Assembly (NCBI RefSeq): GCF_006438965.1
Contig: NZ_RCZM01000004.1
Coordinates: forward strand, 310,001 to 374,000
Direction of reading: 5' to 3'
Length of the DNA: 64,000 nt
Source: Pedococcus bigeumensis
Lineage (GTDB): Bacteria; Actinomycetota; Actinomycetes; Actinomycetales; Dermatophilaceae
Made by a program: the position numbers and the translations under genes. How positions within the stretch are numbered: the first letter of the stretch is position 1; the number at the start of each line of letters is the position of its first letter. Below, piece after piece: positions 1-64,000 of this stretch. The notes beneath the pieces are model-generated. The model searched no databases and was not told the origin of the DNA. It saw only the letters and a program-made list of their open reading frames with translations.

Positions 1-1
1 G

Positions 2-412
2 CAGCGTGGCTGCGAGGTGCGCCTGCTCACCGACCCGACGATGCAGGACTTCCGCAACGTCACCACCCTGCGCGGCACGCTGGCCGACGGCGCCACGATC
101 AGCGTCGCGGGCACGCTGACCGGCCCGCGCCTGATCGAGAAGATCGTCGGTGTCAACGGGTTCGACATCGAGGTGCCGCTGACCGAGCACCTCGCCTTCT
201 TCACCTACGTCGACCGCCCCGGTGTCATCGGCACAGTCGGCCGGCTGCTCGGCGACGCGCAGGTCAACATCGCCGGCATGCAGGTGGCGCGCAACGAGAA
301 GGGCGGCCAGGCGCTCGTCGCCCTCACTGTCGACTCGAGCATCCCCGCCGACGTGCTCGCCGCGATCGTGACCGAGGTCGGCGCCGACGTGAGCGTCGTC
401 GACCTCAGCTGA
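2..412 (+). CDS. serA: D-3-phosphoglycerate dehydrogenase, C-terminal part
   Basis: The gene is cut by the left edge; only about 136 C-terminal codons are present and the reading frame enters at base 2. SerA oxidises 3-phosphoglycerate as the first step of serine synthesis. What is visible is the allosteric intervening domain followed by an ACT domain: the stretch around YVDRPGVIGTVGRLLGD and the following INIAGMQ-like segment are typical of the serine-binding ACT fold of long-form actinobacterial SerA. The catalytic and NAD domains lie outside the window. A following leuB is common in actinobacteria and supports the call. A strong hairpin ends the transcript. Confidence 0.93.
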   Translation, partial: QRGCEVRLLTDPTMQDFRNVTTLRGTLADGATISVAGTLTGPRLIEKIVGVNGFDIEVPLTEHLAFFTYVDRPGVIGTVGRLLGDAQVNIAGMQVARNEKGGQALVALTVDSSIPADVLAAIVTEVGADVSVVDLS

Positions 413-439
413 GTCCCGGCACCACCACGAGCAACCACG

Positions 440-484
440 AGGTATGCCGGTCGGTCCCCACCGCGGGGACCGACCGGCATACCT
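440..484. terminator. Perfect 20-bp stem-loop after serA
   Basis: Bases 440-459 and 465-484 are exact reverse complements with a 5-nt loop (460-464), followed by a short T-rich stretch. It lies between convergent serA and the acetyltransferase gene, so it can terminate both. The stem begins AGGTATGCCG and ends CGGCATACCT, the octamer repeated throughout the window. Confidence 0.85.
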
Positions 485-528
485 GTTTGTGGGGCTTGGC
501 TTGGCTGTGCAGGGCTTGGTCGGCGGGC

Positions 529-1068
529 TCAGCCCCGCGGTGGGCCGTCGTGGAGCACGAGGTTGAACAGGATGCTGTCCTGCCAGGCTCCGTCGAGGTA
601 GAGGAACTCCGGGATCCGCCCGTACTCCTGGAAACCGCACCGCCGCAGCACCTGCTGGGACGGGAGGTTTGCCACGTTCGTGCTGCCCCCGAGGCGGTGC
701 AGGTTGAGTTCGTGCGCGCGCTCGACGAGGAACTCCAGGGTGGCGACGCCCAGGCCGCGCCGCAGGTGGCCGTGGTCGATCCAGTAGCCGACGTCAGCGC
801 CCTGCATGGCGCCACGGACGATGTTCTGCAGGTTCGCCGCACCCACGACGTCGTGACCGTGCCACAGCAGCCAGCAGTCGTAGAGGCCCTGGGCGACCTG
901 GTCGAGGCGCCCGGAGATGGTCTCGCGTTGCCCGGCCTCGGTGAAGAACGCGTCGGGGCGGGTGGGTTCCCAGGGCTTGAGGTGTTCCCGGTTGCGGTCG
1001 TAGGCGGCCGCCAGCGCGGCGGCGTCGTCGAGCGCGAGGCGGCAGACGGTGTAGCCCTCTGGATGCAC
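529..1068 (-). CDS. GNAT family N-acetyltransferase (RimJ/RimL-like)
   Basis: The 179-residue protein starts at GTG 1068. It has the layout of RimJ/RimL-type GNATs, which transfer acetyl from acetyl-CoA to an amine, often a protein N-terminus. Seen: an N-terminal helix with NREHLKPWEP, a central strand segment DVGYWIDHGHLRRGLGVATL containing the R/Q-x-x-G-x-G/A-like CoA pyrophosphate loop, and a C-terminal LRRCGFQEYGRIPE block. Actual substrate cannot be read from sequence. It faces serA convergently and is divergent from the leuB leader region. Confidence 0.85.
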   Translation of the reverse strand: MHPEGYTVCRLALDDAAALAAAYDRNREHLKPWEPTRPDAFFTEAGQRETISGRLDQVAQGLYDCWLLWHGHDVVGAANLQNIVRGAMQGADVGYWIDHGHLRRGLGVATLEFLVERAHELNLHRLGGSTNVANLPSQQVLRRCGFQEYGRIPEFLYLDGAWQDSILFNLVLHDGPPRG

Positions 1069-1134
1069 TGGACCAACCTAGGACACGGGTGACGGAGGGG
1101 CCGCCGCGACACGTGACCGGGGCCACGTCCAGAG

Positions 1135-1144
1135 GTGTCTCACA
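1135..1144 (-). promoter_or_regulatory. TGTGAGACAC motif, copy 1
   Basis: Read on the minus strand this is TGTGAGACAC, identical to copies at 1543-1552 and 14348-14357. It lies between the acetyltransferase and the leuB leader. All three copies sit upstream of branched-chain amino acid genes, so it is a candidate half-site for the NdgR/LtbR-type regulator encoded at 24958-25701. That assignment is inference. Confidence 0.5.
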
Positions 1145-1223
1145 GCGTGGGAAACGGGTGTCGTTTAGTTGGACGTCCACGTAACCTCGAGGACATGACG
1201 CGGCAGGTCGTAATTCTTATTTG

Positions 1224-1260
1224 CCGCGGCGAGTTCCGGTAGTCAGCCCACTCGCCGCGG
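1224..1260 (+). other. Leader hairpin in the gene-free stretch before leuB
   Basis: CCGCGGCGAG (1224-1233) pairs perfectly with CTCGCCGCGG (1251-1260) across a 17-nt loop. The gene-free stretch 1069-1384 also holds an AT-rich patch (about 1211-1222) that could include a -10, and the TGTGAGACAC motif at 1135. I see no start codon with convincing coding sequence before 1385. The stretch is probably the promoter and untranslated leader of the small gene and leuB. Confidence 0.45.
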
Positions 1261-1384
1261 AGATCCCGCGTGCGTGGCTGACAGAGGCGCCCCGTTATCC
1301 GGCGAGTGCCCAGTGCGATTCCGAGAACTCACCCAGACCCGAACCCTGTTGGGACACAGGGACATCCGCAAAGGAATGATTCAG

Positions 1385-1465
1385 ATGAGCGAAGAAGCAG
1401 ACAAGGCACGTCAGGCACTGCAGGAGTCGATGGACCTGCGCGAGCAGGGTCACTCCGACGACTGA
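1385..1465 (+). CDS. Small acidic protein of 26 residues (hypothetical)
   Basis: ATG 1385 is preceded by the purine run AAAGGA (1370-1375) at good spacing; ATG 1376 in the same frame is an alternative giving 29 residues. The product is very hydrophilic, helix-prone and acidic, with no Cys, no membrane segment and no run of branched-chain codons, so it does not look like a leucine-attenuation peptide. It is followed directly by two hairpins and then leuB. I do not recognise a family. It may be a real small protein or a translated leader element. Confidence 0.4.
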
Positions 1466-1483
1466 CGTCGCAGGCGAAATCCT

Positions 1484-1541
1484 CCGCACCGTGTGGGTGC
1501 GGCGACGAACGGCTTCGGGCGACAGTCCGGGGCCGTTCGTC
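1484..1541 (+). terminator. Tandem hairpins between small ORF and leuB
   Basis: Hairpin 1 pairs CCGCACC (1484-1490) with GGTGCGG (1496-1502). Hairpin 2 pairs GACGAACGGC (1504-1513) with GCCGTTCGTC (1532-1541), an exact 10-bp stem. No T-tract follows, so they could terminate the small transcript, act as an attenuator or stabilise mRNA; the sequence alone does not decide. Confidence 0.45.
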
Positions 1542-1542
1542 A

Positions 1543-1552
1543 TGTGAGACAC
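1543..1552 (+). promoter_or_regulatory. TGTGAGACAC motif, copy 2, in leuB promoter region
   Basis: This exact decamer lies 38 bases before the leuB ATG. TATCAG at 1556-1561 is a plausible -10, which would put the motif just upstream of it, a position suited to repression. It is a candidate NdgR/LtbR-type site. Confidence 0.5.
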
Positions 1553-1590
1553 CGGTATCAGATCGCAAGACCGTCCTTAGGCTGGAGAAC

Positions 1591-2661
1591 ATGGCTTCCG
1601 AGAGCACTGGCAACGACACCGTCAACCTCGCCGTCATCGGCGGCGACGGGATCGGTCCAGAGGTCGTGGCCGAGGGGATCAAGGCCCTCGAGACCGTCAC
1701 GGCAGGCACCGGCACCAAGTTCCACACGACGGAGTACGACCTCGGCGCGCGTCGCTGGCACGCCACCGGCGAGACGCTGCCGGACTCGGTCCTGGAGGAG
1801 CTGCGCGGCCACGACGCGATCCTCCTCGGGGCGATCGGCGACCCGACCGTGCCCAGCGGTGTCCTCGAGCGCGGCGTGCTGCTGCCGCTGCGCTTCGCCC
1901 TCGAGCAGTACGTCAACCTGCGTCCCGCGAAGCTCTACCCCGGGGTGCTGAGCCCGCTGGCTGTCGAGCGGGTCGCCCCCGACGGCATCGACTTCGTGGT
2001 TGTCCGCGAGGGCACCGAGGGGCCGTACGTCGGCAACGGTGGGTCGCTGCGCACCGGCACCCCGAACGAGATCGCCACGGAGGTCAGCGTCAACACCCGC
2101 TTCGGTGTCGAGCGGGTCGTCCGTGACGCCTTCACCCGAGCCCAGGCCCGACCGCGTCAGCACCTCACCCTGGTCCACAAGCACAACGTCCTCACCCACG
2201 CCGGTCACCTGTGGCGCCGCACCGTCGAGGAGGTGGGAGCCGAGTTCCCCGAGGTCACCACCGCCTACCAGCACGTGGACGCGGCCACGATCTTCCTTGC
2301 CACCGACCCGGGCCGGTTCGACGTCATCGTCACCGACAACCTCTTCGGCGACATCATCACCGACATCGCGGCAGCCATCGTCGGTGGCATCGGTCTCGCC
2401 GCCAGCGCGAACATCAACCCCGAGCGGACGGCGCCGAGCATGTTCGAGCCGGTCCACGGGTCGGCCCCCGACATCGCCGGCCAGGCCAAGGCCGACCCGA
2501 CCGCCACGATCCTGTCGGTCGGCATGCTGCTCGAGCACCTGGGCCGTCACGACGAGGCTGCCCGGGTCGAGCGCGCGGTCGCGGCCGACCTGGCCGCCCG
2601 CGGGAGCGCGGTACGGTCCACCCCCGAGGTCGGCGACGCCATCGCGTCGCTCCTCGGTTAG
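1591..2661 (+). CDS. leuB: 3-isopropylmalate dehydrogenase
   Basis: LeuB (356 aa) oxidatively decarboxylates 3-isopropylmalate to 2-ketoisocaproate in leucine synthesis. Seen: N-terminal [10 protein letters not shown], the [10 protein letters not shown] substrate loop, [11 protein letters not shown], the metal/substrate segment [11 protein letters not shown] (about residues 247-257), and [12 protein letters not shown] near the C-terminus, all hallmarks of the isopropylmalate/isocitrate dehydrogenase family. ATG 1591 follows CTGGAG at good spacing. ilvE follows on the same strand after about 140 bases. As in Streptomyces, leuB is unlinked from leuCD, which sit 23 kb away. Confidence 0.96.
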
Positions 2662-2802
2662 GGCGCGCCACAGGCGCCCTGTCCTCCGGCGGCGCCCGCC
2701 ACTCCTGCCCGAAGCGCCAGCCGGGACGGGTAATCTCGGCAGGAGACCGTGCACCGCCGCACCGGACTTCATTGGACCGGGCACCCACGTAGGAGGACCC
2801 CC

Positions 2803-3912
2803 ATGAGCCAGACCACCGCCCCGCTGACCTTCGAGGTCACCCGCCGCAACGACCCGCGGCCGGACGTGGAGCGCGAGGCGGTACTGGCGAACCCGGGGTT
2901 CGGCACCACCTTCACCGACCACATGGTCACCGCCATGTGGCGCAAGGGTGAGGGATGGAGCGAGGGCAAGGTCGCGGCATACGGACCGATCACCCTGATG
3001 CCCTCGGCAGCGGTGCTGCACTATGCCCAGGAGATCTTCGAGGGGATGAAGGCCTATCGCCACGCGGACGGGTCGATCTGGACCTTCCGCCCGGAGGCGA
3101 ACGCCCAGCGGATGCAGCGCAGTGCCCGCCGGATGACCCTGCCGGAGCTGCCCGAGGAGGATTTCCTCGGATCGCTGCGCGCCCTCGTCGAGGTCGACCA
3201 GGCGTGGGTGCCCTCCGGCGCGAGTGGCGAGTCGAGCCTCTACCTGCGGCCGTTCATGTATGCGTCCGAGGCCTTCCTGGGCGTGCGCCCTGCGTCCGAG
3301 GTGACCTACTCGGTCATCGCCTCGCCGGCCGGCGCCTACTTCAGCGGCGGCATCAAGCCAGTCACGCTGTGGCTGTCCATCGACTACGCGCGAGCCGGGG
3401 AGGGTGGCACCGGGGCAGCCAAGTGCGGCGGCAACTACGCCTCCAGCCTGGCCGGCCAGCTCGAGGGCATCGAGAACGGCTGCGACCAGGCGGTCTTCCT
3501 CGACGCCTCGACGCACACCTACGTCGAGGAGCTCGGCGGGATGAACCTGTTCTTCGTGACGAAGGACAACAAGCTGATCACGCCCGAGCTCACCGGCTCG
3601 ATCCTCGAGGGCGTCACCCGCTCGTCGGTCCTCGCGCTCGCCAAGGAGATGGGGCTCGAGCCCGAGGAGCGCCGCATCCCCATCCAGGAGTGGAAGGACG
3701 GCGCGGCCAGCGGCGAGATCGTCGAGATATTCGCCTGCGGCACCGCGGCCGTCATCACGCCGGTGGGCGAGCTGCGTTGGGACGGCGGGTCGTGCGACCA
3801 CCGCAACGGGGTCGATTACGGCGAGGTGACGCGCACCATCCGCGAGCGGCTGCTGGACATCCAGTACGGCCGAACCGAGGACACCCACGGATGGCTGACC
3901 CGGTTGGTCTGA
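2803..3912 (+). CDS. ilvE: Branched-chain amino acid aminotransferase
   Basis: IlvE (369 aa) is a fold-type IV PLP enzyme that transaminates the 2-oxo acids of Leu, Ile and Val with glutamate. The start is fixed by AGGAGG eight bases before ATG 2803. Seen: EIFEGMKAYRH near residue 80, the PLP lysine in GAAKCGGNYASS (Lys about 207), EELGGMNLFFV, and the C-terminal GTAAVITPVG cofactor phosphate loop. The last codons run into a 14-bp tandem repeat that continues past the stop codon. Confidence 0.96.
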   Translation: MSQTTAPLTFEVTRRNDPRPDVEREAVLANPGFGTTFTDHMVTAMWRKGEGWSEGKVAAYGPITLMPSAAVLHYAQEIFEGMKAYRHADGSIWTFRPEANAQRMQRSARRMTLPELPEEDFLGSLRALVEVDQAWVPSGASGESSLYLRPFMYASEAFLGVRPASEVTYSVIASPAGAYFSGGIKPVTLWLSIDYARAGEGGTGAAKCGGNYASSLAGQLEGIENGCDQAVFLDASTHTYVEELGGMNLFFVTKDNKLITPELTGSILEGVTRSSVLALAKEMGLEPEERRIPIQEWKDGAASGEIVEIFACGTAAVITPVGELRWDGGSCDHRNGVDYGEVTRTIRERLLDIQYGRTEDTHGWLTRLV

Positions 3913-3950
3913 CCCGGTTGCTCTGACCCGGTTGGTCTGACCCGGTTTGT
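3895..3950 (+). repeat. Four tandem copies of a 14-bp unit across the ilvE stop
   Basis: Units CTGACCCGGTTGGT, ...GGTTGCT, ...GGTTGGT and ...GGTTTGT follow head to tail (3895, 3909, 3923, 3937) with one or two differences. The ilvE TGA (3910-3912) lies inside unit 2. Fourteen is not a multiple of three, so copy-number change would alter the ilvE C-terminus only if it removed that stop. Confidence 0.9.
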
Positions 3951-3996
3951 TCGATTCCCAGGGTGCTGGTGGGCCTGCCGGCCACGCATGGGCATC

Positions 3997-4021
3997 AATG
4001 GTTTGTGATTGGACCATTGAC
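3997..4021 (+). promoter_or_regulatory. Operator-like palindrome AATGGT-N10-ACCATTGAC (site 1)
   Basis: AATGGT (3997-4002) and ACCATT (4013-4018) are inverted copies, followed by GAC; together with the next base, TTGACA (4017-4022) is a consensus -35. The same arrangement recurs at 9083-9107 before the FadR-type regulator of this cluster. A regulator bound here would cover the -35 of the permease promoter. Confidence 0.7.
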
Positions 4022-4082
4022 ACGGTGCGCGGCGTGGGTGAAGCATTCGGCTCAAAGTCGTTGCGACCACTAGGAGCCCGGT

Positions 4083-5654
4083 ATGGCCAGTGTCACCGAA
4101 CTGTCCGACGACGAACGCCGGCTGGCGGAACTCGGGTACAAGCAAGAGCTCGACCGGTCGTGGTCGGGCTTCTCCAACTTCGCCATCTCGTTCTCCATCA
4201 TCTCGATCCTCGCGGGTTGCTTCACCACCTTCGGCGTCGGATGGAACAACGGCGGCCCGGCTGCGATCGCTTGGGGTTGGCCGATCATCAGCATGTTCAT
4301 CCTCAGCATCGGGCTGTGCATGTCCGAGCTGGTCTCCGCCTACCCCACATCAGGTGGCATCTACTGGTGGGCCAGCAAATTGGGCGGAGTGAAGGCGGGC
4401 TACTACACCGGATGGCTCAACCTCATAGGGCTGCTCGCCATCGACGCATCCGTCGCCTACGGGTGTGCCACCTTCTTCGACCTGACCCTCGGGGCATTCA
4501 ACAGCGGCTACACCTCGGGTGAGCTCAACCGAGTCTTCCTGTACTTCATCGTCGTGCTCGTCCTGGTGTCACTGGTCAACATCTTCTCCGCCCACCTGCT
4601 GGCGGTGCTCAACAACGTCTCGGTCTGGTGGCACGTGTTCGGCGCCCTGGCCGTGGTCCTCATCCTGTGGTTCGTCCCCAACCACCACGCCAGTGTCTCG
4701 TCCGTGTTCACCCACACGGTCAACAACACCGGGTTCATCGGCGGGAGCACCCATGGTCTCGGCTTCCTGCTCTACGTCCTGCCGATCTCGGCGATCCTCA
4801 CGCAGTACACGATCACCGGGTACGACGCCTCGGCTCACCTGTCGGAGGAGACCCACGGTGCCGCCGACAGCGCGGCCAAGGGGATCTGGCAGTCCATCGC
4901 CTACTCGGCGATCGGCGGCTGGGTCCTGCTGCTCACCTTCCTCTTCGCCGTTCAGGACGAGGCGGGAGTCACCAAGGGGGGCGGCGCTGTCGCGACGATC
5001 TTCAGCCAGGCGCTGACGAGCAAGTGGGCCGGCGCCATCCTGCTCATCTCGACGGCGGGACAGTTCTTCTGCACGACCGCCTGCATGACCTCGACCACGC
5101 GCATGCTCTTCGCGTTCAGCCGCGACGGAGCGGTGCCTGGGTCGCGGCTGTGGTCCAAGCTCAGCGCCAAGCGCGTCCCGGTCAATGGCGTGATCCTGTC
5201 GGCTGTGGTCGCGGTGCTGCTCACGCTTCCGGCCCTGGTCAAGGTCAACATCGGTTCGGCTGACGCTCCGATCTATGTCCCCATCGCCTTCTTCGCGGTC
5301 GTCTCCATCGGTGTGGTCGGTCTCTACGTGGCCTTCGCCATCCCGATCTACTTCCGCTGGCGGATGGGTGAGGCATTCCAGCAGGGCTCGTGGAACCTCG
5401 GCAGCAAGTGGCGCTGGCTGGCACCCTTGGCCATCGTCGAGATCATCGTCACGTCCGTCGTCGCGATGCTGCCCACGGTCAACACCGGCAACCCGTTCGA
5501 CAAGGACTTCGCCTGGAAGTTCGTCAACTACACCCCAATCGTCGTTCTCGGTGCCATGGCTTTGCTGTGGGTGTTCTGGCACGTGTCGGCGAAGAAGTGG
5601 TTCACCGGGCCCAGGCAGACAGTCGACGCGGATGTCGCCGACACGTTCCGCTGA
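4083..5654 (+). CDS. APC-family amino acid/amine permease
   Basis: The 523-residue integral membrane protein has about twelve hydrophobic segments and matches the amino acid-polyamine-organocation family, BAT1/GabP-like branch. Seen: FSNFAISFSIISI and GGPAAIAWGWP in the first helices, SELVSAYPTSGGIYWWAS (the conserved APC segment after TM2), and ITGYDASAHLSEET in the middle. It should import the cluster's substrate by proton or sodium symport. AGGAG six bases upstream fixes the start. It heads a tightly packed transcription unit with the kinase-like and oxidase genes. The family also carries GABA, ethanolamine and amino acids, so specificity is inferred from neighbours only. Confidence 0.9.
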   Translation: MASVTELSDDERRLAELGYKQELDRSWSGFSNFAISFSIISILAGCFTTFGVGWNNGGPAAIAWGWPIISMFILSIGLCMSELVSAYPTSGGIYWWASKLGGVKAGYYTGWLNLIGLLAIDASVAYGCATFFDLTLGAFNSGYTSGELNRVFLYFIVVLVLVSLVNIFSAHLLAVLNNVSVWWHVFGALAVVLILWFVPNHHASVSSVFTHTVNNTGFIGGSTHGLGFLLYVLPISAILTQYTITGYDASAHLSEETHGAADSAAKGIWQSIAYSAIGGWVLLLTFLFAVQDEAGVTKGGGAVATIFSQALTSKWAGAILLISTAGQFFCTTACMTSTTRMLFAFSRDGAVPGSRLWSKLSAKRVPVNGVILSAVVAVLLTLPALVKVNIGSADAPIYVPIAFFAVVSIGVVGLYVAFAIPIYFRWRMGEAFQQGSWNLGSKWRWLAPLAIVEIIVTSVVAMLPTVNTGNPFDKDFAWKFVNYTPIVVLGAMALLWVFWHVSAKKWFTGPRQTVDADVADTFR

Positions 5655-5660
5655 CGGACC

Positions 5661-6614
5661 GTGCTGGTTGACCAGTGGCTCGACCGGCTTGCGTGCCTCG
5701 CCGGTCAGGAACGCCGGGTCGATGACCTGCCCGGCGGGCTGACCAACCACAACTACCGGGTCCGGACGGCGACGCACGACGTCGTCGTCCGGATCTCGTC
5801 ACCCACGACCGACCTGCTCGCGGTCAACCGCGAGCACGAGTGGCTCAACAGTCGTGCCGCGGCAGCGGCCGGCGTGGGCGCCCCGGTGGTGGACTACCTT
5901 GCGGGACAGGGCGTCCTCGTTGTCGGCTTCCTCCCAGGTGTGACCTATGCGGCCGCCGACGTGGCCGCCAACCTGCCACGGATCGCTCGTGCCGTACGAC
6001 GCCTGCACGCCGGTCCGGCATTCGCGAACGACTTCGACATCTTCGAGGTCCAGCGCGGGTACCACGAGATCGTCATCCAGCGCGGGCTCCGAGTCCCCGA
6101 GGGGTATGCCGCGCTGGGCGAGTCTGCGGCGCGCGTCGAGGCCGCGCTGCGTCGCCTTCCCGAGCTGCGCGTCCCCTGCCACAACGACCTGTTGGCGGCC
6201 AACTTCCTCGACGACGGCGGCGACATCCGCATCGTCGACTACGAGTACTCCGGCACCAACGAGGCCAGCTTCGAGCTCGGCAACCTCATCAACGAGTCGC
6301 AGCTGGACCACGACCACCTGGTCGAGCTCGTGCGGGCATACTACGGACGGGTGGACCGCCGACTGCTGGCGCGGGCTGAGCTCTGGGGCCTGGCCGGCCG
6401 CTACGCCTGGACACTGTGGGGCGTCATCCAGCACAGCGTCTCCACTGTCGACCACGACTTCTGGGACTTCGCCCTCGAACGCCAGGCCCTCGCTGCCTCG
6501 CTCTTCACCAGTGCGCGGCTCGGCGACCTCCTCGAGGACGCGACGAGCCCATCGCCGCCGGAATCCTCCACGACAGGTCCCTGGCGAGCACTCCGGACCG
6601 GGGACGAGGCGTGA
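5661..6614 (+). CDS. Choline/ethanolamine kinase-like phosphotransferase
   Basis: The 317-residue protein belongs to the APH/choline kinase fold. Seen: the nucleotide-loop segment LPGGLTNHNYRV near residue 25, VVVRISSP with the ATP-contacting position, the catalytic Brenner block CHNDLLAANFLDD (about residues 172-184), and the metal-binding IVDYEYSGTNEASFELGN, the form found in choline/ethanolamine kinases (LicA-like) rather than antibiotic kinases. It starts at GTG 5661, seven bases after the permease stop, and overlaps the next gene by GTGA. In a catabolic operon its substrate is probably an amino alcohol or a derivative of it, but this is inference. Confidence 0.8.
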   Translation: MLVDQWLDRLACLAGQERRVDDLPGGLTNHNYRVRTATHDVVVRISSPTTDLLAVNREHEWLNSRAAAAAGVGAPVVDYLAGQGVLVVGFLPGVTYAAADVAANLPRIARAVRRLHAGPAFANDFDIFEVQRGYHEIVIQRGLRVPEGYAALGESAARVEAALRRLPELRVPCHNDLLAANFLDDGGDIRIVDYEYSGTNEASFELGNLINESQLDHDHLVELVRAYYGRVDRRLLARAELWGLAGRYAWTLWGVIQHSVSTVDHDFWDFALERQALAASLFTSARLGDLLEDATSPSPPESSTTGPWRALRTGDEA

Positions 6615-9079
6615 GCGAGCAGCTGCCGCAACGAGCTCGGGTCGTCATCATCGGTGGCGGGGTGATCGGCTGCAGCGTCGCCTACCACCTGGCCCACCTC
6701 GGCTGGACCGACGTGCTGTTGCTCGAGCAGGGCTCCCTGTCGTGCGGGACGACTTGGCACGCCGCCGGCCTGGTCGGCCAGCTGCGCGCCACCGAGGCCA
6801 GCACGCGGCTGGTGCAGTACTCCACCGAGCTCTACTCGCGTCTCGAGGCCGAGACCGGGCTCGGGACCGGCTACCGGGTCTGCGGTGGCCTGACCGTTGC
6901 CCGCACCGAGGAGCGGATGGTGGCGCTGCGACGCACGGCCGCCAGTGCCGCGGCATACGACCTGGACTGTGAGCTGCTCACCGCCCGCGAGGCGCACGAG
7001 CGCTACCCACTCATCCGCGCCGACGACCTGGTCGGCGCCATCTGGCTGCCCGGCGACGGGCGGGCCGACCCGACCGACCTCACCCAGGCCTTGGCCAAGG
7101 GTGCGCGCATGCGTGGCGTGCAGATCGCCGAACGGGTTCGCGTCACGGATGTGCTCACTGTGGAGGGGCGCGCGAGCGGGGTGCGCACCGACCAGGGCGA
7201 CACCGAGGCCGAGTTCGTCGTGAACTGTGCCGGCCAGTGGGCCAAGGCGGTGGGGGAGATGGTCGGCGTCACCGTGCCGCTGCACTCGGCCGAGCACTTC
7301 TACGTCGTCACCGAACAGATCGAGGGGGTCCACCGAGACCTGCCGATCCTGCGCGACCCCGACGGCTACACCTACGTCAAGGAGGAGGTCGGCGGACTGC
7401 TCGTGGGCGGCTTCGAGCCGGAGGCCAAGCCGTGGGTGGCGCCGGACCAGATCCCGTACCCGTTCGAGTTCGCGCTGCTGGATGAGGACTGGGAGCACTT
7501 CGAGATCCTGATGGACAGCGCCGTCCACCGGCTCCCGGTGCTGGCCGAGACCGGGATCCGCAAGTTCTACAACGGACCCGAGAGCTTTACCCCCGACAAC
7601 CAGTTCATCATCGGGGAGGCCCCGGAGCTGGCCGGCTTCTTCGTCGCAGCCGGGTTCAACTCGGTGGGCATCGCGTCCGCTGGTGGGGCAGGGCGGGCGC
7701 TCGCCGAGTGGATCGTCGAGGGGCAGCCGACGACCGACCTGATCAGCGCCGACATCCGCAGGTTCTCCCCGCTGGCGGGCAACAACGACTGGCTGCGCCG
7801 GCGCGTGGGGGAGGTGCTCGGGCTGCACTACGCCGTGCCGTGGCCCAACCGCGAGCTGGAGACCGGTCGGCCCCTGCGGCGGTCACCGGTCCACGACCTG
7901 GTCCTCGACCAAGGCGCGTGCCTCGGCAGTCGCAACAACTGGGAACGTCCCAATGTCTTTGCACCCCAGGGTGTTCCGCTGGTCATCGAGTACTCATGGG
8001 AGCGTCCGACCTGGGTCGACTGGTCGGTCGCGGAGCAGCGTGCGACGCGGGAAGCAGTCGCGGTCTTCGACCAGACCTCGTTCTCGAAGTACCTCGTCGT
8101 GGGGCCCGGTGCCGAGCGCGCGCTGCAGTGGGTCTGCTCCGCAGATGTCGGTGTGCCGGAGGGCCGTGCGGTCTACACCGGGATGCTCAACGCGCTCGGC
8201 AGCTACGAGTCCGACGTGACGGTGACGAGGACTGCGCCCGACGAGTTCTTCGTGGTCAGCAGCGCGGCGACGACGGTGCGCGACATCGACTGGATGCGTC
8301 GCCACTTCCCGAGCGATGCGGCGGCGCACGTCGTCGACCTCACGAGCTCGTATGCCGTGTTCGGCGTGATGGGTCCGAGGTCACGCGAGCTGCTGGAGCG
8401 GCTGTCGCCTGATGCGTTCGACGATGCGTCGTTTCCCTTTGCCACCAGTCGCGAGGTGCGCATCGGGCAGGCCACCGTGCGGGCGACGCGGATCACCTAC
8501 GTGGGCGAGCTGGGCTGGGAGCTGTACGTCCCGACCGACCTCGCCGCAGGTGTCTATCAGGACCTGTTCAGGGCCGGCAGCGACCTCGGCGTCGTCCCAG
8601 CGGGCTACTACACGATCGAGGCGATGCGCCTGGAGAAGGGGTATCGCGCCTTTGCCCGAGAGCTGACCACCGAGACCGGACCGGTGGTGGCGGGACTGAC
8701 CTTCGCGTGCAAGCTCGGGACTGACATCGACTTCCTGGGCCGTGCCGCTGTGGAGGATTCGCGGTTGACCCCGCCCGCGCGGCGGATCGTTTCCTTCGTG
8801 GTCGGTGACCCCGCGGCATACCCGTGGGGTGGGGAGCTGGTGCTGCGCGACGGCGAGCCAGTCGGCCAGGTGACCAGCGCGGCGTGGGGCGCCACGGTCG
8901 GCGCGGGGGTCGGGCTGGCCCTGGTGGGGGACCGGGCATCGGGCGCGACAACAGTGGACTGGGTGCGGGGCGGCAGCTACGAGATCGACCTGGCGGGGAA
9001 GCGGTACCCGGTGACGGTGGGTCTCCGTCCGCCGTTCGACCCCGAAGGCCACAAGCTGGCCCGTGAGAACCGCGACTGA
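6611..9079 (+). CDS. GcvT-fused FAD oxidase, dimethylglycine/sarcosine dehydrogenase-like
   Basis: The 822-residue protein has an N-terminal FAD/DAO oxidase domain (VVIIGGGVIGCS at residues 11-22; His50 in GTTWHAAGL matches the histidine that binds FAD covalently in dimethylglycine dehydrogenase), then the FAO linker, then a C-terminal GcvT-type tetrahydrofolate domain (YVGELGWELYVP, IEAMRLEKGYRAF). Family members oxidatively demethylate N-methylated glycines or amines and pass the one-carbon unit to folate. The GTG 6611 start overlaps the kinase stop. Next to a gamma-glutamyl amine pathway it could remove N-methyl groups before or after the ligase step. The true substrate is not readable. 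Confidence 0.85.
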   Translation: MSEQLPQRARVVIIGGGVIGCSVAYHLAHLGWTDVLLLEQGSLSCGTTWHAAGLVGQLRATEASTRLVQYSTELYSRLEAETGLGTGYRVCGGLTVARTEERMVALRRTAASAAAYDLDCELLTAREAHERYPLIRADDLVGAIWLPGDGRADPTDLTQALAKGARMRGVQIAERVRVTDVLTVEGRASGVRTDQGDTEAEFVVNCAGQWAKAVGEMVGVTVPLHSAEHFYVVTEQIEGVHRDLPILRDPDGYTYVKEEVGGLLVGGFEPEAKPWVAPDQIPYPFEFALLDEDWEHFEILMDSAVHRLPVLAETGIRKFYNGPESFTPDNQFIIGEAPELAGFFVAAGFNSVGIASAGGAGRALAEWIVEGQPTTDLISADIRRFSPLAGNNDWLRRRVGEVLGLHYAVPWPNRELETGRPLRRSPVHDLVLDQGACLGSRNNWERPNVFAPQGVPLVIEYSWERPTWVDWSVAEQRATREAVAVFDQTSFSKYLVVGPGAERALQWVCSADVGVPEGRAVYTGMLNALGSYESDVTVTRTAPDEFFVVSSAATTVRDIDWMRRHFPSDAAAHVVDLTSSYAVFGVMGPRSRELLERLSPDAFDDASFPFATSREVRIGQATVRATRITYVGELGWELYVPTDLAAGVYQDLFRAGSDLGVVPAGYYTIEAMRLEKGYRAFARELTTETGPVVAGLTFACKLGTDIDFLGRAAVEDSRLTPPARRIVSFVVGDPAAYPWGGELVLRDGEPVGQVTSAAWGATVGAGVGLALVGDRASGATTVDWVRGGSYEIDLAGKRYPVTVGLRPPFDPEGHKLARENRD

Positions 9080-9082
9080 CGA

Positions 9083-9107
9083 AATGGTTCTTTCGCAGAC
9101 CATTGAC
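9083..9107 (+). promoter_or_regulatory. Operator-like palindrome AATGGT-N10-ACCATTGAC (site 2)
   Basis: AATGGT (9083-9088) and ACCATT (9099-9104) are inverted and followed by GAC, exactly as at 3997-4021, while the ten central bases differ. TTGACG (9103-9108) can be a -35, with TTGGAT (9126-9131) 17 bases on as -10. The site would let the regulator encoded just downstream control itself and the following four genes. Confidence 0.7.
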
Positions 9108-9137
9108 GGGGCCGAGTGTGGGGTATTGGATCTGAGC

Positions 9138-9860
9138 GTGAGTCCCGCCGCGCAGACGTCCCTGCCGAACGTGGTGCTGCGGCCTGCCGCAGGCAACGCG
9201 TTCGAGGCGACGGTCGAGCAGCTCGCGACGGCGATCCGGCTGGGCGTCTTCACCGATGGCGAACAGCTGCCACCAGAGCGTGAGCTCGCCGAGCGGTTGG
9301 GGGTCAGCCGCAACACCTTGCGAGAGGCGATCGCCGCGCTGCGGGAGTCGGGCCTGGTCACGACGCGTCGGGGACGTGGCGGCGGCACCGTCATCACCTA
9401 TGCCGGGCTGGAGCCGGGCAGTGGGGGCACTCCCGTGCGCACTGGTGCCGCGCTGGCCGACGCGATCGACTTCCGACGGGTCGTCGAGCCCGGGGCGGCC
9501 GCCCTCGCCGCCACCAAGGCGCTCGCCGCCGACCAGCGGGCCTGGCTGCTGGAGAGTGCCAAGGCGGCCCGTGAGGCCCCCGACAACGCCGCCCACCGGC
9601 TCGCCGACAGCCGCTTCCACCTCGCGATCGCGACCCTGTCCGGGTCGCCGATGCTCATCGAGGCCGTCACGCGGGCGCAGTCCGCCCTCCACGAGCTGCT
9701 CACCGCGATCCCGGTGCTGCCACTCAACATCGCGCACTCCAACGACCAGCACGAGGCCATCGTCGCGGCCGTCCTCGGCGGGGACGCCGACACGGCGCGG
9801 GCCACCATGGAAGAGCACTGCGACGCCACGGCAGCCCTGCTGCGTGGGTTGCTGGGCTGA
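9138..9860 (+). CDS. FadR-type GntR transcriptional regulator
   Basis: The 240-residue protein has an N-terminal GntR winged helix (GVFTDGEQLPPERELAERLG then VSRNTLREAIAALRESGLV, about residues 37-80) and an all-helical FCD ligand domain (FRRVVEPGAAALAA, DSRFHLAIATLSGS, NDQHEAIVAAVLGGDADTA), the FadR subfamily of metabolite-sensing regulators. I place the start at GTG 9138, giving the usual length; an earlier ATG at 9084 would lie within the operator. It is followed after 19 bases by the GS-like gene. The pairing with a GlnA4-like ligase resembles the EpuRI-glnA4 locus described in Streptomyces coelicolor, recalled from literature. Confidence 0.88.
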   Translation: MSPAAQTSLPNVVLRPAAGNAFEATVEQLATAIRLGVFTDGEQLPPERELAERLGVSRNTLREAIAALRESGLVTTRRGRGGGTVITYAGLEPGSGGTPVRTGAALADAIDFRRVVEPGAAALAATKALAADQRAWLLESAKAAREAPDNAAHRLADSRFHLAIATLSGSPMLIEAVTRAQSALHELLTAIPVLPLNIAHSNDQHEAIVAAVLGGDADTARATMEEHCDATAALLRGLLG

Positions 9861-9879
9861 GGCAGGACAGGGAGACGAC

Positions 9880-11247
9880 ATGACCACACCACCCCGGCTC
9901 ACCGTCGAGGAGCTGAAGGCGGACATCGTCGCAGGCACCATCGACACCGTGATCGTCGCGTTCACGGACATGCAGGGGCGCCTGCAGGGCAAACGCCTGC
10001 ACGGCCACTACTTCCTGGACCACGCCCTCGCCCACGGCACGGAGGGGTGCAACTACCTGCTCGCCGTCGACGTCGACATGAACACCGTCGGCGGCTACGC
10101 CATCAGCTCGTGGGAGCGCGGGTACGGCGACATGATGTTCGACCTCGACCTCTCGACGCTGCGCCGTACACCAGGGCAGCCGGGCTCGGCGATGGTCCAG
10201 TGCGACCTGTCCTGGCTCGACGGGAGCGGGCCGGTCCGCCCGTCGCCGCGGTCGGTGCTCAAGGCGCAGGTCGATGCGGCCGCTGAGCTCGGCTTCGTGG
10301 CCCTGGCCGGTACCGAGCTGGAGTTCATCGTCTTCGAGGACACCTACGAGCAGGCATGGGACGGGCGCTACCAGGGGCTCACGCCGGCCAACCGTTACAA
10401 CGTCGACTACTCGATTCTCGGGGGCTCGAGGGTCGAGCCCCTCCTGCGCGACATCCGCAACGAGATGTATGCCGCGGGAGCGACCGTGGAGAGCGCGAAA
10501 GGGGAGTGCAACCACGGTCAGCACGAGATCGGGTTCCTCTACGACGACGTCCTGCGTACCTGTGACGTGCACGCGGTCTACAAGAACGCGGCCAAGGAGA
10601 TCGCCGCCGCCCATGGGAAGTCGCTGACCTTCATGGCCAAGTACGACGCGCTCGAGGGCAACTCCTGCCACGTGCACCTCTCGCTGCGCGGCTCCGACGG
10701 TGCCATCTCGTTCGCCGACTCGGCCCGCGAGGGTGGACGGAGCGAGCTGTTCGACCACTTCCTCGCCGGCATGCAGGCGACACTGCGCGAGTTCACCTGC
10801 TTCTACGCACCGAACATCAACTCCTACAAGCGGTTCCAGTCGGGCAGCTTCGCGCCCACGGCAGTCGCCTGGGGCACCGACAACCGGACCTGCGCACTGC
10901 GGGTGGTAGGGCATGGTGCCGGCCTGCGCGTCGAGAACCGGGTGCCCGGTGGGGACATGAACCCCTACCTCGGCGTCGCCGCCATGCTGGCCGGTGGGCT
11001 GCACGGCATCCGTGAGCGACTCGAGCTCGAACCAGCCTTCGAGGGCAACGCCTACGCCTCGGACCGCGAACGCGTCCCGGGCACGCTCGCGCAGGCCCGC
11101 GACCTGCTCGCCGGTTCGCAGGTCGCGCGGGCAGCCTTCGGTGAGGACGTGGTGGCGCACTACGTCAACCACGCCGACGTGGAGCTGGCCGCTTTCAATG
11201 CCGCCGTCACCGACTGGGAACGGATCAGGGGGTTCGAGCGGCTGTGA
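9880..11247 (+). CDS. Glutamine synthetase-like gamma-glutamyl amine ligase
   Basis: The 455-residue enzyme has the GS fold: N-terminal beta-grasp, GTELEFIV (metal glutamates), GECNHGQHEIGF, NSCHVHLS, the ATP/phosphate segment KRFQSGSFAPTAVAWG with NRTCALRV, and ENRVPGGDMNPYL. It lacks the housekeeping-type adenylylation loop seen in GlnA1 as far as I can tell, and clusters with catabolic genes, as do PuuA and GlnA4, which join glutamate to putrescine or ethanolamine using ATP. The expected reaction is glutamate plus amine plus ATP giving gamma-glutamylamide. It overlaps the aldehyde dehydrogenase start by four bases (GTGA). Confidence 0.88.
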   Translation: MTTPPRLTVEELKADIVAGTIDTVIVAFTDMQGRLQGKRLHGHYFLDHALAHGTEGCNYLLAVDVDMNTVGGYAISSWERGYGDMMFDLDLSTLRRTPGQPGSAMVQCDLSWLDGSGPVRPSPRSVLKAQVDAAAELGFVALAGTELEFIVFEDTYEQAWDGRYQGLTPANRYNVDYSILGGSRVEPLLRDIRNEMYAAGATVESAKGECNHGQHEIGFLYDDVLRTCDVHAVYKNAAKEIAAAHGKSLTFMAKYDALEGNSCHVHLSLRGSDGAISFADSAREGGRSELFDHFLAGMQATLREFTCFYAPNINSYKRFQSGSFAPTAVAWGTDNRTCALRVVGHGAGLRVENRVPGGDMNPYLGVAAMLAGGLHGIRERLELEPAFEGNAYASDRERVPGTLAQARDLLAGSQVARAAFGEDVVAHYVNHADVELAAFNAAVTDWERIRGFERL

Positions 11248-12638
11248 GCGCGACCGTGCACGAGGTGCTCAACCCGGCGACCGAGGCCGTCGTCACCGAG
11301 GTGCCGCTGGCCTCGCTCGAGGACGCCGACGCCGCCATCGCCGCGGCCGAGGCTGCTGGACCCGCGTGGCGCGCGGTGGCACCGGCTGACCGTGGTCGCC
11401 TGCTGCACCGGTTCGCCGAGGTCGTCGACGACCACCTCGAGGAGCTGGCCCGGCTGGAGGTGGCGAACGCCGGCCACACCATTGGCAACGCGCGCTGGGA
11501 GGCCGGCAACGTCCGAGACGTCCTGACGTACTACTCGGCGGCACCGGAACGGCTGTTCGGCAAGCAGATCCCGGTGGCCGGTGGCCTCAACGTCACCTTC
11601 AAGGAGCCGTTGGGCGTCGTCGGGATCATCGTCCCCTGGAACTTCCCGATGCCCATCGCCGGCTGGGGATTCGCGCCGGCCCTCGCGGCGGGGAACACCG
11701 TGGTCCTCAAGCCGGCCGAGCTCACCCCGCTGACCGCGCTGCGGCTCGGTGAGCTCGCCCTCGAGGCGGGACTTCCTGAGGGCGTGTTCACCGTCGTCGC
11801 AGGCAAGGGCTCGGTCGTAGGGGAGCGATTCGTCACCCACCCCGCGGTGCGCAAGGTCTGCTTCACCGGCTCGACCGCGGTGGGTCAGCGGATCATGCGC
11901 GGCGCCGCCGACCAGGTCAAGCGGATCACCCTCGAGCTGGGCGGCAAGAGCGCCAACATCGTCTTCGCCGACAGTGACCTCGAGAAGGCAGCAGCCACCG
12001 CCCCCTACGGCGTCTTCGACAACGCCGGGCAGGACTGCTGCGCGAGGAGTCGGATCCTCGTGCAGCGCAGCGTGTTCGACCGCTTCATGGGGCTCTTCGA
12101 GCCGGCGGTGGCTGGGGTCGTCGTCGCCGAGCCCGGCGACGACGCCACGGAGATGGGTCCCCTCATCAGCGCTGGTCAGCGAGAGACGGTTCGCTCGTAT
12201 GTCGAGGAGTCACCTGAGCCGGTCGACATCGCCTTCCGTGGTGGCGCGCCCGAGGGCGCCGGCTACTGGTACCCACCGACCGTCGTGCTGCCCCGGGCCA
12301 CGACCGACCGGGTCTGGCAGGAGGAGGTCTTCGGGCCAGTGGTCGCCGTGATGCCGTTCGACGACGAGGCCGACGCGATCGCCAAGGCCAACGACACGGC
12401 ATACGGGCTGTCGGGCTCGATCTGGACGCGCGACGTGGGTCGCGCCCTGCGCGTCGCTCGCGGTGTGGAGGCAGGCAACCTGTCGGTCAACTCGCACAGC
12501 AGCGTTCGCTACTCCACGCCCTTCGGTGGCTTCAAGCAGTCGGGTCTCGGGCGGGAGCTCGGACCGGACGCGCTGGACTCGTTCACCGAGGTCAAGAACG
12601 TCTTCATCTCACACGACAGCAGCTCCACGGACAGTTGA
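11244..12638 (+). CDS. NAD(P)-dependent aldehyde dehydrogenase
   Basis: The 464-residue protein carries the full aldehyde dehydrogenase set: IIVPWNFPMPIAGWGFAPAL, VVLKPAELTP, FTGSTAVGQRI, the general-base glutamate in ITLELGGKSANIVF, the nucleophile region NAGQDCCARSR, and EEVFGPVVAVMPF plus GGFKQSGLGRE at the C-terminus. In this cluster the likely substrate is a gamma-glutamylated aminoaldehyde, oxidised to a gamma-glutamyl amino acid as PuuC does in E. coli. It is translationally coupled to the ligase gene. An ordinary betaine- or aminoaldehyde substrate is the alternative. Confidence 0.92.
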   Translation: MSATVHEVLNPATEAVVTEVPLASLEDADAAIAAAEAAGPAWRAVAPADRGRLLHRFAEVVDDHLEELARLEVANAGHTIGNARWEAGNVRDVLTYYSAAPERLFGKQIPVAGGLNVTFKEPLGVVGIIVPWNFPMPIAGWGFAPALAAGNTVVLKPAELTPLTALRLGELALEAGLPEGVFTVVAGKGSVVGERFVTHPAVRKVCFTGSTAVGQRIMRGAADQVKRITLELGGKSANIVFADSDLEKAAATAPYGVFDNAGQDCCARSRILVQRSVFDRFMGLFEPAVAGVVVAEPGDDATEMGPLISAGQRETVRSYVEESPEPVDIAFRGGAPEGAGYWYPPTVVLPRATTDRVWQEEVFGPVVAVMPFDDEADAIAKANDTAYGLSGSIWTRDVGRALRVARGVEAGNLSVNSHSSVRYSTPFGGFKQSGLGRELGPDALDSFTEVKNVFISHDSSSTDS

Positions 12639-12649
12639 GAGGACCACTC

Positions 12650-13417
12650 ATGGCAGGCAGGCTCGACGGCAAGGTTGCCGTCGTCACGGGCGGGTGCAGC
12701 GGCATCGGGCTCGCGACTGTGCGACGGTTCGCCGAGGAGGGCGCCAAGGTCGTGATCGGCGACCTCGACGACGCGGCGGGGGAGTCGATCGCCGCGGAGA
12801 TCGCCGGCGCGTACGTGCACTGCGACGTGACGAACCCGGAACAGGTCGAGGCTCTCTTCCGGACCACCAACGACATGTTCGGCAGCGTCGACATCGCGTT
12901 CAACAATGCGGGCATCTCACCACCGGACGACGACTCGATCCTCACGACCGGCCTGGACGCGTGGCGCCGGGTGCAGGAGGTCAACCTCACCAGCGTCTAC
13001 CTGTGCTGCAAGGCGGCGCTGCCCTACATGCTCGAGCAGGGGCGGGGGTCGATCATCAACACGGCATCGTTCGTCGCGGTGATGGGTGCGGCGACGAGCC
13101 AGATCTCCTACACCGCCAGCAAGGGTGGCGTGCTGTCGATGTCGCGCGAGCTGGGCGTGCAGTTCGCGAGGGAGGGAGTGCGGGTCAACGCCCTGTGTCC
13201 CGGTCCGGTGAACACCCCACTGCTGCAGGAGCTCTTCGCCAAGGATCCCGAGCGGGCGGCCAGGCGGATGGTGCACATCCCGGTGGGCCGGTTCGCGGAG
13301 CCGCTCGAGATCGCCAACGCGGTCCTGTTCCTCGCGAGCGACGAGTCCAGCTTCATCACCGCCTCGCAGTTCCTCGTCGACGGCGGGATCAGCGGCGCGT
13401 ACGTCACGCCCCTGTGA
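12650..13417 (+). CDS. Short-chain dehydrogenase/reductase
   Basis: The 255-residue classical SDR has the glycine-rich cofactor motif VTGGCSGIGLA near the N-terminus, FNNAGIS, the active-site set with serine in NTASFVAVMG and YTASKGG (Tyr/Lys), and a C-terminal DGGISGAYV dimer segment. GAGAGGA before ATG 12650 sets the start. In a gamma-glutamyl route for an amino alcohol it would oxidise the alcohol group to the aldehyde consumed by the preceding dehydrogenase. That assignment is inference; SDR substrates are not predictable from motifs. Confidence 0.88.
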   Translation: MAGRLDGKVAVVTGGCSGIGLATVRRFAEEGAKVVIGDLDDAAGESIAAEIAGAYVHCDVTNPEQVEALFRTTNDMFGSVDIAFNNAGISPPDDDSILTTGLDAWRRVQEVNLTSVYLCCKAALPYMLEQGRGSIINTASFVAVMGAATSQISYTASKGGVLSMSRELGVQFAREGVRVNALCPGPVNTPLLQELFAKDPERAARRMVHIPVGRFAEPLEIANAVLFLASDESSFITASQFLVDGGISGAYVTPL

Positions 13418-13433
13418 TCCGGCGAGCAGCACC

Positions 13434-14174
13434 ATGAGCACCCCCACGAGCAGGCGACCCGTGATCGGGCTGACCTGTTACGTCGAGCCGGTGTCCCGCG
13501 CCGTCTGGCGCGACGTCCCGAGCGCCACGGTCCCGTACTCCTACGTGCGCAAGATCGAAGAGGCCGGTGGGCTGGTGGTGATCATCCCGCCGCGCACGGA
13601 CGCGGACCCTGCCCTGGCCGCCGAGATCCTGGAGCGCCTGGACGGTCTGGTGATCGCGGGCGGTGCCGACGTCGACCCGGATCGGTACGCCCACCCGCGG
13701 CACCCCGCGGTCCAGGAGTCACGCGAGGACCGCGACTCGATGGAGCTGGCCCTCGCGACCGCCGCTGCCGAGCAGGACCTGCCGCTGCTCGGTGTCTGCC
13801 GGGGCATGCAGGTGATGGCAGTGGCAGCCGGCGGCCACCTGGAGCAGCACCTGCCCGACCGGGTCGGGCACGAGGACCACTCACCGCACGAGGGCGCCTA
13901 CGGCACGCACCCGGTCAGCACGGTCGCGGGGACCCGCGTGAACTCACTGCTCGGCGACTCCACGGTGGTCCCCAGCTACCACCACCAGTCCGTGCTGACC
14001 CATCCCGGGTTCGTTCCGGCCGCGTGGGCTACCGACGGCACGCTGGAGGCAATGGAGGACCCCCGTGCCGGCTTCCGGCTCGCAGTGCAGTGGCACCCGG
14101 AGGAGGGTGACGACCCGCGGCTGTTCACCGCGCTCGTGGAGGCGGCCGCCCGGCATACCCCGCCGGGGTCCTGA
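13434..14174 (+). CDS. Gamma-glutamyl amidase, class I glutamine amidotransferase-like (PuuD-type)
   Basis: The 246-residue protein belongs to peptidase family C26. Seen: catalytic Cys122 in LLGVCRGMQ, His221 and Glu223 in VQWHPEEG, and the N-terminal IGLTCYVE start typical of PuuD. The family hydrolyses gamma-glutamyl amides such as gamma-glutamyl-GABA, releasing glutamate. As the last gene of the cluster it would split the gamma-glutamyl product, for example gamma-glutamylglycine to glutamate and glycine. Start ATG 13434 follows the SDR by 16 bases. Confidence 0.88.
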   Translation: MSTPTSRRPVIGLTCYVEPVSRAVWRDVPSATVPYSYVRKIEEAGGLVVIIPPRTDADPALAAEILERLDGLVIAGGADVDPDRYAHPRHPAVQESREDRDSMELALATAAAEQDLPLLGVCRGMQVMAVAAGGHLEQHLPDRVGHEDHSPHEGAYGTHPVSTVAGTRVNSLLGDSTVVPSYHHQSVLTHPGFVPAAWATDGTLEAMEDPRAGFRLAVQWHPEEGDDPRLFTALVEAAARHTPPGS

Positions 14175-14228
14175 CCATCATCTGGACGGGGGATGCCAAC
14201 AGGCGGACCGCCCTGTCACTCTTGCAGC

Positions 14229-14273
14229 ATGACGTCCTGGCACATGGCTACCACCATGGTGATTATCGACTAG
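14229..14273 (+). CDS. Possible 14-residue leader peptide before cimA
   Basis: ATG 14229 opens MTSWHMATTMVIID with a TAG stop at 14271-14273. Three consecutive branched-chain codons (Val-Ile-Ile, 14259-14267) lie just before a hairpin whose 5' arm overlaps the stop codon, and an intrinsic terminator follows. This is the layout of ribosome-mediated attenuation, and cimA makes an isoleucine precursor. No clear Shine-Dalgarno or alternative antiterminator pairing is visible, so it may be chance. Confidence 0.4.
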   Translation: MTSWHMATTMVIID

Positions 14274-14330
14274 CGCGACGAGACACTTCTTGTCGCGCAG
14301 ACCTCCCACACCCGGGGGGTCTTTCGTTTT
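14273..14330 (+). terminator. Hairpin plus intrinsic terminator, candidate cimA attenuator
   Basis: GCGCGAC (14273-14279) pairs with GTCGCGC (14292-14298); immediately after, AGACCTCCC (14299-14307) pairs with GGGGGGTCT (14314-14322, one G-T pair), followed by TTCGTTTT. The second stem with its T-tract is a good intrinsic terminator. It could end the catabolic operon, whose last stop is at 14174, or attenuate transcription into cimA. Confidence 0.75.
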
Positions 14331-14347
14331 GTCAAACACTGCGTTTG

Positions 14348-14357
14348 TGTGAGACAC
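14348..14357 (+). promoter_or_regulatory. TGTGAGACAC motif, copy 3, upstream of cimA
   Basis: Third exact copy of the decamer, 113 bases before the cimA start and just after the terminator. TTGTCA (14329-14334) upstream could be a -35 of a second promoter, which would place this motif near the -10. Candidate NdgR/LtbR-type site. Confidence 0.5.
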
Positions 14358-14470
14358 AGCGAGCCACTGCCAGCACCACCCCCGCCGGGCAGAGGGCGCG
14401 ACACGGGGGAGAATGACCACCAGGAACTGATGCACGACCGAGGCGAGACCGAGCCGATGAGGACACCGCG

Positions 14471-16054
14471 ATGAGCGACCTGCACGTCTACGACACCACC
14501 CTGCGCGATGGTGCGCAGCAGGAGGGGCTCAACCTCTCCGTGTCGGACAAGCTGGCCATTGCGCTGCACCTCGACGAGCTCGGCGTGGGCTTCATCGAGG
14601 GCGGTTGGCCGGGCGCCAACCCGAAGGACACCGAGTTCTTCGCGCGCGCCCAGACCGAGCTGCACCTGCGCAACGCGACCCTCGCAGCGTTCGGCGCGAC
14701 CAGGCGGGCCGGCGGCAACGCGGCCGACGACCCGCTGGTCCGTGCCCTCATCGACTCGCGCGCTCCAGTCGTCACGATTGTCGCGAAATCCCATGTGCGC
14801 CATGTGGAGTCGGCCCTTCGGACCACCCTCAAGGAGAACCTCGCGATGGTGCGCGACACGGTGTCCTTCCTCCATGGTGAAGGGCGGCGCGTCTTCCTCG
14901 ACGCCGAACACTTCTTCGACGGGTATGCCGCGGACCGCGCCTATGCGCTCGAAGTCGTCCGTGCGGCCATGGAGTCAGGTGCCGAGGTCGTCGCGCTGTG
15001 CGACACCAACGGCGGCATGCTGCCGGACCAGATCGCCGACGTGGTGGCGGATGCCGTCAGCACCACGTCCGCGCGCGTGGGCATCCACTGCCACAACGAC
15101 ACCGGCTGTGCGGTGGCGAACTCGATGGCCGCGGTCGACGCGGGGGCGACCCACGTGCAGGGCACCATCAACGGCTACGGCGAGCGCACCGGCAACGCCG
15201 ACCTGCTGACCGTCGTCAGCAACCTGCAGATCAAGCGCGGGCTACCTCTGCTCGAGACCGGTCGACTGCGTGAGGCCACCCGCATCGCCCACTCGATCGC
15301 CGAGATCACCAACGTGCCGCCCTACTCGCGCCAGCCCTACGTCGGCGCCAGCGCGTTCGCGCACAAGGCCGGCCTGCACGCCAGCGCCATCAAGGTCGAC
15401 CCCGACCTCTACCAGCACACCGACCCCCAGCACGTGGGCAACGACATGCGGATGCTGGTGTCCGACATGGCTGGTCGCGCGAGCATCGAGCTCAAGGGCC
15501 GGGAGCTCGGCTACGACCTGTCCGACGAGAACGAGCTGCTCGTCCGCGTCCTGGCCAAGGTCAAGGCGCTCGAGCTGCGCGGCTACACCTTCGACGCGGC
15601 CGATGCGTCCTTCGAGCTGCTGCTGCGACGGGAGGTCGAGGAGGACGCGACCTTCGACTTCTTCGAGGTCGAGTCGTGGCGCGTCATCACCGATGCCCGC
15701 GGCGACGAGGACGCGCTGTCCGAAGCCACCGTCAAGGTGGTCGCCGGTGGCGAGCGCGTCGTCGCGACGGGCGAGGGAAACGGTCCGGTCAACGCGCTCG
15801 ACCATGCCCTGCGCCGCGCGCTGGCGCCGGCCTACCCCGAGCTCGACAAGCTCGAGCTGATCGACTTCCGGGTGCGCATCCTCGACGCCGCCCACGGCAC
15901 CGACGCGGTGACCCGCGTGCTCATCGAGACCTCTGACGGCTCGACGTCGTGGGAGACCATCGGTGTGGCCGGCAACATCATCGAGGCGTCCTGGCAGGCG
16001 CTGGTGGACGGGGTCACCTACGGCTTGGTGCGCGCGGGCGTCCCCGTCCGTTAG
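14471..16054 (+). CDS. cimA: (R)-citramalate synthase
   Basis: The 527-residue enzyme condenses pyruvate and acetyl-CoA to citramalate, the threonine-independent entry to isoleucine synthesis. Seen: HMGL-like TIM barrel with YDTTLRDGAQQEGL (residues 7-20), FIEGGWPG, the metal histidines in GIHCHNDTGCA (about residue 205), GTINGYGERTGNAD, and a C-terminal LeuA-type allosteric dimer domain from about residue 385. The GGWPGxNPKD start and length fit CimA rather than 2-isopropylmalate synthase. The downstream products use LeuCD and LeuB, both encoded in this window. Confidence 0.93.
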   Translation: MSDLHVYDTTLRDGAQQEGLNLSVSDKLAIALHLDELGVGFIEGGWPGANPKDTEFFARAQTELHLRNATLAAFGATRRAGGNAADDPLVRALIDSRAPVVTIVAKSHVRHVESALRTTLKENLAMVRDTVSFLHGEGRRVFLDAEHFFDGYAADRAYALEVVRAAMESGAEVVALCDTNGGMLPDQIADVVADAVSTTSARVGIHCHNDTGCAVANSMAAVDAGATHVQGTINGYGERTGNADLLTVVSNLQIKRGLPLLETGRLREATRIAHSIAEITNVPPYSRQPYVGASAFAHKAGLHASAIKVDPDLYQHTDPQHVGNDMRMLVSDMAGRASIELKGRELGYDLSDENELLVRVLAKVKALELRGYTFDAADASFELLLRREVEEDATFDFFEVESWRVITDARGDEDALSEATVKVVAGGERVVATGEGNGPVNALDHALRRALAPAYPELDKLELIDFRVRILDAAHGTDAVTRVLIETSDGSTSWETIGVAGNIIEASWQALVDGVTYGLVRAGVPVR

Positions 16055-16098
16055 CCCTGCCCCGACGAGTGGGTCTCGTTAAGCCGGGTGATCGTTGA

Positions 16099-16120
16099 CT
16101 CCGCGGGGAGCTCCGCGGAG
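16099..16120. terminator. Hairpin between convergent cimA and argG
   Basis: CTCCGCGG (16099-16106) pairs with CCGCGGAG (16113-16120) over a 6-nt loop, in the 80 bases separating two genes that point at each other. No T-tract; a bidirectional terminator is the simplest reading. Confidence 0.55.
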
Positions 16121-16134
16121 CCCGGACGGGTCGG

Positions 16135-17565
<1,431 letters not shown>

Positions 17566-17733
17566 TCAGCCTACGGGCCGCCCTCGGAACGCGCGCACGG
17601 GTCCGGTCCGTGGCGGTTCTGACGGTGGATCGACCCGGCACCTCTGGCCACTGGTGCTGGGTGAGGGGTGGGTTTGGCGCTCTGATGCGGCACGTGTGGC
17701 CAGAAGTCGGAGACGGCGGCCAGCCCGGGGGAC

Positions 17734-17775
17734 TTGACATCGATATATCGATAGGTGCATCATTCGATATATCGA
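17734..17775 (+). promoter_or_regulatory. padR promoter with two TCGATATATCGA operators
   Basis: TTGACA (17734-17739) and CATCAT (17758-17763) make a promoter with 18-bp spacing. The palindrome TCGATATATCGA occurs exactly twice, in the spacer (17740-17751) and directly after the -10 (17764-17775). A PadR protein encoded 84 bases downstream is the obvious ligand, giving autorepression. The rest of the stretch 17560-17733 holds nothing I recognise. Confidence 0.8.
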
Positions 17776-17858
17776 CGACACACTGTCGATTGTGCGAGAG
17801 AGAAGCCGCACGACCAGAGTGACGGCCCCCGCACCACCACACTTGTAGGAGTGAACCC

Positions 17859-18662
17859 ATGAACCGCATGAACCTGAACATCCAGATGTCCCCATCCCGT
17901 CGAGGTGGCCGCGCCGGTCGCGGCCGGTCCTTCGACGGCCAGCCCGGCCGCAACCGCGGTCAGGACGACCAGCCCGGTCAGCCGGGTCAGTCCGGTCCCG
18001 GCCACCACGGCGGACCCCGCCGAGGCCGCGGAGCTTCTGTTGGCGGGCCTGGCGCCGGGTTCGGACCCGGCGCCGGTTTCGGCCCGGGCTCCGGCTTCGG
18101 ACTCGGTTTCGGCGAAGGCCGCGGCCCCCGTGGCGGAGGCCGTGGCCCGCGTCGCGGTCGTCGCGGTGACGTCCGCCGCGCGATCCTGGCGCTGCTCGCC
18201 GAGGTGCCGATGAACGGCTACGGCATCATCACCGCCATCGCCGAGCGCTCCGACGGCTCCTGGCAGCCGGGCCCCGGCTCGGTCTACCCGGCCCTGCGCT
18301 CGCTCGACGAGGAGGGCCTGATCGCCCCCGACGAGTCCGACGAGGACCCCCGTCGCAAGGTGTTCGCGCTGACCGAGGACGGTCGCGCCTATGCCGAGAC
18401 CCATGGCGACGAGCTCGCCCAGGCCTTCGCCGACGCGACCACGCCGCGCCGCGGCTTCCGCGAGATGCGCCGCGAGATCGGCCAGCTCGTCGTGGCCGTC
18501 GAGCAGGTCGTCGTCGCGGGCCAGCCGGCGCAGCTCGACGCCGCGCAGCAGGTGCTCGCCGACGCCCGCCGCTCGCTCTACCGCATCCTCGCGGAGGACG
18601 AGACCGGCAGCGGCGCCCCCACTTCCGACTCGGAGGCCGACACCCAGGACTCCGGCGAGTAG
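17859..18662 (+). CDS. PadR-family transcriptional regulator with Gly-rich N-terminus
   Basis: The 267-residue protein has a PadR winged helix at about residues 104-185: RAILALLAEVPMNGYGIITAIAE, WQPGPGSVYPALRSLDEEGLI and RRKVFALTEDGRAYAE. It is preceded by about 100 residues of Gly/Arg/Gln/Pro-rich, presumably disordered sequence and followed by a helical dimerisation part and an acidic tail. PadR proteins repress stress, efflux or detoxification genes. TAGGAG precedes the ATG. The two TCGATATATCGA sites upstream suggest autoregulation; no separate target gene is adjacent. Confidence 0.88.
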   Translation: MNRMNLNIQMSPSRRGGRAGRGRSFDGQPGRNRGQDDQPGQPGQSGPGHHGGPRRGRGASVGGPGAGFGPGAGFGPGSGFGLGFGEGRGPRGGGRGPRRGRRGDVRRAILALLAEVPMNGYGIITAIAERSDGSWQPGPGSVYPALRSLDEEGLIAPDESDEDPRRKVFALTEDGRAYAETHGDELAQAFADATTPRRGFREMRREIGQLVVAVEQVVVAGQPAQLDAAQQVLADARRSLYRILAEDETGSGAPTSDSEADTQDSGE

Positions 18663-19531
18663 CCACCATCGATCGCGTCCAGGGCCTGCAGGAGTCGCTC
18701 CCGCAGGCCCTGGCCGCGCGTCGCGAAGTCGCGCTGCGCGGCGGCATACTCCGCTCGTCCCTGGGGTGTCTCGATCGCGACGGGCACGTAGCCCAGCGCG
18801 CTGAAGTCGTAGGGCGAGGCGCGCATGTCGAGCCGGCGGATCTCACTGGCGAGGTCGAAGCAGTCCATCACCAGCGAGCTCGGGACGGCCGGCGCCAGCT
18901 TCATCGCCCACTTGTAGAGATCCATCCCGGCGTGCAGGCAGCCCGGTTGCTCGAGCGCGACCTGGCTCTCGCGGGTCGGCTGGAGCAGGTTCAGCGAGCG
19001 AGCAGGTGGCGTGTAGAACCTGAACGCGTCGTAGTGGCTGCACTTGATCTGCATGCTGTCCACGACCTCGTCGGTGCCCGTCGCCCCGAGCCGTAGCGGC
19101 CACGCGGAGTGCCGTACCTCCTCGGGCGAGAGGCGGTAGACCATCGCCCACTCGTGCAGGCCGAAACACCCCAACTGAGCCGGCCGCGCGTGCGTCGCCG
19201 ACACGAGCCTGCGCACGAAGTCGACTGTGCCACTTCGTGATTCGCGGTATGCCGCCGTGTCCAGCTGGGTGCCGCCGCCCACCTGCCGGTAGAAGCGCCA
19301 CCCGTCTCGGTCCTGTCCCCCGGCCCCTTCCAGGAGCACTCCGGGTCCCGGGTGCCAGCGACGCAGCTGGGACGGCTTGAACGGGTAGTAGGTGAAGAGG
19401 AAGTCCTCGACCGGGTGGGCGGTGCCGCTCTGGCGACGCTCCCGGTGCCCGGCCGTCGCGGCGTCGACGCGGCGGGCGTGGTCGGCCTCGAGGGCCTGCC
19501 ACGTCGACTGGTCAAGGGCCTGGGTCTGCAT
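18578..19531 (-). CDS. Conserved actinobacterial protein, often labelled 3-methyladenine DNA glycosylase
   Basis: The 317-residue soluble protein has the conserved block HPVEDFLFTYYPFKPSQL near residue 40, LGCFGLHEWAMVY and ALEQPGCLHAGMDLYKWAM, with a C-terminal FDLASEIRRLDMRASPYDFS. I recall this family from many actinobacteria, where databases call it a 3-methyladenine DNA glycosylase, but I see no helix-hairpin-helix glycosylase signature, so function is uncertain. Its last 28 codons overlap the end of padR tail to tail (18578-18662). Confidence 0.75.
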   Translation of the reverse strand: MQTQALDQSTWQALEADHARRVDAATAGHRERRQSGTAHPVEDFLFTYYPFKPSQLRRWHPGPGVLLEGAGGQDRDGWRFYRQVGGGTQLDTAAYRESRSGTVDFVRRLVSATHARPAQLGCFGLHEWAMVYRLSPEEVRHSAWPLRLGATGTDEVVDSMQIKCSHYDAFRFYTPPARSLNLLQPTRESQVALEQPGCLHAGMDLYKWAMKLAPAVPSSLVMDCFDLASEIRRLDMRASPYDFSALGYVPVAIETPQGRAEYAAAQRDFATRGQGLRERLLQALDAIDGGYSPESWVSASESEVGAPLPVSSSARMR

Positions 19532-19617
19532 CGCAGAAAAGGGTAACCCCGCACGGCCGGCACTCAGCCAGCCGTGACAGCGTTGAGGGAGACAGCCAGC
19601 ACCGAGCAGGAGGGTTC

Positions 19618-20574
19618 ATGACGCGTCGCGCCGTCGTTGCGCTCCCCGCAGCCCTCGCGCTCCTCCTGGTCGGGGGTGGCGTGGTCGCCTTCGCTGGGTG
19701 GGGCAAGAGCCGCTCGACCGCGTCCACCACCTCGACGCAGCCCGCGAGGACAGCTACGCCAACCACCTCCGGGACCATCCCCGCACCCACGGGGTCGGGA
19801 TCTGCCGGCCCCGCCAGCCCGGAACCGACCGCCGCCGGCTCCGGCTACTACCTCGCGCTCGGCGACTCCCTGGCCGCTGGTTTCCAGCTGGGGGTGGACC
19901 ACCCCACCAAGGGGTATGCCGGCCCGGTGCGTGCCGCGGTCGAGGGCAGGCACGGAACCACCGCCCTGGTGAACCTCGGCTGCTCGGGGGAGACCACCTC
20001 GTCGATGCTCGACGGCGGCAGCTGCAGCTATGCGAAGGGTTCGCAGCTGGCGCAGGCCGAGCAGTTCCTGCGTGACCACGCGGCAGACACCCACCTCGTC
20101 ACCCTCGACATCGGCGGCAACGACGTGGCGCGCTGCGGCTTCGAGGGCCTCAAGCCCGAGTGCACCAAACCGGCGCTGGCCACGCTGTCGGGCAACCTGC
20201 CGAAGATCACCAGCCGCCTCCGGGCGGCCGCGCCGAACGTGCAGATCGTGCTGCTCAACTACTACGACCCCTTCCTGGTGCTCGACCTGATGGGCAGCTC
20301 GGGCCTGGGGCAGACGTCGGTGACCGAGCTGACCAAGCTCAACGCCGCAATCGACCGGAGCGCCAAAGCGAGCAGCGCCACCGTGGCAGACGTCGCCGCG
20401 GCCTTCCAAATGACGGTCAAGACCCCGGTCGAGGTCAAAGGCGTGGGGACCGTCCCGACGAACCTCGCCCGCATCCTCCAGTGGACGTGGATGGCGGCGC
20501 CCCGCTTCGACTTCCATGCCAACGACACCGGGTATGCCGTGATGGCAACGGCCGTCGAGAAGCGGCTGCACTGA
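19618..20574 (+). CDS. Secreted SGNH/GDSL-type esterase or lipase
   Basis: The 318-residue protein begins with a basic residue pair and a hydrophobic segment (about residues 4-26), a signal peptide or membrane anchor, then a Ser/Thr/Pro-rich linker to about residue 75. The SGNH domain shows block I ALGDSLAAG (nucleophile Ser), block III DIGGNDVARCG, and the Asp/His pair in FDFHANDTGYA. Paired cysteines suggest disulphides outside the cell. Substrate may be lipid, ester or cell-wall acetyl groups. AGGAGG precedes ATG 19618. Confidence 0.85.
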   Translation: MTRRAVVALPAALALLLVGGGVVAFAGWGKSRSTASTTSTQPARTATPTTSGTIPAPTGSGSAGPASPEPTAAGSGYYLALGDSLAAGFQLGVDHPTKGYAGPVRAAVEGRHGTTALVNLGCSGETTSSMLDGGSCSYAKGSQLAQAEQFLRDHAADTHLVTLDIGGNDVARCGFEGLKPECTKPALATLSGNLPKITSRLRAAAPNVQIVLLNYYDPFLVLDLMGSSGLGQTSVTELTKLNAAIDRSAKASSATVADVAAAFQMTVKTPVEVKGVGTVPTNLARILQWTWMAAPRFDFHANDTGYAVMATAVEKRLH

Positions 20575-20587
20575 CCGGCCTGCCCGC

Positions 20588-20764
20588 TCAGGAGCGGGAG
20601 GTTGCGTCGTGGATGACGCGGTCCCAGTCGTGGTCGAGGTCGGTGAAGGCGATGGTTGAGTCGGCTCCGTGCGGTGCGCGCGGCAGCGACCAGGTGCGGC
20701 GGTGGTGACGCTCGACGGCGACGACCAGAGCAGTGATGAAGGCCAGGAGCAGGATGATTGTCAT
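20588..20764 (-). CDS. Small single-pass membrane protein (58 aa, hypothetical)
   Basis: Starting at ATG 20764 the protein is one hydrophobic helix (MTIILLLAFITALVVAVE), then a basic patch HHRR and a polar tail ending DHDWDRVIHDATSRS. It lies between the convergent lipase gene and the divergent AraC-type regulator. The orderly hydrophobic-basic-polar pattern looks real, but the Shine-Dalgarno is weak and I do not recognise a family. A small hairpin, CCCGCT/AGCGGG at 20583-20598, overlaps its 3' end. Confidence 0.5.
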   Translation of the reverse strand: MTIILLLAFITALVVAVERHHRRTWSLPRAPHGADSTIAFTDLDHDWDRVIHDATSRS

Positions 20765-20801
20765 GTCTGTAATCATGCGCTCGCCACGATTCCGCCACGA
20801 G

Positions 20802-20836
20802 TGGCAGAACTGACGCGCAGGGCGGATTTTCTGCCA
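20802..20836 (+). promoter_or_regulatory. Inverted repeat TGGCAGAA/TTCTGCCA at the araC-type promoter
   Basis: TGGCAGAA (20802-20809) and TTCTGCCA (20829-20836) are exact inverted copies 19 bases apart. The right arm abuts CATACT (20835-20840), a -10-like hexamer six bases before ATG 20847. The regulator encoded there, or another activator, could bind it. Confidence 0.6.
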
Positions 20837-20846
20837 TACTGGCGTG

Positions 20847-21800
20847 ATGGCCCTGTCCACGATCGCAGCGCTCATCACCGACCCCGTCGCCATGTTCGAG
20901 ACCGCCATCGCGTGCGAGGTCTTCGGACTCGACCGCACCGACGACGGGGTGCCGCCGTTTACCTTCATGATGTGCGGCGAGACCGCTGGCGTCCCGGTCC
21001 CGACCACGAGCGGCGGCGCGCTGACGCCCACGCACCAGTGGCAGGACGCCCTGGATGCCGACCTCGTGGTCATGCCCGCCGGGGGGGTCCGTGACACGTA
21101 CCCGGAGGAGCTGCGCGAGGTCATCCGCGAGGCGCACGCCCGCGGCGCGACCATCCTGTCGATCTGCACCGGGGCGTTCATCCTCGGCGAGACTGGACTC
21201 CTCGACGGTCTGACGGCGGTGACGCACTGGCGCTACGCAGAGTCCTTCGCGCGTCGGTTCCCCAAGACCAAGGTGTCGATGGACGTGCTCTACCTCGACC
21301 ACGGCCAGATCGTCACCGGCGCCGGCACGGCGGCGGGGATCGACGCCGTGCTCCACCTCGTCCGCCGTGAGCTGGGCTCCGCGGTCGCGACGCGTATCGC
21401 GCGGCGGATGGTGGTGCCCCCGCAGCGCGACGGCGGCCAGCGCCAGTACGTCGACGCCCCGTTGCCCGAGGCCGACTGCGAAAGCATGCAGCCGGTGCTC
21501 AACCACATCACCGACAACCTCGACGCACCGCACACGGTCCCCGACCTCGCCCGACTGGCGATGATGTCGGAGCGGACCTTCGCCCGTCGGTTCGTGGCCG
21601 AGACCGGCACCACGCCGCACAAGTGGATCGTCCAGCAGCGGGTGCTGCGGGCCCGCGAGCTCCTCGAGTCGACCGACCTGCCGGTGGAGTCGGTGGCCTC
21701 GCACAGCGGGTTCGGCTCGGCTGCCTTGCTGCGCACCCACTTCCAGACCGTGGTGGGCACCTCGCCGCAGCGGTACCGCCGCGAGTTCTCGGCCCGCTGA
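20847..21800 (+). CDS. GATase1/DJ-1-like AraC-family transcriptional regulator
   Basis: The 317-residue protein has an N-terminal DJ-1/PfpI-like domain (LITDPVAMFETAIACEVFGLD; SICTGAFILGETGLLDG contains the cysteine elbow) and C-terminal AraC helix-turn-helix pair (LARLAMMSERTFARRFVAETG; VESVASHSGFGSAALLRTHF). This architecture occurs in FtrA, CdhR and ArgR-type activators of catabolic genes. ATG 20847 lies six bases after a -10-like hexamer, suggesting a leaderless mRNA; GTG 20844 is possible. The target is unknown; the small membrane gene is divergent. Confidence 0.9.
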   Translation: MALSTIAALITDPVAMFETAIACEVFGLDRTDDGVPPFTFMMCGETAGVPVPTTSGGALTPTHQWQDALDADLVVMPAGGVRDTYPEELREVIREAHARGATILSICTGAFILGETGLLDGLTAVTHWRYAESFARRFPKTKVSMDVLYLDHGQIVTGAGTAAGIDAVLHLVRRELGSAVATRIARRMVVPPQRDGGQRQYVDAPLPEADCESMQPVLNHITDNLDAPHTVPDLARLAMMSERTFARRFVAETGTTPHKWIVQQRVLRARELLESTDLPVESVASHSGFGSAALLRTHFQTVVGTSPQRYRREFSAR

Positions 21801-21864
21801 CCAAGGCTGCTCGGCGGCGGGCGGCGGGCTCAACCGCCGCGCGCGCCCCCGATAGGCTCGTCCG

Positions 21865-22641
21865 GTGCGCATCGCGAGATACACGACAGGTGAGGACCCC
21901 TCCTACGGCATCGTCGAGGGGGAGCCGGGGCGCGAGTTCATCGCGCAGGTCCAGGGCGACCCGCTCTACCAGCCCCTGGTGCTCACAGGTGAGCAGGTCG
22001 CCCTCGATGACGTCCGCCTCCTCGCGCCGGTCATCCCGCGCAGCAAGGTGATCGGGATCGGCCGCAACTACGCCGACCACGCCAAGGAGATGGGTGGCGA
22101 GCCGCCGGAGCAGCCGCTCATGTTCCTCGTCCCCAACACCGCCGTGGTCGGTCCGGGCGACCCGATCGTGATGCCCGCCGGCGCACAGGAGATCTCCTAC
22201 GAGGGTGAGCTCGCGGTCATCATCGGCCGGATCGCCAAGGACGTGCCCAAGGAGCGCGTCAAGGAGGTCGTCTACGGCTACACCTGCGCCAACGACGTCA
22301 CCGCCCGCGACTGGCAGCGCGGCGACGGCCAGTGGGCCCGCGCCAAGGGTTTCGACACCTCGAAGCCGCTCGGCCCGTGGATCAGCACCGAGCTCGACGT
22401 GAGCAACCTGCGCATCCAGAGCCGGCTCGACGGCGAGACCCGGCAGGACGGCAACACCGCCGACATGATCTTCGACGTGGAGACCCTGGTGTCCTACGTC
22501 AGCGCGGCCTTCACCCTCCTGCCCGGCGACGTCATCCTGACCGGGACTCCGGCCGGCGTGGGGCTCGTCGAGCCCGGCCAGCGGGTGGACGTCGAGATCG
22601 AGGGGATCGGAACGCTCAGCAACACCTTCGTGCGTCGCTGA
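21865..22641 (+). CDS. Fumarylacetoacetate hydrolase-family protein
   Basis: The 258-residue protein has the FAH fold core: VIGIGRNYADHAKEMG, the metal-binding EISYEGELAVIIG (two of the three acidic ligands), NDVTARDWQ, KGFDTSKPLGPW, and DVILTGTPAGVG at the C-terminus. Members hydrolyse or decarboxylate beta-diketo acids such as fumarylpyruvate or oxaloacetate. It commonly precedes gltX in actinobacteria. GTG 21865 sits exactly six bases after TAGGCT, so I read it as leaderless. Confidence 0.9.
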   Translation: MRIARYTTGEDPSYGIVEGEPGREFIAQVQGDPLYQPLVLTGEQVALDDVRLLAPVIPRSKVIGIGRNYADHAKEMGGEPPEQPLMFLVPNTAVVGPGDPIVMPAGAQEISYEGELAVIIGRIAKDVPKERVKEVVYGYTCANDVTARDWQRGDGQWARAKGFDTSKPLGPWISTELDVSNLRIQSRLDGETRQDGNTADMIFDVETLVSYVSAAFTLLPGDVILTGTPAGVGLVEPGQRVDVEIEGIGTLSNTFVRR

Positions 22642-22644
22642 GGC

Positions 22645-22680
22645 GAGGTATGCCGCGGGGCCGGCCACGCGGCATACCTC
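22645..22680. terminator. Stem-loop capped by the GGTATGCCG word, before gltX
   Basis: GAGGTATGCCGCG (22645-22657) is exactly complementary to CGCGGCATACCTC (22668-22680); the 10-nt interior is itself GGCC-rich. There is no T-tract. It probably separates the FAH-family gene from gltX transcription. Confidence 0.65.
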
Positions 22681-22713
22681 ACCTCGCGGGGTGGTCCCTA
22701 GAATCGGGGCACC

Positions 22714-24237
22714 ATGACTGAGAAGCCCGCCACCGCACCCCGCCTCCGTGTCGCGCCGTCGCCCACCGGCGACCCGCACGTCGGCACCGCCTACATGTCG
22801 CTGTTCAACCTCGCGTTCGCGCGCCAGCAGGGTGGCTCGTTCGTGCTGCGCATCGAGGACACCGACCGGGCGCGGTTCCAGGCCGACAGTGAGCAGCAGG
22901 TCTTCGACACGCTGCACTGGCTGGGCCTGCAGTGGGACGAGGGCCCGGACGTCGGTGGGCCGTTCGCGCCCTACCGCCAGTCGGAGCGGCTGGACACCTA
23001 CCGCCCCTACGTCGAGCGACTGCTCGCCGAGGGCAAGGCCTACCACTGCTGGTGCTCCACCGAGCGCCTGACGCAGATGCGCGAGATGCAGCAGAAGCTC
23101 AAGCAGCCCACCGGCTACGACCGGCTCTGCGTCGGCAAGACCCGTGACGAGCGGGCCGAGCTGCCCGGGTTCTCCGAGACTCCGGTCGTCCGGATGCTCA
23201 TCCCCGACGACCCGCCGCTGCAGTTCGACGACCTCATCCGTGGCCGCGTGTCGGCGCCCCGCCCGGACGACCAGGTCATCCTCAAGGCGGACGGTTTCCC
23301 GACCTACCACCTCGCCGTCGTCGTCGACGACCACGAGATGGGCATCACCCACGTCGTGCGCGGCGAGGAGTGGATCTCCAGCACTCCCAAGCACATCCTG
23401 CTCTACCAGTGGCTCGGGCTGGCGCCACCGGCCTTCGCCCACATGCCGCTGCTGCGCAACACCGACAAGTCCAAGATCTCGAAGCGGAAGAACCCCGCAG
23501 CCCGGCTGACGTGGTTCAAGGAGCAGGGCTACCTGCCCGAGGCGCTGGTGAACTTCCTTGCGCTGCTTGCCTATCCGCCGAAGACGGGTCCGGACGGCGA
23601 GGACGTGGAGGTCTTCACGTTCGAGGAGTTCAGCGCCGACTTCGACTGGACCAAGGTCAACCCGGTCGGGCCGATCTTCGACCTCAAGAAGCTCGAGTGG
23701 CTGAACGGCGTCTACATCCGTGAGCTCGGCGTCGGAGAGCTGGCCTCGCGGCTGCTGCCCTACCTCGAGCGCGACGGCGTGCTGTCCGGAAACCCCAGCC
23801 TGGGCGAGCTCGCCCGGCTCGAGAAGGTCACCGAGCTGATCCAGACCCGGATGGCCCTGCTGTCCGAGGCGAGCGCACTCGTGGCGCCGTTCTACACCGC
23901 GGACGACCTGATCGAGATCGCCGACGACGCGCGCGCCCAGCTCAAGGACGACTCGGGTGAGGTGCTGGGGGCTGCGATCAAGGTGCTCGAGGACATCGAC
24001 GACAGCCGGTCGGGAGTGCTGGGCTCCGAGAGCGGCTGGACGGCGGCCGTCATCGAGGCTGCCCTGCGCGCGGCGATCGTCGAGGGGATGGGCATCAAGC
24101 CCAAGTTCGCCTTCGGCCCGTTGCGGACCGCGGTGTCCGGTGCGCGGATCAGCCCGCCGCTGTTCGAGTCGATGGAGATCCTCGGCAAGACCTCGACGCT
24201 GGCCCGCCTGCACCGGCTGCACGACGAGCTCGGCTGA
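22714..24237 (+). CDS. gltX: Glutamyl-tRNA synthetase
   Basis: GltX (507 aa) charges tRNA-Glu, and in many bacteria tRNA-Gln as well. Seen: the class I HIGH region APSPTGDPHVGTAYM, RIEDTDRARF, the zinc-region-like YHCWCSTERL, GFPTYHLAVVVDDHEM, VRGEEWISSTPKH, the KMSKS equivalent DKSKISKRK (about residues 250-258), and a helical anticodon-binding C-terminus. TAGAAT at 22699-22704 is a likely -10. It is followed directly by genes for tRNA-Gln and tRNA-Glu. Confidence 0.97.
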   Translation: MTEKPATAPRLRVAPSPTGDPHVGTAYMSLFNLAFARQQGGSFVLRIEDTDRARFQADSEQQVFDTLHWLGLQWDEGPDVGGPFAPYRQSERLDTYRPYVERLLAEGKAYHCWCSTERLTQMREMQQKLKQPTGYDRLCVGKTRDERAELPGFSETPVVRMLIPDDPPLQFDDLIRGRVSAPRPDDQVILKADGFPTYHLAVVVDDHEMGITHVVRGEEWISSTPKHILLYQWLGLAPPAFAHMPLLRNTDKSKISKRKNPAARLTWFKEQGYLPEALVNFLALLAYPPKTGPDGEDVEVFTFEEFSADFDWTKVNPVGPIFDLKKLEWLNGVYIRELGVGELASRLLPYLERDGVLSGNPSLGELARLEKVTELIQTRMALLSEASALVAPFYTADDLIEIADDARAQLKDDSGEVLGAAIKVLEDIDDSRSGVLGSESGWTAAVIEAALRAAIVEGMGIKPKFAFGPLRTAVSGARISPPLFESMEILGKTSTLARLHRLHDELG

Positions 24238-24339
24238 CCTCCGACGGGCCGATTTGGGAAGGTGCCGGACGGGCCGGTAGTATCGCGTCTCGGTTCACTC
24301 CCATGAAGGCCTTCGGGCGCGCTGGAAGTGATACCCCCT

Positions 24340-24411
24340 TGGGGTATGGTGTAATTGGCAACACTACGGTTTCTGGTACCGTCATTCTAGGTTCGAGTCC
24401 TGGTACCCCAG
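24340..24411 (+). tRNA. tRNA-Gln (CTG anticodon)
   Basis: Acceptor TGGGGTA (24340-24346) pairs with TACCCCA (24404-24410); discriminator G at 24411; anticodon stem ACGGT/ACCGT encloses TTCTGGT with CTG at 24373-24375; T loop TTCGAGT is present. CCA is not encoded. Confidence 0.95.
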
Positions 24412-24482
24412 CTCAGGCGCAAGCCCTTGTGGCACACGCCGATTCGGAGAAATCCACCGCCTGCCGGTATGGTTCTCTCCGC

Positions 24483-24509
24483 TGCCCGCCACTGCGAAGT
24501 GTGCGGGCA
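24483..24509 (+). other. Hairpin between the two tRNA genes
   Basis: TGCCCGC-CACT pairs with AGTG-(T)-GCGGGCA around a GCGA loop, giving 11 base pairs with one bulge. It may be a processing signal within a tRNA precursor or a terminator after tRNA-Gln. Confidence 0.5.
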
Positions 24510-24518
24510 ACACGCTAG

Positions 24519-24591
24519 GGCCCCGTTGTGTAGCGGCCTAGCACGCCGCCCTCTCAAGGCGGTAGCGCGGGTTCGAATCCCGTCGGGGCTA
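24519..24591 (+). tRNA. tRNA-Glu (CTC anticodon)
   Basis: Acceptor GGCCCCG (24519-24525) pairs with CGGGGCT (24584-24590, terminal G-T as usual for tRNA-Glu); anticodon stem CCGCC/GGCGG encloses CTCTCAA with CTC at 24553-24555; T loop TTCGAAT is present; discriminator A at 24591 is followed by an encoded CCA (24592-24594). Confidence 0.95.
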
Positions 24592-24596
24592 CCAGC

Positions 24597-24626
24597 AGAA
24601 GCCTCCGTCCCCGGACGGGGGCTTCT
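24597..24626 (+). terminator. Terminator after tRNA-Glu
   Basis: AGAAGCCTCCGTC (24597-24609) pairs with GACGGGGGCTTCT (24614-24626), 13 bp with one G-T pair and a CCCG loop, three bases after the encoded CCA. Strong stem, no T-tract. Confidence 0.8.
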
Positions 24627-24648
24627 CCCATGTGCAGCCCTACCCGCA

Positions 24649-24885
24649 GCGACTTGGTGCGCTCAGATCGTCACCGGGTCCGATTCCGGGGCGTCGGTGA
24701 CCACCGTGCGGCAACAAGTGGGCGAGTGTGGCGACTTGGTGCGCTCAGATCGTCACCGGGTCCGATTCCGGGGCGTCGGTGACCACCGTGCGGCAACAAG
24801 TGGGCGAGTGTGGCGACTTGGTGCGCGGAGATCGTCACCGATCCCGGTTTCGGGGCAGCCATGACCACCGTGCGGCAACTAGTCG
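24649..24885 (+). repeat. 82-bp tandem repeat, about 2.9 copies
   Basis: Copies begin at 24649, 24731 and 24813. The first two are identical over all 82 bases; the third diverges in its middle and stops about nine bases short. Each unit is a nested imperfect palindrome: outer arms ACTTG-TGCG / CGGCAACAAGT and inner arms GTCACCG / CGGTGAC. No convincing gene lies here. The gene-free stretch 24595-24957 otherwise holds the tRNA terminator and the hairpin at 24899. Confidence 0.9.
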
Positions 24886-24898
24886 TCGGCACGCGCGA

Positions 24899-24939
24899 CA
24901 GGTATGCCGCGTGGCTGGCTCAGCCACGCGGCATACCTG
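24899..24939. terminator. Perfect 18-bp stem-loop downstream of ndgR
   Basis: Bases 24899-24916 and 24922-24939 are exact reverse complements with a 5-nt loop. The arms start CAGGTATGCCG, as in the hairpins at 440 and 22645. It lies just past the ndgR stop on the minus strand and probably terminates it. Confidence 0.8.
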
Positions 24940-24957
24940 ATGGTTGTGCCGGGGAGG

Positions 24958-25701
24958 TCAGGCGTGGTTCTGCTGCTGCTGCTGGGCGTGGTGACGCGCG
25001 AGCACCTCGGTGAGCTTGTTGGCGCCGGCGATCACGGTGGCCGCGTGCAGCCGTCCGGGCTGGCGGGAGAGCCGCTCGATCGGGCCGGAGATGGACACCG
25101 CGGCGACGACGCGACCCGAAGGCCCGCGCACGGGTGCGGACACCGATGCGACGCCGGCCTCGCGCTCGCCGACGCTCTGCGCCCAGCCGCGGCGACGGAC
25201 GCCGGACAGGGTGGTCGCGGTGAACTTGGCGCCGTGCAGCCCGCGGTGCAGGCGGTCGGGCTCCTCCCAGGCGAGCAGCACCTGGGCAGCCGACCCGGCG
25301 AGCATGGACAACGTCGCGCCGATCGGGATCGAGTCGCGCAGGCCGACCGGACGCTCGGCCGCCGACACGCAGATGCGGTGGTCGCCCTGGCGGCGGAACA
25401 GCTGCGCGCTCTCGTTGGTGTGGTCGCGGAGTGCGCCGAGCACCGGTCCGGCGGCAGCGAGCAGCCGGTCCTCACCGGCGGCGGCAGCGAGCTCGGCCAA
25501 GCGCGGGCCGAGCACGAACCGGCCCTGCAGGTCGCGCGTGACGAGGCGGTGGTGCTCGAGTGCCACGGCCAGCCGGTGAGCGGTGGGGCGAGCCAGGCCG
25601 GTCGCGGTGACGAGCTGAGCGAGGGTCGACGGCCCGGCCTCGAGGGCGCCCAGGACGATGGCTGCCTTGTCGAGAACGCCGACTCCACTGGTTGTGTCCA
25701 T
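24958..25701 (-). CDS. ndgR: IclR-family regulator of leucine biosynthesis (NdgR/LtbR-type)
   Basis: The 247-residue protein has an N-terminal winged helix (GVLDKAAIVLGALEAGPSTL; TGLARPTAHRLAVALEHHRLV) and an IclR effector domain (ERPVGLRDSIPIGATLSMLAGSAAQVLL, GVASVSAPVRGPSGRVVAAVSISGP). It is divergent from leuCD, the conserved position of NdgR in Streptomyces and LtbR in Corynebacterium, which control leucine genes. I start it at ATG 25701, below the palindrome at 25715-25733; an upstream in-frame codon at 25722 would overlap it. The C-terminus ends in a glutamine run (HHAQQQQQNHA). Confidence 0.9.
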   Translation of the reverse strand: MDTTSGVGVLDKAAIVLGALEAGPSTLAQLVTATGLARPTAHRLAVALEHHRLVTRDLQGRFVLGPRLAELAAAAGEDRLLAAAGPVLGALRDHTNESAQLFRRQGDHRICVSAAERPVGLRDSIPIGATLSMLAGSAAQVLLAWEEPDRLHRGLHGAKFTATTLSGVRRRGWAQSVGEREAGVASVSAPVRGPSGRVVAAVSISGPIERLSRQPGRLHAATVIAGANKLTEVLARHHAQQQQQNHA

Positions 25702-25710
25702 GGCTTGATA

Positions 25711-25733
25711 TTGACGTCTCATTGCCTGAGACG
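25711..25733 (+). promoter_or_regulatory. Palindromic operator CGTCTCA-N5-TGAGACG between ndgR and leuC
   Basis: CGTCTCA (25715-25721) and TGAGACG (25727-25733) are exact inverted repeats. TTGACG (25711-25716) could be the leuC -35, which places the palindrome in the spacer. The TGAGAC half-site is the core of the decamers near leuB and cimA. NdgR is the likely ligand. Confidence 0.7.
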
Positions 25734-25867
25734 CAAATCCGTGGGCGTGTCCTGCGTGCGAACCTCGGATTGCAGCACAGCGCCGTGCTCACGAGACGGC
25801 GTCGCGAAGTTCGTGCTCAGGACATGACGAAGTCCGCATTTGGGACAGCCGGTACTCAGAGGAGAAG

Positions 25868-27306
<1,439 letters not shown>

Positions 27307-27307
<1 letters not shown>

Positions 27308-27900
27308 TGGACGCGTTCACGACCCACACCGGCATCGGGGTCCCGCTGCGGCGCAGCAACGTCGACACCGACCAGATCATCCCGGCGGTCTACCTCAAGC
27401 GGGTGACGCGCACCGGCTTCGAGGACGGCCTGTTCGCGGCGTGGCGCAAGGACGAGACGTTCATCCTCAACAATCCGTCGTATGCCGCGGGGTCGGTGCT
27501 CGTCGCCGGGTCCGACTTCGGCACGGGCTCGTCGCGCGAGCACGCCGTCTGGGCGCTGATGAACTACGGCTTCCGGGTGGTGCTGTCGTCGCGGTTCGCC
27601 GACATCTTCCGGGGCAACAGCGGCAAGCAGGGTCTGCTCACCGCCCAGCTGGCCCAGGACGACATCGAGCTGATCTGGAAGTACCTCGAGAACGAGCCCG
27701 GCTCCGCGGTGACCGTCGACCTGGTGTCCCGCACCGTCACTGCAGGCGACATCGTGGCTCCCTTCGAGGTCGACGACTACACCCGCTGGCGGCTGCTCGA
27801 GGGCCTCGACGACATCAGCCTGACGCTGCGCCACGAGCAGGACGTGACCGAGTTCGAGAGTCGCCGACCGGCATACAAGCCCTCCACCACCGTGGCCTGA
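27307..27900 (+). CDS. leuD: 3-isopropylmalate/citramalate dehydratase small subunit
   Basis: LeuD (197 aa) is the swivelling domain of the isomerase. Seen: [23 protein letters not shown] at the N-terminus, [17 protein letters not shown] (about residues 68-84, substrate loop), [17 protein letters not shown] and a C-terminal [20 protein letters not shown] 27307 overlaps the leuC TGA, with AGGGGAG eight bases upstream, so translation is coupled. GTG 27304 is possible. Confidence 0.96.
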
Positions 27901-27910
27901 CGCGCGCGGC

Positions 27911-27930
27911 GCGCCGAATCGGCGCATTTT
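27911..27930 (+). terminator. Short hairpin with T-run after leuD
   Basis: GCGCCG (27911-27916) pairs with CGGCGC (27920-27925) over an AAT loop, followed by ATTTT, ten bases after the leuD stop. Confidence 0.65.
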
Positions 27931-27958
27931 CCCCGAATTCGTATGTGGGGGTTTGTGG

Positions 27959-27993
27959 AACCGGCTTCCGACGCACCGCGTCGGGGGCCGGTT
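27959..27993 (+). terminator. Second leuCD terminator
   Basis: AACCGGC (27959-27965) pairs with GCCGGTT (27987-27993) and inner CGACGC with GCGTCG, followed by TTCGTCCT. A two-part stem with a T-rich tail. The remaining gene-free stretch to 28295 is the HU promoter region; I see no further structure there. Confidence 0.75.
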
Positions 27994-28295
27994 TCGTCCT
28001 GTCAGCGACTCATTAGCGCGTGCGGCTGGGCGAATTGCGTTGAGGTGCAACGGTTTCAGAGATCCGTCGAGGCTGGCTGGCGTTCGGTCGGCTGACCGGC
28101 CGATGCGCCTTCGGCCGCCCTGGTTGTGAGGGTTTGTGGGCCGCAATCCGTTGCGACACAACAGATCGGGCGCTCGGGATGGTGGACTCGCACGCACAAC
28201 CGCCCTAACGTCAGACCCAAGTCGGGCATTGGCTCGGCGGCTCACCCTCGTCGGGCTAAGGGGTCCGGCGTCACCAACCCTGTGGAGGGGAAGAC

Positions 28296-29048
28296 GTGAA
28301 CAAGGCAGAACTGATCAAGGAGCTGGAGAGTCGCTTGGGCAGCCGGAAGGCAGCCAGCGACGCACTGACGGCAGTCGTGGATGTGATCATCCGTGAGGTT
28401 GCCAAGGGCGGCAGCGTTGCCATCACCGGTTTCGGAACGTTCGAGCAGGCCGCCCGTGCCGCTCGCACCGGGCGCAACCCGCGCACCGGCGCCAGCGTGA
28501 AGATCAAGAAGACGGTGGTCCCCAAGTTCCGTGCAGGGTCCGCGTTCAAGGACGTCGTGAGGAACCCGCGCTCGCTGCCCAAGGCGGCTGTGGCTGGCGC
28601 ACGCGCCGCTGCCGGCACGGCGACGAAGGCAGCTGTGGCTGGTGCCAAGAAGGCTGCCCCGGCCAAGAAGGCGGCACCCGCCAAGAAGGCTGCTCCCGCG
28701 AAGAAGGCGGCACCGGCGAAGAAGGCGGTCGTCAAGAAGGCGGCCCCGGCCAAGAAGGCTGCTCCCGCGAAGAAGGCGGCACCGGCGAAGAAGGCCGTCG
28801 TCAAGAAGGCCGCTCCGGCCAAGAAGGCGGCTCCCGCCAAGAAGACGACGGCTGCTAGGACGCTCGCCACCAAGAAGGCGTCGACGGCGAAGAAGACCAC
28901 GGCCGCGAGGACGCTGGCAACCAAGAGCGCCCCCGCCAAGAAGGCTGCACCGGCCAAGAAGGCCGCTCCGGCCAAGAAGGCCGCCCCCGCGAAGAAGGCG
29001 GCTCCGGCCAAGAAGGCTGCGACCAAGCGCGCGGCCAAGAAGGCCTAG
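28296..29048 (+). CDS. hupB: HU-family DNA-binding protein with histone H1-like tail
   Basis: The 250-residue nucleoid protein has an HU domain (NKAELIKELESRLGSRKAAS; GFGTFEQAARAARTGRNPRTG, the beta-arm signature; residues 1-90) followed by about 150 residues of Lys/Ala/Pro repeats of the PAKKA type. The tail binds and compacts DNA in mycobacterial HupB and Streptomyces HupS, which it resembles in layout and genome position between leuCD and the cofC-gpsA region. GGAGGGGA before GTG 28296 fixes the start. Confidence 0.95.
   Translation: MNKAELIKELESRLGSRKAASDALTAVVDVIIREVAKGGSVAITGFGTFEQAARAARTGRNPRTGASVKIKKTVVPKFRAGSAFKDVVRNPRSLPKAAVAGARAAAGTATKAAVAGAKKAAPAKKAAPAKKAAPAKKAAPAKKAVVKKAAPAKKAAPAKKAAPAKKAVVKKAAPAKKAAPAKKTTAARTLATKKASTAKKTTAARTLATKSAPAKKAAPAKKAAPAKKAAPAKKAAPAKKAATKRAAKKA
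28643..29045 (+). repeat. Repetitive coding DNA of the HU tail
   Basis: About 400 bases made of near-copies of a 15-bp unit (PAKKA) with two longer duplicated blocks, one containing AVVKK and one containing TTAARTLAT. Repeats stay in frame, so slippage would change tail length without breaking the protein. Confidence 0.9.
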
Positions 29049-29082
29049 TCCCTCCAGGGACACCAGCACCACCAGCCCCAAC

Positions 29083-29121
29083 GACAGAGGCCGGCACCCC
29101 CTCGGGGTGTCGGCCTCTGTC
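29083..29121 (+). terminator. Terminator after hupB
   Basis: Bases 29083-29100 pair with 29104-29121: 18 bp with a single G-T pair and a 3-nt loop. It separates the HU gene from murA, 22 bases downstream. Confidence 0.8.
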
Positions 29122-29142
29122 GGCGTGCGGGATGCTTGCGCC

Positions 29143-30459
29143 ATGGCAAACATCCTCACCGTGAATGGCGGCGTCCCGCTCGTCGGAGACCTAGAGGTCA
29201 GGGGTGCCAAGAACCTGGTCTCCAAAGCCATGGTCGCTGCGCTGCTCGCTGAGGGGCCATGCCGACTCCGGGGCGTTCCGGAGATCTCCGACGTCAAGAT
29301 CGTCTCGGGGCTGCTGGAGCTGCACGGCGTCAAGATCGACTCGACCGACCGCGACGGCGAGCTGCTGCTCGACCCCACCAACGTCGAGCAGGCCCACGTG
29401 GCGGACATCGACGCCCACGCCGGCTCTTCGCGTGTGCCGGTGCTCCTGTGCGGTCCGCTGCTGCACCGCCTGGGCGAGGCGTTCATCCCCGACCTCGGTG
29501 GCTGTCGCATCGGTGAGCGACCGATCAACTACCACCTCGACGTGCTTCGTCAGTTCGGAGCCGACGTCCAGAAGCGTCCGGAGGGACTGCGCCTGACCGC
29601 CCCCAACGGCCTCAAGGGCACCCGCATCAAGCTGCCCTACCCCTCGGTGGGCACCACCGAGCAGGTGCTGCTGACCGCGGTCCGCGCCCAGGGTGTCACC
29701 GAGCTGCGCAACGCCGCGGTCGAGCCCGAGATCCTCGACCTCATTGCCGTTCTGCAGAAGATGGGCGCGATCATCAGCGTCGAGACCGACCGCGTCATCA
29801 AGATCGACGGCGTCGACCGCCTCGGGGGCTACGACCACCTGGCCATCCCGGACCGCATCGAGGCCGGCTCGTGGGCCTGCGCGGCCCTGGCGACCAAGGG
29901 CGACATCTACGTCCGCGGCGCGCAGCAGCAGGCGATGATGCCGTTCCTCAACGTCTTCCGGAAGATCGGTGGCGACTTCGACATCGACGACGAGGGCATC
30001 CGCTTCTGGCACGGTGGCGGCACCCTCAACTCCCTCGTCATGGAGACCGACGTCCACCCGGGGTTCATGACCGACTGGCAGCAGCCGCTGGTCGTCGCCC
30101 TGACCCAGACGAGCGGCCTGTCGATCGTCCACGAGACGGTCTACGAGAACCGGCTTGGCTTCACCGAGGCACTGGGGGAGATGGGCGCGGTCGTCCAGCT
30201 CTACAAGGAGTGCCTGGGTGGCTCGCCGTGCCGCTTCGGACGGGCCAACTTCCGCCACAGCGCCGTCATCTCCGGTCCCACGCCGCTGCGTGGCGCCGAG
30301 ATCACCGTCCCCGACCTGCGTGGTGGCTTCAGCTACCTCATCGCCGCGCTCGCCGCTGAGGGCCAGTCGAAGGTGCACGGCATCGAGCTGATCTACCGCG
30401 GCTACGAACGGTTCTCCGAGAAGCTCGACTCGCTGGGCGCCGACTACGAGGTCGGCTGA
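29143..30459 (+). CDS. murA: UDP-N-acetylglucosamine 1-carboxyvinyltransferase
   Basis: MurA (438 aa) transfers enolpyruvate from PEP to UDP-GlcNAc, the first committed step of peptidoglycan synthesis and the fosfomycin target. Seen: LEVRGAKNLVSKAMVAALL at the N-terminus (KN pair), and GGCRIGERPINYHL, where Cys121 corresponds to the PEP/fosfomycin cysteine and is not the Asp found in mycobacterial resistance. The C-terminal half keeps DLRGGFSYLIAALAAEG. ATG 29143 fits the family start; there is no strong Shine-Dalgarno. murA after hupB is unusual relative to Streptomyces but functional linkage is not implied. Confidence 0.95.
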   Translation: MANILTVNGGVPLVGDLEVRGAKNLVSKAMVAALLAEGPCRLRGVPEISDVKIVSGLLELHGVKIDSTDRDGELLLDPTNVEQAHVADIDAHAGSSRVPVLLCGPLLHRLGEAFIPDLGGCRIGERPINYHLDVLRQFGADVQKRPEGLRLTAPNGLKGTRIKLPYPSVGTTEQVLLTAVRAQGVTELRNAAVEPEILDLIAVLQKMGAIISVETDRVIKIDGVDRLGGYDHLAIPDRIEAGSWACAALATKGDIYVRGAQQQAMMPFLNVFRKIGGDFDIDDEGIRFWHGGGTLNSLVMETDVHPGFMTDWQQPLVVALTQTSGLSIVHETVYENRLGFTEALGEMGAVVQLYKECLGGSPCRFGRANFRHSAVISGPTPLRGAEITVPDLRGGFSYLIAALAAEGQSKVHGIELIYRGYERFSEKLDSLGADYEVG

Positions 30460-30474
30460 GCCCTCGGGCCGGCG

Positions 30475-31332
30475 TCAGCCGATCCGCTGGTCGTCACCGA
30501 TGCCGACGATCCACAGCTTGCTGACCTCTCGCTCGCCGGTGAGGTCCAGGCTAAGCCGCTGACCCACGCGCAGGTGCCGCAGCGCGCTGGCCGCGAACAC
30601 CTCACGGGTGAAGGTCACCTCGCGTCCGTCGTCGAGCAGGGCGGAGCCCGCGCCGGTGGTCTCGTCGAAGCTGTGCACGCTGCCCTGCATGGGCGGCAGC
30701 GTAGTCGCCGACTGCTCGAGCGCGCGCCGTGTGGCCGCGCCGACACCCAGCGCCAGCACGTCCTGCAGGTCGGCGTCGTCGTCGACGTCGGTCCGCAGCC
30801 GCGGCAGCTCGAGCTCGAGCCGCTGGTGTCCGGCGGCCTCGTGCCGCGCCGCCGAACCCGCCCCGAACGACGGCACCAGCTCCGCGCCGGTCAAGGCGGT
30901 GAGGAGCACGGTGCCCTCCCCGGCCGCGTCGGGCACCACCGCCAGCGGATATGCCGCCGCTGCGCCCAGTGCCGCCGTCAGGTCCTCCGCGCGCAGCGCG
31001 GGGAGGTCGCCCAGCAGAGCCGCCACAGGGAGGCTCGGTCCGTCAGCAAGCGCCGCGTCCCGGCCGGCTCGGACGGCCGCATTGAGCCCCGCGCCGGGAT
31101 CGGCGACGACGCGTGCGTCCAAGCCCCGCGCCATCTGTGCCACCCGCTCGTCGGAGGTGACGACGAGGACCCGAGCAGGCGGCATACCCGCGCAGCAGGC
31201 GGTGAGGCAGTCGGTGGCCAGGGCCAGCGCCAGCGCCTCACGGCCCACGCCCGTCGGGGGGTGCAGCCGCGACTTGGCGCTCGCGCCACCCTTGACGGGG
31301 ACGACGAGGTGCCAGTCGGGAGTAGGGGTCAT
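30475..31332 (-). CDS. cofC: CofC-type 2-phospho-L-lactate guanylyltransferase fused to a cold-shock-like domain
   Basis: Residues 1-200 form the nucleotidyltransferase (HLVVPVKGGASAKSRL, VTSDERVAQMARGL, LLGDLPALRAEDLT, PDAAGEGTVLLTA), the enzyme that activates phospholactate or PEP with GTP in coenzyme F420 synthesis. About 60 C-terminal residues, from MQGSVHSFDETTGAG through FAASALRHLRVGQRLSLDL, look like a cold-shock/OB-fold domain normally encoded separately. I start at ATG 31332, where the family's first strand begins 6 residues later; GTG 31371 would add 13 residues. F420 use fits the two LLM-class enzymes downstream. Confidence 0.85.
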   Translation of the reverse strand: MTPTPDWHLVVPVKGGASAKSRLHPPTGVGREALALALATDCLTACCAGMPPARVLVVTSDERVAQMARGLDARVVADPGAGLNAAVRAGRDAALADGPSLPVAALLGDLPALRAEDLTAALGAAAAYPLAVVPDAAGEGTVLLTALTGAELVPSFGAGSAARHEAAGHQRLELELPRLRTDVDDDADLQDVLALGVGAATRRALEQSATTLPPMQGSVHSFDETTGAGSALLDDGREVTFTREVFAASALRHLRVGQRLSLDLTGEREVSKLWIVGIGDDQRIG

Positions 31333-31429
31333 CTCGACGATCGTCGCAGTGCGGGCGCGGTTGCTCGACACCGACCCCGGTAGCCGCGAGGATGCTCACT
31401 CACACGCTACCCACCGATATGGAGACCAC

Positions 31430-32191
31430 GTGACCGCCAGCGGCGCACGAGCTCTGCCTTTCGCATACCGGTTCACGGTGGCGATCCTGCGTCCGTTGCT
31501 GATGGTCCTCACCAAGCGCGACTGGCGTGGCATGGAGAACCTGCCGATGACTGGCGGGTTCGTGGCCACGCCCAACCACCTCTCGTACTTCGACCCGCTG
31601 TCCTTCGCGCACTTCCTCGTCGACGCCGGCCACCCGCCGTTCTTCCTGGGCAAGGAGGGCGTCTTCCGGGTCCCGATCGTGGGGGCGATCCTGCGTGGGG
31701 CGGAGCAGATCCCGGTCTACCGCAACACCGGTCAGGCCGCTGACGCGTTCCGCGCCGCCGTGGCCGCGGTCGAGAGCGGCAAGTGCGTGGGCGTCTATCC
31801 CGAGGGCACCCTGACCCGCGACCCCGAGCTCTGGCCGATGGTCGGCAAGACCGGTGCCGCGCGGATCGCCCTGGCGACGAAGTGCCCGGTCATCCCGGTG
31901 GCGCAGTGGGGGCCGCAGGAGGTCCTCGCGCCCTACACCAAGCGACCCAGGCTGTTGCCGCGCAAGACGATGCACTTCCGCGCCGGTCCGCCCGTCGAGC
32001 TGAGCGACCTCTATGACCAGCCCGTGACCGGGGCGCTCCTGCGGGAGGCGACCGCCCGGATCATGGCGGCCATCACGGCCGAGCTCGAGACGATCCGTGG
32101 CGAGCACGCCCCCGCCGAGCGGTTCGACTCGCGCAAGCACGGTCTCCCCGACACGGGGAACCCCCACCGCAAGCAGGGAGAAGGCGCATGA
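31430..32191 (+). CDS. 1-acyl-sn-glycerol-3-phosphate acyltransferase (PlsC-like)
   Basis: The 253-residue membrane-associated enzyme has the acyltransferase motifs NHLSYFDPL (HX4D, about residue 48), FFLGKEGVFRVPIVG, and VYPEGTLTRD (about residue 123), followed by VIPVAQWGPQ. It would add the second acyl chain in phospholipid synthesis. The start is GTG 31430 after GGAG. Its stop overlaps the gpsA start (ATGA), linking acyl transfer with glycerol-3-phosphate supply. Confidence 0.92.
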   Translation: MTASGARALPFAYRFTVAILRPLLMVLTKRDWRGMENLPMTGGFVATPNHLSYFDPLSFAHFLVDAGHPPFFLGKEGVFRVPIVGAILRGAEQIPVYRNTGQAADAFRAAVAAVESGKCVGVYPEGTLTRDPELWPMVGKTGAARIALATKCPVIPVAQWGPQEVLAPYTKRPRLLPRKTMHFRAGPPVELSDLYDQPVTGALLREATARIMAAITAELETIRGEHAPAERFDSRKHGLPDTGNPHRKQGEGA

Positions 32192-33186
32192 CGACTGCCG
32201 CAGTGTTCGGGACGGGCAGCTGGGGCACCGCCTACGCGTCGGTCCTCGCCGACGGTGGCACCACCGTGCGGATGTGGGGCCGGCGCCAGGCCGTGGTCGA
32301 CCAGATCAACGCCGGGTGCAACACCGACTACCTGCCCAACCTGTCGCTGCCCTCGTCGGTGTCAGCCACCGCAGACCCGGCCGAAGCGGCCGACGGCGCT
32401 GACATCATCGTCCTGGCCGTGCCGTCGCAGACGCTGCGCGCCAACCTCGGTGAGTGGGGCGCCGTCCTCGGCGACACCGCAGCCGTGGTCTCGCTCATGA
32501 AGGGCGTCGAGCTCGGGACCACGAAGCGGATGAGTGAGGTCATCGCGGAGGCGGGAGGGGTGGCGCACGAGCGTATCGTCGTCGTCTCCGGACCGAACCT
32601 CGCACCCGAGATCGCCAAGAAGCAGCCGGCTGCCAGCGTGGTGGCCTGTATCGACGAGTCGGTCGCCGAGATGGTGGCGGCCGCGTCGAACCCGCCCTAC
32701 TTCCGGCCCTACACGAACACCGACGTCGTCGGCACCGAGATCAGCGGCGCCGTGAAGAACGTCATCGCCCTGGCCGTCGGCATGGCCGAGGGCCTGGGGA
32801 TGGGGGACAACTCCAAGGCCTCGATCATCACCCGCGGGCTCGCCGAGACGACCCGGCTCGGCATGGCGCTCGGCGCGGATGTCATGACGTTCGCGGGACT
32901 GGCTGGCGTGGGCGACCTCATCGCCACCTGCATGTCGCCGCTGTCGCGCAACCACACCTTCGGCGTCAACCTCGGCAAGGGCATGAGCCTGGAGGAGGTC
33001 GTCGCGGTCAGCAAGCAGACGGCAGAGGGCGTGAAGTCCTGCCAGTCGATCCTCCAGCTGGCTCACAAGCACGACGTGCGAGTGCCGATCATCGAGCAGG
33101 TCGCCGCCGTGGTCCATGACGGCCGACGTGCCGAGGACGTCGTCGGAGCCCTGATGATGCGGGCCCTCAAGAACGAGACCGACTAG
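32188..33186 (+). CDS. gpsA: Glycerol-3-phosphate dehydrogenase [NAD(P)+]
   Basis: GpsA (332 aa) reduces dihydroxyacetone phosphate to sn-glycerol-3-phosphate for phospholipids. Seen: FGTGSWGTA cofactor motif at residue 7, VVSLMKGVE, SGPNLAPEIAKKQPA, the catalytic lysine in ISGAVKNVIALAVGMAEGLGMGDNSKA, and AGVGDLIATCMSPLSRNHTFG. Translation is coupled to the upstream acyltransferase by a four-base overlap. Confidence 0.96.
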   Translation: MTTAAVFGTGSWGTAYASVLADGGTTVRMWGRRQAVVDQINAGCNTDYLPNLSLPSSVSATADPAEAADGADIIVLAVPSQTLRANLGEWGAVLGDTAAVVSLMKGVELGTTKRMSEVIAEAGGVAHERIVVVSGPNLAPEIAKKQPAASVVACIDESVAEMVAAASNPPYFRPYTNTDVVGTEISGAVKNVIALAVGMAEGLGMGDNSKASIITRGLAETTRLGMALGADVMTFAGLAGVGDLIATCMSPLSRNHTFGVNLGKGMSLEEVVAVSKQTAEGVKSCQSILQLAHKHDVRVPIIEQVAAVVHDGRRAEDVVGALMMRALKNETD

Positions 33187-33212
33187 CTGTCAGCTGCCAA
33201 GCGCGCGGGCCT

Positions 33213-33230
33213 TCGCGGACGCTTCCGCGA
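33213..33230. terminator. Hairpin between convergent gpsA and the PLP-enzyme gene
   Basis: TCGCGGA (33213-33219) pairs with TCCGCGA (33224-33230) around CGCT in an 80-bp convergent gap. Bidirectional terminator is likely. Confidence 0.5.
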
Positions 33231-33266
33231 CCGGCTCCGGGCCTCACTCCTTCGTCGCTCGGGTCC

Positions 33267-34343
33267 TCACCGGCCTGTCAGCGCGCGGTCGAGGTCGCGC
33301 CAGAGGTCCTCGACGTCCTCGATCCCGACCGACAGCCGCAGCAGGGCCTCGGGGACGGTCTCGGGCTCTGCGGGGTAGCGACGACGTCGCTCGATCTGGG
33401 ACTCCACGCCGCCGAGGCTGGTGGCGTGGGTCCAGAGGGTTGTCGCCGTGGCGACGCGTTCGGCCGCGTCGGGTCCGCCCTCCACCTCGATGGCGATGAT
33501 CGCGCCGAACCCGGGATAGCGTGTCCGGGTCACCGCCGGGTGGCCTTCCAGCCGGGCGGCGAGCTCTCGGGCGTTGCCAGTGGCCCGCTCCAGCCGGACG
33601 TGGAGGGTGCGCAGGCCGCGCAGGGCGAGCCAGGTCTCCATCGGTCCGGCGATCGCGCCACCCAGCAGCCGGGCCGTCGACAAGCGGGCGTGCAACTCGC
33701 GGCCGGCGTCGGTGGACGGGGTGACCAGCGCGCCGAGGATGACGTCGGAGTGGCCGGAGAGGTACTTGGTGACCGAGTGCAGCACCACGTCGACTCCGTC
33801 CGCGAGCGGCTGCTGCACCAGCGGGGTGGCGAACGTGTTGTCACAGACCGTCAGGGCGCCGCACTCGCGCGCCATCGCGACGAGCGCGGGGATGTCCGAG
33901 ACCTCGAGCATGGGGTTGGTGGGGGACTCGATCCACAGCAGGGCAGCGCCGTCCAGCGCGGTGCGGACCGCGTCCTGGTCGGTGGGGTCGACCCGGCGGA
34001 CCACGGCGGCACCGGTGGCGGCGAGCTGGTCCAGCAACGACGTCGTGCCGTTGTAGGCGTGCGACGGGACGACCACGGCACCGCCGAGCGGGACGAGGGA
34101 GAGAGCAGCGGAGACCGCGGCCATGCCGGAGCTGAAGACGAGGGCGTCGCCACCCTCCAGCCCACCGAGGGCCTCCTCGAACGCCGACCAGGTCGGGTTG
34201 CCGACGCGCGCATAGTTGACCGGCCCGTCCGCGATATAGGTCGACGTGAACTCGAGGGGCGCGTTGACGCCGGCACCCGGCATACGGGGCTGGCGTCCCA
34301 GGGCGACCACTCGGGAGGCGGGGGACAGGTCGTCGTGGCTCAC
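33267..34343 (-). CDS. Cys/Met-metabolism PLP enzyme (cystathionine gamma-lyase/synthase-like)
   Basis: The 358-residue protein is a fold-type I trans-sulphuration enzyme. Seen: NYARVGNPTWSAFEEALGGLEGG, FSSGMAAVSAAL, SHAYNGTTSLL, WIESPTNPMLEVSDI, CDNTFATPLVQQPL, and the PLP lysine in HSVTKYLSGHSDVI. It could be a cystathionine gamma-lyase, gamma-synthase or methionine gamma-lyase; motifs do not separate these. It is shorter than most relatives by 20-30 residues at the N-terminus. Confidence 0.88.
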   Translation of the reverse strand: MSHDDLSPASRVVALGRQPRMPGAGVNAPLEFTSTYIADGPVNYARVGNPTWSAFEEALGGLEGGDALVFSSGMAAVSAALSLVPLGGAVVVPSHAYNGTTSLLDQLAATGAAVVRRVDPTDQDAVRTALDGAALLWIESPTNPMLEVSDIPALVAMARECGALTVCDNTFATPLVQQPLADGVDVVLHSVTKYLSGHSDVILGALVTPSTDAGRELHARLSTARLLGGAIAGPMETWLALRGLRTLHVRLERATGNARELAARLEGHPAVTRTRYPGFGAIIAIEVEGGPDAAERVATATTLWTHATSLGGVESQIERRRRYPAEPETVPEALLRLSVGIEDVEDLWRDLDRALTGR

Positions 34344-34417
34344 CCGGTCAGCGTAGGGGCGCCGCCACGCGAGCCGCGCGGGGTGCCCGGCGGATGGTCG
34401 GGATACGCTCGGCGGCG

Positions 34418-35548
34418 ATGACTACGGACCAGCCCGCGCCCCACAAGCCCCGCGTCGCCATCGTCTTCGGTGGCCGCTCGTCGGAGCACGCCGTGTCCTG
34501 TGCGACGGCGGCCGGCGTGATGCGCGCGATCGACCGCGACGCCTACGACGTCATCCCGATCGGCATCTCGCGCGACGGTCACTGGGTGCTCTCCGATGGC
34601 GACCCGCAGCTGCTCGAGCTGACTGCCGACCGCACTCCCGAGGTCGCGCCGGACGGTGCGGGAGTGGTCGTGCCACTGGCGACGACCGACCGCACGCTCA
34701 CGACGCTGGAGCCACAGGAGATCCCCCGAAGCCTGGGTGAGGTCGACGTCGTCTTCCCGTTGCTGCACGGGCCTTTTGGCGAGGACGGCACCATCCAGGG
34801 CATGTTCGAGATGGCCGACATCCGCTACGTCGGGTCGGGTGTCTTCGCGTCCGCCGCGGGAATGGACAAGCACTACATGAAGGTCCTGTTCGCGGGTGCC
34901 GGGCTCCCCGTCGGTCCGTATGCCGTGATCACCGACTCCCAGTGGCAACGCGACAAGGCGGCGGCGATGGACGCGGTCGGGGCGCTGGACTACCCGGTGT
35001 TCGTCAAGCCGGCGCGTGCCGGGTCGAGCATGGGGATCTCGAAGGTCTCGACCCCCGAGGCCCTCGAGGGCGCCATCGAGATGGCGCGCGAGCACGACCG
35101 CAAGGTCATCGTCGAGCAGGGCATCGTCGGGCGCGAGATCGAGTGCGCGGTGCTGCAGGGGCGGCGGACCGACGGGCCGCGGGTGTCGCACGTCGGCGAG
35201 ATCGAGGTGACGGCCGACGGCGGTCACGAGTTCTACGACTTCGAGGCAAAGTACCTCGACGACGGCGCTGTCCTCTCGTGCCCGGCCAACGTCCCTGACA
35301 CGGTGTCAGCCGAGGTGCAGCGGCTCGCTGGTGCGGCGTTCGAGGCGCTCGGCTGCGAGGGACTGGCGCGGGTCGACTGTTTCTACACCGACACCGGCGA
35401 GGTCATCATCAACGAGATCAACACGATGCCGGGCTTCACGCCGCACTCGATGTATCCCCAGATGTGGGAGGCAACCGGGCTGCCCTACCCGCAGCTGATC
35501 GACGAGCTCATCCAGCTCGCCCTGACCCGCCCCGTCGGCCTGCGCTGA
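34418..35548 (+). CDS. ddl: D-alanine-D-alanine ligase
   Basis: Ddl (376 aa) is an ATP-grasp enzyme making the D-Ala-D-Ala end of peptidoglycan precursors. Seen: VAIVFGGRSSEHAVSC at the N-terminus, FPLLHGPFGEDGTIQG, VKPARAGSSMGISKV (glycine-rich loop), and VIINEINTMPGFTPHSMYP (metal ligands). ATG 34418 lies eight bases after TACGCT, a possible -10. In related genomes DUF3515, an AsnC-domain protein and thiL follow directly; here they lie 9 kb away. The 164 bases after the stop are GC-rich and show nothing I recognise. Confidence 0.96.
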   Translation: MTTDQPAPHKPRVAIVFGGRSSEHAVSCATAAGVMRAIDRDAYDVIPIGISRDGHWVLSDGDPQLLELTADRTPEVAPDGAGVVVPLATTDRTLTTLEPQEIPRSLGEVDVVFPLLHGPFGEDGTIQGMFEMADIRYVGSGVFASAAGMDKHYMKVLFAGAGLPVGPYAVITDSQWQRDKAAAMDAVGALDYPVFVKPARAGSSMGISKVSTPEALEGAIEMAREHDRKVIVEQGIVGREIECAVLQGRRTDGPRVSHVGEIEVTADGGHEFYDFEAKYLDDGAVLSCPANVPDTVSAEVQRLAGAAFEALGCEGLARVDCFYTDTGEVIINEINTMPGFTPHSMYPQMWEATGLPYPQLIDELIQLALTRPVGLR

Positions 35549-35712
35549 GTCGACGGCGCGGGGCGGCGTCCCGCCACCGCATACCCGAGCGATTCGACTT
35601 AAAGCCAGACCTTTGCAACCTCGACACCCGTGATCAGGCTCGAACGAGAGCAAGCCCGTCGATTCCCTGCGTTCTCGGGTCACGAGCCGACCCAGGTGTG
35701 CGCAACGGACCG

Positions 35713-36306
35713 TCACGATGATGCGCCGAGTCGGTGACGCACCACCCTGCGGCGCAGGGTGGGCGATGCCTCGACCTCGTAGCCGGCGTCGAGGAAGACC
35801 TGGAGCAGGCCGACCGACGCCTCGTCCCAGATCACGGTCTTCCCCGGGGGCGCCTCGGTGGGGTAGCCCTCCAGGACGCGAGCACCGACCTGCCTCCCGT
35901 ACTCGACGGTGGCGGCGGCGAGCTCGTACATCAGTCCCTGTCGGCGGAAGCCCTTACGCACGACGAAGCAGGTGACCGACCAGACGCCATCGAGGTCGGG
36001 GTCCATCCGCATCCACGACTTCTGCCGGGCCCAGATCCTCGGGTAGTTCACCCGGGGCTCGACCGCGACCCAGCCGACCGGCTGCTCATCGACGTACCCG
36101 ACGAGGCCGGACGTGGGCCCGCGTGTGCCGCAGCCGGCCTGCTCCAGGAGCGCGGCGTCGCGCTCCTCCTGTGTCGTGTCGCGCCAGATCCAGCCCGGGA
36201 CCTTGAGCGCCTGGCAGCGGCATTTGCGGGCGCCGCCGGCGTCGAACACGGCGTCGACGTCTTGGCTTGTCGCCTCGTTGGCCGGTCGCCAGCTGAACTC
36301 AGGCAC
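35713..36306 (-). CDS. GNAT family N-acetyltransferase
   Basis: The 197-residue protein starts at GTG 36306. It has a CxC pair early (ARKCRCQALKVPGW), GWVAVEPRVNYPRI, and the acetyl-CoA motif region VTCFVVRKGFRRQGLMYELAAATVEYGR, followed by LLQVFLDAGYEVEASPTLRRRVVRH. This small family of GNATs with an N-terminal cysteine pair is common in actinobacteria; substrate unknown. It opens the accessory segment after ddl. Confidence 0.85.
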   Translation of the reverse strand: MPEFSWRPANEATSQDVDAVFDAGGARKCRCQALKVPGWIWRDTTQEERDAALLEQAGCGTRGPTSGLVGYVDEQPVGWVAVEPRVNYPRIWARQKSWMRMDPDLDGVWSVTCFVVRKGFRRQGLMYELAAATVEYGRQVGARVLEGYPTEAPPGKTVIWDEASVGLLQVFLDAGYEVEASPTLRRRVVRHRLGASS

Positions 36307-36431
36307 ACCACGAGACTAGTGGCGGATGGGCGCTGGTAGCGACGCGGCGACAGCGGCGACTCCAGGGCTATCGGATCTGCCTCTGAGCGAATGCTCGAGT
36401 CACGTTGGCGGGGTTGTCGCTGAGTGCTCCA

Positions 36432-37307
36432 TCAGCCGCCGCCGCTGTTGCGACCGTGTGTCCCTGGGTGGTGCGCCACGGCGTTGTCGCCTGCCACGTC
36501 GCCGACGTGACGCTTGGCGTATGCCGCGTCCTCGGCCCCCGCTTCGACGTGCGTCGGGTCGAGCACGCGTTGCAGGAAGACCTTGGTCCGCTCCTCGGTG
36601 GGCTCTCCGATGACCTGCTCGGGGGCGCCCTCCTCGACGATGACGCCGCCGTCCATGAAGATCACGCGATCGGCGACGTCGCGCGCAAAGGCCATCTCGT
36701 GGGTCACGACGAACATCGTCATTCCCTCGCTGGCGAGCCGGCGCATGACTGAGAGGACGTCACCCACCAGCTCGGGGTCCAGCGCGGATGTCGGCTCGTC
36801 GAACAGCATGAGCTTGGGGTCCATCGACAGCGCTCGGGCGATGGCGACGCGCTGCTGCTGACCGCCGGAGAGCTGGGCCGGGTAGGCGTCCTCCTTCTCG
36901 GAGAGGCCGACCTTCTCGAGGTTCTCGCGGGCCTTGGCCTGCGCCTCGTCCTTGCTTCTCTTGAGCACCGTGGTCTGGGCGACGGTGCAGTTCTCGAGGA
37001 CCGACAGGTGCGGGAAGAGGTTGAACTGCTGGAAGACCATGCCCATGTTGCGGCGGATGGCGTCGATGTCGCAGTCGGGGTCGTTGACCTCGTCACCGCC
37101 CACCTTGATCGAGCCGCTCGTGGGCTCCTCGAGGAGGTTGATGCAGCGCAGGAAGGTCGATTTGCCGGAACCTGATGGACCGATGACACAGACAACCTCG
37201 CCCTGGCGGATGGTGGCGTTGAGCCCGCGCAGGACGTGGTTGGCGCCGAACGACTTGTGGAGGTCGGTGACCTCGACGATGGGGGCGGCCGTGGTGGGCG
37301 CGGTCAT
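36432..37307 (-). CDS. Polar amino acid ABC transporter, ATP-binding protein
   Basis: The 291-residue ATPase is GlnQ-like. Seen: Walker [10 protein letters not shown] (about residue 43), [16 protein letters not shown] (Q-loop), signature [15 protein letters not shown], Walker [13 protein letters not shown], and [18 protein letters not shown]. About 40 extra residues follow the usual C-terminus, ending in a Gly-rich tail. It is the last gene of a three-gene minus-strand operon and starts two bases after the permease stop. Confidence 0.94.
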
Positions 37308-37309
37308 GC

Positions 37310-38134
37310 TCAGCGCTCCTTCTTCTGTCGGGCTTCCATGCGGCGCACGATGATGGAGAGCGGGAGGGTGATGATCAGGTAGCAGAAGCCGGCCACCACG
37401 AGGGGTGTCAGGCTGGCATTGTCGCTGGAGAGCTGCCGCCCGTACTTGGTCAGCTCGTAGCCCGAGGCCGAGAGCCCCAGGACGTAGACGAGCGAGGAGT
37501 CCTTGACGAGGAGGATGAGTTCGTTCGTCAGCGGGGGAGTGATGACCCGGAAGGCCTGCGGCAGGACGATCTTTCGAGTGGCGACGCCGGACGGCATACC
37601 GAGCGAACGAGCAGCCTCGATCTGCCCGGGCGGCACAGCTTGGATGCCCGCTCGGATCGTCTCAGCCATGTAGGCGGAGGCGACGAGGCCCAGGGCGACC
37701 CACACCGTTCCATAGGGGTCGTACGGAATGACGAAACCCTCGAAGGCCAGCGACATGAGGCCGAACGCGATGAAGACGATGATCGCCGGCAAACCTCGGA
37801 AGAACTCGATCCAGACGGTGGCGATCCACCGGTACGGGGCCACCGACGACAGACGCATGAGGGCCAGCACTGTGCCGAGCAGAAGGCCAATGACGAAAGC
37901 GCCCGCGGTGTAGATGACCGTGTTCTTGAGGGCAGATCCCACACCTTCGGTCAGGGTGGTCTTGACGAGCTCCGGGTTGAAGAACTGCTTTTGAATCTGC
38001 GGCCAGTTCGCGGTCAGAGCGATGGCCAGAGCGACGAGGATGAGCGCGGTGTACTGCGCCCACCTGATCCGTTGGGCGCGCTTGCGTGGGGACAACTTCT
38101 TCTTCGTTGGCGCTTCAGCGGTGGTGGCGCTCAT
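37310..38134 (-). CDS. Polar amino acid ABC transporter, permease
   Basis: The 274-residue inner-membrane protein has a basic N-terminal tail, about five to six hydrophobic segments, and the His/Glu/Gln/Arg-type permease motif with [24 protein letters not shown] and [25 protein letters not shown] (EAA loop). It forms the channel for the binding protein encoded upstream. AGGAG precedes ATG 38134. Confidence 0.94.
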
Positions 38135-38177
38135 CAGTTCTCCTGCCGACCTACGGGGTCATGGGCCACAACGCCGA

Positions 38178-38213
38178 GGGGCGGCGGGCCGGTCGAAACC
38201 GTACCGCCGCCCC
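38178..38213 (-). other. Intercistronic stem-loop between binding-protein and permease genes
   Basis: GGGGCGGCGG pairs with CCGCCGCCCC (10 bp), enclosing a second stem CGGT/ACCG with a CGAA tetraloop. Such hairpins after binding-protein genes commonly allow partial termination or mRNA protection, so that more binding protein than permease is made. Confidence 0.65.
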
Positions 38214-38230
38214 CGAACGATGCGGAAGGG

Positions 38231-39058
38231 TCACTTCGGGGCGTCGACTCCGAACCACTTCTTGTAGATCGTGTTGTAGGTGCCGTCGGCGACCGCGGCC
38301 TTGAGGACCTCGTTGGTCAGGTCCGTGAGCTTCTGACCGTTGGCGTCCTTCTTGAACATCAGGCCGTACTGCTCGCCCGTGTCGAACTCCTTGACGACCG
38401 CGGTCGTCGGGTTGTCCTTCACGTAGTCGAGCAGGGGGCCGTTGTCGTTGATCGCTGCGTCCACGCGACCGGCGAGCACGCCCGCGAGCTGCGTCGGCAG
38501 GTCATCGAAGACGACCGGGGTGAAGCCGTTGGCGGCCTTCTCCTTCTCGGCGAACTCCTGACCGGTGGTGTCGGTCTGGACGCCGACCTTCTTGCCCTTG
38601 AGGCTGGCGAGGTCGGTGACGCCCGAGTCCTTCTTGGTGATGAGCGCCGCAGTGGAGTCGAAGTACGGGTCCGAGAAGTTGATGGCCTGCTTGCGCTTGT
38701 CGTTGATCGTCGTCGCGCCGAAGCCGGCGTCGCACTTCTTGGCCGCGAAGGCCGCCCCCGACGTGATCGTCGCGAACTCGATGTCGACGACCTCCTGCTC
38801 GACGCCGAGCTTCTTGGCGACGAGGTCCATGAGATCGACGTCGAAGCCGACGACCTTGGAGCCGTCCTTGAACTCGAACGGCTTGTAGGACAGGTGGGTG
38901 CAGGCCTTGAGCTTGCCTTGCGTGATCAGCGTGACGCCACTGGAGTTCGTGGCTGCGGGGGTGTCCCCGTCACCGGAACCGCAGGCGGCGAGGGCCAAAG
39001 TGGAAACGAGCGCGGCGGCAGCGAGGGCGCTGACGCGGCGAGTGAGTGAGGTAGTCAC
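38231..39058 (-). CDS. Polar amino acid ABC transporter, substrate-binding lipoprotein
   Basis: The 275-residue protein begins with a lipoprotein signal peptide; the lipobox LALAAC places the lipid-bearing cysteine at residue 26. The family-3 solute-binding domain shows LKACTHLSYKPFEFKD, VGFDVDLMDLVAKKLG, FGATTINDKRKQAINFSDPYF, and GVQTDTTGQEFAE. GTG 39058 is chosen because AAGGAG lies eight bases upstream; an upstream codon would spoil the signal peptide. Ligand probably a polar amino acid. The gap 39059-39335 is a divergent promoter region without recognisable operator. Confidence 0.93.
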   Translation of the reverse strand: MTTSLTRRVSALAAAALVSTLALAACGSGDGDTPAATNSSGVTLITQGKLKACTHLSYKPFEFKDGSKVVGFDVDLMDLVAKKLGVEQEVVDIEFATITSGAAFAAKKCDAGFGATTINDKRKQAINFSDPYFDSTAALITKKDSGVTDLASLKGKKVGVQTDTTGQEFAEKEKAANGFTPVVFDDLPTQLAGVLAGRVDAAINDNGPLLDYVKDNPTTAVVKEFDTGEQYGLMFKKDANGQKLTDLTNEVLKAAVADGTYNTIYKKWFGVDAPK

Positions 39059-39335
39059 CGGGGTACTCCTTGGCGGTAGTGGACGTGGTCGACCCACGAC
39101 TGACTGTCGCTGACCCTACCCAGCGGTGGGCCGCATACACCGCCTCGCGTGAATGCGGCCCCCGAATCGTGACCTGTGCATGTGGTGTCTGAGTCTGGGG
39201 CGGTGCAGGCGGTGCGGGCGGTGTTCGGGCGGTGTTCGGGCGCTGGCGCGACGGTATGCCGTCGTGAGCGTTGAATGGGTGGGTGGCGGAGACGAACCCG
39301 CCGATCCAGCGGACGACGCGAACTGAGGGAGTGGC

Positions 39336-40208
39336 ATGAAGCTTGGACTGCACATCTCGGACTTCACCTGGGACGGCGGGCCGGTCGCCTTGCGCGACAA
39401 GCTCGGTGACGTGGCGGCGCGCGCTGAGCAGGCGGGTTACGACCGTGTCAGCGTGATGGACCACGTCTGGCAGATCGCGCACCTGGGTCCGCCAGAGCAC
39501 GAGATGCTCGAGGCGTACACGACGCTCGGGTTCCTCGCGGCGAAGACGGAACGGGTCAAGCTGCTCACCGTCGTGACGGCCGTGGTGTATCGGGACCCCG
39601 GGCTGCTGGCCAAGGCCGTCACCACCCTGGACATCCTCTCCGGAGGTCGGGCGATGCTCGGCATCGGCGCTGCCTGGAACGAGGAGGAGTCCCAAGGGCT
39701 GGGACTGTTCTTCCCGTCCACGGCGGAACGGTTCGAGCGGCTCGAGGAGGCCCTGCAGATCTGCCTGCAGATGTGGAGCGACGATCAGGGACCGTACGAG
39801 GGCAAGCACTACCAGCTGGCGCGGACGCTGAACTCCCCTCAGTCTCTGGGCCGCCCGCACCCCCCGATCCTCATCGGTGGCGCCGGCGAGCGGAAGACGC
39901 TGCGCCTGGTGGCCCAGTACGCCGACGCGTGCAACATCTTCGACACCCCCGAGCTGCCGCACAAGCTGGACGTGCTGCGTGAGCACTGCGCACGGCTTGA
40001 CCGCGACTACGACGAGATCGAGAAAACGGCTCAGCTGCGGTTCGACCTCGGCCCGAACGGCGAGCGGGTCGAGCAGACGATCGAGCACCTGCACGAGCTC
40101 GCCGGCCTGGGTATCCAGGTGGCCCACGGCGCCCTCGCCAACGTCAGTCAGCCCGGCACGCTGGAGCTGATGGCCGAGCGGGTGATCCCGGCCGTCGCCG
40201 ACCTGTAG
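39336..40208 (+). CDS. LLM-class F420-dependent oxidoreductase
   Basis: The 290-residue TIM-barrel enzyme belongs to the luciferase-like family, F420-using branch: MKLGLHISDFTWDGG, GYDRVSVMDHVWQI, LLTVVTAVVYRDPGLLAKAVTTLDILSGGRAMLGIG, GPYEGKHYQL and PPILIGGAGERKTLRLVAQYAD. Such enzymes oxidise or reduce small alcohols, aldehydes or enoates with F420. cofC in this window supports F420 production. GGGAG precedes the ATG; a strong terminator follows. Confidence 0.88.
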   Translation: MKLGLHISDFTWDGGPVALRDKLGDVAARAEQAGYDRVSVMDHVWQIAHLGPPEHEMLEAYTTLGFLAAKTERVKLLTVVTAVVYRDPGLLAKAVTTLDILSGGRAMLGIGAAWNEEESQGLGLFFPSTAERFERLEEALQICLQMWSDDQGPYEGKHYQLARTLNSPQSLGRPHPPILIGGAGERKTLRLVAQYADACNIFDTPELPHKLDVLREHCARLDRDYDEIEKTAQLRFDLGPNGERVEQTIEHLHELAGLGIQVAHGALANVSQPGTLELMAERVIPAVADL

Positions 40209-40209
40209 G

Positions 40210-40270
40210 CGCAGCTCAGGGATGGGCCGGGGCGGTCGGCTGATTCGCACGACCGCCCCGGCGAGCTGCG
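40210..40270 (+). terminator. Two-tier terminator after the LLM gene
   Basis: Outer arms CGCAGCTC (40210-40217) and GAGCTGCG (40263-40270) enclose an exact 13-bp stem, 40226-40238 with 40250-40262. It starts two bases past the stop codon. Confidence 0.75.
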
Positions 40271-40371
40271 GGCCGTGGGGTGAACACACGGCATACGCTC
40301 CGCCCGTCCTTGCCGTGGCTGGAAGTGGGGGAGGCGCGGATACTGGCGTGCATGACCAGGCACGTGAGCCA

Positions 40372-41097
40372 ATGAGCGAGGATCGTGGTCCGACTGACCA
40401 GCCTCACCTCGAGGATCTGGTCCACCGCGCCCGCACCAAGCTGAGGGACTGGACGGACACGGACGACAGCGATCCGGGGGTGGCGCTGCTGGAGCTGTTC
40501 GCCTTCGTCGCCGAGCTTCTCAGCCGCCACTCCGACGAGATCGCGGCCGAGGCGTACCTGGGCACCGGACGTCGACATGGGTCGTCAGGTCGTCGACACG
40601 GCTTCGAGCTCGAGGTCGACGGACAGCCGTGGCGTCAGGTCATCGACCTCGCCGACTCGGGCGCGGAGGACCGTCACTACGTCGTCAGCCGACGCGATGA
40701 CGGTGCGAGCGTCATCGAGTTCGGAGACGGCGTGCATGGTCAGAGACCGCCAGCCGAGAGCTCGATCGCGGTTCGCTACCGGCAGGGTGGCGGTTACGCG
40801 TCGGTGCTCCTGCAGCAAGGCCGGGTGGTCATCGACACCGATGAGAGCGAGGAGCCATCCCGTCGGACGTGCGGGGTCTACGCGGCTGAGGTGGTCGACA
40901 ACACGGACCCGCTCGGTCAGCGGCGTCTGCTCGTTCGGGTTCCAGAAGTCAGCGGGCACGACACGGTGTGGGCCAAGGCGTGCCTGCCCGTACCGGGCAC
41001 TCCCGGGGTCCCCTCCATGGGCGACGGCGTCTGGGTCGCCCTCGAGTCGTGCGACCCGACACGACCGATCTGGCTGGGTCGGCGCTTCACCGATTGA
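40372..41097 (+). CDS. Orphan baseplate J-like / gpV OB-fold hybrid protein
   Basis: The 241-residue protein (ATG 40372) joins pieces of two contractile-tail proteins. Residues 10-65, with DPGVALLELFAFVAELLS and DEIAAEAYLGT, resemble the N-terminus of baseplate J-like assembly proteins; residues 110-142 (VIEFGDGVHGQRPP, VRYRQGGGY) resemble their middle; residues 168-241 (AAEVVDNTDPLGQRRLLVRV, GVPSMGDGVWVALE, DPTRPIWLGRRF) resemble the gpV/VgrG OB-fold that forms the spike base. No sheath, tube, ATPase or tape-measure gene is nearby. It may be a remnant, a domesticated part or a new small family. Longer in-frame starts exist upstream but overlap the terminator. Confidence 0.6.
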   Translation: MSEDRGPTDQPHLEDLVHRARTKLRDWTDTDDSDPGVALLELFAFVAELLSRHSDEIAAEAYLGTGRRHGSSGRRHGFELEVDGQPWRQVIDLADSGAEDRHYVVSRRDDGASVIEFGDGVHGQRPPAESSIAVRYRQGGGYASVLLQQGRVVIDTDESEEPSRRTCGVYAAEVVDNTDPLGQRRLLVRVPEVSGHDTVWAKACLPVPGTPGVPSMGDGVWVALESCDPTRPIWLGRRFTD

Positions 41098-41141
41098 AAC
41101 CGGAGTGCCCCGACGGGCGCGCGCCAAGGGCCCTGGGGCGG

Positions 41142-41723
41142 TCATGCCGCGAAGAGCTGGAGGGCAGCGGCCGCGGAGCCTTTCGAGGAGTGGAAGTCGA
41201 CAACGGCGGTCTTTGTGTGGGGAAGCGGTGGAGCGATGTGGCTGGGGTCGGACTCGGCCCGTAGGCACCACAGGTAGTTGGTCCACCACGCCCCGGGAAG
41301 GACGCGCGGCTCTCGCAGCTCGATCCGGAGGTAGCCACCACTGCCGAGCACGCTGAAGAGCCTCTCCCCGAGTGGTGGGTTGAGGGCAGCTTCCGCATAG
41401 GTGACCGAGACGATGTCCTGACGATCCACACGCCCATCATGAGCAAGGAGCCCAGGGCTGTGGATCTGGATGGACCGGTCGACACCCACGATCAGGGCTT
41501 GGCCCCCGGACATCTCGACGAGAGCCTGCAGCCACACACCGAAAACCATCACGGCGACACCCAGCGCGTAGACGTACCACGGGGCCAACCCCCATGCGGC
41601 CCAGATGATCGCCGCGCCGGTCAAGGTGATGAGCGGGGACAGGAGTCTGGCCAGCCACCGCTGTACGCGAGCAGGGGCCGCATGGATGACCACGCTGGCT
41701 GAGTCAGGCACGACTGCCATCAT
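41142..41723 (-). CDS. Membrane protein with PH-like C-terminal domain (hypothetical)
   Basis: From ATG 41723 the protein has 193 residues: a short N-terminal strand pair, two adjacent hydrophobic segments (about residues 25-65, LITLTGAAIIWAAWGLAPW and YALGVAVMVFGVWLQALV), and a soluble C-terminal half (QIHSPGLLAHDGRVDRQDIVSVTY; GYLRIELREPRVLPGAWW) that resembles bacterial PH-domain membrane proteins. Codons further upstream are open to 41882 but lack these features. Function unknown; it converges on the baseplate-like gene. Confidence 0.65.
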   Translation of the reverse strand: MMAVVPDSASVVIHAAPARVQRWLARLLSPLITLTGAAIIWAAWGLAPWYVYALGVAVMVFGVWLQALVEMSGGQALIVGVDRSIQIHSPGLLAHDGRVDRQDIVSVTYAEAALNPPLGERLFSVLGSGGYLRIELREPRVLPGAWWTNYLWCLRAESDPSHIAPPLPHTKTAVVDFHSSKGSAAAALQLFAA

Positions 41724-41921
41724 CCATGTTCGAGAGGGCTTGGCGTACCCGGACCGCAAGACGGGCATGCCAGAGCACCGGAGGCCAAGATCGCTGGACG
41801 ACCGGAGCTGGGTCCGCACTGTCGAAACCGGGTCAGCTCGCTCGTTGTGTGTGCAGAGACCGAAACGCGTGAAGCTGCTCAACAGCGGCAGGCATCGTGC
41901 CCACGAAAGAGGAGTCCAGAC

Positions 41922-42731
41922 ATGACCAGACCGTTTCGATTCGGAGTGGTTGCCCCTGTGCTGACCGACATGCCGACGTGGCGGGACAAGGTGCGCCGGA
42001 TCGCCGACCTCGGCTATTCGACGCTGCTGATGCCCGACGTACCGCAGTGGCAGCCAGCGCCCGCGCCCACCCTCGCCTTTGCAGCCGCCCAGACGGACCT
42101 GCGCGTCGGCACCTGGGTCTACGCGTCCCCACTACGGCCATCTTGGAGCACCGCATGGGAGGCGCACTCCCTGTCGATGCTGACTGAGGGACGCTTCGAG
42201 ATGGGCATCGGCACCGGCCGGCCAGGGATCGAGGACGAGCTCCGCGACCGCGGGATCGCAGTGGTACCAGCAAAAGAGCGGCTGGCCCAGGTGCGTGAGA
42301 CCGTGGCGACGCTGCGAGACCTGGACGGTCCCGATGTGCACACACCAGTGGCCATGGCCGTTCGCGGGCCGAAGGCCAGGGCCCTGGCCCTCGAGGTCGC
42401 CGACACGGTCACCTTCGCCTTGGTCGAGACTGATACCCGCGCAGACGTCGCCGACCTCGCAAGGGACGTCCTGGCCGCGCGGGACGTCGAGCTCGCGGTC
42501 CACGTCTCGGTGATCGGCGACGCCGTCGCGCCGTTCATGGCATCGGCAAAGGACACCCATCCGGCTGCGATGCGGGAAGCCGACTCGCTGGCGATCCTTC
42601 CCGACGATCCAGGAGCCGCCATGGAGGAGATCCAGCGACGGCGCGAGGAGATCGGATACTCCTACTTCGTCTTTGGCGCGGACTTCGCCGAGGCAATGGC
42701 CCCGGCGGTCGCCGAGCTGGCTGGCCGATAA
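41922..42731 (+). CDS. LLM-class flavin-dependent oxidoreductase
   Basis: The 269-residue protein is a second luciferase-like TIM barrel: FRFGVVAPVLTDMPTWRDKVRRIADLGY-type start (F420/FMN family), RVGTWVYASPLRPSWSTAWEAHSLSMLTEGRFEMGIGTGRPG, and C-terminal PDDPGAAMEEIQRRREEIGYSYFVFG. AAAGAGGAG before ATG 41922 sets the start. It is shorter than the first LLM enzyme and not closely similar. Whether it uses F420 or FMN is not visible. Confidence 0.85.
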   Translation: MTRPFRFGVVAPVLTDMPTWRDKVRRIADLGYSTLLMPDVPQWQPAPAPTLAFAAAQTDLRVGTWVYASPLRPSWSTAWEAHSLSMLTEGRFEMGIGTGRPGIEDELRDRGIAVVPAKERLAQVRETVATLRDLDGPDVHTPVAMAVRGPKARALALEVADTVTFALVETDTRADVADLARDVLAARDVELAVHVSVIGDAVAPFMASAKDTHPAAMREADSLAILPDDPGAAMEEIQRRREEIGYSYFVFGADFAEAMAPAVAELAGR

Positions 42732-42737
42732 ACGCGC

Positions 42738-43379
42738 CTACCCCGGGGCGGGGGCGCGCGAGGTCCTTAGGAGGCCGGGCTCGGAGCGTCTCCGGCGTCC
42801 AAGCGTTCGTCCTCTGGTGTCAGGTGATGGATAAGGGATGACGCGGCCGAGTCGGTGGTGCCTGGCACTGACGGCGACGCGGCCGTAACCGCGTGGAGCC
42901 GGTCGTCGGCTCGGAGGGTGGCCCGCCTCTCGTCGCGCCAGGCGAGGATCGTCGCAATCGAGCCCCACCTGTTCCCGCGTCTCCAGGTCCTTGGTCAGAC
43001 CCGTCCGGAAGTAGGACGCCGCCTCCATCAGCGACGCGTAGTGGTCCGCGACGTTCGACTCGGGCTGGGACAGGAACGCTTCGAGCACGAGCTGCAGATG
43101 CTCGTAGCGCTTTCGCGCCCGCGTCGAGAGGTACATGCCGCCCTCGGCGTAGTACCAACGACGAAGGTCCTCGTGGAGCCTGACGATGTGTTCCCGGTCC
43201 GCGTCGGTCCGTGGCCAGCGGGACACGACGCCGGTGCGTCGCCAAGCCGCGGGGTATGCCGCGATGCGCTGGGTGCATACGCCTTCAGCGACCTTCTCTC
43301 GACCCGACAGCCAGCTGTTGATGAGTGCGAGGACGGCAGCAACGACGAAGCCGACGACTGCCGCGACGAATGCGTCCAT
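42738..43379 (-). CDS. Membrane-anchored hypothetical protein, C-terminus possibly frameshifted
   Basis: The 213-residue protein has one N-terminal membrane helix (VAAVVGFVVAAVLALINSWL) and a helical cytoplasmic part to about residue 140 (RIAAYPAAWRRTGVVSRWP, HEDLRRWYYAEGGMYLST, HYASLMEAASYFRTGLTKDL). After GLDCDDPRLARREAG the sequence turns into Arg/Pro/Ser-rich composition unlike the rest, as expected when translation enters a wrong frame. A frameshift near 42960 or a diverged tail are both possible. No family recognised. Confidence 0.6.
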   Translation of the reverse strand: MDAFVAAVVGFVVAAVLALINSWLSGREKVAEGVCTQRIAAYPAAWRRTGVVSRWPRTDADREHIVRLHEDLRRWYYAEGGMYLSTRARKRYEHLQLVLEAFLSQPESNVADHYASLMEAASYFRTGLTKDLETREQVGLDCDDPRLARREAGHPPSRRPAPRGYGRVAVSARHHRLGRVIPYPSPDTRGRTLGRRRRSEPGLLRTSRAPAPG

Positions 43380-43440
43380 GCTCCAACGAAGGCACCAACC
43401 ACATCGACCGCAAACTCATGGTCGATGACCTTCACGGCTT

Positions 43441-44199
43441 CTACCCGGATGACTGCTTGGCCTGCTGCAGATTCGACTGGTGAGGGGCGGAAAGCCAGTC
43501 CTGAGCCAGACGCGAGTCGACCGGTTCCTCTCCTCGCCGCAGCGCGTCGATGTAGGCCCGATCGGCGGCAAAGCGTGCGGCGATCTCGGGACCGTTGGCA
43601 ACGGCGCCGTGGCCGGGGACCACGACATCCACGTGCCTGACGGCCTCACCCAACCGGTCGAGCGCCGACCCGTAGGCGCCCACCTGACCGGGCCGACGAA
43701 AGTCGAGGAGTGGGATCAGGATGTCGGAGAGCATGTCGCCGGCGAGGAGGACGCCACGGTCGGCGAGCAGCACCGCGGCGTGGCCGATGGCGTGCGCCTC
43801 GTGCTCGATGATCTCGCCCGGCACGGGACTGCCGTCCGCGGGCAGGGGAGTGAGGAGCCCGATCAGCTCCAGGGGGATGCCCGACGCGCTCTCCTCGGCC
43901 ATCTGTTGTGCCCGCTCCCGCACTCCAGGGGCGGCCTGAGCGGCGGCGGCAGCGGCGTAGCGCGGAACGTCGCCGAACCGGGAGTGCCAGAGCAGGTGGT
44001 CCCAGTGGAGATGGGTGCAGAAGCCGGCGACCACGGGGATGCCCAGCTGGTCCACCTCATCGGCGAGCTGCTCCAGCTCGGAGCCATGGATGCCGGGGTC
44101 GACCAGAATCAAACCCTCGTCGCCCCGCACCACTATTGCGTTGCTCCAGACCCACTCGCTCTGCCGGACCCAGACCCCGTCCGCCACCTCGTTCAGCAT
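43441..44199 (-). CDS. Metallo-beta-lactamase-fold hydrolase
   Basis: The 252-residue protein has the zinc-binding core THLHWDHLLW (HxHxDH, about residues 62-71), a later single histidine in IGHAAVLLAD with GVLLAGDMLSD (bridging Asp), and VVVPGHGAVANG. This is a glyoxalase-II-like or quorum-lactonase-like fold member; chemistry beyond hydrolysis cannot be read. It stands alone on the minus strand in the accessory segment. Confidence 0.88.
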   Translation of the reverse strand: MLNEVADGVWVRQSEWVWSNAIVVRGDEGLILVDPGIHGSELEQLADEVDQLGIPVVAGFCTHLHWDHLLWHSRFGDVPRYAAAAAAQAAPGVRERAQQMAEESASGIPLELIGLLTPLPADGSPVPGEIIEHEAHAIGHAAVLLADRGVLLAGDMLSDILIPLLDFRRPGQVGAYGSALDRLGEAVRHVDVVVPGHGAVANGPEIAARFAADRAYIDALRRGEEPVDSRLAQDWLSAPHQSNLQQAKQSSG

Positions 44200-44421
44200 C
44201 GGATCACTGTGTCAGGTCGTCGCGTCGCGCGCGATGCGACGGCCCTCGGTCTGACTCGCGGGCGCCTCTCATGCCTCCTCGCGCCGCGGTGCGGACAGGA
44301 GGGCCTGCCGGACGCTGAGGCGGCGAAGACTGTGCCTGAGTCGTTTCTGACTCCCACGGGGGCATCCGGGAGTAGATTTCAATGGACGGGCAGAGCGCTC
44401 GTGACGGGGAGGTCGTGGCGA

Positions 44422-44610
44422 ATGTTCGCGGTGATCTTGTATGGCTTGTTCGGCCTGGGAGCCCTGGCCTTCGTGGGGGCGGTGGCTCTCGGCGTGGTCA
44501 ACAAGGTACGGGGACGCGACAACGGGGAGTGGCAGGACGAGCCCCAGGGCGGCGACCCGCCGAATGTCCGTCCGGGCGTTGGATGGGGCAACGGGGGGTC
44601 CTGGCACTAG
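44422..44610 (+). CDS. Small single-pass membrane protein (62 aa, hypothetical)
   Basis: ATG 44422 follows GGGGAGG at good spacing. The product has one hydrophobic helix (FAVILYGLFGLGALAFVGAVAL-type segment of about 22 residues), then a basic turn VVNKVRGRD and a Gly/Pro-rich tail ending GWGNGGSWH. It looks like a genuine short protein of unknown role. It converges on the DUF3515 gene. Confidence 0.55.
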   Translation: MFAVILYGLFGLGALAFVGAVALGVVNKVRGRDNGEWQDEPQGGDPPNVRPGVGWGNGGSWH

Positions 44611-44652
44611 CCGCCCACGCGGGCCACAGGGCCGGGCATGCGACGACTCATG

Positions 44653-45141
44653 TCATTTGCAGGTGCGACCGTTGGTGGGCAGCGCCTTGGCGGCCGCGCC
44701 GAAAGCTGGCAGCAGCAGGGGTTCCGGCTTGTAGGCGTCCGGCACCAGCACCTGGATCGCAGGCTCCCGACCGAATGTCGTGAACTTCACGCCGTCGCTC
44801 AGCGGCTCGACGACCCAGTAGGCGCCGTCGACGTCGAGGCACTCCTTGTCCGTCGGACCCGGCGCCGGCCAGCCGCAGGTGGCGATGACGGCGGGATCAC
44901 CCCACGCGCGCGCATCCGAAACCGCGCCGCCGTTCGCGCTGATGTCGCGGAGGGTCTGGGCGCCGACCTTCGCGGGCCAGTGCGCTGTCGCCGGCTCGCA
45001 TGCCGCGGAGTGCGGGGGAGCGGTGACATCGACCGCATTGGAGCAGCCAGACAGCAGACCACCGGCCACCCCGAGGACGAGGAGGCCGGTGGTCGTGGTG
45101 CGCAGCCGGCGCGCAGCCGTGAGGCGGGCGCCAAGGCTCAC
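44653..45141 (-). CDS. DUF3515-family lipoprotein
   Basis: The 162-residue protein has a basic N-terminus, a hydrophobic segment and a lipobox (GLLSGCSN, Cys about 33), then a secreted domain with paired cysteines: ACEPATAHWPAKV, VIATCGWPAPGPTDKECLDVDGAYW, and a C-terminal TNGRTCK. This matches the DUF3515 family found between ddl and thiL in many actinobacteria; function unknown, probably at the cell envelope. The start is GTG 45141. Confidence 0.85.
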   Translation of the reverse strand: MSLGARLTAARRLRTTTTGLLVLGVAGGLLSGCSNAVDVTAPPHSAACEPATAHWPAKVGAQTLRDISANGGAVSDARAWGDPAVIATCGWPAPGPTDKECLDVDGAYWVVEPLSDGVKFTTFGREPAIQVLVPDAYKPEPLLLPAFGAAAKALPTNGRTCK

Positions 45142-45157
45142 GTCGAGAGTCGAACGC

Positions 45158-45391
45158 TCAGACGTGGACGACGGTGCAGGTCAGGGTGCGGGTGATCCCG
45201 GGCACGTCCTGGATCTTGGCGATGACGAGCTTGCCCAGCTCGTCGACGGTGTTGGCCTCGACGCGAGCGATCACGTCGTAGGGCCCGGTCACGTCCTCAG
45301 CAAGGACCACACCGGAAATTGCGGCTATGGCTTCGGCAACGGACGCCGCCTTGCCAACTTCGGTCTGGATCAGGATGTAGGCCTGGACCAC
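45158..45391 (-). CDS. Stand-alone Lrp/AsnC ligand-binding (RAM) domain protein
   Basis: The 77-residue protein is a single AsnC-type alpha-beta domain (VQAYILIQTEVGKA; VTGPYDVIARVEANTVDELGK; VPGITRTLTCTVVHV) with no DNA-binding helix-turn-helix. I place the start at GTG 45391 because GAGGTG lies seven bases upstream and the family begins MVQAYILIQ; GTG 45394 and 45406 are open too. Such stand-alone domains may sense amino acids or pair with full-length regulators. It sits in the conserved DUF3515-thiL neighbourhood. Confidence 0.88.
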   Translation of the reverse strand: MVQAYILIQTEVGKAASVAEAIAAISGVVLAEDVTGPYDVIARVEANTVDELGKLVIAKIQDVPGITRTLTCTVVHV

Positions 45392-45560
45392 CACGAGACA
45401 CCTCACACTTTCTGTTTCCTATGGCACAGTCTGTTTCTAAGACAGAGCCTGTTCTAAGACCCGGGAGAACCGCATGGCCGGGGCGCACCTCGACCACGCC
45501 AGACGCTACCGTGCCCGTGTCCCGCCCGTCTCCCCCGGGCCGTCACGAGGAGGTCAAGTC

Positions 45561-46541
45561 ATGGTCACGTCGCCGCGGACGCTGGCAGATGTGTCCGAGT
45601 CGGACCTGCTGCGGCGGATCTTCCCGTTCTTCGAGGGGAGTGCGTCTCTCGCCGTCGGACCCGGCGACGACGCCGCAGTCCTTCGCACTGGTCCGACCAC
45701 CGTGGCGACCACCGACTCGATGATCCGCGGACGCGACTGGCTCGACGAGTGGTCCAGCCCGTCCGACGTCGCCACCAAGCTGCTCACCCAGAACCTCGCC
45801 GACGTCGCCGCGATGGGCGCCACCTCGACCGCAGTCCTGGTCTCGCTCGTTGCCGACCCCGCGACCTCGCTGGACTGGGTGGTCGAGTTCGCCCGCACCC
45901 TCGGCAAGCGTGCCAGCGACCTCGGCGTGGTCGTCGCTGGTGGCGACCTGTCCTCGGCGCCCGAGGGCGTCCTGATGGTGTCGGTCACCGCCCTGGGAGA
46001 TCTCGAGGGCCGGGAACCTGTGCTGCGCAACGGAGCCCGCCCCGGTCACGCGGTCGCGGTCAACGGCACCCTGGGTCGGTCGGCCGCCGGTCTCGCCCTC
46101 CTCGAGGGTGGCGCCGACCCGCGGGAGGCCGCGAGCGGCATACGTGCGGCGTGTCTGGCCCACCACCTGCGCCCCAGCGCGCCTCTGCATGCGGGGAGGC
46201 AGGCAGCCGAAGCCGGAGCGAGCGCGATGATCGACCTCTCCGACGGGCTGCTTCGCGACGGCCATCGCATCGCAGAGGCCAGTGGAGTGCGCATCGCCCT
46301 CTCCCCGGCGGGGCTGCACGACGACCTCGCGGCGCTTCAGGAGGTCGTCGCCGAAGCGGCGTGGGAGTGCCTTCTCGCGGGCGGCGAGGAACACAGCCTG
46401 CTGGCAACCTTCGCCCGTGACGTCCCCGACGGCTGGCGCACCATCGGAGCCGTGGAGGCAGGGGACGGCGTCACCCTGGACGGTGTCGTGCAGCGGCCCC
46501 GCGGCTGGGACCACTTCAGTGCCCAGAACGGAAACGACTGA
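45561..46541 (+). CDS. thiL: Thiamine-monophosphate kinase
   Basis: ThiL (326 aa) phosphorylates thiamine monophosphate to the active diphosphate. Seen: LLRRIFPFF at the start, GPGDDAAVL, TTDSMIRGRDW (substrate loop), KLLTQNLADVAAMGATSTAVLVSL, VVAGGDLSSA, and AMIDLSDGLLRDGHRIAEAS, all typical of the PurM/ThiL fold. GAGGAGG seven bases before ATG 45561 fixes the start. It is divergent from the AsnC-domain gene. Confidence 0.95.
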   Translation: MVTSPRTLADVSESDLLRRIFPFFEGSASLAVGPGDDAAVLRTGPTTVATTDSMIRGRDWLDEWSSPSDVATKLLTQNLADVAAMGATSTAVLVSLVADPATSLDWVVEFARTLGKRASDLGVVVAGGDLSSAPEGVLMVSVTALGDLEGREPVLRNGARPGHAVAVNGTLGRSAAGLALLEGGADPREAASGIRAACLAHHLRPSAPLHAGRQAAEAGASAMIDLSDGLLRDGHRIAEASGVRIALSPAGLHDDLAALQEVVAEAAWECLLAGGEEHSLLATFARDVPDGWRTIGAVEAGDGVTLDGVVQRPRGWDHFSAQNGND

Positions 46542-46570
46542 AGCCGACCCCCCAGTGGGAGATCGGCTTC
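46540..46570. terminator. Hairpin between convergent thiL and rpmB
   Basis: GAAGCCGA (46540-46547) pairs with TCGGCTTC (46563-46570). The stem begins inside the thiL stop codon and lies in a 52-bp convergent gap, so it can serve both genes. Confidence 0.65.
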
Positions 46571-46593
46571 GGTGCGTATGCCGGTCGGCAGGC

Positions 46594-46800
46594 TCAGCTG
46601 GTCAGGGAGCGCTTGACCTTGCCGGCCTTGAGGCACGAGGCGCAGACATTGAGACGCTTCGGGGTCACACCAGCGGCGCCCACGAACGCCTTGACGCGCT
46701 GGATGTTCGGGTTCCAGCGACGCTTGGTACGGCGGTGCGAGAACGAAATGTTGTGACCGAAGCCCGGTCCCTTGCCGCAGACGTCGCAGTTGGCAGCCAC
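46594..46800 (-). CDS. rpmB: 50S ribosomal protein L28 (zinc-ribbon form)
   Basis: The 68-residue L28 has ANCDVCGKGPGFGHNIS, HRRTKRRWNPNIQRV, and KRLNVCASCLKAGKV; two CxxC pairs make the zinc-binding (C+) version. AGGAGA seven bases before GTG 46800 sets the start. The conserved place is between thiL and the DAK-domain gene, transcribed divergently from the latter. Confidence 0.96.
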   Translation of the reverse strand: MAANCDVCGKGPGFGHNISFSHRRTKRRWNPNIQRVKAFVGAAGVTPKRLNVCASCLKAGKVKRSLTS

Positions 46801-46971
46801 GGGTGTTCTCCTGAAATCGATTGGTACAAGAAATGGGGTGGTCCCCGGTGTCTCCTCGCGCGGGCACAGGCCAGCGACGCAGAGGTCCATGGGAACCGGT
46901 CAAGAGTAGCCGAGGTGTGGCGCAACGGCCAAAACGGGGCCGATGACGGCCGCTGCGGCTAGCCTGCCACC

Positions 46972-48690
46972 GTGCTCGAAGCCCTCAGTGCCGTGGACGC
47001 GAGGCGATGGGCTGTGCTCACCCGGGCCGCCTTCGCCGCGCGGCGGGCGGAGATCGACGCGCTCAACGTCTACCCGGTCCCCGACGGCGACACGGGCACC
47101 AACCTCTACCTGAGTCTCGACGCCGCCCTCGACTCGGTCCGCACCGAGCACGAGAAGGCCGGGATCCTCGGCGATGCCTCGCTCGCACAGGAGTGCACGG
47201 CGATGGCGCGGTCGCTGCTGCTCACGGCCCGAGGCAACTCGGGGGTGATCCTCAGCCAGCTCGTGCGCGGCTTCGCCGAGGCGATCGCCGAGAGCGGCAA
47301 GGACGTCGCCGACGCAGCGATCATCGCCGACGGGCTCGAGCGCGCCAGCCAGCGCGCCTACGCCAGCGTGACCAGGCCGGCCGAGGGGACCATCCTCACT
47401 GTCGCCCGCGCCGCCGCCGCTGCCGGAGCTGCTGCGGTCGAGCGGGGGCTGGCCGCCGTGGCGGAGGACGCACTGGACGCTGCGACCGAGGCCCTGAAGG
47501 CGACCACCTCCCAGCTGCCGGCTCTCGAGCGCGCGGGGGTCGTCGATGCGGGGGCCGCGGGCTACCTCCTGCTCCTCGAGGCTCTCGCCCGGGTGGTTCA
47601 CCAGGACGACACCCACGTGGGGGAGCGGATGGAGGTCTTCGCCGACCACTCCATGCGCCGCCGCGAGGACTGGAGCCACGCCGGCGGCGTCGTCACGCCG
47701 ACTGGCGCCACCGGTGGCTCGCCCACCGGTGAGGGCGACCTCGTTCTCGACGGGCCCGCATACGAGGTCATGTACCTGTTGCGGGACAGCGACGAGGAGC
47801 GGGTGGCGACCCTGCGCGACTCTCTCGACCGATTGGGCGACTCGCTGCTCGTCGTCGGTGGTCCCGATCTCTGGAACATCCACGTGCACGTCGACGATGT
47901 CGGTGCCGCGGTCGAGGCAGGGATCGACGCGGGTCGTCCCTACCGGGTGCGGGTGACCCACTTTGCAGGTCAGGGTGGTGGCGCTGTTCAGGGTGGTCGT
48001 GCTGACCAGGTGGCTCGAGTGCCGGCGGCCGGGGTGGCCGTGGTCGCCTGTGCCGCTGGACCGGGACTCGCTGAGCTGTTCGAGCAGGCGGGCGCGCACG
48101 TCGTGTCGAGTGGACCGGGCAAGCGCGCGTCCGCGGGTCAGCTGCTCGACGCGGCTCGCGCCGCGCACGCCCTCGAGGTGATCGTGCTGCCCAACGACGG
48201 CGACACCGTCATGGCGGCCGAGGCTGCCGCGAGTGCTGCCGAGCAGGAGGGCGTCACGCTGCACATCGTGCGCTCGCGGACCGCGGTCCAGGGTCTCGCG
48301 GCGCTCGCCGTGTTCGACGCCAGCGCCAGCGCGTCACGCAACGCCTCCCAGATGAGCCACGCCGCTGCGGCGACCCGTCACGGTGCGGTCGCCGTCGCGA
48401 GCAAGCAGGCACTGACCAGTGCCGGACCGTGCGAGCCGGGCGACGTCCTCGGAGCAGTGGCGGGAGACGTCGTCATCGTCGGGGACGACCTCGAAGCGGT
48501 CGCGATCGACGTCGTGGCCCGGCTGCTGAGCAGCGGCGGTGAGATCGTCACCGTGATCGGTGGCGCCGATGCACCTCCCGGGCTCACCGAGTCGTTGGGC
48601 GCCCGCATCGAGCGTGGGCACCGCGACGTCGAGGTCAGCCTCATCGACGGTGGCCAGCCGCACTACCCCCTGCTGCTCGGAGTCGAGTAG
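46972..48690 (+). CDS. DAK2-domain protein, fatty acid kinase FakA-like
   Basis: The 572-residue protein has an N-terminal DAK2/DhaL kinase domain (EIDALNVYPVPDGDTGTNLYLS with metal aspartates about residues 38-42; TARGNSGVILSQLVRGF) and a C-terminal FakA-type domain (YEVMYLLRDSDEERVATLRDSL, DSLLVVGGPDLWNIHVHVDDVG). In Firmicutes FakA phosphorylates fatty acids bound by FakB for phospholipid synthesis; the actinobacterial role is inferred. GTG 46972 lies six bases after TAGCCT, so the mRNA is probably leaderless. recG follows after two bases. Confidence 0.9.
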   Translation: MLEALSAVDARRWAVLTRAAFAARRAEIDALNVYPVPDGDTGTNLYLSLDAALDSVRTEHEKAGILGDASLAQECTAMARSLLLTARGNSGVILSQLVRGFAEAIAESGKDVADAAIIADGLERASQRAYASVTRPAEGTILTVARAAAAAGAAAVERGLAAVAEDALDAATEALKATTSQLPALERAGVVDAGAAGYLLLLEALARVVHQDDTHVGERMEVFADHSMRRREDWSHAGGVVTPTGATGGSPTGEGDLVLDGPAYEVMYLLRDSDEERVATLRDSLDRLGDSLLVVGGPDLWNIHVHVDDVGAAVEAGIDAGRPYRVRVTHFAGQGGGAVQGGRADQVARVPAAGVAVVACAAGPGLAELFEQAGAHVVSSGPGKRASAGQLLDAARAAHALEVIVLPNDGDTVMAAEAAASAAEQEGVTLHIVRSRTAVQGLAALAVFDASASASRNASQMSHAAAATRHGAVAVASKQALTSAGPCEPGDVLGAVAGDVVIVGDDLEAVAIDVVARLLSSGGEIVTVIGGADAPPGLTESLGARIERGHRDVEVSLIDGGQPHYPLLLGVE

Positions 48691-48692
48691 GC

Positions 48693-50966
48693 GTGGTCGG
48701 TGTGGTCACGCAGTCCACCAAGCTCTCGCAGATCGTCTCCACGGCCGCGCCCAAGCTGGCAAAGCACCGTGGCATCACGGTGGTGGGGGACCTCCTCGAG
48801 TTCTGGCCCCGTCGCTACCTCGAGCACACCGCCGACCTCGGCACGCTGCACGTCGGCATGTACGTCGTGGCGGTCGCCACCGTCAAGACCGCCGCCACTC
48901 GGTCGATGAAGAACCGCCGCGGCGAGATGCTCACCGTGACGATCACGGACGGTGCGCACGAGGTGGACCTCGTCTTCTTCAAAGCATGGGGGCACCGGGA
49001 CGCCCTGGTCCCCGGCACCACTGCCTTGTTTGCCGGCACCGTCGGGATGTACCGCGGGCGCTGGCAGCTGGCGCACCCGGCATACCAGCTCATGCACGGC
49101 GGGCTGGGCGACGCTGCCACGGACCGCGGGCCGATCCCGGTCTACCTCCAGGTCAAGGGCATGCAGAACTGGGCCGTGGCCGAGTGCGTGCGCCTGACCC
49201 TCGACCAGCTCGACGACCTCCCTGACCCGATCCCTGCCGCCCTGCGGGGACGGCGTGGCCTGCCGGGGCGGCTGGCTGCGATGCGTGGCATCCATGTCCC
49301 GGACGAGATGCCGCAGGTCTACCTCGCGCGCCAGCGGATGCGCTACGAGGAGGCCCTGGTCCTGCAGACCCTGCTGGCACAGCGACGTGCGCAGATCGCC
49401 CTGCAGCACACCGCGATCGCCCGACCCCCCGGCAAGGGTGGGCTGCTCGACGCGTTCGACGCGCGGCTGCCGTTCGAGCTCACGGCCGGCCAGCGAGAGA
49501 TCGGGAACACCCTGGCCAGCGAGATGTCCGGCGACACCCCGATGAACCGGCTGCTGCAGGGTGAGGTCGGCTCGGGCAAGACGGTCATCGCGCTGCGGGC
49601 GATGCTGGCGGCCGTCGATGCGGGTGGTCAGGCTGCACTTCTCGCCCCGACGGAAGTCCTTGCGGCACAACACCATCGCTCGATCACAGCGATGCTCGGC
49701 GAGCTCGCTGAGCGCGGCATGCTGGGGGGTAGCGAGATCGGCACCCAGGTCGCACTGCTGACCGGCAGCCAGTCGACGGCCGCGCGCAAGAGGTCGCTGC
49801 TCGACGTTGCCAGTGGCGACGCGGGCATCGTCATCGGCACGCATGCCCTGATCCAGGAGCACGTCCAGTTCTTCGATCTCGCGCTCGTGGTCGTCGACGA
49901 GCAGCACCGGTTCGGGGTCGAGCAGCGAGATGCCATGCGGGACAAGGCGAAACAGCCCCCGCACGTGCTCGTGATGACGGCCACGCCGATCCCCCGCACG
50001 GTGGCCATGACGGTGTTCGGCGACATGGAGACCTCGACATTGACCGAGCTGCCCCGAGGTCGCGCACCCATCACGACCCATGTCGTCCCCACCGACAACC
50101 CTCGCTGGGTCGAGCGCACCTGGGTGCGCATCGCCGAGGAGGTCCGCTCCGGTCGGCAGGCGTATGTCGTGTGCCCGCGGATCGTGGACACCGAGTCGCG
50201 TGGTGGCATCTCGGACGAGGAGGTCCCCGACACGCGACCGGCACCCGAGGACGGCGAGCCCGGTGACGGGGAGCGCGAGGAGGGGGAGCGCCAGGACGGC
50301 GAGTCGGGGGAGACGGCGGAGCCGCGGGTGTGGGCGAGTGTCCTCGCGGTGGTCGAGCAGCTGCGGTCCGACCCTGCGCTGCACGGCATCACCATCGACG
50401 TCCTGCACGGCCGGATGACACCGGAGGACAAGGACGCCGCGATGGCGCGATTCACCCGCGGCGAAACGGGAGTGCTCGTCTCGACCACGGTCATCGAGGT
50501 CGGGGTGGACGTGGCCAATGCCACGGTGATGGTCGTGATGGACGCAGACCGGTTCGGGGTCTCCCAGCTGCACCAGCTGCGGGGACGAGTGGGTCGCGGC
50601 GGTCATCCTGGGCTGTGTCTGCTCATGACGGGTGCCGAGGCCGACGGTGGAGCCCGCGAGCGACTGGAGGCGGTGGCCGGCACGACCGACGGATTTGCCC
50701 TGGCCCAGCTCGACCTCGAGCTGCGCGGCACCGGAGACGTTCTCAGCGGACGCCAGAGTGGGGGTGGTCGGTCCACCCGCGGGATGGGCCGAGGCAGCTT
50801 CCGGTTCCTGTCCCTGGTCCGCGACGAGGAGCTCATCCTGCAGGCCCGAGAGGACGCAGCCGCTCTCGTGGCGGCGGATCCCGACCTCAACGCCCACCCC
50901 GAGCTCGGCGCGGCCGTCGCCGAACGGCTCGACGCCGAGCAGGCGGCGTTCCTCGAGCGCAGCTGA
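48693..50966 (+). CDS. recG: ATP-dependent DNA helicase RecG
   Basis: RecG (757 aa) remodels stalled replication forks and Holliday junctions. Seen: N-terminal wedge OB-fold, PFELTAGQREIG, Walker A GEVGSGKTVIAL (about residues 290-300), LAPTEVLAAQHHRSI, the DEQH-type Walker B VVVDEQHRFGVEQR, TATPIPRTVAMTVFGDM, and LHQLRGRVGRGGHPG with a RecG C-terminal block. An acidic Glu/Asp/Gly insert of about 35 residues (near residue 510) is unusual. The start is GTG 48693 or GTG 48702. Confidence 0.95.
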   Translation: MVGVVTQSTKLSQIVSTAAPKLAKHRGITVVGDLLEFWPRRYLEHTADLGTLHVGMYVVAVATVKTAATRSMKNRRGEMLTVTITDGAHEVDLVFFKAWGHRDALVPGTTALFAGTVGMYRGRWQLAHPAYQLMHGGLGDAATDRGPIPVYLQVKGMQNWAVAECVRLTLDQLDDLPDPIPAALRGRRGLPGRLAAMRGIHVPDEMPQVYLARQRMRYEEALVLQTLLAQRRAQIALQHTAIARPPGKGGLLDAFDARLPFELTAGQREIGNTLASEMSGDTPMNRLLQGEVGSGKTVIALRAMLAAVDAGGQAALLAPTEVLAAQHHRSITAMLGELAERGMLGGSEIGTQVALLTGSQSTAARKRSLLDVASGDAGIVIGTHALIQEHVQFFDLALVVVDEQHRFGVEQRDAMRDKAKQPPHVLVMTATPIPRTVAMTVFGDMETSTLTELPRGRAPITTHVVPTDNPRWVERTWVRIAEEVRSGRQAYVVCPRIVDTESRGGISDEEVPDTRPAPEDGEPGDGEREEGERQDGESGETAEPRVWASVLAVVEQLRSDPALHGITIDVLHGRMTPEDKDAAMARFTRGETGVLVSTTVIEVGVDVANATVMVVMDADRFGVSQLHQLRGRVGRGGHPGLCLLMTGAEADGGARERLEAVAGTTDGFALAQLDLELRGTGDVLSGRQSGGGRSTRGMGRGSFRFLSLVRDEELILQAREDAAALVAADPDLNAHPELGAAVAERLDAEQAAFLERS

Positions 50967-51042
50967 GCGATGACAGTGGTCTGCCTGCGGTTGGCCGAAA
51001 ATGCAGCGGCGGCGACCCGCCCCTGCGCCCTAGTCTCGAGTC

Positions 51043-51831
51043 GTGCTGCTCTCCCATGACGACTCCGGTTCCGGCGACGCCGTCCTGCTCCTGCACGCCG
51101 GCGTGGCCGACCGCCGCATGTGGGACCCGCTCGTCCCGGCGCTCAGCCACACGTTCCGCGTGATCCGGCCGGACCTGCGCGGGTTCGGCGACTCCCCCCA
51201 GCCGGGGGAGGAGTACGCCGACGCCGACGACCTCGACGCCCTGCTCGACTCGCTCGGGGTGGGCAGCGCGGCGGTCGTCGGGTCCTCCTACGGCGGACGA
51301 GTCGCCATGGAGCTCGCGACCGCCCATCCCGCTCGGGTGTCATCCCTCGTGCTGCTGTGCTCCGCCTACCGCGGGCTGGAGCCCTCAGCGGAGGACGCGC
51401 CCGTCCTGGACGCCTACGGCCAGGAGGAGGAGCGCCTGTTGGAAGCAGGTGACCTCGACGGAGCCGTCGAGCTCACCGCGGACACGTGGGTGCGGCCCGA
51501 GGCCGGCCAGGACGTGCGCGAGCTCGTCGCGACGATGCAGCGCCGTGCCTACGAGGTCCAGCTGGCGGCCGACGAGCAGGACCCGCCGCCCTCGATGCGA
51601 CGCATCGACGTGGACCCGACGGCGCTCTCGGTGGACACCCTCGTCGTGTCCGGCGCGCACGACCTGGGCCACTTCCGCACCATCGCTGCCCACCTTGGCG
51701 ACCAGATCCCGGGAGCCGAGCTGGTCGAGCTCGACTGGGCTGGCCACCTGCCATCGATGGAGCGGCCGGACGCCGTCCTCGCCCTCCTCCTCGACGTGCT
51801 GCGCGACGACCCGACGGTGCACGCGCCCTGA
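51043..51831 (+). CDS. Alpha/beta hydrolase
   Basis: The 262-residue protein has the alpha/beta-hydrolase layout: LLLHAGVADRRMWDPLVPAL (oxyanion region), RPDLRGFGDSPQP, nucleophile elbow VGSSYGGRVAMEL (Ser about 86), acid in VSGAHDLGHF, and catalytic His in WAGHLPSMERPD. Substrate unknown. GTG 51043 is exactly six bases after TAGTCT, consistent with leaderless transcription. Confidence 0.9.
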   Translation: MLLSHDDSGSGDAVLLLHAGVADRRMWDPLVPALSHTFRVIRPDLRGFGDSPQPGEEYADADDLDALLDSLGVGSAAVVGSSYGGRVAMELATAHPARVSSLVLLCSAYRGLEPSAEDAPVLDAYGQEEERLLEAGDLDGAVELTADTWVRPEAGQDVRELVATMQRRAYEVQLAADEQDPPPSMRRIDVDPTALSVDTLVVSGAHDLGHFRTIAAHLGDQIPGAELVELDWAGHLPSMERPDAVLALLLDVLRDDPTVHAP

Positions 51832-51861
51832 TCCCGCGGTGGCGACGTCTGCTCGCCCAGG

Positions 51862-51936
51862 GTCTGTGCACAGACGCTGGGCAGACTGCGCACTGATGCG
51901 GTCTCTGCGCGGCATGACCATCTGCTGTGCACAGAC
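51862..51936 (+). promoter_or_regulatory. Pair of GTGCACAG palindromes upstream of rsmD
   Basis: GTCTGTGCACAGAC (51862-51875) is a perfect 14-bp palindrome, and GCTGTGCACAGAC recurs at 51924-51936, 61 bases on. The second ends seven bases before the rsmD -10-like TACCTT (51943-51948). They could be paired operator sites for a dimeric regulator; I do not recognise the consensus. Confidence 0.6.
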
Positions 51937-51954
51937 GTGCGCTACCTTGCCGCC

Positions 51955-52530
51955 GTGACTCGGATCATCAGTGGGCGCGCCGGCGGCATGCGGCTGGCCA
52001 CCCCGGCCGGCTCCGGCACCCGACCGACGAGCGACCGGGTCCGGGAGGCCCTCTTCTCGCGCCTCGAGCACCTCGAGGTCCTCCTCGGTGCCCGAGTGCT
52101 GGACCTGTATGCCGGCTCGGGTGCCCTCGGTCTCGAAGCCGCCAGCCGGGGCGCGGTGAGCGTGCTGCTCGTGGAGTCGGACAAGGGCGCCGCGAAGGTG
52201 GCGCAGCAGAACGCGGGGGCACTCGGCATACCCGGGATCACGGTGCGGCACACCACCGTTCAGAAGGCGCTGGCCGCAGCGCCGGCGCAGCCGCAGACCT
52301 TGGTGTTCCTCGACCCACCCTACGAGCTGAGCGAGGAGGCGCTGGCCGCAGACCTCGCGGCCCTCGCAGACCAGCAGTGGCTCGACCGCGAGGCGCTCGT
52401 GGTCGTCGAGCGGTCCTCGCGATCACCCGAACCGGCCTGGCCCGAGGCGCTCGAGCTGGAGGGGGAGCGCCGCTACGGCGAGACGAAGATCTGGTTCGCC
52501 GGTCCTCGGGTCCCCGACGTCGTCGCGTGA
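51955..52530 (+). CDS. rsmD: 16S rRNA (guanine(966)-N2)-methyltransferase
   Basis: RsmD (191 aa) methylates G966 of 16S rRNA with S-adenosylmethionine. Seen: TRIISGRAGGMRLATP start, TRPTSDRVREALFSRLEH, the SAM motif VLDLYAGSGALGLEAASRG, and catalytic LDPPYEL (about residues 118-124). GTG 51955 is chosen over an upstream in-frame GTG 51937 because it lies six bases after TACCTT and matches the family start. coaD normally follows; here HesB-like and hemerythrin-like genes intervene. Confidence 0.93.
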   Translation: MTRIISGRAGGMRLATPAGSGTRPTSDRVREALFSRLEHLEVLLGARVLDLYAGSGALGLEAASRGAVSVLLVESDKGAAKVAQQNAGALGIPGITVRHTTVQKALAAAPAQPQTLVFLDPPYELSEEALAADLAALADQQWLDREALVVVERSSRSPEPAWPEALELEGERRYGETKIWFAGPRVPDVVA

Positions 52531-52577
52531 CCTGCGGGAGAAGCCGGTGCAGACCCGGCGGAGACTCGTCCGGACAC

Positions 52578-52612
52578 GACACAGCCCGACCGCACTGCGG
52601 TCGGGCTGTGTC
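52578..52612. terminator. 15-bp terminator between convergent rsmD and HesB-like genes
   Basis: Bases 52578-52592 pair perfectly with 52598-52612 around a 5-nt loop. It lies in a convergent gap of 97 bases and can stop transcription from both sides. Confidence 0.8.
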
Positions 52613-52627
52613 GTTGGTGCGGGTCGG

Positions 52628-52921
52628 TCAGACCGCTGGCGAGGAGGGCAGCAGGTTGAACTGCACGCCCCCGGTCTCGTCCACCGCGGCGTCGAGGACC
52701 TGGTCGCCCAGGGCGGCGACGGCGGTCTCGTCGAGGTAGACCTTGGCGCCGTCCTGCTCGACGACGGCGTCGCCGGGCAGCGCCTGCTCGGCGGTGGTCA
52801 CCGTCAGGCCGCCGGACTCGACGCCTTCCTGGCTGAAGCGCAGGCCGGCGTCCTCGGTGGTGAGGTTCTGGTCCACGATGGTCTTCACGATCGTGCTGGC
52901 GTTCTCGGTCAGGGTGAGCAT
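52628..52921 (-). CDS. HesB/IscA-like protein lacking cysteines
   Basis: The 97-residue protein has the HesB/IscA beta-rich fold pattern (MLTLTENASTIVKTIV; AGLRFSQEGVESGGLTVTTAE; KVYLDETAVAAL; VQFNLLPS) but contains no cysteine at all. The three conserved cysteines that bind iron or iron-sulphur in IscA are therefore absent, so it cannot be a classical scaffold. Similar Cys-free relatives exist in actinobacteria, function unknown. ATG 52921 follows GGAGAG. Confidence 0.8.
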   Translation of the reverse strand: MLTLTENASTIVKTIVDQNLTTEDAGLRFSQEGVESGGLTVTTAEQALPGDAVVEQDGAKVYLDETAVAALGDQVLDAAVDETGGVQFNLLPSSPAV

Positions 52922-53084
52922 GTGGCTCTCCTTCGTTGCCGATGTGTCAGGCGATTGAGGTCAGGACCCCTCCACCGTGTCGCACCCGGTGTGCCGACTC
53001 CAAACCGGGCGTCCGATGGGTGGGACGAGGTCTCACGACGACCCCCGAGGTGTGGCATCACCGCAGGTGGGAGAGGGTATGGGC

Positions 53085-53645
53085 ATGACGGACTACGAGA
53101 TTCCCCGACCGACCAGTGGCGACGTCGTCGACCTGATCCTCGACGACCACCGGCTTTTCGAAGCCCTCCTGCGCGACCTGCGTGACGCCACGGCCGACCG
53201 CGAGGCGGCGCGGGCTGCGCTGGCGGCAGTCCTCATCGCCCACGGTGAGGCGGAGGAGTCGAAGGTCTACACGAACCTCAAGCGCAAGGACGCCATCACC
53301 GCCCACGAGGCCGAGCACGGCGAGGAGGAGCACGCCGAGGGCAACGAGGCGCTGCTGGCCCTCCTGGAGTGCAAGGGCACCGACACCCAGACGTTCGACG
53401 ACGCAGTCGAGGACCTCGCCACCGCGCTGAACCACCACATCGGCGAGGAGGAGCAGACCATCCTCAACCCGGCTCGCACCGACGTGTCAGAGGACGTGCG
53501 CCAGGACCTCGGCGTGAAGTGGGCGACCGAGCGCAACCGCCTCCTGGAGGCTGGCGCCGGGTCGATCTCCAACGTCCGCGAGATCGTCGCGAAGGCCCAC
53601 AAGGACGGGCTGCTGCCGGCCGACGACGAGGACGAGGAGAAGTAG
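53085..53645 (+). CDS. Hemerythrin HHE-domain protein
   Basis: The 186-residue helical protein carries iron-binding hemerythrin motifs: DDHRLFEALLRDL, AHGEAEESKVY, HEAEHGEEEHAEGNEALLALLE, and HHIGEEEQTILNPA. The second half is charged and ends DDEDEEK. Such proteins bind a di-iron site and sense or scavenge oxygen, NO or oxidants. ATG 53085 follows GAGAGGG at seven bases; ATG 53079 is possible. Confidence 0.88.
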   Translation: MTDYEIPRPTSGDVVDLILDDHRLFEALLRDLRDATADREAARAALAAVLIAHGEAEESKVYTNLKRKDAITAHEAEHGEEEHAEGNEALLALLECKGTDTQTFDDAVEDLATALNHHIGEEEQTILNPARTDVSEDVRQDLGVKWATERNRLLEAGAGSISNVREIVAKAHKDGLLPADDEDEEK

Positions 53646-53662
53646 CAAGCAGACGAGCCGTG

Positions 53663-53704
53663 CCCCCGGCAGCGGCCCGGGCCCTGCCGGAAGCCGGCCG
53701 GGGG
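53663..53704. terminator. GC-rich hairpin after the hemerythrin gene
   Basis: CCCCCGGC (53663-53670) pairs with GCCGGGGG (53697-53704), with further GC-rich pairing inside. No T-tract. It lies between the hemerythrin gene and coaD. Confidence 0.45.
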
Positions 53705-53728
53705 TGGCCCCGCTGCTAGCGTGCCCGT

Positions 53729-54226
53729 GTGACGAGCGCAGCGACGAGACGGTGTGTGTGCCCCGGCTCCTACGACCCCGTGACGCTCGGCCACGCCGAC
53801 GTGATCCGGCGGGCCGCGGCGCTCTATGACGAGGTCGTCGTGGCCGTCCTGCACAACCCGGCCAAGCAGGGCACCTTCAGCGCCGACGAGCGCCGCGACC
53901 TCATCCTCGACGGGTGCGCCGACCTCGACAACGTCCGGGTCGAGCTGTTCGCCGACAAGCTGCTCGTCGACGTGGGCCGTGAGGTCGAGGCGGCGGCCAT
54001 CGTCAAGGGACTGAGGGGCAGCACCGACTTCGCCTATGAGCTGCCCATGGCCCTGATGAACCGGCACCTCACCGGCATCGAGACCGTCTTCCTGCCTGGC
54101 GACCCGAGCCTCGAACACATCTCCAGCTCGCTGGTCAAGGAGGTCGCGCGCTACGGCGGTGACGTCTCGGGGCTGGTCAGCGACCGCGTGCGGGACGCGC
54201 TCCTGGAACGCCTGCGGGAGCACTGA
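53729..54226 (+). CDS. coaD: Phosphopantetheine adenylyltransferase
   Basis: CoaD (165 aa) makes dephospho-CoA from 4'-phosphopantetheine and ATP. Seen: CPGSYDPVTLGHADVIRRA with the TxGH nucleotidyltransferase motif, VAVLHNPAKQGTFSADER, VKGLRGSTDFAYELPMALMNRHL, and EHISSSLVKEVARYGGDVSGLV. GTG 53729 is six bases after TAGCGT, suggesting a leaderless mRNA. Confidence 0.96.
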   Translation: MTSAATRRCVCPGSYDPVTLGHADVIRRAAALYDEVVVAVLHNPAKQGTFSADERRDLILDGCADLDNVRVELFADKLLVDVGREVEAAAIVKGLRGSTDFAYELPMALMNRHLTGIETVFLPGDPSLEHISSSLVKEVARYGGDVSGLVSDRVRDALLERLREH

Positions 54227-54227
54227 C

Positions 54228-56363
54228 CTGACCTCGAAATCCCCACGGCCGGAACGCTTTCGGCCCGACATCGAGGGGCTGCGAGCCATCGCCGTCCTGC
54301 TCGTGATGACCTACCACGCGGGCGTTCCGCTGCAGAACGGCTTCCTTGGGGTCGACGTCTTCTTCGTCATCTCCGGCTTCCTCATCACCAGCATCCTCGT
54401 CCGCGAGCTCCTCACCACCGGCACGATCAGCTGGGCCCGCTTCGTCGGACGCCGGATCCGCCGCCTGCTCCCTGCCGCGATCCTCGTCCTCGTCGTCACC
54501 GCCCTCGTGGCCTGGTTCGCCGTCCCCGGCCTGCGCCGCCGGGAGATCGGCACCGACATCGCAGGCGCAGCCCTCTACGTCGTCAACTGGGTCTTCTCGC
54601 ACCGCGCCGTCGACTACCTCGCCTCGGACAGCATCCCCTCGCCGGTGCAGCACTTCTGGTCGCTGGCGGTCGAGGAGCAGTTCTACGTCATCTGGCCGCT
54701 GGCCCTGATCGCGCTCGCGCTCGTCCTGCGCCGGCTGGGTCGGCGTCCCAGCGTGCCCGCGGTGGGCGCGCTGCTGGCCGCCATCGCCGTTCCGTCCTTC
54801 GGGTATGCCGTGTGGCTGGGAGCCGTCGACCCGGCGCGGGCCTACTTCGTCACCACCACCCGCGCGTGGGAGCTGGGCGTCGGCGCGGCGCTCGCCGTCT
54901 GGTGCGCGGGCAGGGAGGCGCCGACGCGGCATACCCACGCAGGCTCCGGCTCCGATGGTGGCGCACGCGAAGGCGTCGCCAGAGCAGCCGGTAGTCCCGC
55001 AGTCGCCGCCGTGATCGGCTGGGTAGGGCTGGTCTCGGTCATCGGCGCTGCCTGCTGGCTGCCGTCAGGCGCGGTCACGCCGGGGGCGTGGACGCTGCTC
55101 CCGACCGTCGGCGCCGCCGCCGTCCTCTATGCCGGCTGGACCGGCACTCCCCATGGCCCGGTCCGGGTCCTCGGCACCGCGCCGATGGTCTGGATCGGCG
55201 GGCTGTCCTACTCGCTCTACCTCTGGCACTGGCCGGCCCTCATCCTCAGTGAGTGGGCGTTCGACGGGCTCAGCCAAGCCCAGCAGGCGCTCGTCGTCGC
55301 GCTCGCGGTGGTGCCCGCCTGGCTGAGCCACCGGTTCCTCGAGAGCCCGATCCACCACAGCAAGGCCCTGGCCGCCCGCACCCGGCCCGTCCTGGCGATG
55401 GGGCTCGCGCTCTCGGCCGTCGGCGCCCTGGCTGCGCTGCCGCTGACCCACGCGGCGTCGCCGTTCCGAACCACGCCCCTGGCCGGCGCTCGCCCCGCCC
55501 TCGAAACCCTCGGCGCGGCGACCCTCACCTCACCGCCCAGCACCGACCCCGCGGCCTATGCCATCGACGACTGGGAGTGGCTGACGCCGGATCCGCAGCT
55601 CTCCGGCAAGGACCGGCCCAAGGCCGATGTCGACCGGTGCCAGGTCGACCGGGTGGTCGAGGAGCCGGTCGCCTGCGAGTTCGGTGTGGCCGGGGGAGCG
55701 ACCACCGTCGCCCTCGTCGGTGACTCCAAGGCGATGCAGTGGCTGCCCGCGCTCGAACGGCTGGCGCCCGCACGTGGCTGGCGCATCGTGACCTACGGCA
55801 AGTCCGCCTGCACGTTCGCCGCGGGCCACGCCCAGAACGCGGGCAAGGCCTACCCGGCGTGCGACGAGTGGAACCGCCGCGTCGTGGACCGGCTGCGCGC
55901 CGACCCCCCCGACCTCCTGCTGACCTCCGGGTATGCCGGGTCCGCCTGGGACGGCGCCCGCGCCACCCGTGGCGCGTTGGTGGCCGGTCTGTCCGACCGG
56001 TGGACTCAGCTGCGGGACGCCGGTGTGCCGGTCGTGGTCCTCGGGGACAGCCCGCTGTCGCCCAACGACCTTGACGTCTGCACGGCCCGACACCCGCACC
56101 AGCTGAGCCGCTGCGCCTTCGACCGGGACCCAGCGGTCGCGGGGAGCGGGCTGCCCGCCCAACGCGAGGCGACCACAGCGTCGGGCACGCCGCTGGTCGA
56201 CCTCACGGCCTGGATCTGCCCGGTCCCGAGGTGCCCCGTCGCCATCGGGAACGTCGCCATCCACCGCCCTGGCGACCACCTCACCGCGACCTATGTCCGC
56301 ACCCTGGCGCCGGTCCTGGGAGCGGCACTGGACCGCGGGCTACCCTCGGCTGCTGCCCGCTGA
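54228..56363 (+). CDS. Acyltransferase-3/SGNH fusion (OafA-like O-acyltransferase)
   Basis: About 710 residues: an N-terminal acyltransferase-3 membrane domain of roughly ten helices (RPDIEGLRAIAVLLVMTYHAG; GFLGVDVFFVISGFLIT; FWSLAVEEQFYVIWPL) and a C-terminal SGNH domain (VALVGDSKAMQWL; RPGDHLTATYVR). Such proteins O-acylate cell-surface glycans. No ATG, GTG or TTG lies near the expected start: CTG 54228, with GGGAG seven bases upstream and one base after the coaD stop, fits best; ATG 54159 would overlap coaD by 68 bases. Block I reads GDSK where GDSH is more usual. Confidence 0.88.
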   Translation: MTSKSPRPERFRPDIEGLRAIAVLLVMTYHAGVPLQNGFLGVDVFFVISGFLITSILVRELLTTGTISWARFVGRRIRRLLPAAILVLVVTALVAWFAVPGLRRREIGTDIAGAALYVVNWVFSHRAVDYLASDSIPSPVQHFWSLAVEEQFYVIWPLALIALALVLRRLGRRPSVPAVGALLAAIAVPSFGYAVWLGAVDPARAYFVTTTRAWELGVGAALAVWCAGREAPTRHTHAGSGSDGGAREGVARAAGSPAVAAVIGWVGLVSVIGAACWLPSGAVTPGAWTLLPTVGAAAVLYAGWTGTPHGPVRVLGTAPMVWIGGLSYSLYLWHWPALILSEWAFDGLSQAQQALVVALAVVPAWLSHRFLESPIHHSKALAARTRPVLAMGLALSAVGALAALPLTHAASPFRTTPLAGARPALETLGAATLTSPPSTDPAAYAIDDWEWLTPDPQLSGKDRPKADVDRCQVDRVVEEPVACEFGVAGGATTVALVGDSKAMQWLPALERLAPARGWRIVTYGKSACTFAAGHAQNAGKAYPACDEWNRRVVDRLRADPPDLLLTSGYAGSAWDGARATRGALVAGLSDRWTQLRDAGVPVVVLGDSPLSPNDLDVCTARHPHQLSRCAFDRDPAVAGSGLPAQREATTASGTPLVDLTAWICPVPRCPVAIGNVAIHRPGDHLTATYVRTLAPVLGAALDRGLPSAAAR

Positions 56364-56499
56364 GGACGGTCGCACGCGCCCGGGCGACGACGCGGCATAC
56401 CCGCGCATTTGGGGGAGTGACCTGTGCTCCGGTAATCTCGTGCGTCGGTCTTGTCCTCGCCCGAGGTGCAGTCCGAGTCACTCGACGTCTGCTGGAGCC

Positions 56500-57117
56500 A
56501 TGGAACACCTGAACCCCCGATCGCCGCTGGTCTTCGACACCACGGACCTCGGTCGGCGACCCGGTTCCATGGAACGCCTGCAGCGCACGATCGAGGCACC
56601 TGCCAACTTCGGCACGGACGTCATCGCGGTCCCGCAGGGGTCCACGATGGAGCTGGAACTCCGGCTCGAGTCCGTCGTCGAGGGTGTGCTGGTCACCGGC
56701 TCGGTCCGTGCCACGGCAACCGGCGCCTGCGTGCGGTGCCTGGACCCCGTCAGCCGCGAGGTTGACGGGAACTTCCAGGAGCTGTTCGCCTACGCCGATC
56801 GCGCAGCCCACCACCGTGAGGTGGGAGCGGACGACGACGAGGCCGAGGAGCACACCCTCGTGGGAGACCTGTTCGACCTCGAACCCGTGCTCCTCGACAC
56901 GGTGGTGCCTGCACTGCCGTTCAAGCCCGTGTGCCGGGACGACTGTCCGGGACTGTGCTCCGAGTGTGGAGCGCGCCTGGCGGACGACCCGGACCACCAC
57001 CACGAAGTGCTCGACCCACGGTGGGCTGCGCTGAGCGCGCTGTCTCCCGAAACCACAGACCTCCTGGGCAGCGCCCAGGGCACCACCCACAGCAACACCG
57101 AAGAGAAGAGGAACTGA
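56500..57117 (+). CDS. YceD/DUF177-family protein
   Basis: The 205-residue protein has the DUF177 pattern: FDTTDLGRRPGSMERLQ, MELELRLESVVEGVLVTGSV, a CVRCLD pair, and the cysteine knuckle CRDDCPGLCSECGARL near residue 150. YceD proteins are encoded next to rpmF and linked to 23S rRNA maturation in bacteria and plastids. rpmF starts two bases after its stop. The gap 56364-56499 contains TAATCT but no clear promoter. Confidence 0.92.
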   Translation: MEHLNPRSPLVFDTTDLGRRPGSMERLQRTIEAPANFGTDVIAVPQGSTMELELRLESVVEGVLVTGSVRATATGACVRCLDPVSREVDGNFQELFAYADRAAHHREVGADDDEAEEHTLVGDLFDLEPVLLDTVVPALPFKPVCRDDCPGLCSECGARLADDPDHHHEVLDPRWAALSALSPETTDLLGSAQGTTHSNTEEKRN

Positions 57118-57118
57118 C

Positions 57119-57313
57119 GTGGCTGTCCCGAAGCGGAAGACGTCGCGCTCCAACACCCGTTCGCGTCGTGCGAACTGGAAGGCGACGGCGACCACGCTCA
57201 CCACGTGCCCGCAGTGCAAGGCTGCCATGCAGCCCCACATCGCCTGCCCGTCCTGCGGCTACTACAAGGGTCGTCACTACACGCCGGCCGAGCGCACCGA
57301 GCACCAGGGCTGA
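57119..57313 (+). CDS. rpmF: 50S ribosomal protein L32 (zinc-ribbon form)
   Basis: The 64-residue L32 starts [20 protein letters not shown] and has zinc cysteines CPQC and CPSC. GTG 57119 is two bases after the YceD stop, with GAAGAGAGGA-like purines upstream. RNase III follows after a short gap. Confidence 0.96.
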
Positions 57314-57378
57314 GTCAGTCTGAACCGCGCGTGAGTCCCACTCCGTCCCCCACCTCGTCAGGCACGGGGGACAGCGCG

Positions 57379-58197
57379 ATGCAGCGGCCCGTCGACGGGT
57401 TTGTCCAGCACCTCACCGAGGTGGTGGGCAAACCCGTCGACGAGTCGCTGCTTTCGCGTGCCCTCACGCACCGCTCGTACGCGTACGAGAACGGTGGCCT
57501 GCCCAACAACGAGCGCCTTGAGTTCCTCGGCGACTCGGTGCTCGGGCTCGTGGTCACCGACACGTTGTATGCCGCGCACCCGGACCTTCCCGAGGGCCAG
57601 CTCGCGAAGCTGCGTGCTGCCGTGGTGAACATGCGTGCGCTGGCCGACGTGGCCCGCACGCTGGGGCTGGGTGACCACGTGATGCTGGGCCGTGGCGAGG
57701 AGAGCACCGGTGGTCGCGACAAGGCCTCGATCCTCGCCGACACGATGGAGGCCGTCATCGGGACGGTCTACCTGTCCTGCGGGATGGGCGCCGCCGCGAA
57801 CCTCGTGCACCATCTGCTCGACCCGCTGATGGCGGCGAGTGCGACGTTGGGCGCCGGCCTGGACTGGAAGACCAGCCTCCAGGAACTGTCCGCGTCCACC
57901 GTCCAGGGCGTTCCCGAGTACCGCGTCGAGGAAGAAGGCCCCGACCACGAGAAGACCTTCCACGCGCAGGCTGTCGTGGGCAACGAGGTCCTCGGCACCG
58001 GCACCGGCCGGTCCAAGAAGGAAGCCGAGCAGCGCGCTGCCGAGCTCGCCTGGCGGGCGCTCGACTCACGGGCTGCCGAGCTGGCCAACCCCGGTTCGAC
58101 CGGCGCCGGCGCAGACTCCGTCGCCGTTGGGTCCGCTGGGCCCGCTGCCGCTGACGCGCTGGCCGACGAGGACGCCGTGGCGGGCTCGCCCTCCTAG
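57379..58197 (+). CDS. rnc: Ribonuclease III
   Basis: RNase III (272 aa from ATG 57379) cleaves double-stranded RNA in rRNA and mRNA processing. Seen: [10 protein letters not shown], the signature [18 protein letters not shown] (about residues 44-61), [19 protein letters not shown] (second acidic cluster), and a double-stranded RNA-binding domain ([13 protein letters not shown] ... [18 protein letters not shown]). The tail of about 45 residues is Ala/Gly-rich. GGGGGA before ATG 57379 favours it over GTG 57331. Confidence 0.94.
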
Positions 58198-58271
58198 GCG
58201 AGCGCCCGGCATACCCACGTCTTTGACGCCCGAGCCGCAGGGGTGTCGGCCACGCATGCTTGAGTTGGCCC

Positions 58272-59141
58272 ATGCCTGAGCTGCCCGAGGTCGAGGTGGT
58301 CCGCCGCGGCCTGGCCGACCACGTCGTGGGGCGCACCATCGAGCGCGCCGAGTTCCGTGGCGCCCGTGTCGCGCGGCGGCACCTGCCCGGACCGCTCGAC
58401 CTGGCCGCTCGCCTCGAGGGCAACCACATCCAGGAGGCGAGGCGGCGGGGCAAGTACCTCTGGCTCGTGCTGCGCGCGCCTGACGGCCACCAGCAGGGGC
58501 TGATCGCGCACCTGGGTATGAGCGGCCAGCTGCTCGTGGAGCCGTCGGAAGCGCCCGAGGAGAAGCACCTGCACGCTCGGTTCACCTTTGCCGACGGCGA
58601 CCCGGAGCTGCGGTTCGTGGACCAGCGGACGTTCGGTGGGATGGCGCTCGCCGAGCTCACGCCCGAGGGCGTGCCCGAACCGGTGGCCCACATCGCCCCT
58701 GACCCGCTGGAGGCGGCCTACGACCAGGCGGCCGTCGTCCGGCGGATGAAGACCCGCGACTCGGCCGTGAAGCGGGCGCTGCTCGACCAGTCCCTCGTCT
58801 CGGGGGTCGGCAACATCTACGCCGACGAGGCCCTGTGGCGCGCGCAGGTGCACGGCGAACGGCTCTGCTCGTCGCTGACCAAGCCCGCGCTGAGGCGGGT
58901 GCTCGACCATGCCCGCGAGGTGATGCTGGCGGCGCTGGGGGAGGGTGGGACGAGCTTCGACGCGTTGTACGTGAACGTGAACGGGGCGTCCGGCTACTTC
59001 GACCGGTCGCTGCACGCGTACGGCCAGGAGGGCCGGCCGTGCGACCGCTGCGGCACGTTGATCCGGCGCGAGGCGTTCATGAACCGGTCGTCCTTCTCGT
59101 GCCCGCACTGTCAGCCGCGTCCCCGGCTGCGGCACGGCTGA
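58272..59141 (+). CDS. mutM: Formamidopyrimidine-DNA glycosylase
   Basis: Fpg (289 aa) removes 8-oxoguanine. Catalytic Pro2 and Glu3 follow Met in [14 protein letters not shown], so ATG 58272 must be the start. Also seen: RRRGKYLWL (catalytic lysine), [29 protein letters not shown] (helix-two-turn-helix), and the C-terminal zinc finger [13 protein letters not shown]-x-CPHC. The usual neighbour order rnc-mutM is kept. Confidence 0.96.
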
Positions 59142-59233
59142 CACCGACCACCAGGCGCTGACAGCGACCCGGATCACGGGGCGCTGACAGGACCGGGCTT
59201 CCGGCGGTACAACTGAACCGAGAGGTGGTGCAG

Positions 59234-59530
59234 ATGGATCACAACGGTCCGGCCCGCGCGGTCATCTGGGTGCACGGTCGGGTGCAGGGCGTCGGTTTCC
59301 GCTGGTGGACCCGCGCGCGGGCGCTCGAGCTGGGCCTCGTCGGCCACGCCCGCAATGCCGGCGACGGCCGCGTCGAGGTCGTGGCGCAGGGGGACGAGGA
59401 ACGCATCCGTGCTCTCGTCGCCCTCATCGAGGAACGCCCGTCGCAGCACCTGCGCCCGGGCGACGTCCACACCTGCGTGACGACGTGGGGTTCGCCGCGA
59501 GACGGGCTTGCCGGCTTCGTCGAGAAGTGA
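59234..59530 (+). CDS. acyP: Acylphosphatase
   Basis: The 98-residue enzyme hydrolyses acyl phosphates. Seen: HGRVQGVGFRWWTRARA with the phosphate-binding loop and catalytic arginine, and HARNAGDGRVEVVAQG with the catalytic asparagine. ATG 59234 follows GAGAGGTG; GTG 59225 is possible. Between mutM and smc, as in many actinobacteria. Confidence 0.94.
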   Translation: MDHNGPARAVIWVHGRVQGVGFRWWTRARALELGLVGHARNAGDGRVEVVAQGDEERIRALVALIEERPSQHLRPGDVHTCVTTWGSPRDGLAGFVEK

Positions 59531-59691
59531 CATTTCGGTCGCTTTCGATCGCAGGTCAGTCCACGTGACCGGAGGTGAACTCATCGGTCTGCCATTGACC
59601 GGCCGGGGTCCGGGTGTCAGTCTGAGAGATGCCCGGTTCGGGCACACCCGCAGCACGCGATCCCCCCGACGTCTGCGGAGAAGGAGTCGAC

Positions 59692-59883
59692 ATGGCCAAG
59701 GCCCTGGTGGGCTATCGCGTGGCGTCTGACCCGCGACTGATGCTCGAGACCGTCGAACTGCGCCGCCGCGTGCGTGACCTCGAGTACCTCGTCGAACGGT
59801 TGCAGCGTGACAACGACCAGCTACGCGAAGATCTGAGACAGCCCGCCACCGTGGCAGCGGGCATGCCTACGATTGCCGGGTGA
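59692..59883 (+). CDS. Small coiled-coil protein (63 aa, hypothetical)
   Basis: ATG 59692 follows GAGAAGGAG. The product starts MAKALVGYRVASDPRLMLE, then forms a heptad-rich helix (VELRRRVRDLEYLVERLQ) and a short tail. Its stop overlaps the GTG start of the chorismate mutase gene by four bases, so the two are translationally coupled. No family function known to me. Confidence 0.75.
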   Translation: MAKALVGYRVASDPRLMLETVELRRRVRDLEYLVERLQRDNDQLREDLRQPATVAAGMPTIAG

Positions 59884-60236
59884 GTTCGCCCGCACAGACA
59901 CCCAGTTCCGCACCAGGTTCAGGGCCACGCATTCCATCGGGTTCAGGACCCCGTTCGACACCCGACGATCTCGTGCGCCTGCGCGCCAGCATCGACAACG
60001 TCGACGCGGCCCTGATCCACCTGCTCGCCGAGCGGTTCAAGTGCACCCAGCAGGTGGGCGAGCTCAAGGCCCGCGAGGGTATGCCGCCCGCTGACCCCGC
60101 GCGCGAAGAGTCCCAGATCGCGCGGTTGCGCGACCTCGCCGACCAGGCCGGGCTGGACCCGACGTTCGCCGAGAAGTTCCTCAACTTCGTGATCGCCGAG
60201 GTCATCCACCACCACGAAGCCATCGCCGGCTCCTGA
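59880..60236 (+). CDS. Chorismate mutase (AroQ class)
   Basis: The 118-residue protein has a Pro/Ser-rich N-terminus (residues 1-28) and an AroQ helical domain: LRASIDNVDAALIHLLAERFKCTQQVGELKA (catalytic Arg and Lys), AREESQIARLRDLADQAGL and FLNFVIAEVIHHH. It converts chorismate to prephenate for Phe/Tyr synthesis, unless it acts only as a structural partner of another shikimate enzyme. GTG 59880 overlaps the upstream stop. Confidence 0.9.
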   Translation: MSSPAQTPSSAPGSGPRIPSGSGPRSTPDDLVRLRASIDNVDAALIHLLAERFKCTQQVGELKAREGMPPADPAREESQIARLRDLADQAGLDPTFAEKFLNFVIAEVIHHHEAIAGS

Positions 60237-60381
60237 CCGCGCGGCATACCTCTGGCGTCACTCCTGTCTCACGGTGCACAGGCAACGCAGGACGGTGGAA
60301 GGTGCGGGGAGCGCGCCGGTCCCGCGGGTACAGTGGCCGCGATCAGACCCCGCCAGCAACTCACCAGGAGCCGAGCCGCTC

Positions 60382-63300
60382 GTGTACGTCAAGAGCCTGA
60401 CCCTGAAGGGCTTCAAGTCCTTCGCCTCGGCGACCACGATGCGCCTCGAACCCGGCATCACCTGCATCGTCGGGCCCAACGGCTCCGGCAAGTCCAACGT
60501 CGTCGACGCGCTCGCGTGGGTGATGGGGGAGCAGGGCGCCAAGAGCCTGCGCGGCGGCAAGATGGAGGACGTCATCTTCGCCGGCACCGCCGGTCGGGCA
60601 CCGCTGGGCCGCGCCGAGGTGGCACTCACGATCGACAACACCGACGGCGCGCTGCCGATCGACTACACCGAGGTCACCATCGCCCGGACGATGTTCCGTA
60701 ACGGTGGCTCGGAGTACGCCATCAACGGCACCTCCTGCCGACTGCTCGACGTCCAGGAGCTGCTGTCCGACTCCGGCATCGGCCGCGAGATGCACGTCAT
60801 CGTCGGCCAGGGCCAGCTCGACGCCGTGCTGCGCGCCACTCCCGAGGAGCGCCGCGGCTTCATCGAGGAGGCCGCCGGCGTCCTCAAGCACCGCAAGCGC
60901 AAGGAGAAGGCGCTCCGCAAGCTCGAGTCGATGGACGCCAACCTCACCCGCGTCAACGACCTCACCGGCGAGATCCGCCGCCAGCTCGGTCCGTTGGGCC
61001 GCCAGGCCGAGGCCGCCCGCAAGGCCGCCGTCGTCCAGGCCGACGCCCGCGACGCCCGGCTGCGGCTGCTTGCCGACGACCTCGTCCAGCTCACCTCGAC
61101 CCTCGAGCAGGAGGTCGCCGACGAGTCCGCGCTGATCGCCAAGCGCACCGAGGTCGAGGACGGCCTGACCACCCTGCGCAGCCGCCTCGCCACCCTGGAA
61201 GAGCAGGCGCAGGACGCCGCTCCCGAGCTGGCCAAGGCTCAGGAGCGCTGGTTCGCCCTCCAGCAGCTGCGCGACAAGCTCACCTCCACCGAGTCGCTGG
61301 CCGCCGAACGCGTCCGCCTGCTCTCCCAGGACAGCCAGGACGAGCAGACCTCGGGCCGAGACCCCGAGGAGCTCCGCGCCCAGGCCGTCGAGGCGCGCAA
61401 GCAGGAGGAAGCCCTGCTCGCCGAGGTGGGCGAGGCCAAGACCGAGCTCGAAGCCGCCACCGCAGCGCGTGCGGCCGCAGAGCAGGCGTATGCCGCGGAG
61501 CAGCAGCGCCTCCAGCGGCTCGTCCGCGCAGCCGCTGACCGTCGCGAGGGGCTGGCCAAGCTGGCCGGCCAGGTCGGCGCCCGCAGGAGCCGTCTCGAGG
61601 CCGGTGAGGCCGAGATCGGTCGACTCCGTGGGGTCATCGAGCAGTCCTTGCAGCGCGCCGCCGCCGCGGAGCAGGAGTTCCAGACGCTCGAAGCCTCCGT
61701 CGCCGTCGACGAGGAGGGTGAGGAAGGGCTGGACTCGGCCTACGAGAAGGCCGCCGCCATCCTCGAGCAGGTCGAGGCCGAGGTCGAGAAGCACCGCGAG
61801 GCCGAGCGCCTCGCCGAGCGCGACCGCACCAGCGGCACCGCCCGGCTCGAAGCTCTCGAGCTCAGCCTGTCCCGCAAGGACGGCGCCGCCACGCTCCTCG
61901 CTGCCGCAGACTCCAAGCACGGCATCGTCGGGTCGGTCGCGTCGCTGCTCCAGGTCAAGGGCGGGCACGAGGCCGCCATCGCCGCCGCTCTCGGCTGGGC
62001 GGGTGACGCCCTGGCCGTCGAGTCGGTCGAGCACGCCGCCCGCGCCCTCACCACGCTGCGCGCCGACGACGCCGGTCGGGCTGCGTTCCTCGTCGGGCAG
62101 ACCGCGTCGTCGAGCGACCCGTCGACCTGGCCACGGCTCGAGGGCTCGGCTGTCTGGGCCCGCGAAGTCGTCGAGGCGCCTGCCACGGTCCGTCCTGCCG
62201 TCGAGCAGCTGCTCGAACGGGTCGCCCTCGTCTCCGACCCCGCTCTGGCTGCTGCGCTCGTAGCGAGTGGTGAGGGCATCACCGCGGTGACCACCGACGG
62301 CGACGTGTTCGCCCCCGGCTTCGTCCGCGGCGGCAGCAGCCACGCGCCGAGCCTCATCGAGATCCAGTCGGCCGTTGACGAGACGCGCGACCGCGTCGCC
62401 GACGCGACCCGCCGCGGCGAGCAGGCACGGTTCGCCCTGACCGCCGCGCAGGAGCGGCACCGGGTCGCCAGCGACGACGTCGAGCACGCCCTCGAGCGGC
62501 TGCACGACTCCGACGCCAAGATGGCCGCCGTTGCCGAGCGACTCGGTCACCTCGGCGCCACCGTCCGGTCCGCCAAGGCCGAGGCGGAGCGCACCGAACG
62601 CTCGATCGCCGATGCGACGGCCGCCCTCGAGACCGACCGCGTCGAGCTCGCCGGAATGACCGAACGCCTCGACGAGGCCAGCGCCGAACCGACCGAGTCG
62701 CAGGACCCCGGCACCGACGAGCGCGACCGCCTCGAGCTCGAGGCCAGCCGTGGTCGCACGGCCGAGACCGAGCTCCGGCTCACGCTGCGCACCAAGGAGG
62801 AACGGGCTCGCGCCCTCAAGGGCCGCGCGGACTCCCTCGAAGGCGCTGCCCGCAACGAGCTGGCCGCCCGCCAGCGACTGGCCGCCCGCCAGGAACGCCG
62901 CAAGCGCGAGGCCACGGTGGCCGAGGCGGTGCGACGCGGCGCGGCATACGCGAGCACGCTCATCGCCACCACCCTCGACACCGCAGCCCGCAAGCGCACC
63001 AGTGCGGAGCAGGAGCGCACCGAGCGCGACCAGGCCCTCACCGTGGTGCGCCGCGACGTCGCCGCCCTCCAGGACGACCTGCGCGAGCTCACCGACACGG
63101 TGCACCGCGACGAGGTGGCCCGCACCCAGCAGGTGCTGCGGATCGAGGCCCTGCAGGCCAAGGCCGTCGAGGAGCTCGGCATCTCGCCGGAGGCGCTGAT
63201 GGAGGACTTCGGTCCGCACCAGCTCGTGCCGTTCGTCGTCGGGCCGGACGACAACCCCGACGAGATCCCCGAGCCCGGACCCTACGTCCGCGAGACGCAG

Positions 63301-63954
63301 GAGAAGCGGCTGCGCAAGGCCGAGCGTGCGCTGAGTGCTCTCGGTCGGGTCAACCCGCTGGCGCTGGAGGAGTTCGCTGCGCTGGAGGAGCGGCACAAGT
63401 TCCTCACCGAGCAGCTCGAGGACCTCAAGAAGTCCAAGCGCGACCTGCTCGACATCGTCCGCGAGGTCGACGAGCGCGTCGAGCGGGTCTTCACCGAGGC
63501 CTTCCACGACACCGCTGCCCAGTTCGAGGGCGTCTTCAGCCGGCTGTTCCCCGGCGGCGAGGGCAAGCTGACCCTCACCGATCCGAGCAACATGCTGACC
63601 ACCGGCATCGAGGTCGAAGCTCGCCCCCCGGGCAAGAAGATCAAGCGGCTGTCGCTGCTGTCCGGTGGCGAGCGGTCACTGGTCGCGGTCGCGCTGCTCG
63701 TGTCGATCTTCAAGGCGCGCCCCAGCCCGTTCTACATCATGGACGAGGTGGAGGCGGCGCTCGACGACGCCAACCTCGGTCGCCTGATCACCCTCTTCGA
63801 GGAGCTGCGCGACTCCAGCCAGCTCATCGTCATCACCCACCAGAAGCGCACCATGGAGGTCGCCGACGCGCTCTACGGTGTGTCGATGCGTGGTGACGGT
63901 GTGACCACTGTGGTCTCACAGCGGATTCGCGACGTGGCGGCGCAGAGCGCCTGA
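60382..63954 (+). CDS. smc: Chromosome segregation protein SMC
   Basis: SMC (1190 aa) is the condensin ATPase that, with ScpA/ScpB, organises the chromosome. Seen: VKSLTLKGFKSFA start, Walker A IVGPNGSGKSNV (about residues 29-40), long coiled-coil arms rich in Glu/Arg/Ala, a hinge from about residue 514 (GIVGSVASLLQVKGGHEAA) to 660, a second coil, and C-terminal signature LLSGGERSLVAVALL (about 1092) with Walker B FYIMDEVEAALDD. The start is GTG 60382 after CAGGAG; the extra open frame upstream to 60274 lacks homology. The last 46 bases of the window follow its stop. Confidence 0.96.
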   Translation: MYVKSLTLKGFKSFASATTMRLEPGITCIVGPNGSGKSNVVDALAWVMGEQGAKSLRGGKMEDVIFAGTAGRAPLGRAEVALTIDNTDGALPIDYTEVTIARTMFRNGGSEYAINGTSCRLLDVQELLSDSGIGREMHVIVGQGQLDAVLRATPEERRGFIEEAAGVLKHRKRKEKALRKLESMDANLTRVNDLTGEIRRQLGPLGRQAEAARKAAVVQADARDARLRLLADDLVQLTSTLEQEVADESALIAKRTEVEDGLTTLRSRLATLEEQAQDAAPELAKAQERWFALQQLRDKLTSTESLAAERVRLLSQDSQDEQTSGRDPEELRAQAVEARKQEEALLAEVGEAKTELEAATAARAAAEQAYAAEQQRLQRLVRAAADRREGLAKLAGQVGARRSRLEAGEAEIGRLRGVIEQSLQRAAAAEQEFQTLEASVAVDEEGEEGLDSAYEKAAAILEQVEAEVEKHREAERLAERDRTSGTARLEALELSLSRKDGAATLLAAADSKHGIVGSVASLLQVKGGHEAAIAAALGWAGDALAVESVEHAARALTTLRADDAGRAAFLVGQTASSSDPSTWPRLEGSAVWAREVVEAPATVRPAVEQLLERVALVSDPALAAALVASGEGITAVTTDGDVFAPGFVRGGSSHAPSLIEIQSAVDETRDRVADATRRGEQARFALTAAQERHRVASDDVEHALERLHDSDAKMAAVAERLGHLGATVRSAKAEAERTERSIADATAALETDRVELAGMTERLDEASAEPTESQDPGTDERDRLELEASRGRTAETELRLTLRTKEERARALKGRADSLEGAARNELAARQRLAARQERRKREATVAEAVRRGAAYASTLIATTLDTAARKRTSAEQERTERDQALTVVRRDVAALQDDLRELTDTVHRDEVARTQQVLRIEALQAKAVEELGISPEALMEDFGPHQLVPFVVGPDDNPDEIPEPGPYVRETQEKRLRKAERALSALGRVNPLALEEFAALEERHKFLTEQLEDLKKSKRDLLDIVREVDERVERVFTEAFHDTAAQFEGVFSRLFPGGEGKLTLTDPSNMLTTGIEVEARPPGKKIKRLSLLSGGERSLVAVALLVSIFKARPSPFYIMDEVEAALDDANLGRLITLFEELRDSSQLIVITHQKRTMEVADALYGVSMRGDGVTTVVSQRIRDVAAQSA

Positions 63955-64000
63955 CCGCGCTGTCGTCGCCGGCCGCTGTCCGACGACCATGCAGGTCAGC

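Follow-up and report, generated by a model that had tools for sequence, protein, structure and literature searches.

The octamer GTATGCCG and its reverse-strand form CGGCATAC recur throughout the genome of Pedococcus bigeumensis (G000) roughly once every 1.65 kb, and copies of the same orientation, unlike those of opposite orientation, keep away from one another. The pattern suggests that GTATGCCG is quite possibly a word by which cells recognize their own DNA, akin to DNA uptake sequences, and that its reader is directional.

Abundance of the octamer

The window analyzed here (the whole stretch of 64,000 nt) holds exactly 45 copies, 22 of GTATGCCG and 23 of CGGCATAC, where a strand-symmetric third-order Markov model expects 2.1, and no other octamer in it is as overrepresented. 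The original prediction had counted about 45 by eye against about 2 by chance, and each of the seven positions it gave (442, 475, 2975, 6104, 6951, 8350, and 10467) is correct. The inverted pairs, with their RNA folds, and then the single copies are as follows.

442..482, inverted pair: GTATGCCG 442-449, CGGCATAC 475-482; intergenic, two genes ending here; -50.4 kcal/mol, 0/200 shuffles as good
22648..22677, inverted pair: GTATGCCG 22648-22655, CGGCATAC 22670-22677; intergenic, directly past gene end 22641; -38.5 kcal/mol, 0/200 shuffles as good
24902..24936, inverted pair: GTATGCCG 24902-24909, CGGCATAC 24929-24936; intergenic, minus-strand gene end; -46.0 kcal/mol, 0/200 shuffles as good
2975..2982, minus, coding, GCA-TAC
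6104..6111, plus, coding, TAT-GCC
6951..6958, minus, coding, GCA-TAC
8350..8357, plus, coding, TAT-GCC
8814..8821, minus, coding, GCA-TAC
10467..10474, plus, coding, TAT-GCC, glutamine-synthetase-like gene
12397..12404, minus, coding, GCA-TAC
14151..14158, minus, coding, CGG-CAT
14923..14930, plus, coding, TAT-GCC
16287..16294, minus, coding on minus strand, TAT-GCC
18742..18749, minus, no gene call at site
19247..19254, plus, no gene call at site
19914..19921, plus, coding, TAT-GCC
20532..20539, plus, coding, TAT-GCC
27480..27487, plus, coding, TAT-GCC
27869..27876, minus, coding, GCA-TAC
31180..31187, minus, coding, ATG-CCG
34278..34285, minus, coding, ATG-CCG
34918..34925, plus, coding, TAT-GCC
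36519..36526, plus, coding on minus strand, GCA-TAC
37592..37599, minus, coding, ATG-CCG
39254..39261, plus, intergenic
40289..40296, minus, intergenic
43254..43261, plus, intergenic
46136..46143, minus, thiL-like gene (AIRS domain), GGC-ATA, rare ATA codon
46576..46583, plus, intergenic
49078..49085, minus, recG-like gene, GCA-TAC
52107..52114, plus, rsmD-like gene (Cons_hypoth95), TAT-GCC
52224..52231, minus, rsmD-like gene (Cons_hypoth95), GGC-ATA, rare ATA codon
54803..54810, plus, coding, TAT-GCC
54927..54934, minus, coding, CGG-CAT
55931..55938, plus, coding, TAT-GCC
56393..56400, minus, intergenic
57567..57574, plus, coding, TAT-GCC
58207..58214, minus, intergenic
60079..60086, plus, coding, ATG-CCG
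60242..60249, minus, intergenic
61488..61495, plus, coding, TAT-GCC
62942..62949, minus, coding, GCA-TAC

The whole source genome (4.22 Mb) contains 2551 copies (1264 forward and 1287 reverse) and only 74 (35 forward and 39 reverse) of the word read backwards, an excess of the size expected for an uptake sequence, whose copies number in the hundreds to thousands and far exceed expectation. Markov octamer counts, named as a check when the word was first noticed, leave the excess standing: 464 kb contain 292 copies where 13.9 are expected (third order), and 560 kb contain 348 where 7.2 are expected (fourth order, copies masked during training). A fifth-order model, whose training sequence itself contained the word, expects 185 of the 292, and by its ranking GTATGCCG/CGGCATAC comes third and the overlapping word TATGCCGC first.

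Selection on the DNA word

Codon usage, conservation at orthologous sites, and distribution across the family all indicate that the DNA word is selected rather than the protein, as had been proposed. The accompanying claim that copies occupy all reading frames holds in 464 kb (six of six readings) and falls one short in the window (five of six); the GGC-ATA readings reported from the thiL-like and rsmD-like genes are both present. In the same 464 kb the word accounts for 106 of 286 TAT codons (37%) and 22 of 41 ATA codons (54%), and 106 of 120 G-Tyr-Ala-G contexts use TAT-GCC despite an overall TAC:TAT ratio of 2415:286. At sites orthologous between G000 and G002/L004, 16 of 22 word copies are identical, compared with 1365 of 5917 octamers of the background, and TAT is retained at 9 of 11 sites inside the word and 2 of 16 outside it; in the comparison with G010/Soil748 conservation is weak (5 of 17 copies). 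Although 207 of the 292 copies lie wholly inside genes, the remaining 85 fall in sequence that is not wholly coding and makes up 11.2% of the 464 kb, an intergenic excess.

Distribution and dialects

Of 149 Dermatophilaceae genomes, 82 are enriched in the word; of 22 genomes from the order's other families, none is. In genera g26 and g56 some species lack it although other sampled species have it, and in some genera the one-letter dialects GTATGCG and GGATGCCG stand in for it. Dialects in related taxa are expected of an uptake sequence, and those found here are themselves abundant, GTATGCGS in G030 (1889 vs 186) and GGATGCCG in 7 of the 149 genomes, from three genera (2099-4480 vs 200-439). 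Within the source genus the word carries a weaker, one-sided 3' extension, about G-GTATGCCG-Y-G-T-G-G-N-C, which is also present in 65 intergenic copies outside hairpins; the Pasteurellaceae uptake signal sequence (USS) is likewise a core plus a weaker flank.

Inverted pairs

Inverted pairs within 60 bp occur in G000 20 times in plus-then-minus order and twice in the reverse order (3.3 expected each), and in G002 7 and 0 times (3.2 expected each); G013 (1, 1), G014 (2, 4), G030 (2, 1), and G427 (3, 2) have no such excess. Among the 15 intergenic plus-then-minus pairs in 464 kb, 14 lie beside a 3' end and one in a divergent gap, a gap class holding 29.9% of all bases in gaps (binomial p 0.036). 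Folding confirms the three intergenic hairpins originally described in the window, but the word forms part of the stem and does not cap them.

Spacing and orientation

Even spacing at about 1-2 kb, another property of uptake sequences, is found in G000, where the coefficients of variation, 0.68 and 0.70, lie below those of all 2000 random placements (minima 0.75 and 0.77) and the variance-to-mean ratios in 20 kb windows are 0.34 and 0.21. Forward and reverse counts agree more closely than chance (rms z 0.77 over the 82 enriched genomes; 1.01 for reversed words in 91 genomes). Long pieces have no strand bias (62:69, 85:76, 95:91, 54:65, and 103:100), and 24 blocks, none longer than 20 kb, are not consistently skewed, one of them running 10 to 1.

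The spacing depends on orientation, a feature outside the claims of the original prediction. In 560 kb of G000, same-orientation neighbors at 60-900 bp number 17 where 92.8 are expected (ratio 0.18), whereas opposite-orientation neighbors number 87 where 91.4 are expected (0.95). Label permutation matched this effect in 0 of 3000 trials, and the lowest value among 158 control words was 0.57. The exclusion is significant in four of five word-rich genomes permuted, G013 being the one without it (630/3000), and is weaker in a sixth.

As a yardstick we used G310, whose genome is rich in AAGTGCGGT, the USS word of the Haemophilus type. There neighbors at 60-600 bp are depleted whichever way they face (same orientation 0.50, opposite orientation 0.63), a redundancy of neighbors irrespective of orientation that GTATGCCG does not display. 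Since the yardstick excludes both ways and USS uptake is reported to be independent of orientation (PMC1939737), uptake sequences are not known to show such an orientation effect.

A candidate mechanism and competence-type genes

The competence machinery would include a reader, on the surface or in the membrane, that binds the word and favors import of word-bearing DNA, and recombination of that DNA would let copies spread and persist. Because only same-orientation copies look redundant within ~1 kb, the reader or the step that follows it should be directional, each copy serving one strand or flank, and single-strand import by ComEC would be a natural place for such polarity. We infer natural transformation, a reader, and polar import. 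More tentatively, a Gram-positive phylum may here provide its first self-DNA word of the uptake type, ancient in the family, diversified into dialects, and read strand-specifically, with recognition and single-strand import coupled in one step that leaves the per-strand spacing rule.

G000 encodes ComEC and, beside it, an SLBB plus helix-hairpin-helix protein in a ComEA layout; it also has Tad/Flp loci, a TadA above the TIGR03819 cut-off, a DUF4244 pilin-like protein, and a ComF-like match below its cut-off. A search of five gene families, none of which distinguishes word-bearing genomes, yielded no reader gene: 57 of 58 genomes, word-bearing or not, have ComEC, and 135 of 149, some of them word-free, exceed the TIGR03819 cut-off, while the word-rich, 99% complete G014 has no TIGR03819 match at E 1e-90 and four weaker T2SSE matches. 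A ComP-like pilin of a type IVa pilus is unlikely as the reader because PilM of that type is absent from G000 and present in 2 of 36 family genomes. No member of the Dermatophilaceae is known to us to be naturally transformable, and none appears among those of the matching papers that were listed.

Alternative explanations

The main rival, though an unlikely one, is a Chi-like hotspot, read from one side by an AdnAB/AddAB-type helicase-nuclease resecting broken ends. One-sided reading would require evenly spaced copies on each strand separately, so the per-strand spacing follows directly, and the word is asymmetric and about the right length. A RecC match is missing in 26 of 36 family genomes and present in 3 of 23 word-rich vs 7 of 13 other ones (Fisher p 0.018, kinship uncorrected); its rarity where the word is dense would fit a hotspot of another resection enzyme. 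RecC itself, however, is absent from G000, and the word is strand-balanced where E. coli Chi is not (19:1, 1:7, 6:12, 5:10, and 1:12). Nor is a one-strand excess like that of Chi relative to replication seen in blocks or pieces of the genome, taken irrespective of origin and terminus, and such a hotspot would not be expected to have dialects, an intergenic excess, or pairs in one order.

It is improbable that the word is a strand mark, modified on one strand by a methyltransferase and used by a repair system. Such use would call for copies on both strands every kilobase or two, which would account for the separate per-strand spacing, and methyltransferase specificities change easily, which would explain dialects and patchy loss, but the one-order pairs of G000 and the weak 3' extension are left unaccounted for. 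We give as little credence to a word for chromosome organization or replication (nucleoid protein, segregation, primase, or fork-related): the regular spacing would suit it, but the lack of consistent strand skew and the loss of the word in some g26 and g56 species whose sampled congeners keep it do not. Finally, the three window pairs do form stable stems where genes end, but the idea that the word is a by-product of codon usage or composition, or a set of transcription terminators only, is already contradicted by the genic copies, many with rare codons, by codon usage and orthologous-site conservation, and by the near absence of the word in high-G+C relatives.

Significance

Self-specific uptake words are, to our knowledge, established only in the Neisseriaceae and Pasteurellaceae, two families whose members have an outer membrane. 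If GTATGCCG is an uptake word, it is a third, independent case, in an actinobacterial family that has dialects of its own and seems to have lost the word repeatedly; one could then compare how such words evolve in different cell envelopes, and a reader could be sought among related species that have or lack the word. If it is instead Chi-like, it is an unusually dense, strand-balanced hotspot in a family where RecC matches are mostly missing. Spacing per strand lets directionality be read from a genome, and the same rule can be applied to other iterated words.

Comparison with known systems

Like HIP1 (GCGATCGC) of cyanobacteria, GTATGCCG is a highly iterated octamer. HIP1 is a cyanobacterial palindrome, and identity with it is rejected, the word not being its own reverse complement and its host belonging to the Dermatophilaceae. 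With E. coli Chi (GCTGGTGG), which is read directionally, it shares the form of an asymmetric octamer, but in 300 kb of MG1655 (only 74 sites) Chi is strand-biased, forms 0 inverted pairs within 60 bp, and has no exclusion (12 same-orientation neighbors vs 7.3 at 60-600 bp). With the USS-dense G310 as the uptake-type reference, the word resembles DNA uptake sequences more than E. coli Chi.

Neisseriaceae DUS (PMC3630211, PMC2397512) are likewise abundant short non-palindromic words with family-internal variants, an intergenic excess, and, matched here in G000 and G002, closely spaced inverted repeats, which in DUS act as terminators. Ours differs in its high-G+C actinobacterial host, its letters, the lack of type IVa PilM in G000, and its orientation-specific exclusion. 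Pasteurellaceae USS share its density and strand balance and, in G310, the plus-then-minus pairs of G000 (12 to 2), although their exclusion in G310 is independent of orientation; for one strain of H. influenzae, PMC7811141 reports USS pairs in both orders. Among the analogies first offered, HIP1 does not hold and uptake sequences fit best, because the word is non-palindromic and strand-symmetric, is evenly spaced and overrepresented between genes, has dialects, and in its own genus forms inverted pairs close to where genes end.

Abundance of the word

The octamer GTATGCCG, which reads CGGCATAC on the other strand, is present in exactly 45 copies in the window (22 and 23 in the two orientations), in agreement with the count of about 45 in the original prediction, and a copy lies at every position quoted there. 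It is the strongest octamer outlier in the window, with 2.1 copies expected under a symmetric third-order Markov model. The whole genome of Pedococcus bigeumensis (G000) contains 1264 + 1287 copies, and 35 + 39 of our control, the same word read backwards. The excess is not explained by the frequency of sub-words, the test by which the prediction was to be judged; 464 kb of G000 hold 292 copies vs. 13.9 expected with an order-3 model and 185 with an order-5 model that has itself learned the word's parts, and 560 kb hold 348 vs. 7.2 expected with an order-4 model in which the copies are masked. The original observation is correct, and it was understated. One-letter variants of the core mostly occur near their expected numbers in G000, the clearest excess being that of GTATGCGG (12 vs. 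3.7).

Three other repeats were noted. Ten copies of GCCAAGAAGG at 28644–29043 of the window lie in one reading frame at spacings that are multiples of 3 and lift one of the word families that rank next in strength in the window; they appear to encode the Lys/Ala-rich tail of a single protein, probably HU-like, and not to be a dispersed signal. A structured repeat, TCTGTGCACAGA ... CTGCGCA ... CTGCGC ... CTGTGCACAGA, with about 61–64 bp between its outer boxes, lies at about 51863–51940 of the window and recurs near 225780, 258996 and 278281 of the contig (C8 of G000); C8 has four copies over 264 kb, and 200 kb of C1 lack it. In a genome from another family of the order (G053, C1 28082–31265), 53 copies of GTATGCGG with a 61–62 bp period probably form a CRISPR array in which that word is part of the repeat.

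Selection on the DNA word

Coding status was assigned by a simple and crude codon-usage gene caller trained on G000, which is poor for lower-G+C genomes such as G024. By this measure, 207 copies in 464 kb of G000 are wholly coding and 85 are not, sequence of the latter kind making up 11.2%. All six coding reads occur, as the predicted spread over reading frames implied: TAT-GCC 106, GCA-TAC 54, GGC-ATA (with its rare codon) 22, ATG-CCG 16, CGG-CAT 7 and GTA-TGC 2. The word accounts for 106 of the 286 TAT codons and 22 of the 41 ATA codons, and in G-Tyr-Ala-G contexts TAT-GCC is used in 106/120 cases and TAC-GCC in 8/120, though TAC is eight times commoner overall.

Conservation at orthologous sites, a check proposed with the original prediction, was scored in 44 orthologue pairs between G000 and Knoellia koreensis (G002/L004). 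Here the aligned site carries the identical word in 16 of 22 cases, vs. 1365 of 5917 for background octamers (one further word fell in an alignment gap), and TAT is retained in 9/11 cases within the word and 2/16 outside it. Small samples from Soil802, G013 and G014 gave 4/5, 4/6 and 3/5 identical words vs. backgrounds of 566/1554, 133/1334 and 160/1142, respectively. Conservation is weakest in G010/Soil748 (5/17 vs. 786/3377), which has the fewest words among the genus members. Codon usage and site conservation together support the proposal that the DNA word, not the protein, is selected.

Distribution and dialects

The gpsA gene of the window matches Pedococcus, Phycicoccus, Knoellia and other family loci at 86–65% identity, with a few matches in other phyla, at 43% or less; judged by these identities to family loci, the genome belongs to the Dermatophilaceae. 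Of the 58 nearest genomes, all 11 in the same genus as G000 are dense in the word (625 to 3986 copies), and 12/25 from other genera of the family and 0/22 from other families of the order are enriched, where our cut-off for enrichment is at least 400 copies and at least 2.5 times the backwards word. A family sample of 149 genomes has 82 enriched, 13 intermediate and 54 not enriched, and 30 of its 53 genera have at least one enriched member. Across named loci no longer than 21 kb, density per 10 kb is 5.7–9.5 in Knoellia, about 5 in Arsenicicoccus, 1.9–3.3 in four Pedococcus-like loci, and 0–0.5 in Phycicoccus sensu stricto, Janibacter massiliensis, Marihabitans, Humibacillus and two Nostocoides. 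In a LeuS tree built from 25 genomes of the family (one gene, midpoint root), both main branches include word-bearing genomes, which suggests an ancient trait with repeated losses.

Genera g26 and g56 contain both enriched and empty species. G469 (g26) has 19 copies vs. 1062–3681 in the other sampled species, and G521 (g56) has 37 vs. 1251–1660; these species and their genus-mates are good pairs for finding a lost reader.

Some genomes carry a different form. In Nostocoides sp. F2B08 (G030), GTATGCCG has only 196 copies vs. 125 of the backwards word and GTATGCGS has 1889 vs. 186, the sole clear case among 58 genomes. GGATGCCG is abundant in 7 of the 149 family genomes (genera g17, g48 and g65), with 2099 to 4480 copies vs. 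200 to 439, and has roughly 240–1340 in the remainder; it is the top octamer in 80 kb of one of its carriers, G427 (85 vs. 9.4 expected), and two genomes, G444 and G478, carry it together with GTATGCCG (1217 and 1189 copies).

In G000 the word extends beyond its core. Intergenic copies outside hairpins, sites at which codon constraint is absent, show in G000 (n = 65) G at −1 (0.63), C/T at +1 (0.77), G at +2 (0.71), G at +4 and +5 (0.69 each) and C at +7 (0.60). Flanks in G002 are like those of G000, those in G013, G014 and Knoellia differ, and the G427 dialect has its own (G at +1 0.56, G at +5 0.64, C at +6 0.56). In many members of a single family, the word is a genuine signature under selection, and it comes in dialects.

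Arrangement of the copies

Copies in G000 are more even than random placement, a further check proposed at the outset: the coefficients of variation of spacing are 0.68 and 0.70 (the lowest values in 2000 random placements being 0.75 and 0.77), and the variance-to-mean ratios in 20 kb windows are 0.34 and 0.21. In 560 kb of G000, same-orientation pairs 60–900 bp apart number 17 vs. 92.8 expected, and opposite-orientation pairs 87 vs. 91.4. None of 3000 shuffles of the orientation labels alone reaches this deficit (mean 51.0), and 158 control octamers have a mean ratio of 1.06 and a minimum of 0.57. The deficit holds within genes (7 same vs. 49 opposite) and elsewhere (10 vs. 38). It is also found in G002 (46 vs. 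76.9; 0/3000 shuffles), G014 (46 vs. 65.0; 2/3000) and the GTATGCG dialect of G030 (16 vs. 29.5; 1/3000), is weaker in the GGATGCCG dialect of G427 (21 vs. 28.7; 53/3000), and is missing from G013 (44 vs. 48.5; 630/3000).

Within 60 bp, the 348 copies of the same 560 kb form 20 inverted pairs as GTATGCCG...CGGCATAC, 2 in the reverse order and no direct pairs. Of 15 intergenic GTATGCCG...CGGCATAC pairs in 464 kb, 14 adjoin at least one gene 3′ end and 1 lies in a divergent gap, a class that accounts for 29.9% of gap bases (p 0.036); the predicted folds of the three window pairs have energies of −38.5 to −50.4 kcal/mol, which none of 200 shuffles of each equalled. G002 has 7 and 0 inverted pairs in the two orders, and there is no excess in G013 (1 and 1), G014 (2 and 4), G030 (2 and 1) or G427 (3 and 2); on this sample the trait therefore belongs to the genus, not the family.

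Machinery and the search for a reader

G000 encodes ComEC, with an adjoining protein that has SLBB and helix-hairpin-helix domains in the ComEA layout, and a ComF-like protein whose TIGR00201 match is below cut-off. One Flp/Tad locus is flanked by an LpqB-type lipoprotein gene and the comF-like gene; a second encodes a TadA that exceeds the TIGR03819 cut-off, together with a DUF4244 protein of 45 residues that by eye resembles the Micrococcus luteus Flp printed in PMC6370729. M. luteus competence is linked to Flp pili and ComEA/ComEC (PMC6370729, PMC4322843).

Of these components, neither ComEC nor TadA follows the word. ComEC is present in 57/58 genomes, and TadA is above the TIGR03819 cut-off in 135/149, with no match at E 1e-90 in the word-rich G014; PilM presence in family genomes does not match the word's distribution, nor do T2SSE ATPases among the matches listed. 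By eye, neither the com loci of G000 and 27 other genomes nor eleven Tad loci contain a gene found in all word-bearing and no word-free genomes, and some genes are common to a few word-bearing genomes.

Two local features were seen. The Flp/Tad locus beside the comF-like gene lies mostly within an 11.1 kb word-free stretch (L106 7535–18651, G000 C1), the longest in the 560 kb sample, which would fit a locus that was acquired late or changes fast. In G005, a word-rich genome of the same genus, ComEC appears as two adjacent partial matches (C1 1517076–1517881), either a sequencing error or a broken gene.

Comparison with uptake sequences and Chi

One genome served as each yardstick: for the uptake sequence G310, one of 369 genomes from the class of a Halomonas locus and dense in the Haemophilus-type USS word AAGTGCGGT (1270 copies; arrangement scored on 308 kb, 2.5 kb of small contig excluded), and for Chi E. 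coli MG1655 (74 sites in 300 kb, small numbers). The G310 word forms inverted pairs within 60 bp, 12 and 2 by order. At 60–600 bp it has fewer neighboring copies than expected in either orientation (observed/expected 0.50 and 0.63), and orientation labels are irrelevant to its spacing (839/3000 shuffles). Chi, on its small numbers, is strand-biased and has neither inverted pairs nor same-orientation exclusion. In anatomy, then, the word resembles an uptake sequence more than it does Chi, apart from one feature that is missing from the uptake yardstick.

That feature bears on how the word might be read. A direction-blind reader of double-stranded DNA would make any nearby second copy redundant, as in the USS genome, and one that leads a given strand or flank into the cell would make only same-orientation copies redundant; the latter pattern is the one observed, on a scale of about 1 kb, and suggests a directional reader. 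A putative uptake-type word with such a reader is our best explanation, although we hold it tentatively, at slightly less than an even chance. The main rival, a Chi-like hotspot, seems rather unlikely: it has the polarity seen in the spacing and is helped a little by the somewhat lower frequency of RecC in word-rich genomes (3/23 vs. 7/13 others in family f1, G000–G035; Fisher p 0.018, uncorrected for kinship), but the strand balance, the dialects and the inverted pairs count against it.

A text search for the word returned no paper on the subject among the titles listed. It is likewise not described in the listed titles and abstract openings (few subscription papers and no bioRxiv preprints among them) of work on uptake sequences in actinobacteria, other Gram-positives or Dermatophilaceae, or on iterated octamers, strand preference and AdnAB/Chi. 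In line with the G310 result, USS uptake is reported to be indifferent to orientation (PMC1939737), the spacing of Neisseria DUS fits the size of conversion fragments (PMC2397512), and Neisseria shows strand preference with single-stranded donors (as cited in PMC12061091). We call the word uptake-sequence-like, a candidate only, with one spacing property unlike that of the uptake yardstick.

What the first reader, a model, noticed from the sequence alone, without database searches (positions are those of the whole stretch)
442..62949. Highly iterated octamer GTATGCCG/CGGCATAC across the window
By eye I count about 45 copies (for example 442, 475, 2975, 6104, 6951, 8350, 10467). A GC-matched random model (G/C 0.35, A/T 0.15 each) gives about 2 in 64 kb on both strands. 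Copies occur in all reading frames: TAT-GCC (Tyr-Ala), GCA-TAC (Ala-Tyr), ATG-CCG (Met-Pro), and even GGC-ATA with the very rare ATA codon in rsmD and thiL, so the DNA word rather than the protein seems selected. It also caps three intergenic hairpins. This resembles cyanobacterial HIP1, uptake sequences or chromosome-architecture motifs, but I know of no description for this word.
Basis: partly seen in the sequence, partly recalled or inferred. Interest (0 to 1): 0.78.

Follow-up and report, generated by a model that had tools for sequence, protein, structure and literature searches.

The report
Uptake-sequence-like DNA word in actinobacteria
This actinobacterium carries thousands of copies of one short DNA word that looks like the "self" tags some bacteria use to choose which DNA to take up, a kind of system that a recent paper says is known only from two Gram-negative families.

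Summary
Confirmed: exactly 45 copies of GTATGCCG in the window (shuffle mean 0.81) and 2,551 in the 4.22-Mb genome, against 74 of the reversed word. It is the core of a longer polar motif, GGTATGCCGcGTGgnC, equally common on both strands, about four times denser between genes, and often in inverted pairs at gene 3' ends. In the genomes searched it is abundant only in one actinobacterial family (Intrasporangiaceae/Dermatophilaceae), in 107 of 186 members, and nearly absent from single species of rich genera. These are marks of DNA uptake sequences (DUS/USS), and the genome has comEA, comEC and Flp/Tad loci. Against: no type IV N-methyl pilin detected; the competence genes tested are equally present in motif-poor relatives; nothing was tested at the bench. 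New: copies on the same strand avoid each other within about 1 kb while opposite strands do not, so neighbours alternate (344 opposite, 127 same; P about 2e-24). A phage-biased sample of Haemophilus-type USS lacks this. The motif seems read strand by strand or directionally. Best reading: strand-aware uptake tag (0.55); main rival: Chi-like repair signal (0.2).

The parts
442..482 (.). intergenic inverted pair of the core word (442-449 +, 475-482 -), hairpin between convergent genes
22648..22677 (.). intergenic inverted pair of the extended motif (22648-22655 +, 22670-22677 -), 7 bp after a stop codon
24902..24936 (.). intergenic inverted pair of the extended motif (24902-24909 +, 24929-24936 -)
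2975..2982 (-). core copy
6104..6111 (+). core copy
6951..6958 (-). core copy
8350..8357 (+). core copy
8814..8821 (-). core copy
10467..10474 (+). core copy
12397..12404 (-). core copy
14151..14158 (-). core copy
14923..14930 (+). core copy
16287..16294 (-). core copy
18742..18749 (-). core copy
19247..19254 (+). core copy
19914..19921 (+). core copy
20532..20539 (+). core copy
27480..27487 (+). core copy
27869..27876 (-). core copy
31180..31187 (-). core copy
34278..34285 (-). core copy
34918..34925 (+). core copy
36519..36526 (+). core copy
37592..37599 (-). core copy
39254..39261 (+). core copy, outside called genes
40289..40296 (-). core copy, outside called genes
43254..43261 (+). core copy, outside called genes
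46136..46143 (-). core copy in thiL (makes an ATA codon); also present in 6 of the 13 relatives in which the site aligned
46576..46583 (+). core copy, outside called genes
49078..49085 (-). core copy in recG
52107..52114 (+). core copy in rsmD; also present in 8 of the 18 relatives in which the site aligned; the other 10 have CTACGCCG or another variant
52224..52231 (-). core copy in rsmD (makes an ATA codon)
54803..54810 (+). core copy
54927..54934 (-). core copy
55931..55938 (+). core copy
56393..56400 (-). core copy, outside called genes
57567..57574 (+). core copy
58207..58214 (-). core copy, outside called genes
60079..60086 (+). core copy
60242..60249 (-). core copy, outside called genes, upstream of smc
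61488..61495 (+). core copy in smc
62942..62949 (-). core copy in smc

Best explanation
The word is the 8-bp core of a polar motif of about 16 bp, GGTATGCCGcGTGgnC, that works as a self-recognition tag for natural transformation in Intrasporangiaceae. Proposed mechanism: the competence machinery of these cells (Flp/Tad-type filament, ComEA, ComEC) takes in or protects DNA carrying the motif better than other DNA. Such DNA recombines into the chromosome, so biased import drives copies up to one per 1-2 kb. One tag per fragment and per strand suffices, so a second copy on the same strand within about 1 kb gains nothing and is not maintained. The motif would thus be sensed strand by strand, for example on the single strand that passes ComEC, or it would set which strand enters. 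Paired copies at gene ends may double as terminator stems. Shown: abundance, motif, strand balance, intergenic enrichment, inverted pairs, family limits in the genomes searched, species that lack it, site turnover, strand-specific spacing, presence of the competence genes. Inferred: that the machinery prefers the motif, that drive explains its spread, which protein reads it, that bare species lost it, and that the cells are competent at all.
For: 2,551 copies, 1,264/1,287 by strand. Extended motif in unpaired intergenic copies. 1.9 copies per kb between genes, 0.48 in genes. 12 of 14 tight inverted pairs in 374 kb lie at a gene 3' end (read by hand). Abundant in one family only: 107 of 186 family genomes exceed 105 copies per Mb (table retyped); none of the 290 genomes of the class outside it exceeds 52 per Mb (read by hand). 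Near-absence in single species of rich genera: G151 50 copies, G127 19, G065 37. Variants of core and flank in other genera, G145 and G014. Sites kept in 38 of 60 aligned cases in the six richest same-genus relatives, where 18-36% of all 8-mers are kept, and in 0 of 23 in four poor genera. comEA, comEC and Flp/Tad loci present. Same-strand exclusion in G000, G002, G005 and G145.
Against: No N-methyl (type IV) pilin detected in this genome or in 34 of 36 family genomes, so no ComP-like receptor was found. ComEC is in all 36 family genomes, TadE in 35 of 36, T2SSE in all 28, motif-poor ones included, so no gene tested tracks the motif. The three bare species still have ComEC matches (the G151 match is cut by a contig end). 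In the four less rich same-genus relatives sites are kept in only 7 of 41, no better than background. Haemophilus uptake is reported to be independent of orientation (PMC1939737, passages), and a USS sample shows no same-strand exclusion. One-off words are 1.44 times expected, within 2 sd of permuted words, and do not carry the flank, so there is little sign of decaying copies. No paper on competence in this family was listed.
Confidence: 0.55

Rival explanations
1. A Chi-like polar signal for double-strand-break repair: the motif is read by a nuclease-helicase (AdnAB in these bacteria) moving along DNA from one side only, so each orientation must be spaced evenly and the two orientations are independent.
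For: It predicts same-strand exclusion without an opposite-strand effect, as seen. PDDEXK_1 proteins are found in all 29 family genomes searched; this genome has two AdnA/AdnB-sized ones side by side (the name is my inference from size and place).
Against: RecC, the partner of classical Chi, is absent here and in 20 of 23 motif-rich family genomes. PDDEXK_1 proteins are equally present in motif-poor relatives. No strand skew in the stretches sampled, whereas known Chi sites are skewed (recalled). The motif has a long degenerate flank. Near-absence in single species of rich genera is hard to square with a repair signal.
Confidence: 0.2
2. An orientation-dependent chromosome-organising or segregation motif, or a methylation target of the HIP1 kind.
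For: Even spacing and broad coverage in the stretches sampled.
Against: Not palindromic; no skew of strands in the stretches sampled (origin and terminus were not located); nearly absent from sister genera and single species; a polar motif of about 16 bp does not suit a methylase. No base-modification data were available.
Confidence: 0.1
3. A packaging, conjugation or other DNA-transfer tag of a chromosomally encoded agent such as a gene transfer agent or a TraB-like translocase (8-bp signals of the latter recalled).
For: Biased transfer of any sort would give drive, family limits and losses.
Against: Directional transfer that starts at the motif predicts exclusion in one of the two opposite-strand arrangements as well; neither is clearly excluded. 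No such agent was looked for.
Confidence: 0.07
4. A transcription-terminator or repeat-element artefact.
For: Inverted pairs at gene ends.
Against: 161 of 239 copies in 374 kb lie inside called genes, on both strands relative to the gene; flanks beyond the motif are unrelated.
Confidence: 0.01

Closest known systems
DNA uptake sequence (DUS) of Neisseriaceae, ATGCCGTCTGAA (word as given in PMC5031613, passages)
   Same: Hundreds to thousands of copies, inverted pairs as terminators, dialects by clade (PMC12616744 and PMC5031613, passages).
   Different: Actinobacterial host in which no type IV N-methyl pilin was detected; another word (shares ATGCCG, probably by chance); strand-specific spacing, which I could not check in Neisseria.
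Uptake signal sequence (USS) of Pasteurellaceae, AAGTGCGGT with AT-rich flanks
   Same: Fixed core plus weaker flank; no orientation bias along the chromosome; relatively even distribution; terminator pairs (PMC1939737 and PMC7811141, passages).
   Different: Uptake there is reported as independent of orientation (PMC1939737, passages); the phage-biased USS sample lacks same-strand exclusion.
Chi sites (RecBCD/AddAB; recalled)
   Same: Octamer core; orientation-dependent use.
   Different: No RecC here, no strand skew, long flank, patchy within genera.
HIP1 of cyanobacteria (recalled)
   Same: Very frequent octamer.
   Different: HIP1 is a palindrome; this word is not.
Flp/Tad-dependent competence of Micrococcus luteus (PMC6370729, passages)
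   Same: comEA, comEC and Flp/Tad genes; no N-methyl competence pilins detected here.
   Different: No uptake sequence is mentioned for M. luteus in the passages I saw.

Membership tests
DNA uptake sequences (DUS/USS) | Strong genomic excess of one short word | tested here: met
   2,551 copies against 74 of the reversed word
DNA uptake sequences (DUS/USS) | No orientation bias along the chromosome | tested here: met
   forward and reverse differ by at most 3 in each of 21 stretches; chi2 5.1 on 21 df; sample, not whole genome
DNA uptake sequences (DUS/USS) | Inverted pairs acting as terminators | tested here: inconclusive
   14 tight convergent pairs in 374 kb, 12 at a gene 3' end; the flanks printed show no clear T-run, and termination was not tested
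DNA uptake sequences (DUS/USS) | Dialects that follow phylogeny | tested here: inconclusive
   different flank or core in G145 and G014; no tree built
DNA uptake sequences (DUS/USS) | Competence machinery in the genome | tested here: met
   comEA, comEC, Flp/Tad loci
DNA uptake sequences (DUS/USS) | Receptor is a type IV minor pilin (shown for Neisseria; predicted for Pasteurellaceae in PMC12616744) | tested here: not met
   PF07963 not found in G000 and in 34 of 36 family genomes; Flp/TadE pilins are another family
DNA uptake sequences (DUS/USS) | Motif raises DNA uptake or transformation | not testable with these tools
   needs experiment
DNA uptake sequences (DUS/USS) | Action independent of motif orientation | tested here: inconclusive
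   strand-specific exclusion argues against it, by inference
Chi (RecBCD) | RecBCD present | tested here: not met
   PF04257 (RecC) not found in G000
Chi (RecBCD) | Leading-strand skew (recalled) | tested here: not met
   no strand skew in the stretches sampled; origin and terminus not located
HIP1 | Palindromic octamer (recalled) | tested here: not met
   the reverse complement of GTATGCCG is CGGCATAC
KOPS-type FtsK signals | Skew towards the terminus (recalled) | tested here: inconclusive
   no strand skew in the stretches sampled; origin and terminus not located

The most novel reading that the evidence does not exclude
A Gram-positive uptake or recombination tag that is read per strand: copies exclude each other only on the same strand, over about 1 kb, so the chromosome carries two independent, interleaved, evenly spaced series of polar tags. 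This would be the first DNA uptake sequence outside Neisseriaceae and Pasteurellaceae, and one that marks single strands or direction.
Probability: 0.4. Interest if true: 0.92.

Novelty: new variant of a known kind. Interest (0 to 1): 0.82.

Why it matters
[quoted passage not shown] A third, independent case in a Gram-positive phylum, where the type IV minor pilins used as receptors elsewhere were not detected, would show that the strategy arose again with different machinery. The strand-by-strand spacing offers a way to ask which step reads the tag. If true, it would also suggest a tag for transforming members of this family.

Tried and rejected
Dialects in motif-poor relatives: 20 to 40 kb from eight poor genera (G011, G016, G018, G019, G020, G024, G033, G034) gave no equally strong related word. 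The top words in G033 and G020 look like longer repeats; CCGGCTCC in G016 (38 against 8.5) was not followed up.

Competence genes as the discriminating factor: ComEC, TadE, T2SSE and PDDEXK_1 are present with and without the motif. comEA and comEC were found by tblastn in all 21 loci compared. tblastn splits comEC into two pieces in bare G127 but also in motif-rich G005 and G064, so this says nothing. The G151 match is cut by a contig end.

RecBCD/Chi: RecC in 10 of 36 family genomes, 3 of them motif-rich (G002, G021, G035).

Direct-repeat deletion as the cause of same-strand exclusion: considered; G014, with as dense a word, has no such exclusion, so thought unlikely.

One-off words as decayed copies: their flank score is no higher than that of permuted words (2.23 against 2.40; perfect copies 3.40), so most are not decayed copies.

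A count of the core word over them gave 193 in 1.15 Mb, but that count wrongly included the window (45 copies, 64 kb), which leaves 148, of which at least 120 are the selected matches. Looks like chance.

Gene-content comparison between bare and rich species and a tree of the family were not done.

Papers: search listings only. Passages seen of PMC1939737, PMC7811141, PMC5217627, PMC6370729, PMC5031613, PMC12616744 and PMC2843746; none read whole. Karlin et al. 1996 on USS spacing is not held; its claim is taken second-hand from PMC1939737. Of the 643 papers holding the bare octamer only the 20 listed titles and abstract openings were seen. That no uptake sequence is in print for Actinobacteria rests and the PMC12616744 sentence.

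Full report
OBSERVATION. The window holds exactly 45 copies of GTATGCCG on both strands; dinucleotide shuffles give 0.81 on average and 3 at most. GC is 69.6%. The whole genome (G000, 4.22 Mb, 13 contigs) holds 1,264 forward and 1,287 reverse copies against 35 and 39 of the reversed word. In a 464-kb sample (20 stretches of contig 1 plus the window) 298 copies are seen where a 3rd-order Markov model expects 12.9. A 5th-order model, built from sub-words that the motif itself inflates, expects 192. After masking the motif, the 3rd-order expectation is 2.4.

WHERE IT IS. By similarity of recG the nearest named genomes are Phycicoccus sp. Soil802 and Pedococcus cremeus (73-74%), family Intrasporangiaceae (Dermatophilaceae). 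Their 22-kb loci carry 13 and 12 copies; the Janibacter limosus and Luteipulveratus loci carry none. G008, a same-genus genome, probably is Phycicoccus sp. Soil802, since its contig has the same length (inference).

THE MOTIF. Around unpaired intergenic copies (50 of 239 copies in 374 kb) the consensus is GGTATGCCGcGTGgnCg, with G at +9 in 84%, G at +11 in 76% and C at +14 in 68%. Flanks of coding copies are partly set by codons (inference). The same flank is seen in two same-genus genomes, G002 (27 copies) and G005 (19 copies). Copies have a density of 0.48 per kb in genes and 1.9 per kb between genes, 1.27 without the paired copies (my own simple gene calls). In genes two frames prevail: 85 sense Tyr-Ala and 45 antisense ending in Ala-Tyr, of 161.

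INVERTED PAIRS. In the same 374 kb, 14 convergent pairs lie closer than 60 bp and none divergent; in 774 kb it is 28 convergent and 3 divergent. Several form stems from the whole extended motif. Of the 14, 13 are intergenic and 12 lie at a gene 3' end. Three are in the window. No clear T-run follows, so termination is inferred.

STRAND-SPECIFIC SPACING (new). Successive copies alternate in strand. In the window 35 of 44 neighbours are opposite. In 774 kb, 344 are opposite and 127 same (binomial P 1.8e-24; 1,000 strand permutations gave 228 +/- 11 same, minimum 189). Without the tight pairs it is 298 to 111. The pair correlation shows why. Same-strand pairs occur at 0.06 of expectation at 60-500 bp, 0.34 at 500-1,000, 0.71 at 1,000-1,500 and about 1 beyond. 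Opposite-strand pairs are at 1.31, 0.63 and 1.05 in the first three bins. So each strand carries its own fairly evenly spaced series (same-strand gap CV 0.67; 0.87 when strands are permuted). Counts per 20 kb are under-dispersed (index 0.38, P 0.007), and strands are more balanced than chance (P 1.6e-4, partly because of the paired copies). The exclusion is repeated in G002 (0.45, 0.72, 0.72), in G005 (0.15, 0.61, 0.61) and, with few pairs, in a second genus, G145 (0.16, 0.28, 0.85; neighbours 29 same and 45 opposite, P 0.04). It is absent for this word in G014 (1.2, 0.68, 1.03; neighbours 92 same, 79 opposite), whose flank differs. With the looser word GTATGNCG, which G014 seems to favour, neighbours are 116 same and 169 opposite (P 0.001) but close same-strand pairs are hardly reduced (0.88). 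As a control I took AAGTGCGGT in phage-bearing contigs found with an extended USS pattern: 100 of 120 loci had at least 0.3 copies per kb (20 dropped). Close pairs (60-500 bp) were 48 same and 29 opposite, neighbours at 60 bp or more 231 same and 166 opposite. That sample is prophage-biased and no substitute for a whole chromosome.

DISTRIBUTION. In 186 genomes of the family (53 genera) counts run from 7 to 4,724. 107 genomes in 30 genera exceed 105 copies per Mb and 79 do not. Not all of the latter are at background: for example g53, g17 and g49 members with 189 to 361 copies still exceed their reversed control four-fold or more, while g2 and g62 members have 9 to 38. All 11 genomes of the own genus, own included, are rich (625-3,986). 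In three rich genera one species is nearly bare: G151 (50 copies; the 30 others of its genus 394-1,901), G127 (19; the two others 1,062 and 3,681) and G065 (37, only 89% complete; the four others 1,251-1,660). Of 296 genomes spread over the class, 290 lie outside the family, and none exceeds 52 copies per Mb by my reading. Of 22 order members outside the family, the highest has 62 per Mb with as many reversed words.

CONSERVATION. In recG blocks (12.5-20 kb) of 20 family genomes, the window's sites are kept in 38 of 60 aligned cases in the six richest same-genus relatives (G001-G005, G008), where 18-36% of all 8-mers are kept. G005 keeps 12 of 14 at 78% nucleotide identity. In the four less rich same-genus genomes (G006, G007, G009, G010) it is 7 of 41, no better than background (19-25%). 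In five rich other genera (G027, G032, G031, G021, G014) it is 7 of 30, against 12-17% background. In four poor ones (G011, G026, G020, G034) it is 0 of 23. G022 is rich genome-wide but its block holds no copy (0 of 2). Motif-rich relatives also carry copies where the window has none, so sites turn over.

MACHINERY. The genome has comEC (Competence plus metallo-beta-lactamase domains) and comEA (SLBB plus helix-hairpin-helix) side by side, and Flp/Tad loci with T2SSE ATPases and TadE, the kind of set on which Micrococcus luteus competence depends (PMC6370729, passages). N-methyl pilins are found in 2 of 36 family genomes only, not here. None of ComEC, TadE, T2SSE or PDDEXK_1 tracks the motif. 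RecC occurs in 10 of 36, 7 of them motif-poor, and not here.

READING. Abundance, balanced strands, core plus flank, intergenic enrichment, gene-end pairs, even spacing, family limits, variants between genera and turnover together are the marks of DUS and USS, and I know no other kind of element with all of them. But same-strand exclusion is not expected if, as reported for Haemophilus, the tag works in any orientation (PMC1939737, passages). It says that a second copy brings nothing if the same strand already has one within about 1 kb, while the other strand counts separately. Two kinds of machine would do that: one that reads single strands (transformation brings in one strand through ComEC) and one that moves along DNA and reads the tag from one side (Chi-like). 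Transfer that starts at the tag and runs one way would also exclude one of the two opposite arrangements, which is not clearly seen. Patchiness inside genera and the long flank favour transformation; the missing correlation with any gene tested and the absence of type IV pilins weigh against a simple copy of the known systems. I file it as uptake-sequence-like, not as a proven member: uptake was not testable and the receptor criterion is not met.

Noticed in passing
G000 C8:1-374000 (L116-L131 and window): Palindrome CTGTGCACAG (often TCTGTGCACA) counted 20 times, that is about 10 places since palindromes count on both strands, against 0.16 expected; perhaps a regulator box.
   Followed up: no
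window: Palindrome TCGATATATCGA, 4 counts (2 places), expectation near zero in a 70% GC sequence.
   Followed up: no
window: GCCAAGAAGGC is over-represented (10 against 0.09); read as Ala-Lys-Lys-Ala it is probably ordinary coding.
   Followed up: no
   Followed up: partly
G014 (L146-L155): Looser core GTATGNCG with another flank and no clear same-strand exclusion.
   Followed up: partly
36 family genomes: RecC is found in 7 of 13 motif-poor and 3 of 23 motif-rich genomes (own genome included); may be phylogeny only.
   Followed up: no
L038:6533-17649, L042:4998-13847, G000 C8:1-10196: Motif-free gaps of 9-11 kb at near-normal GC; possible insertions.
   Followed up: no
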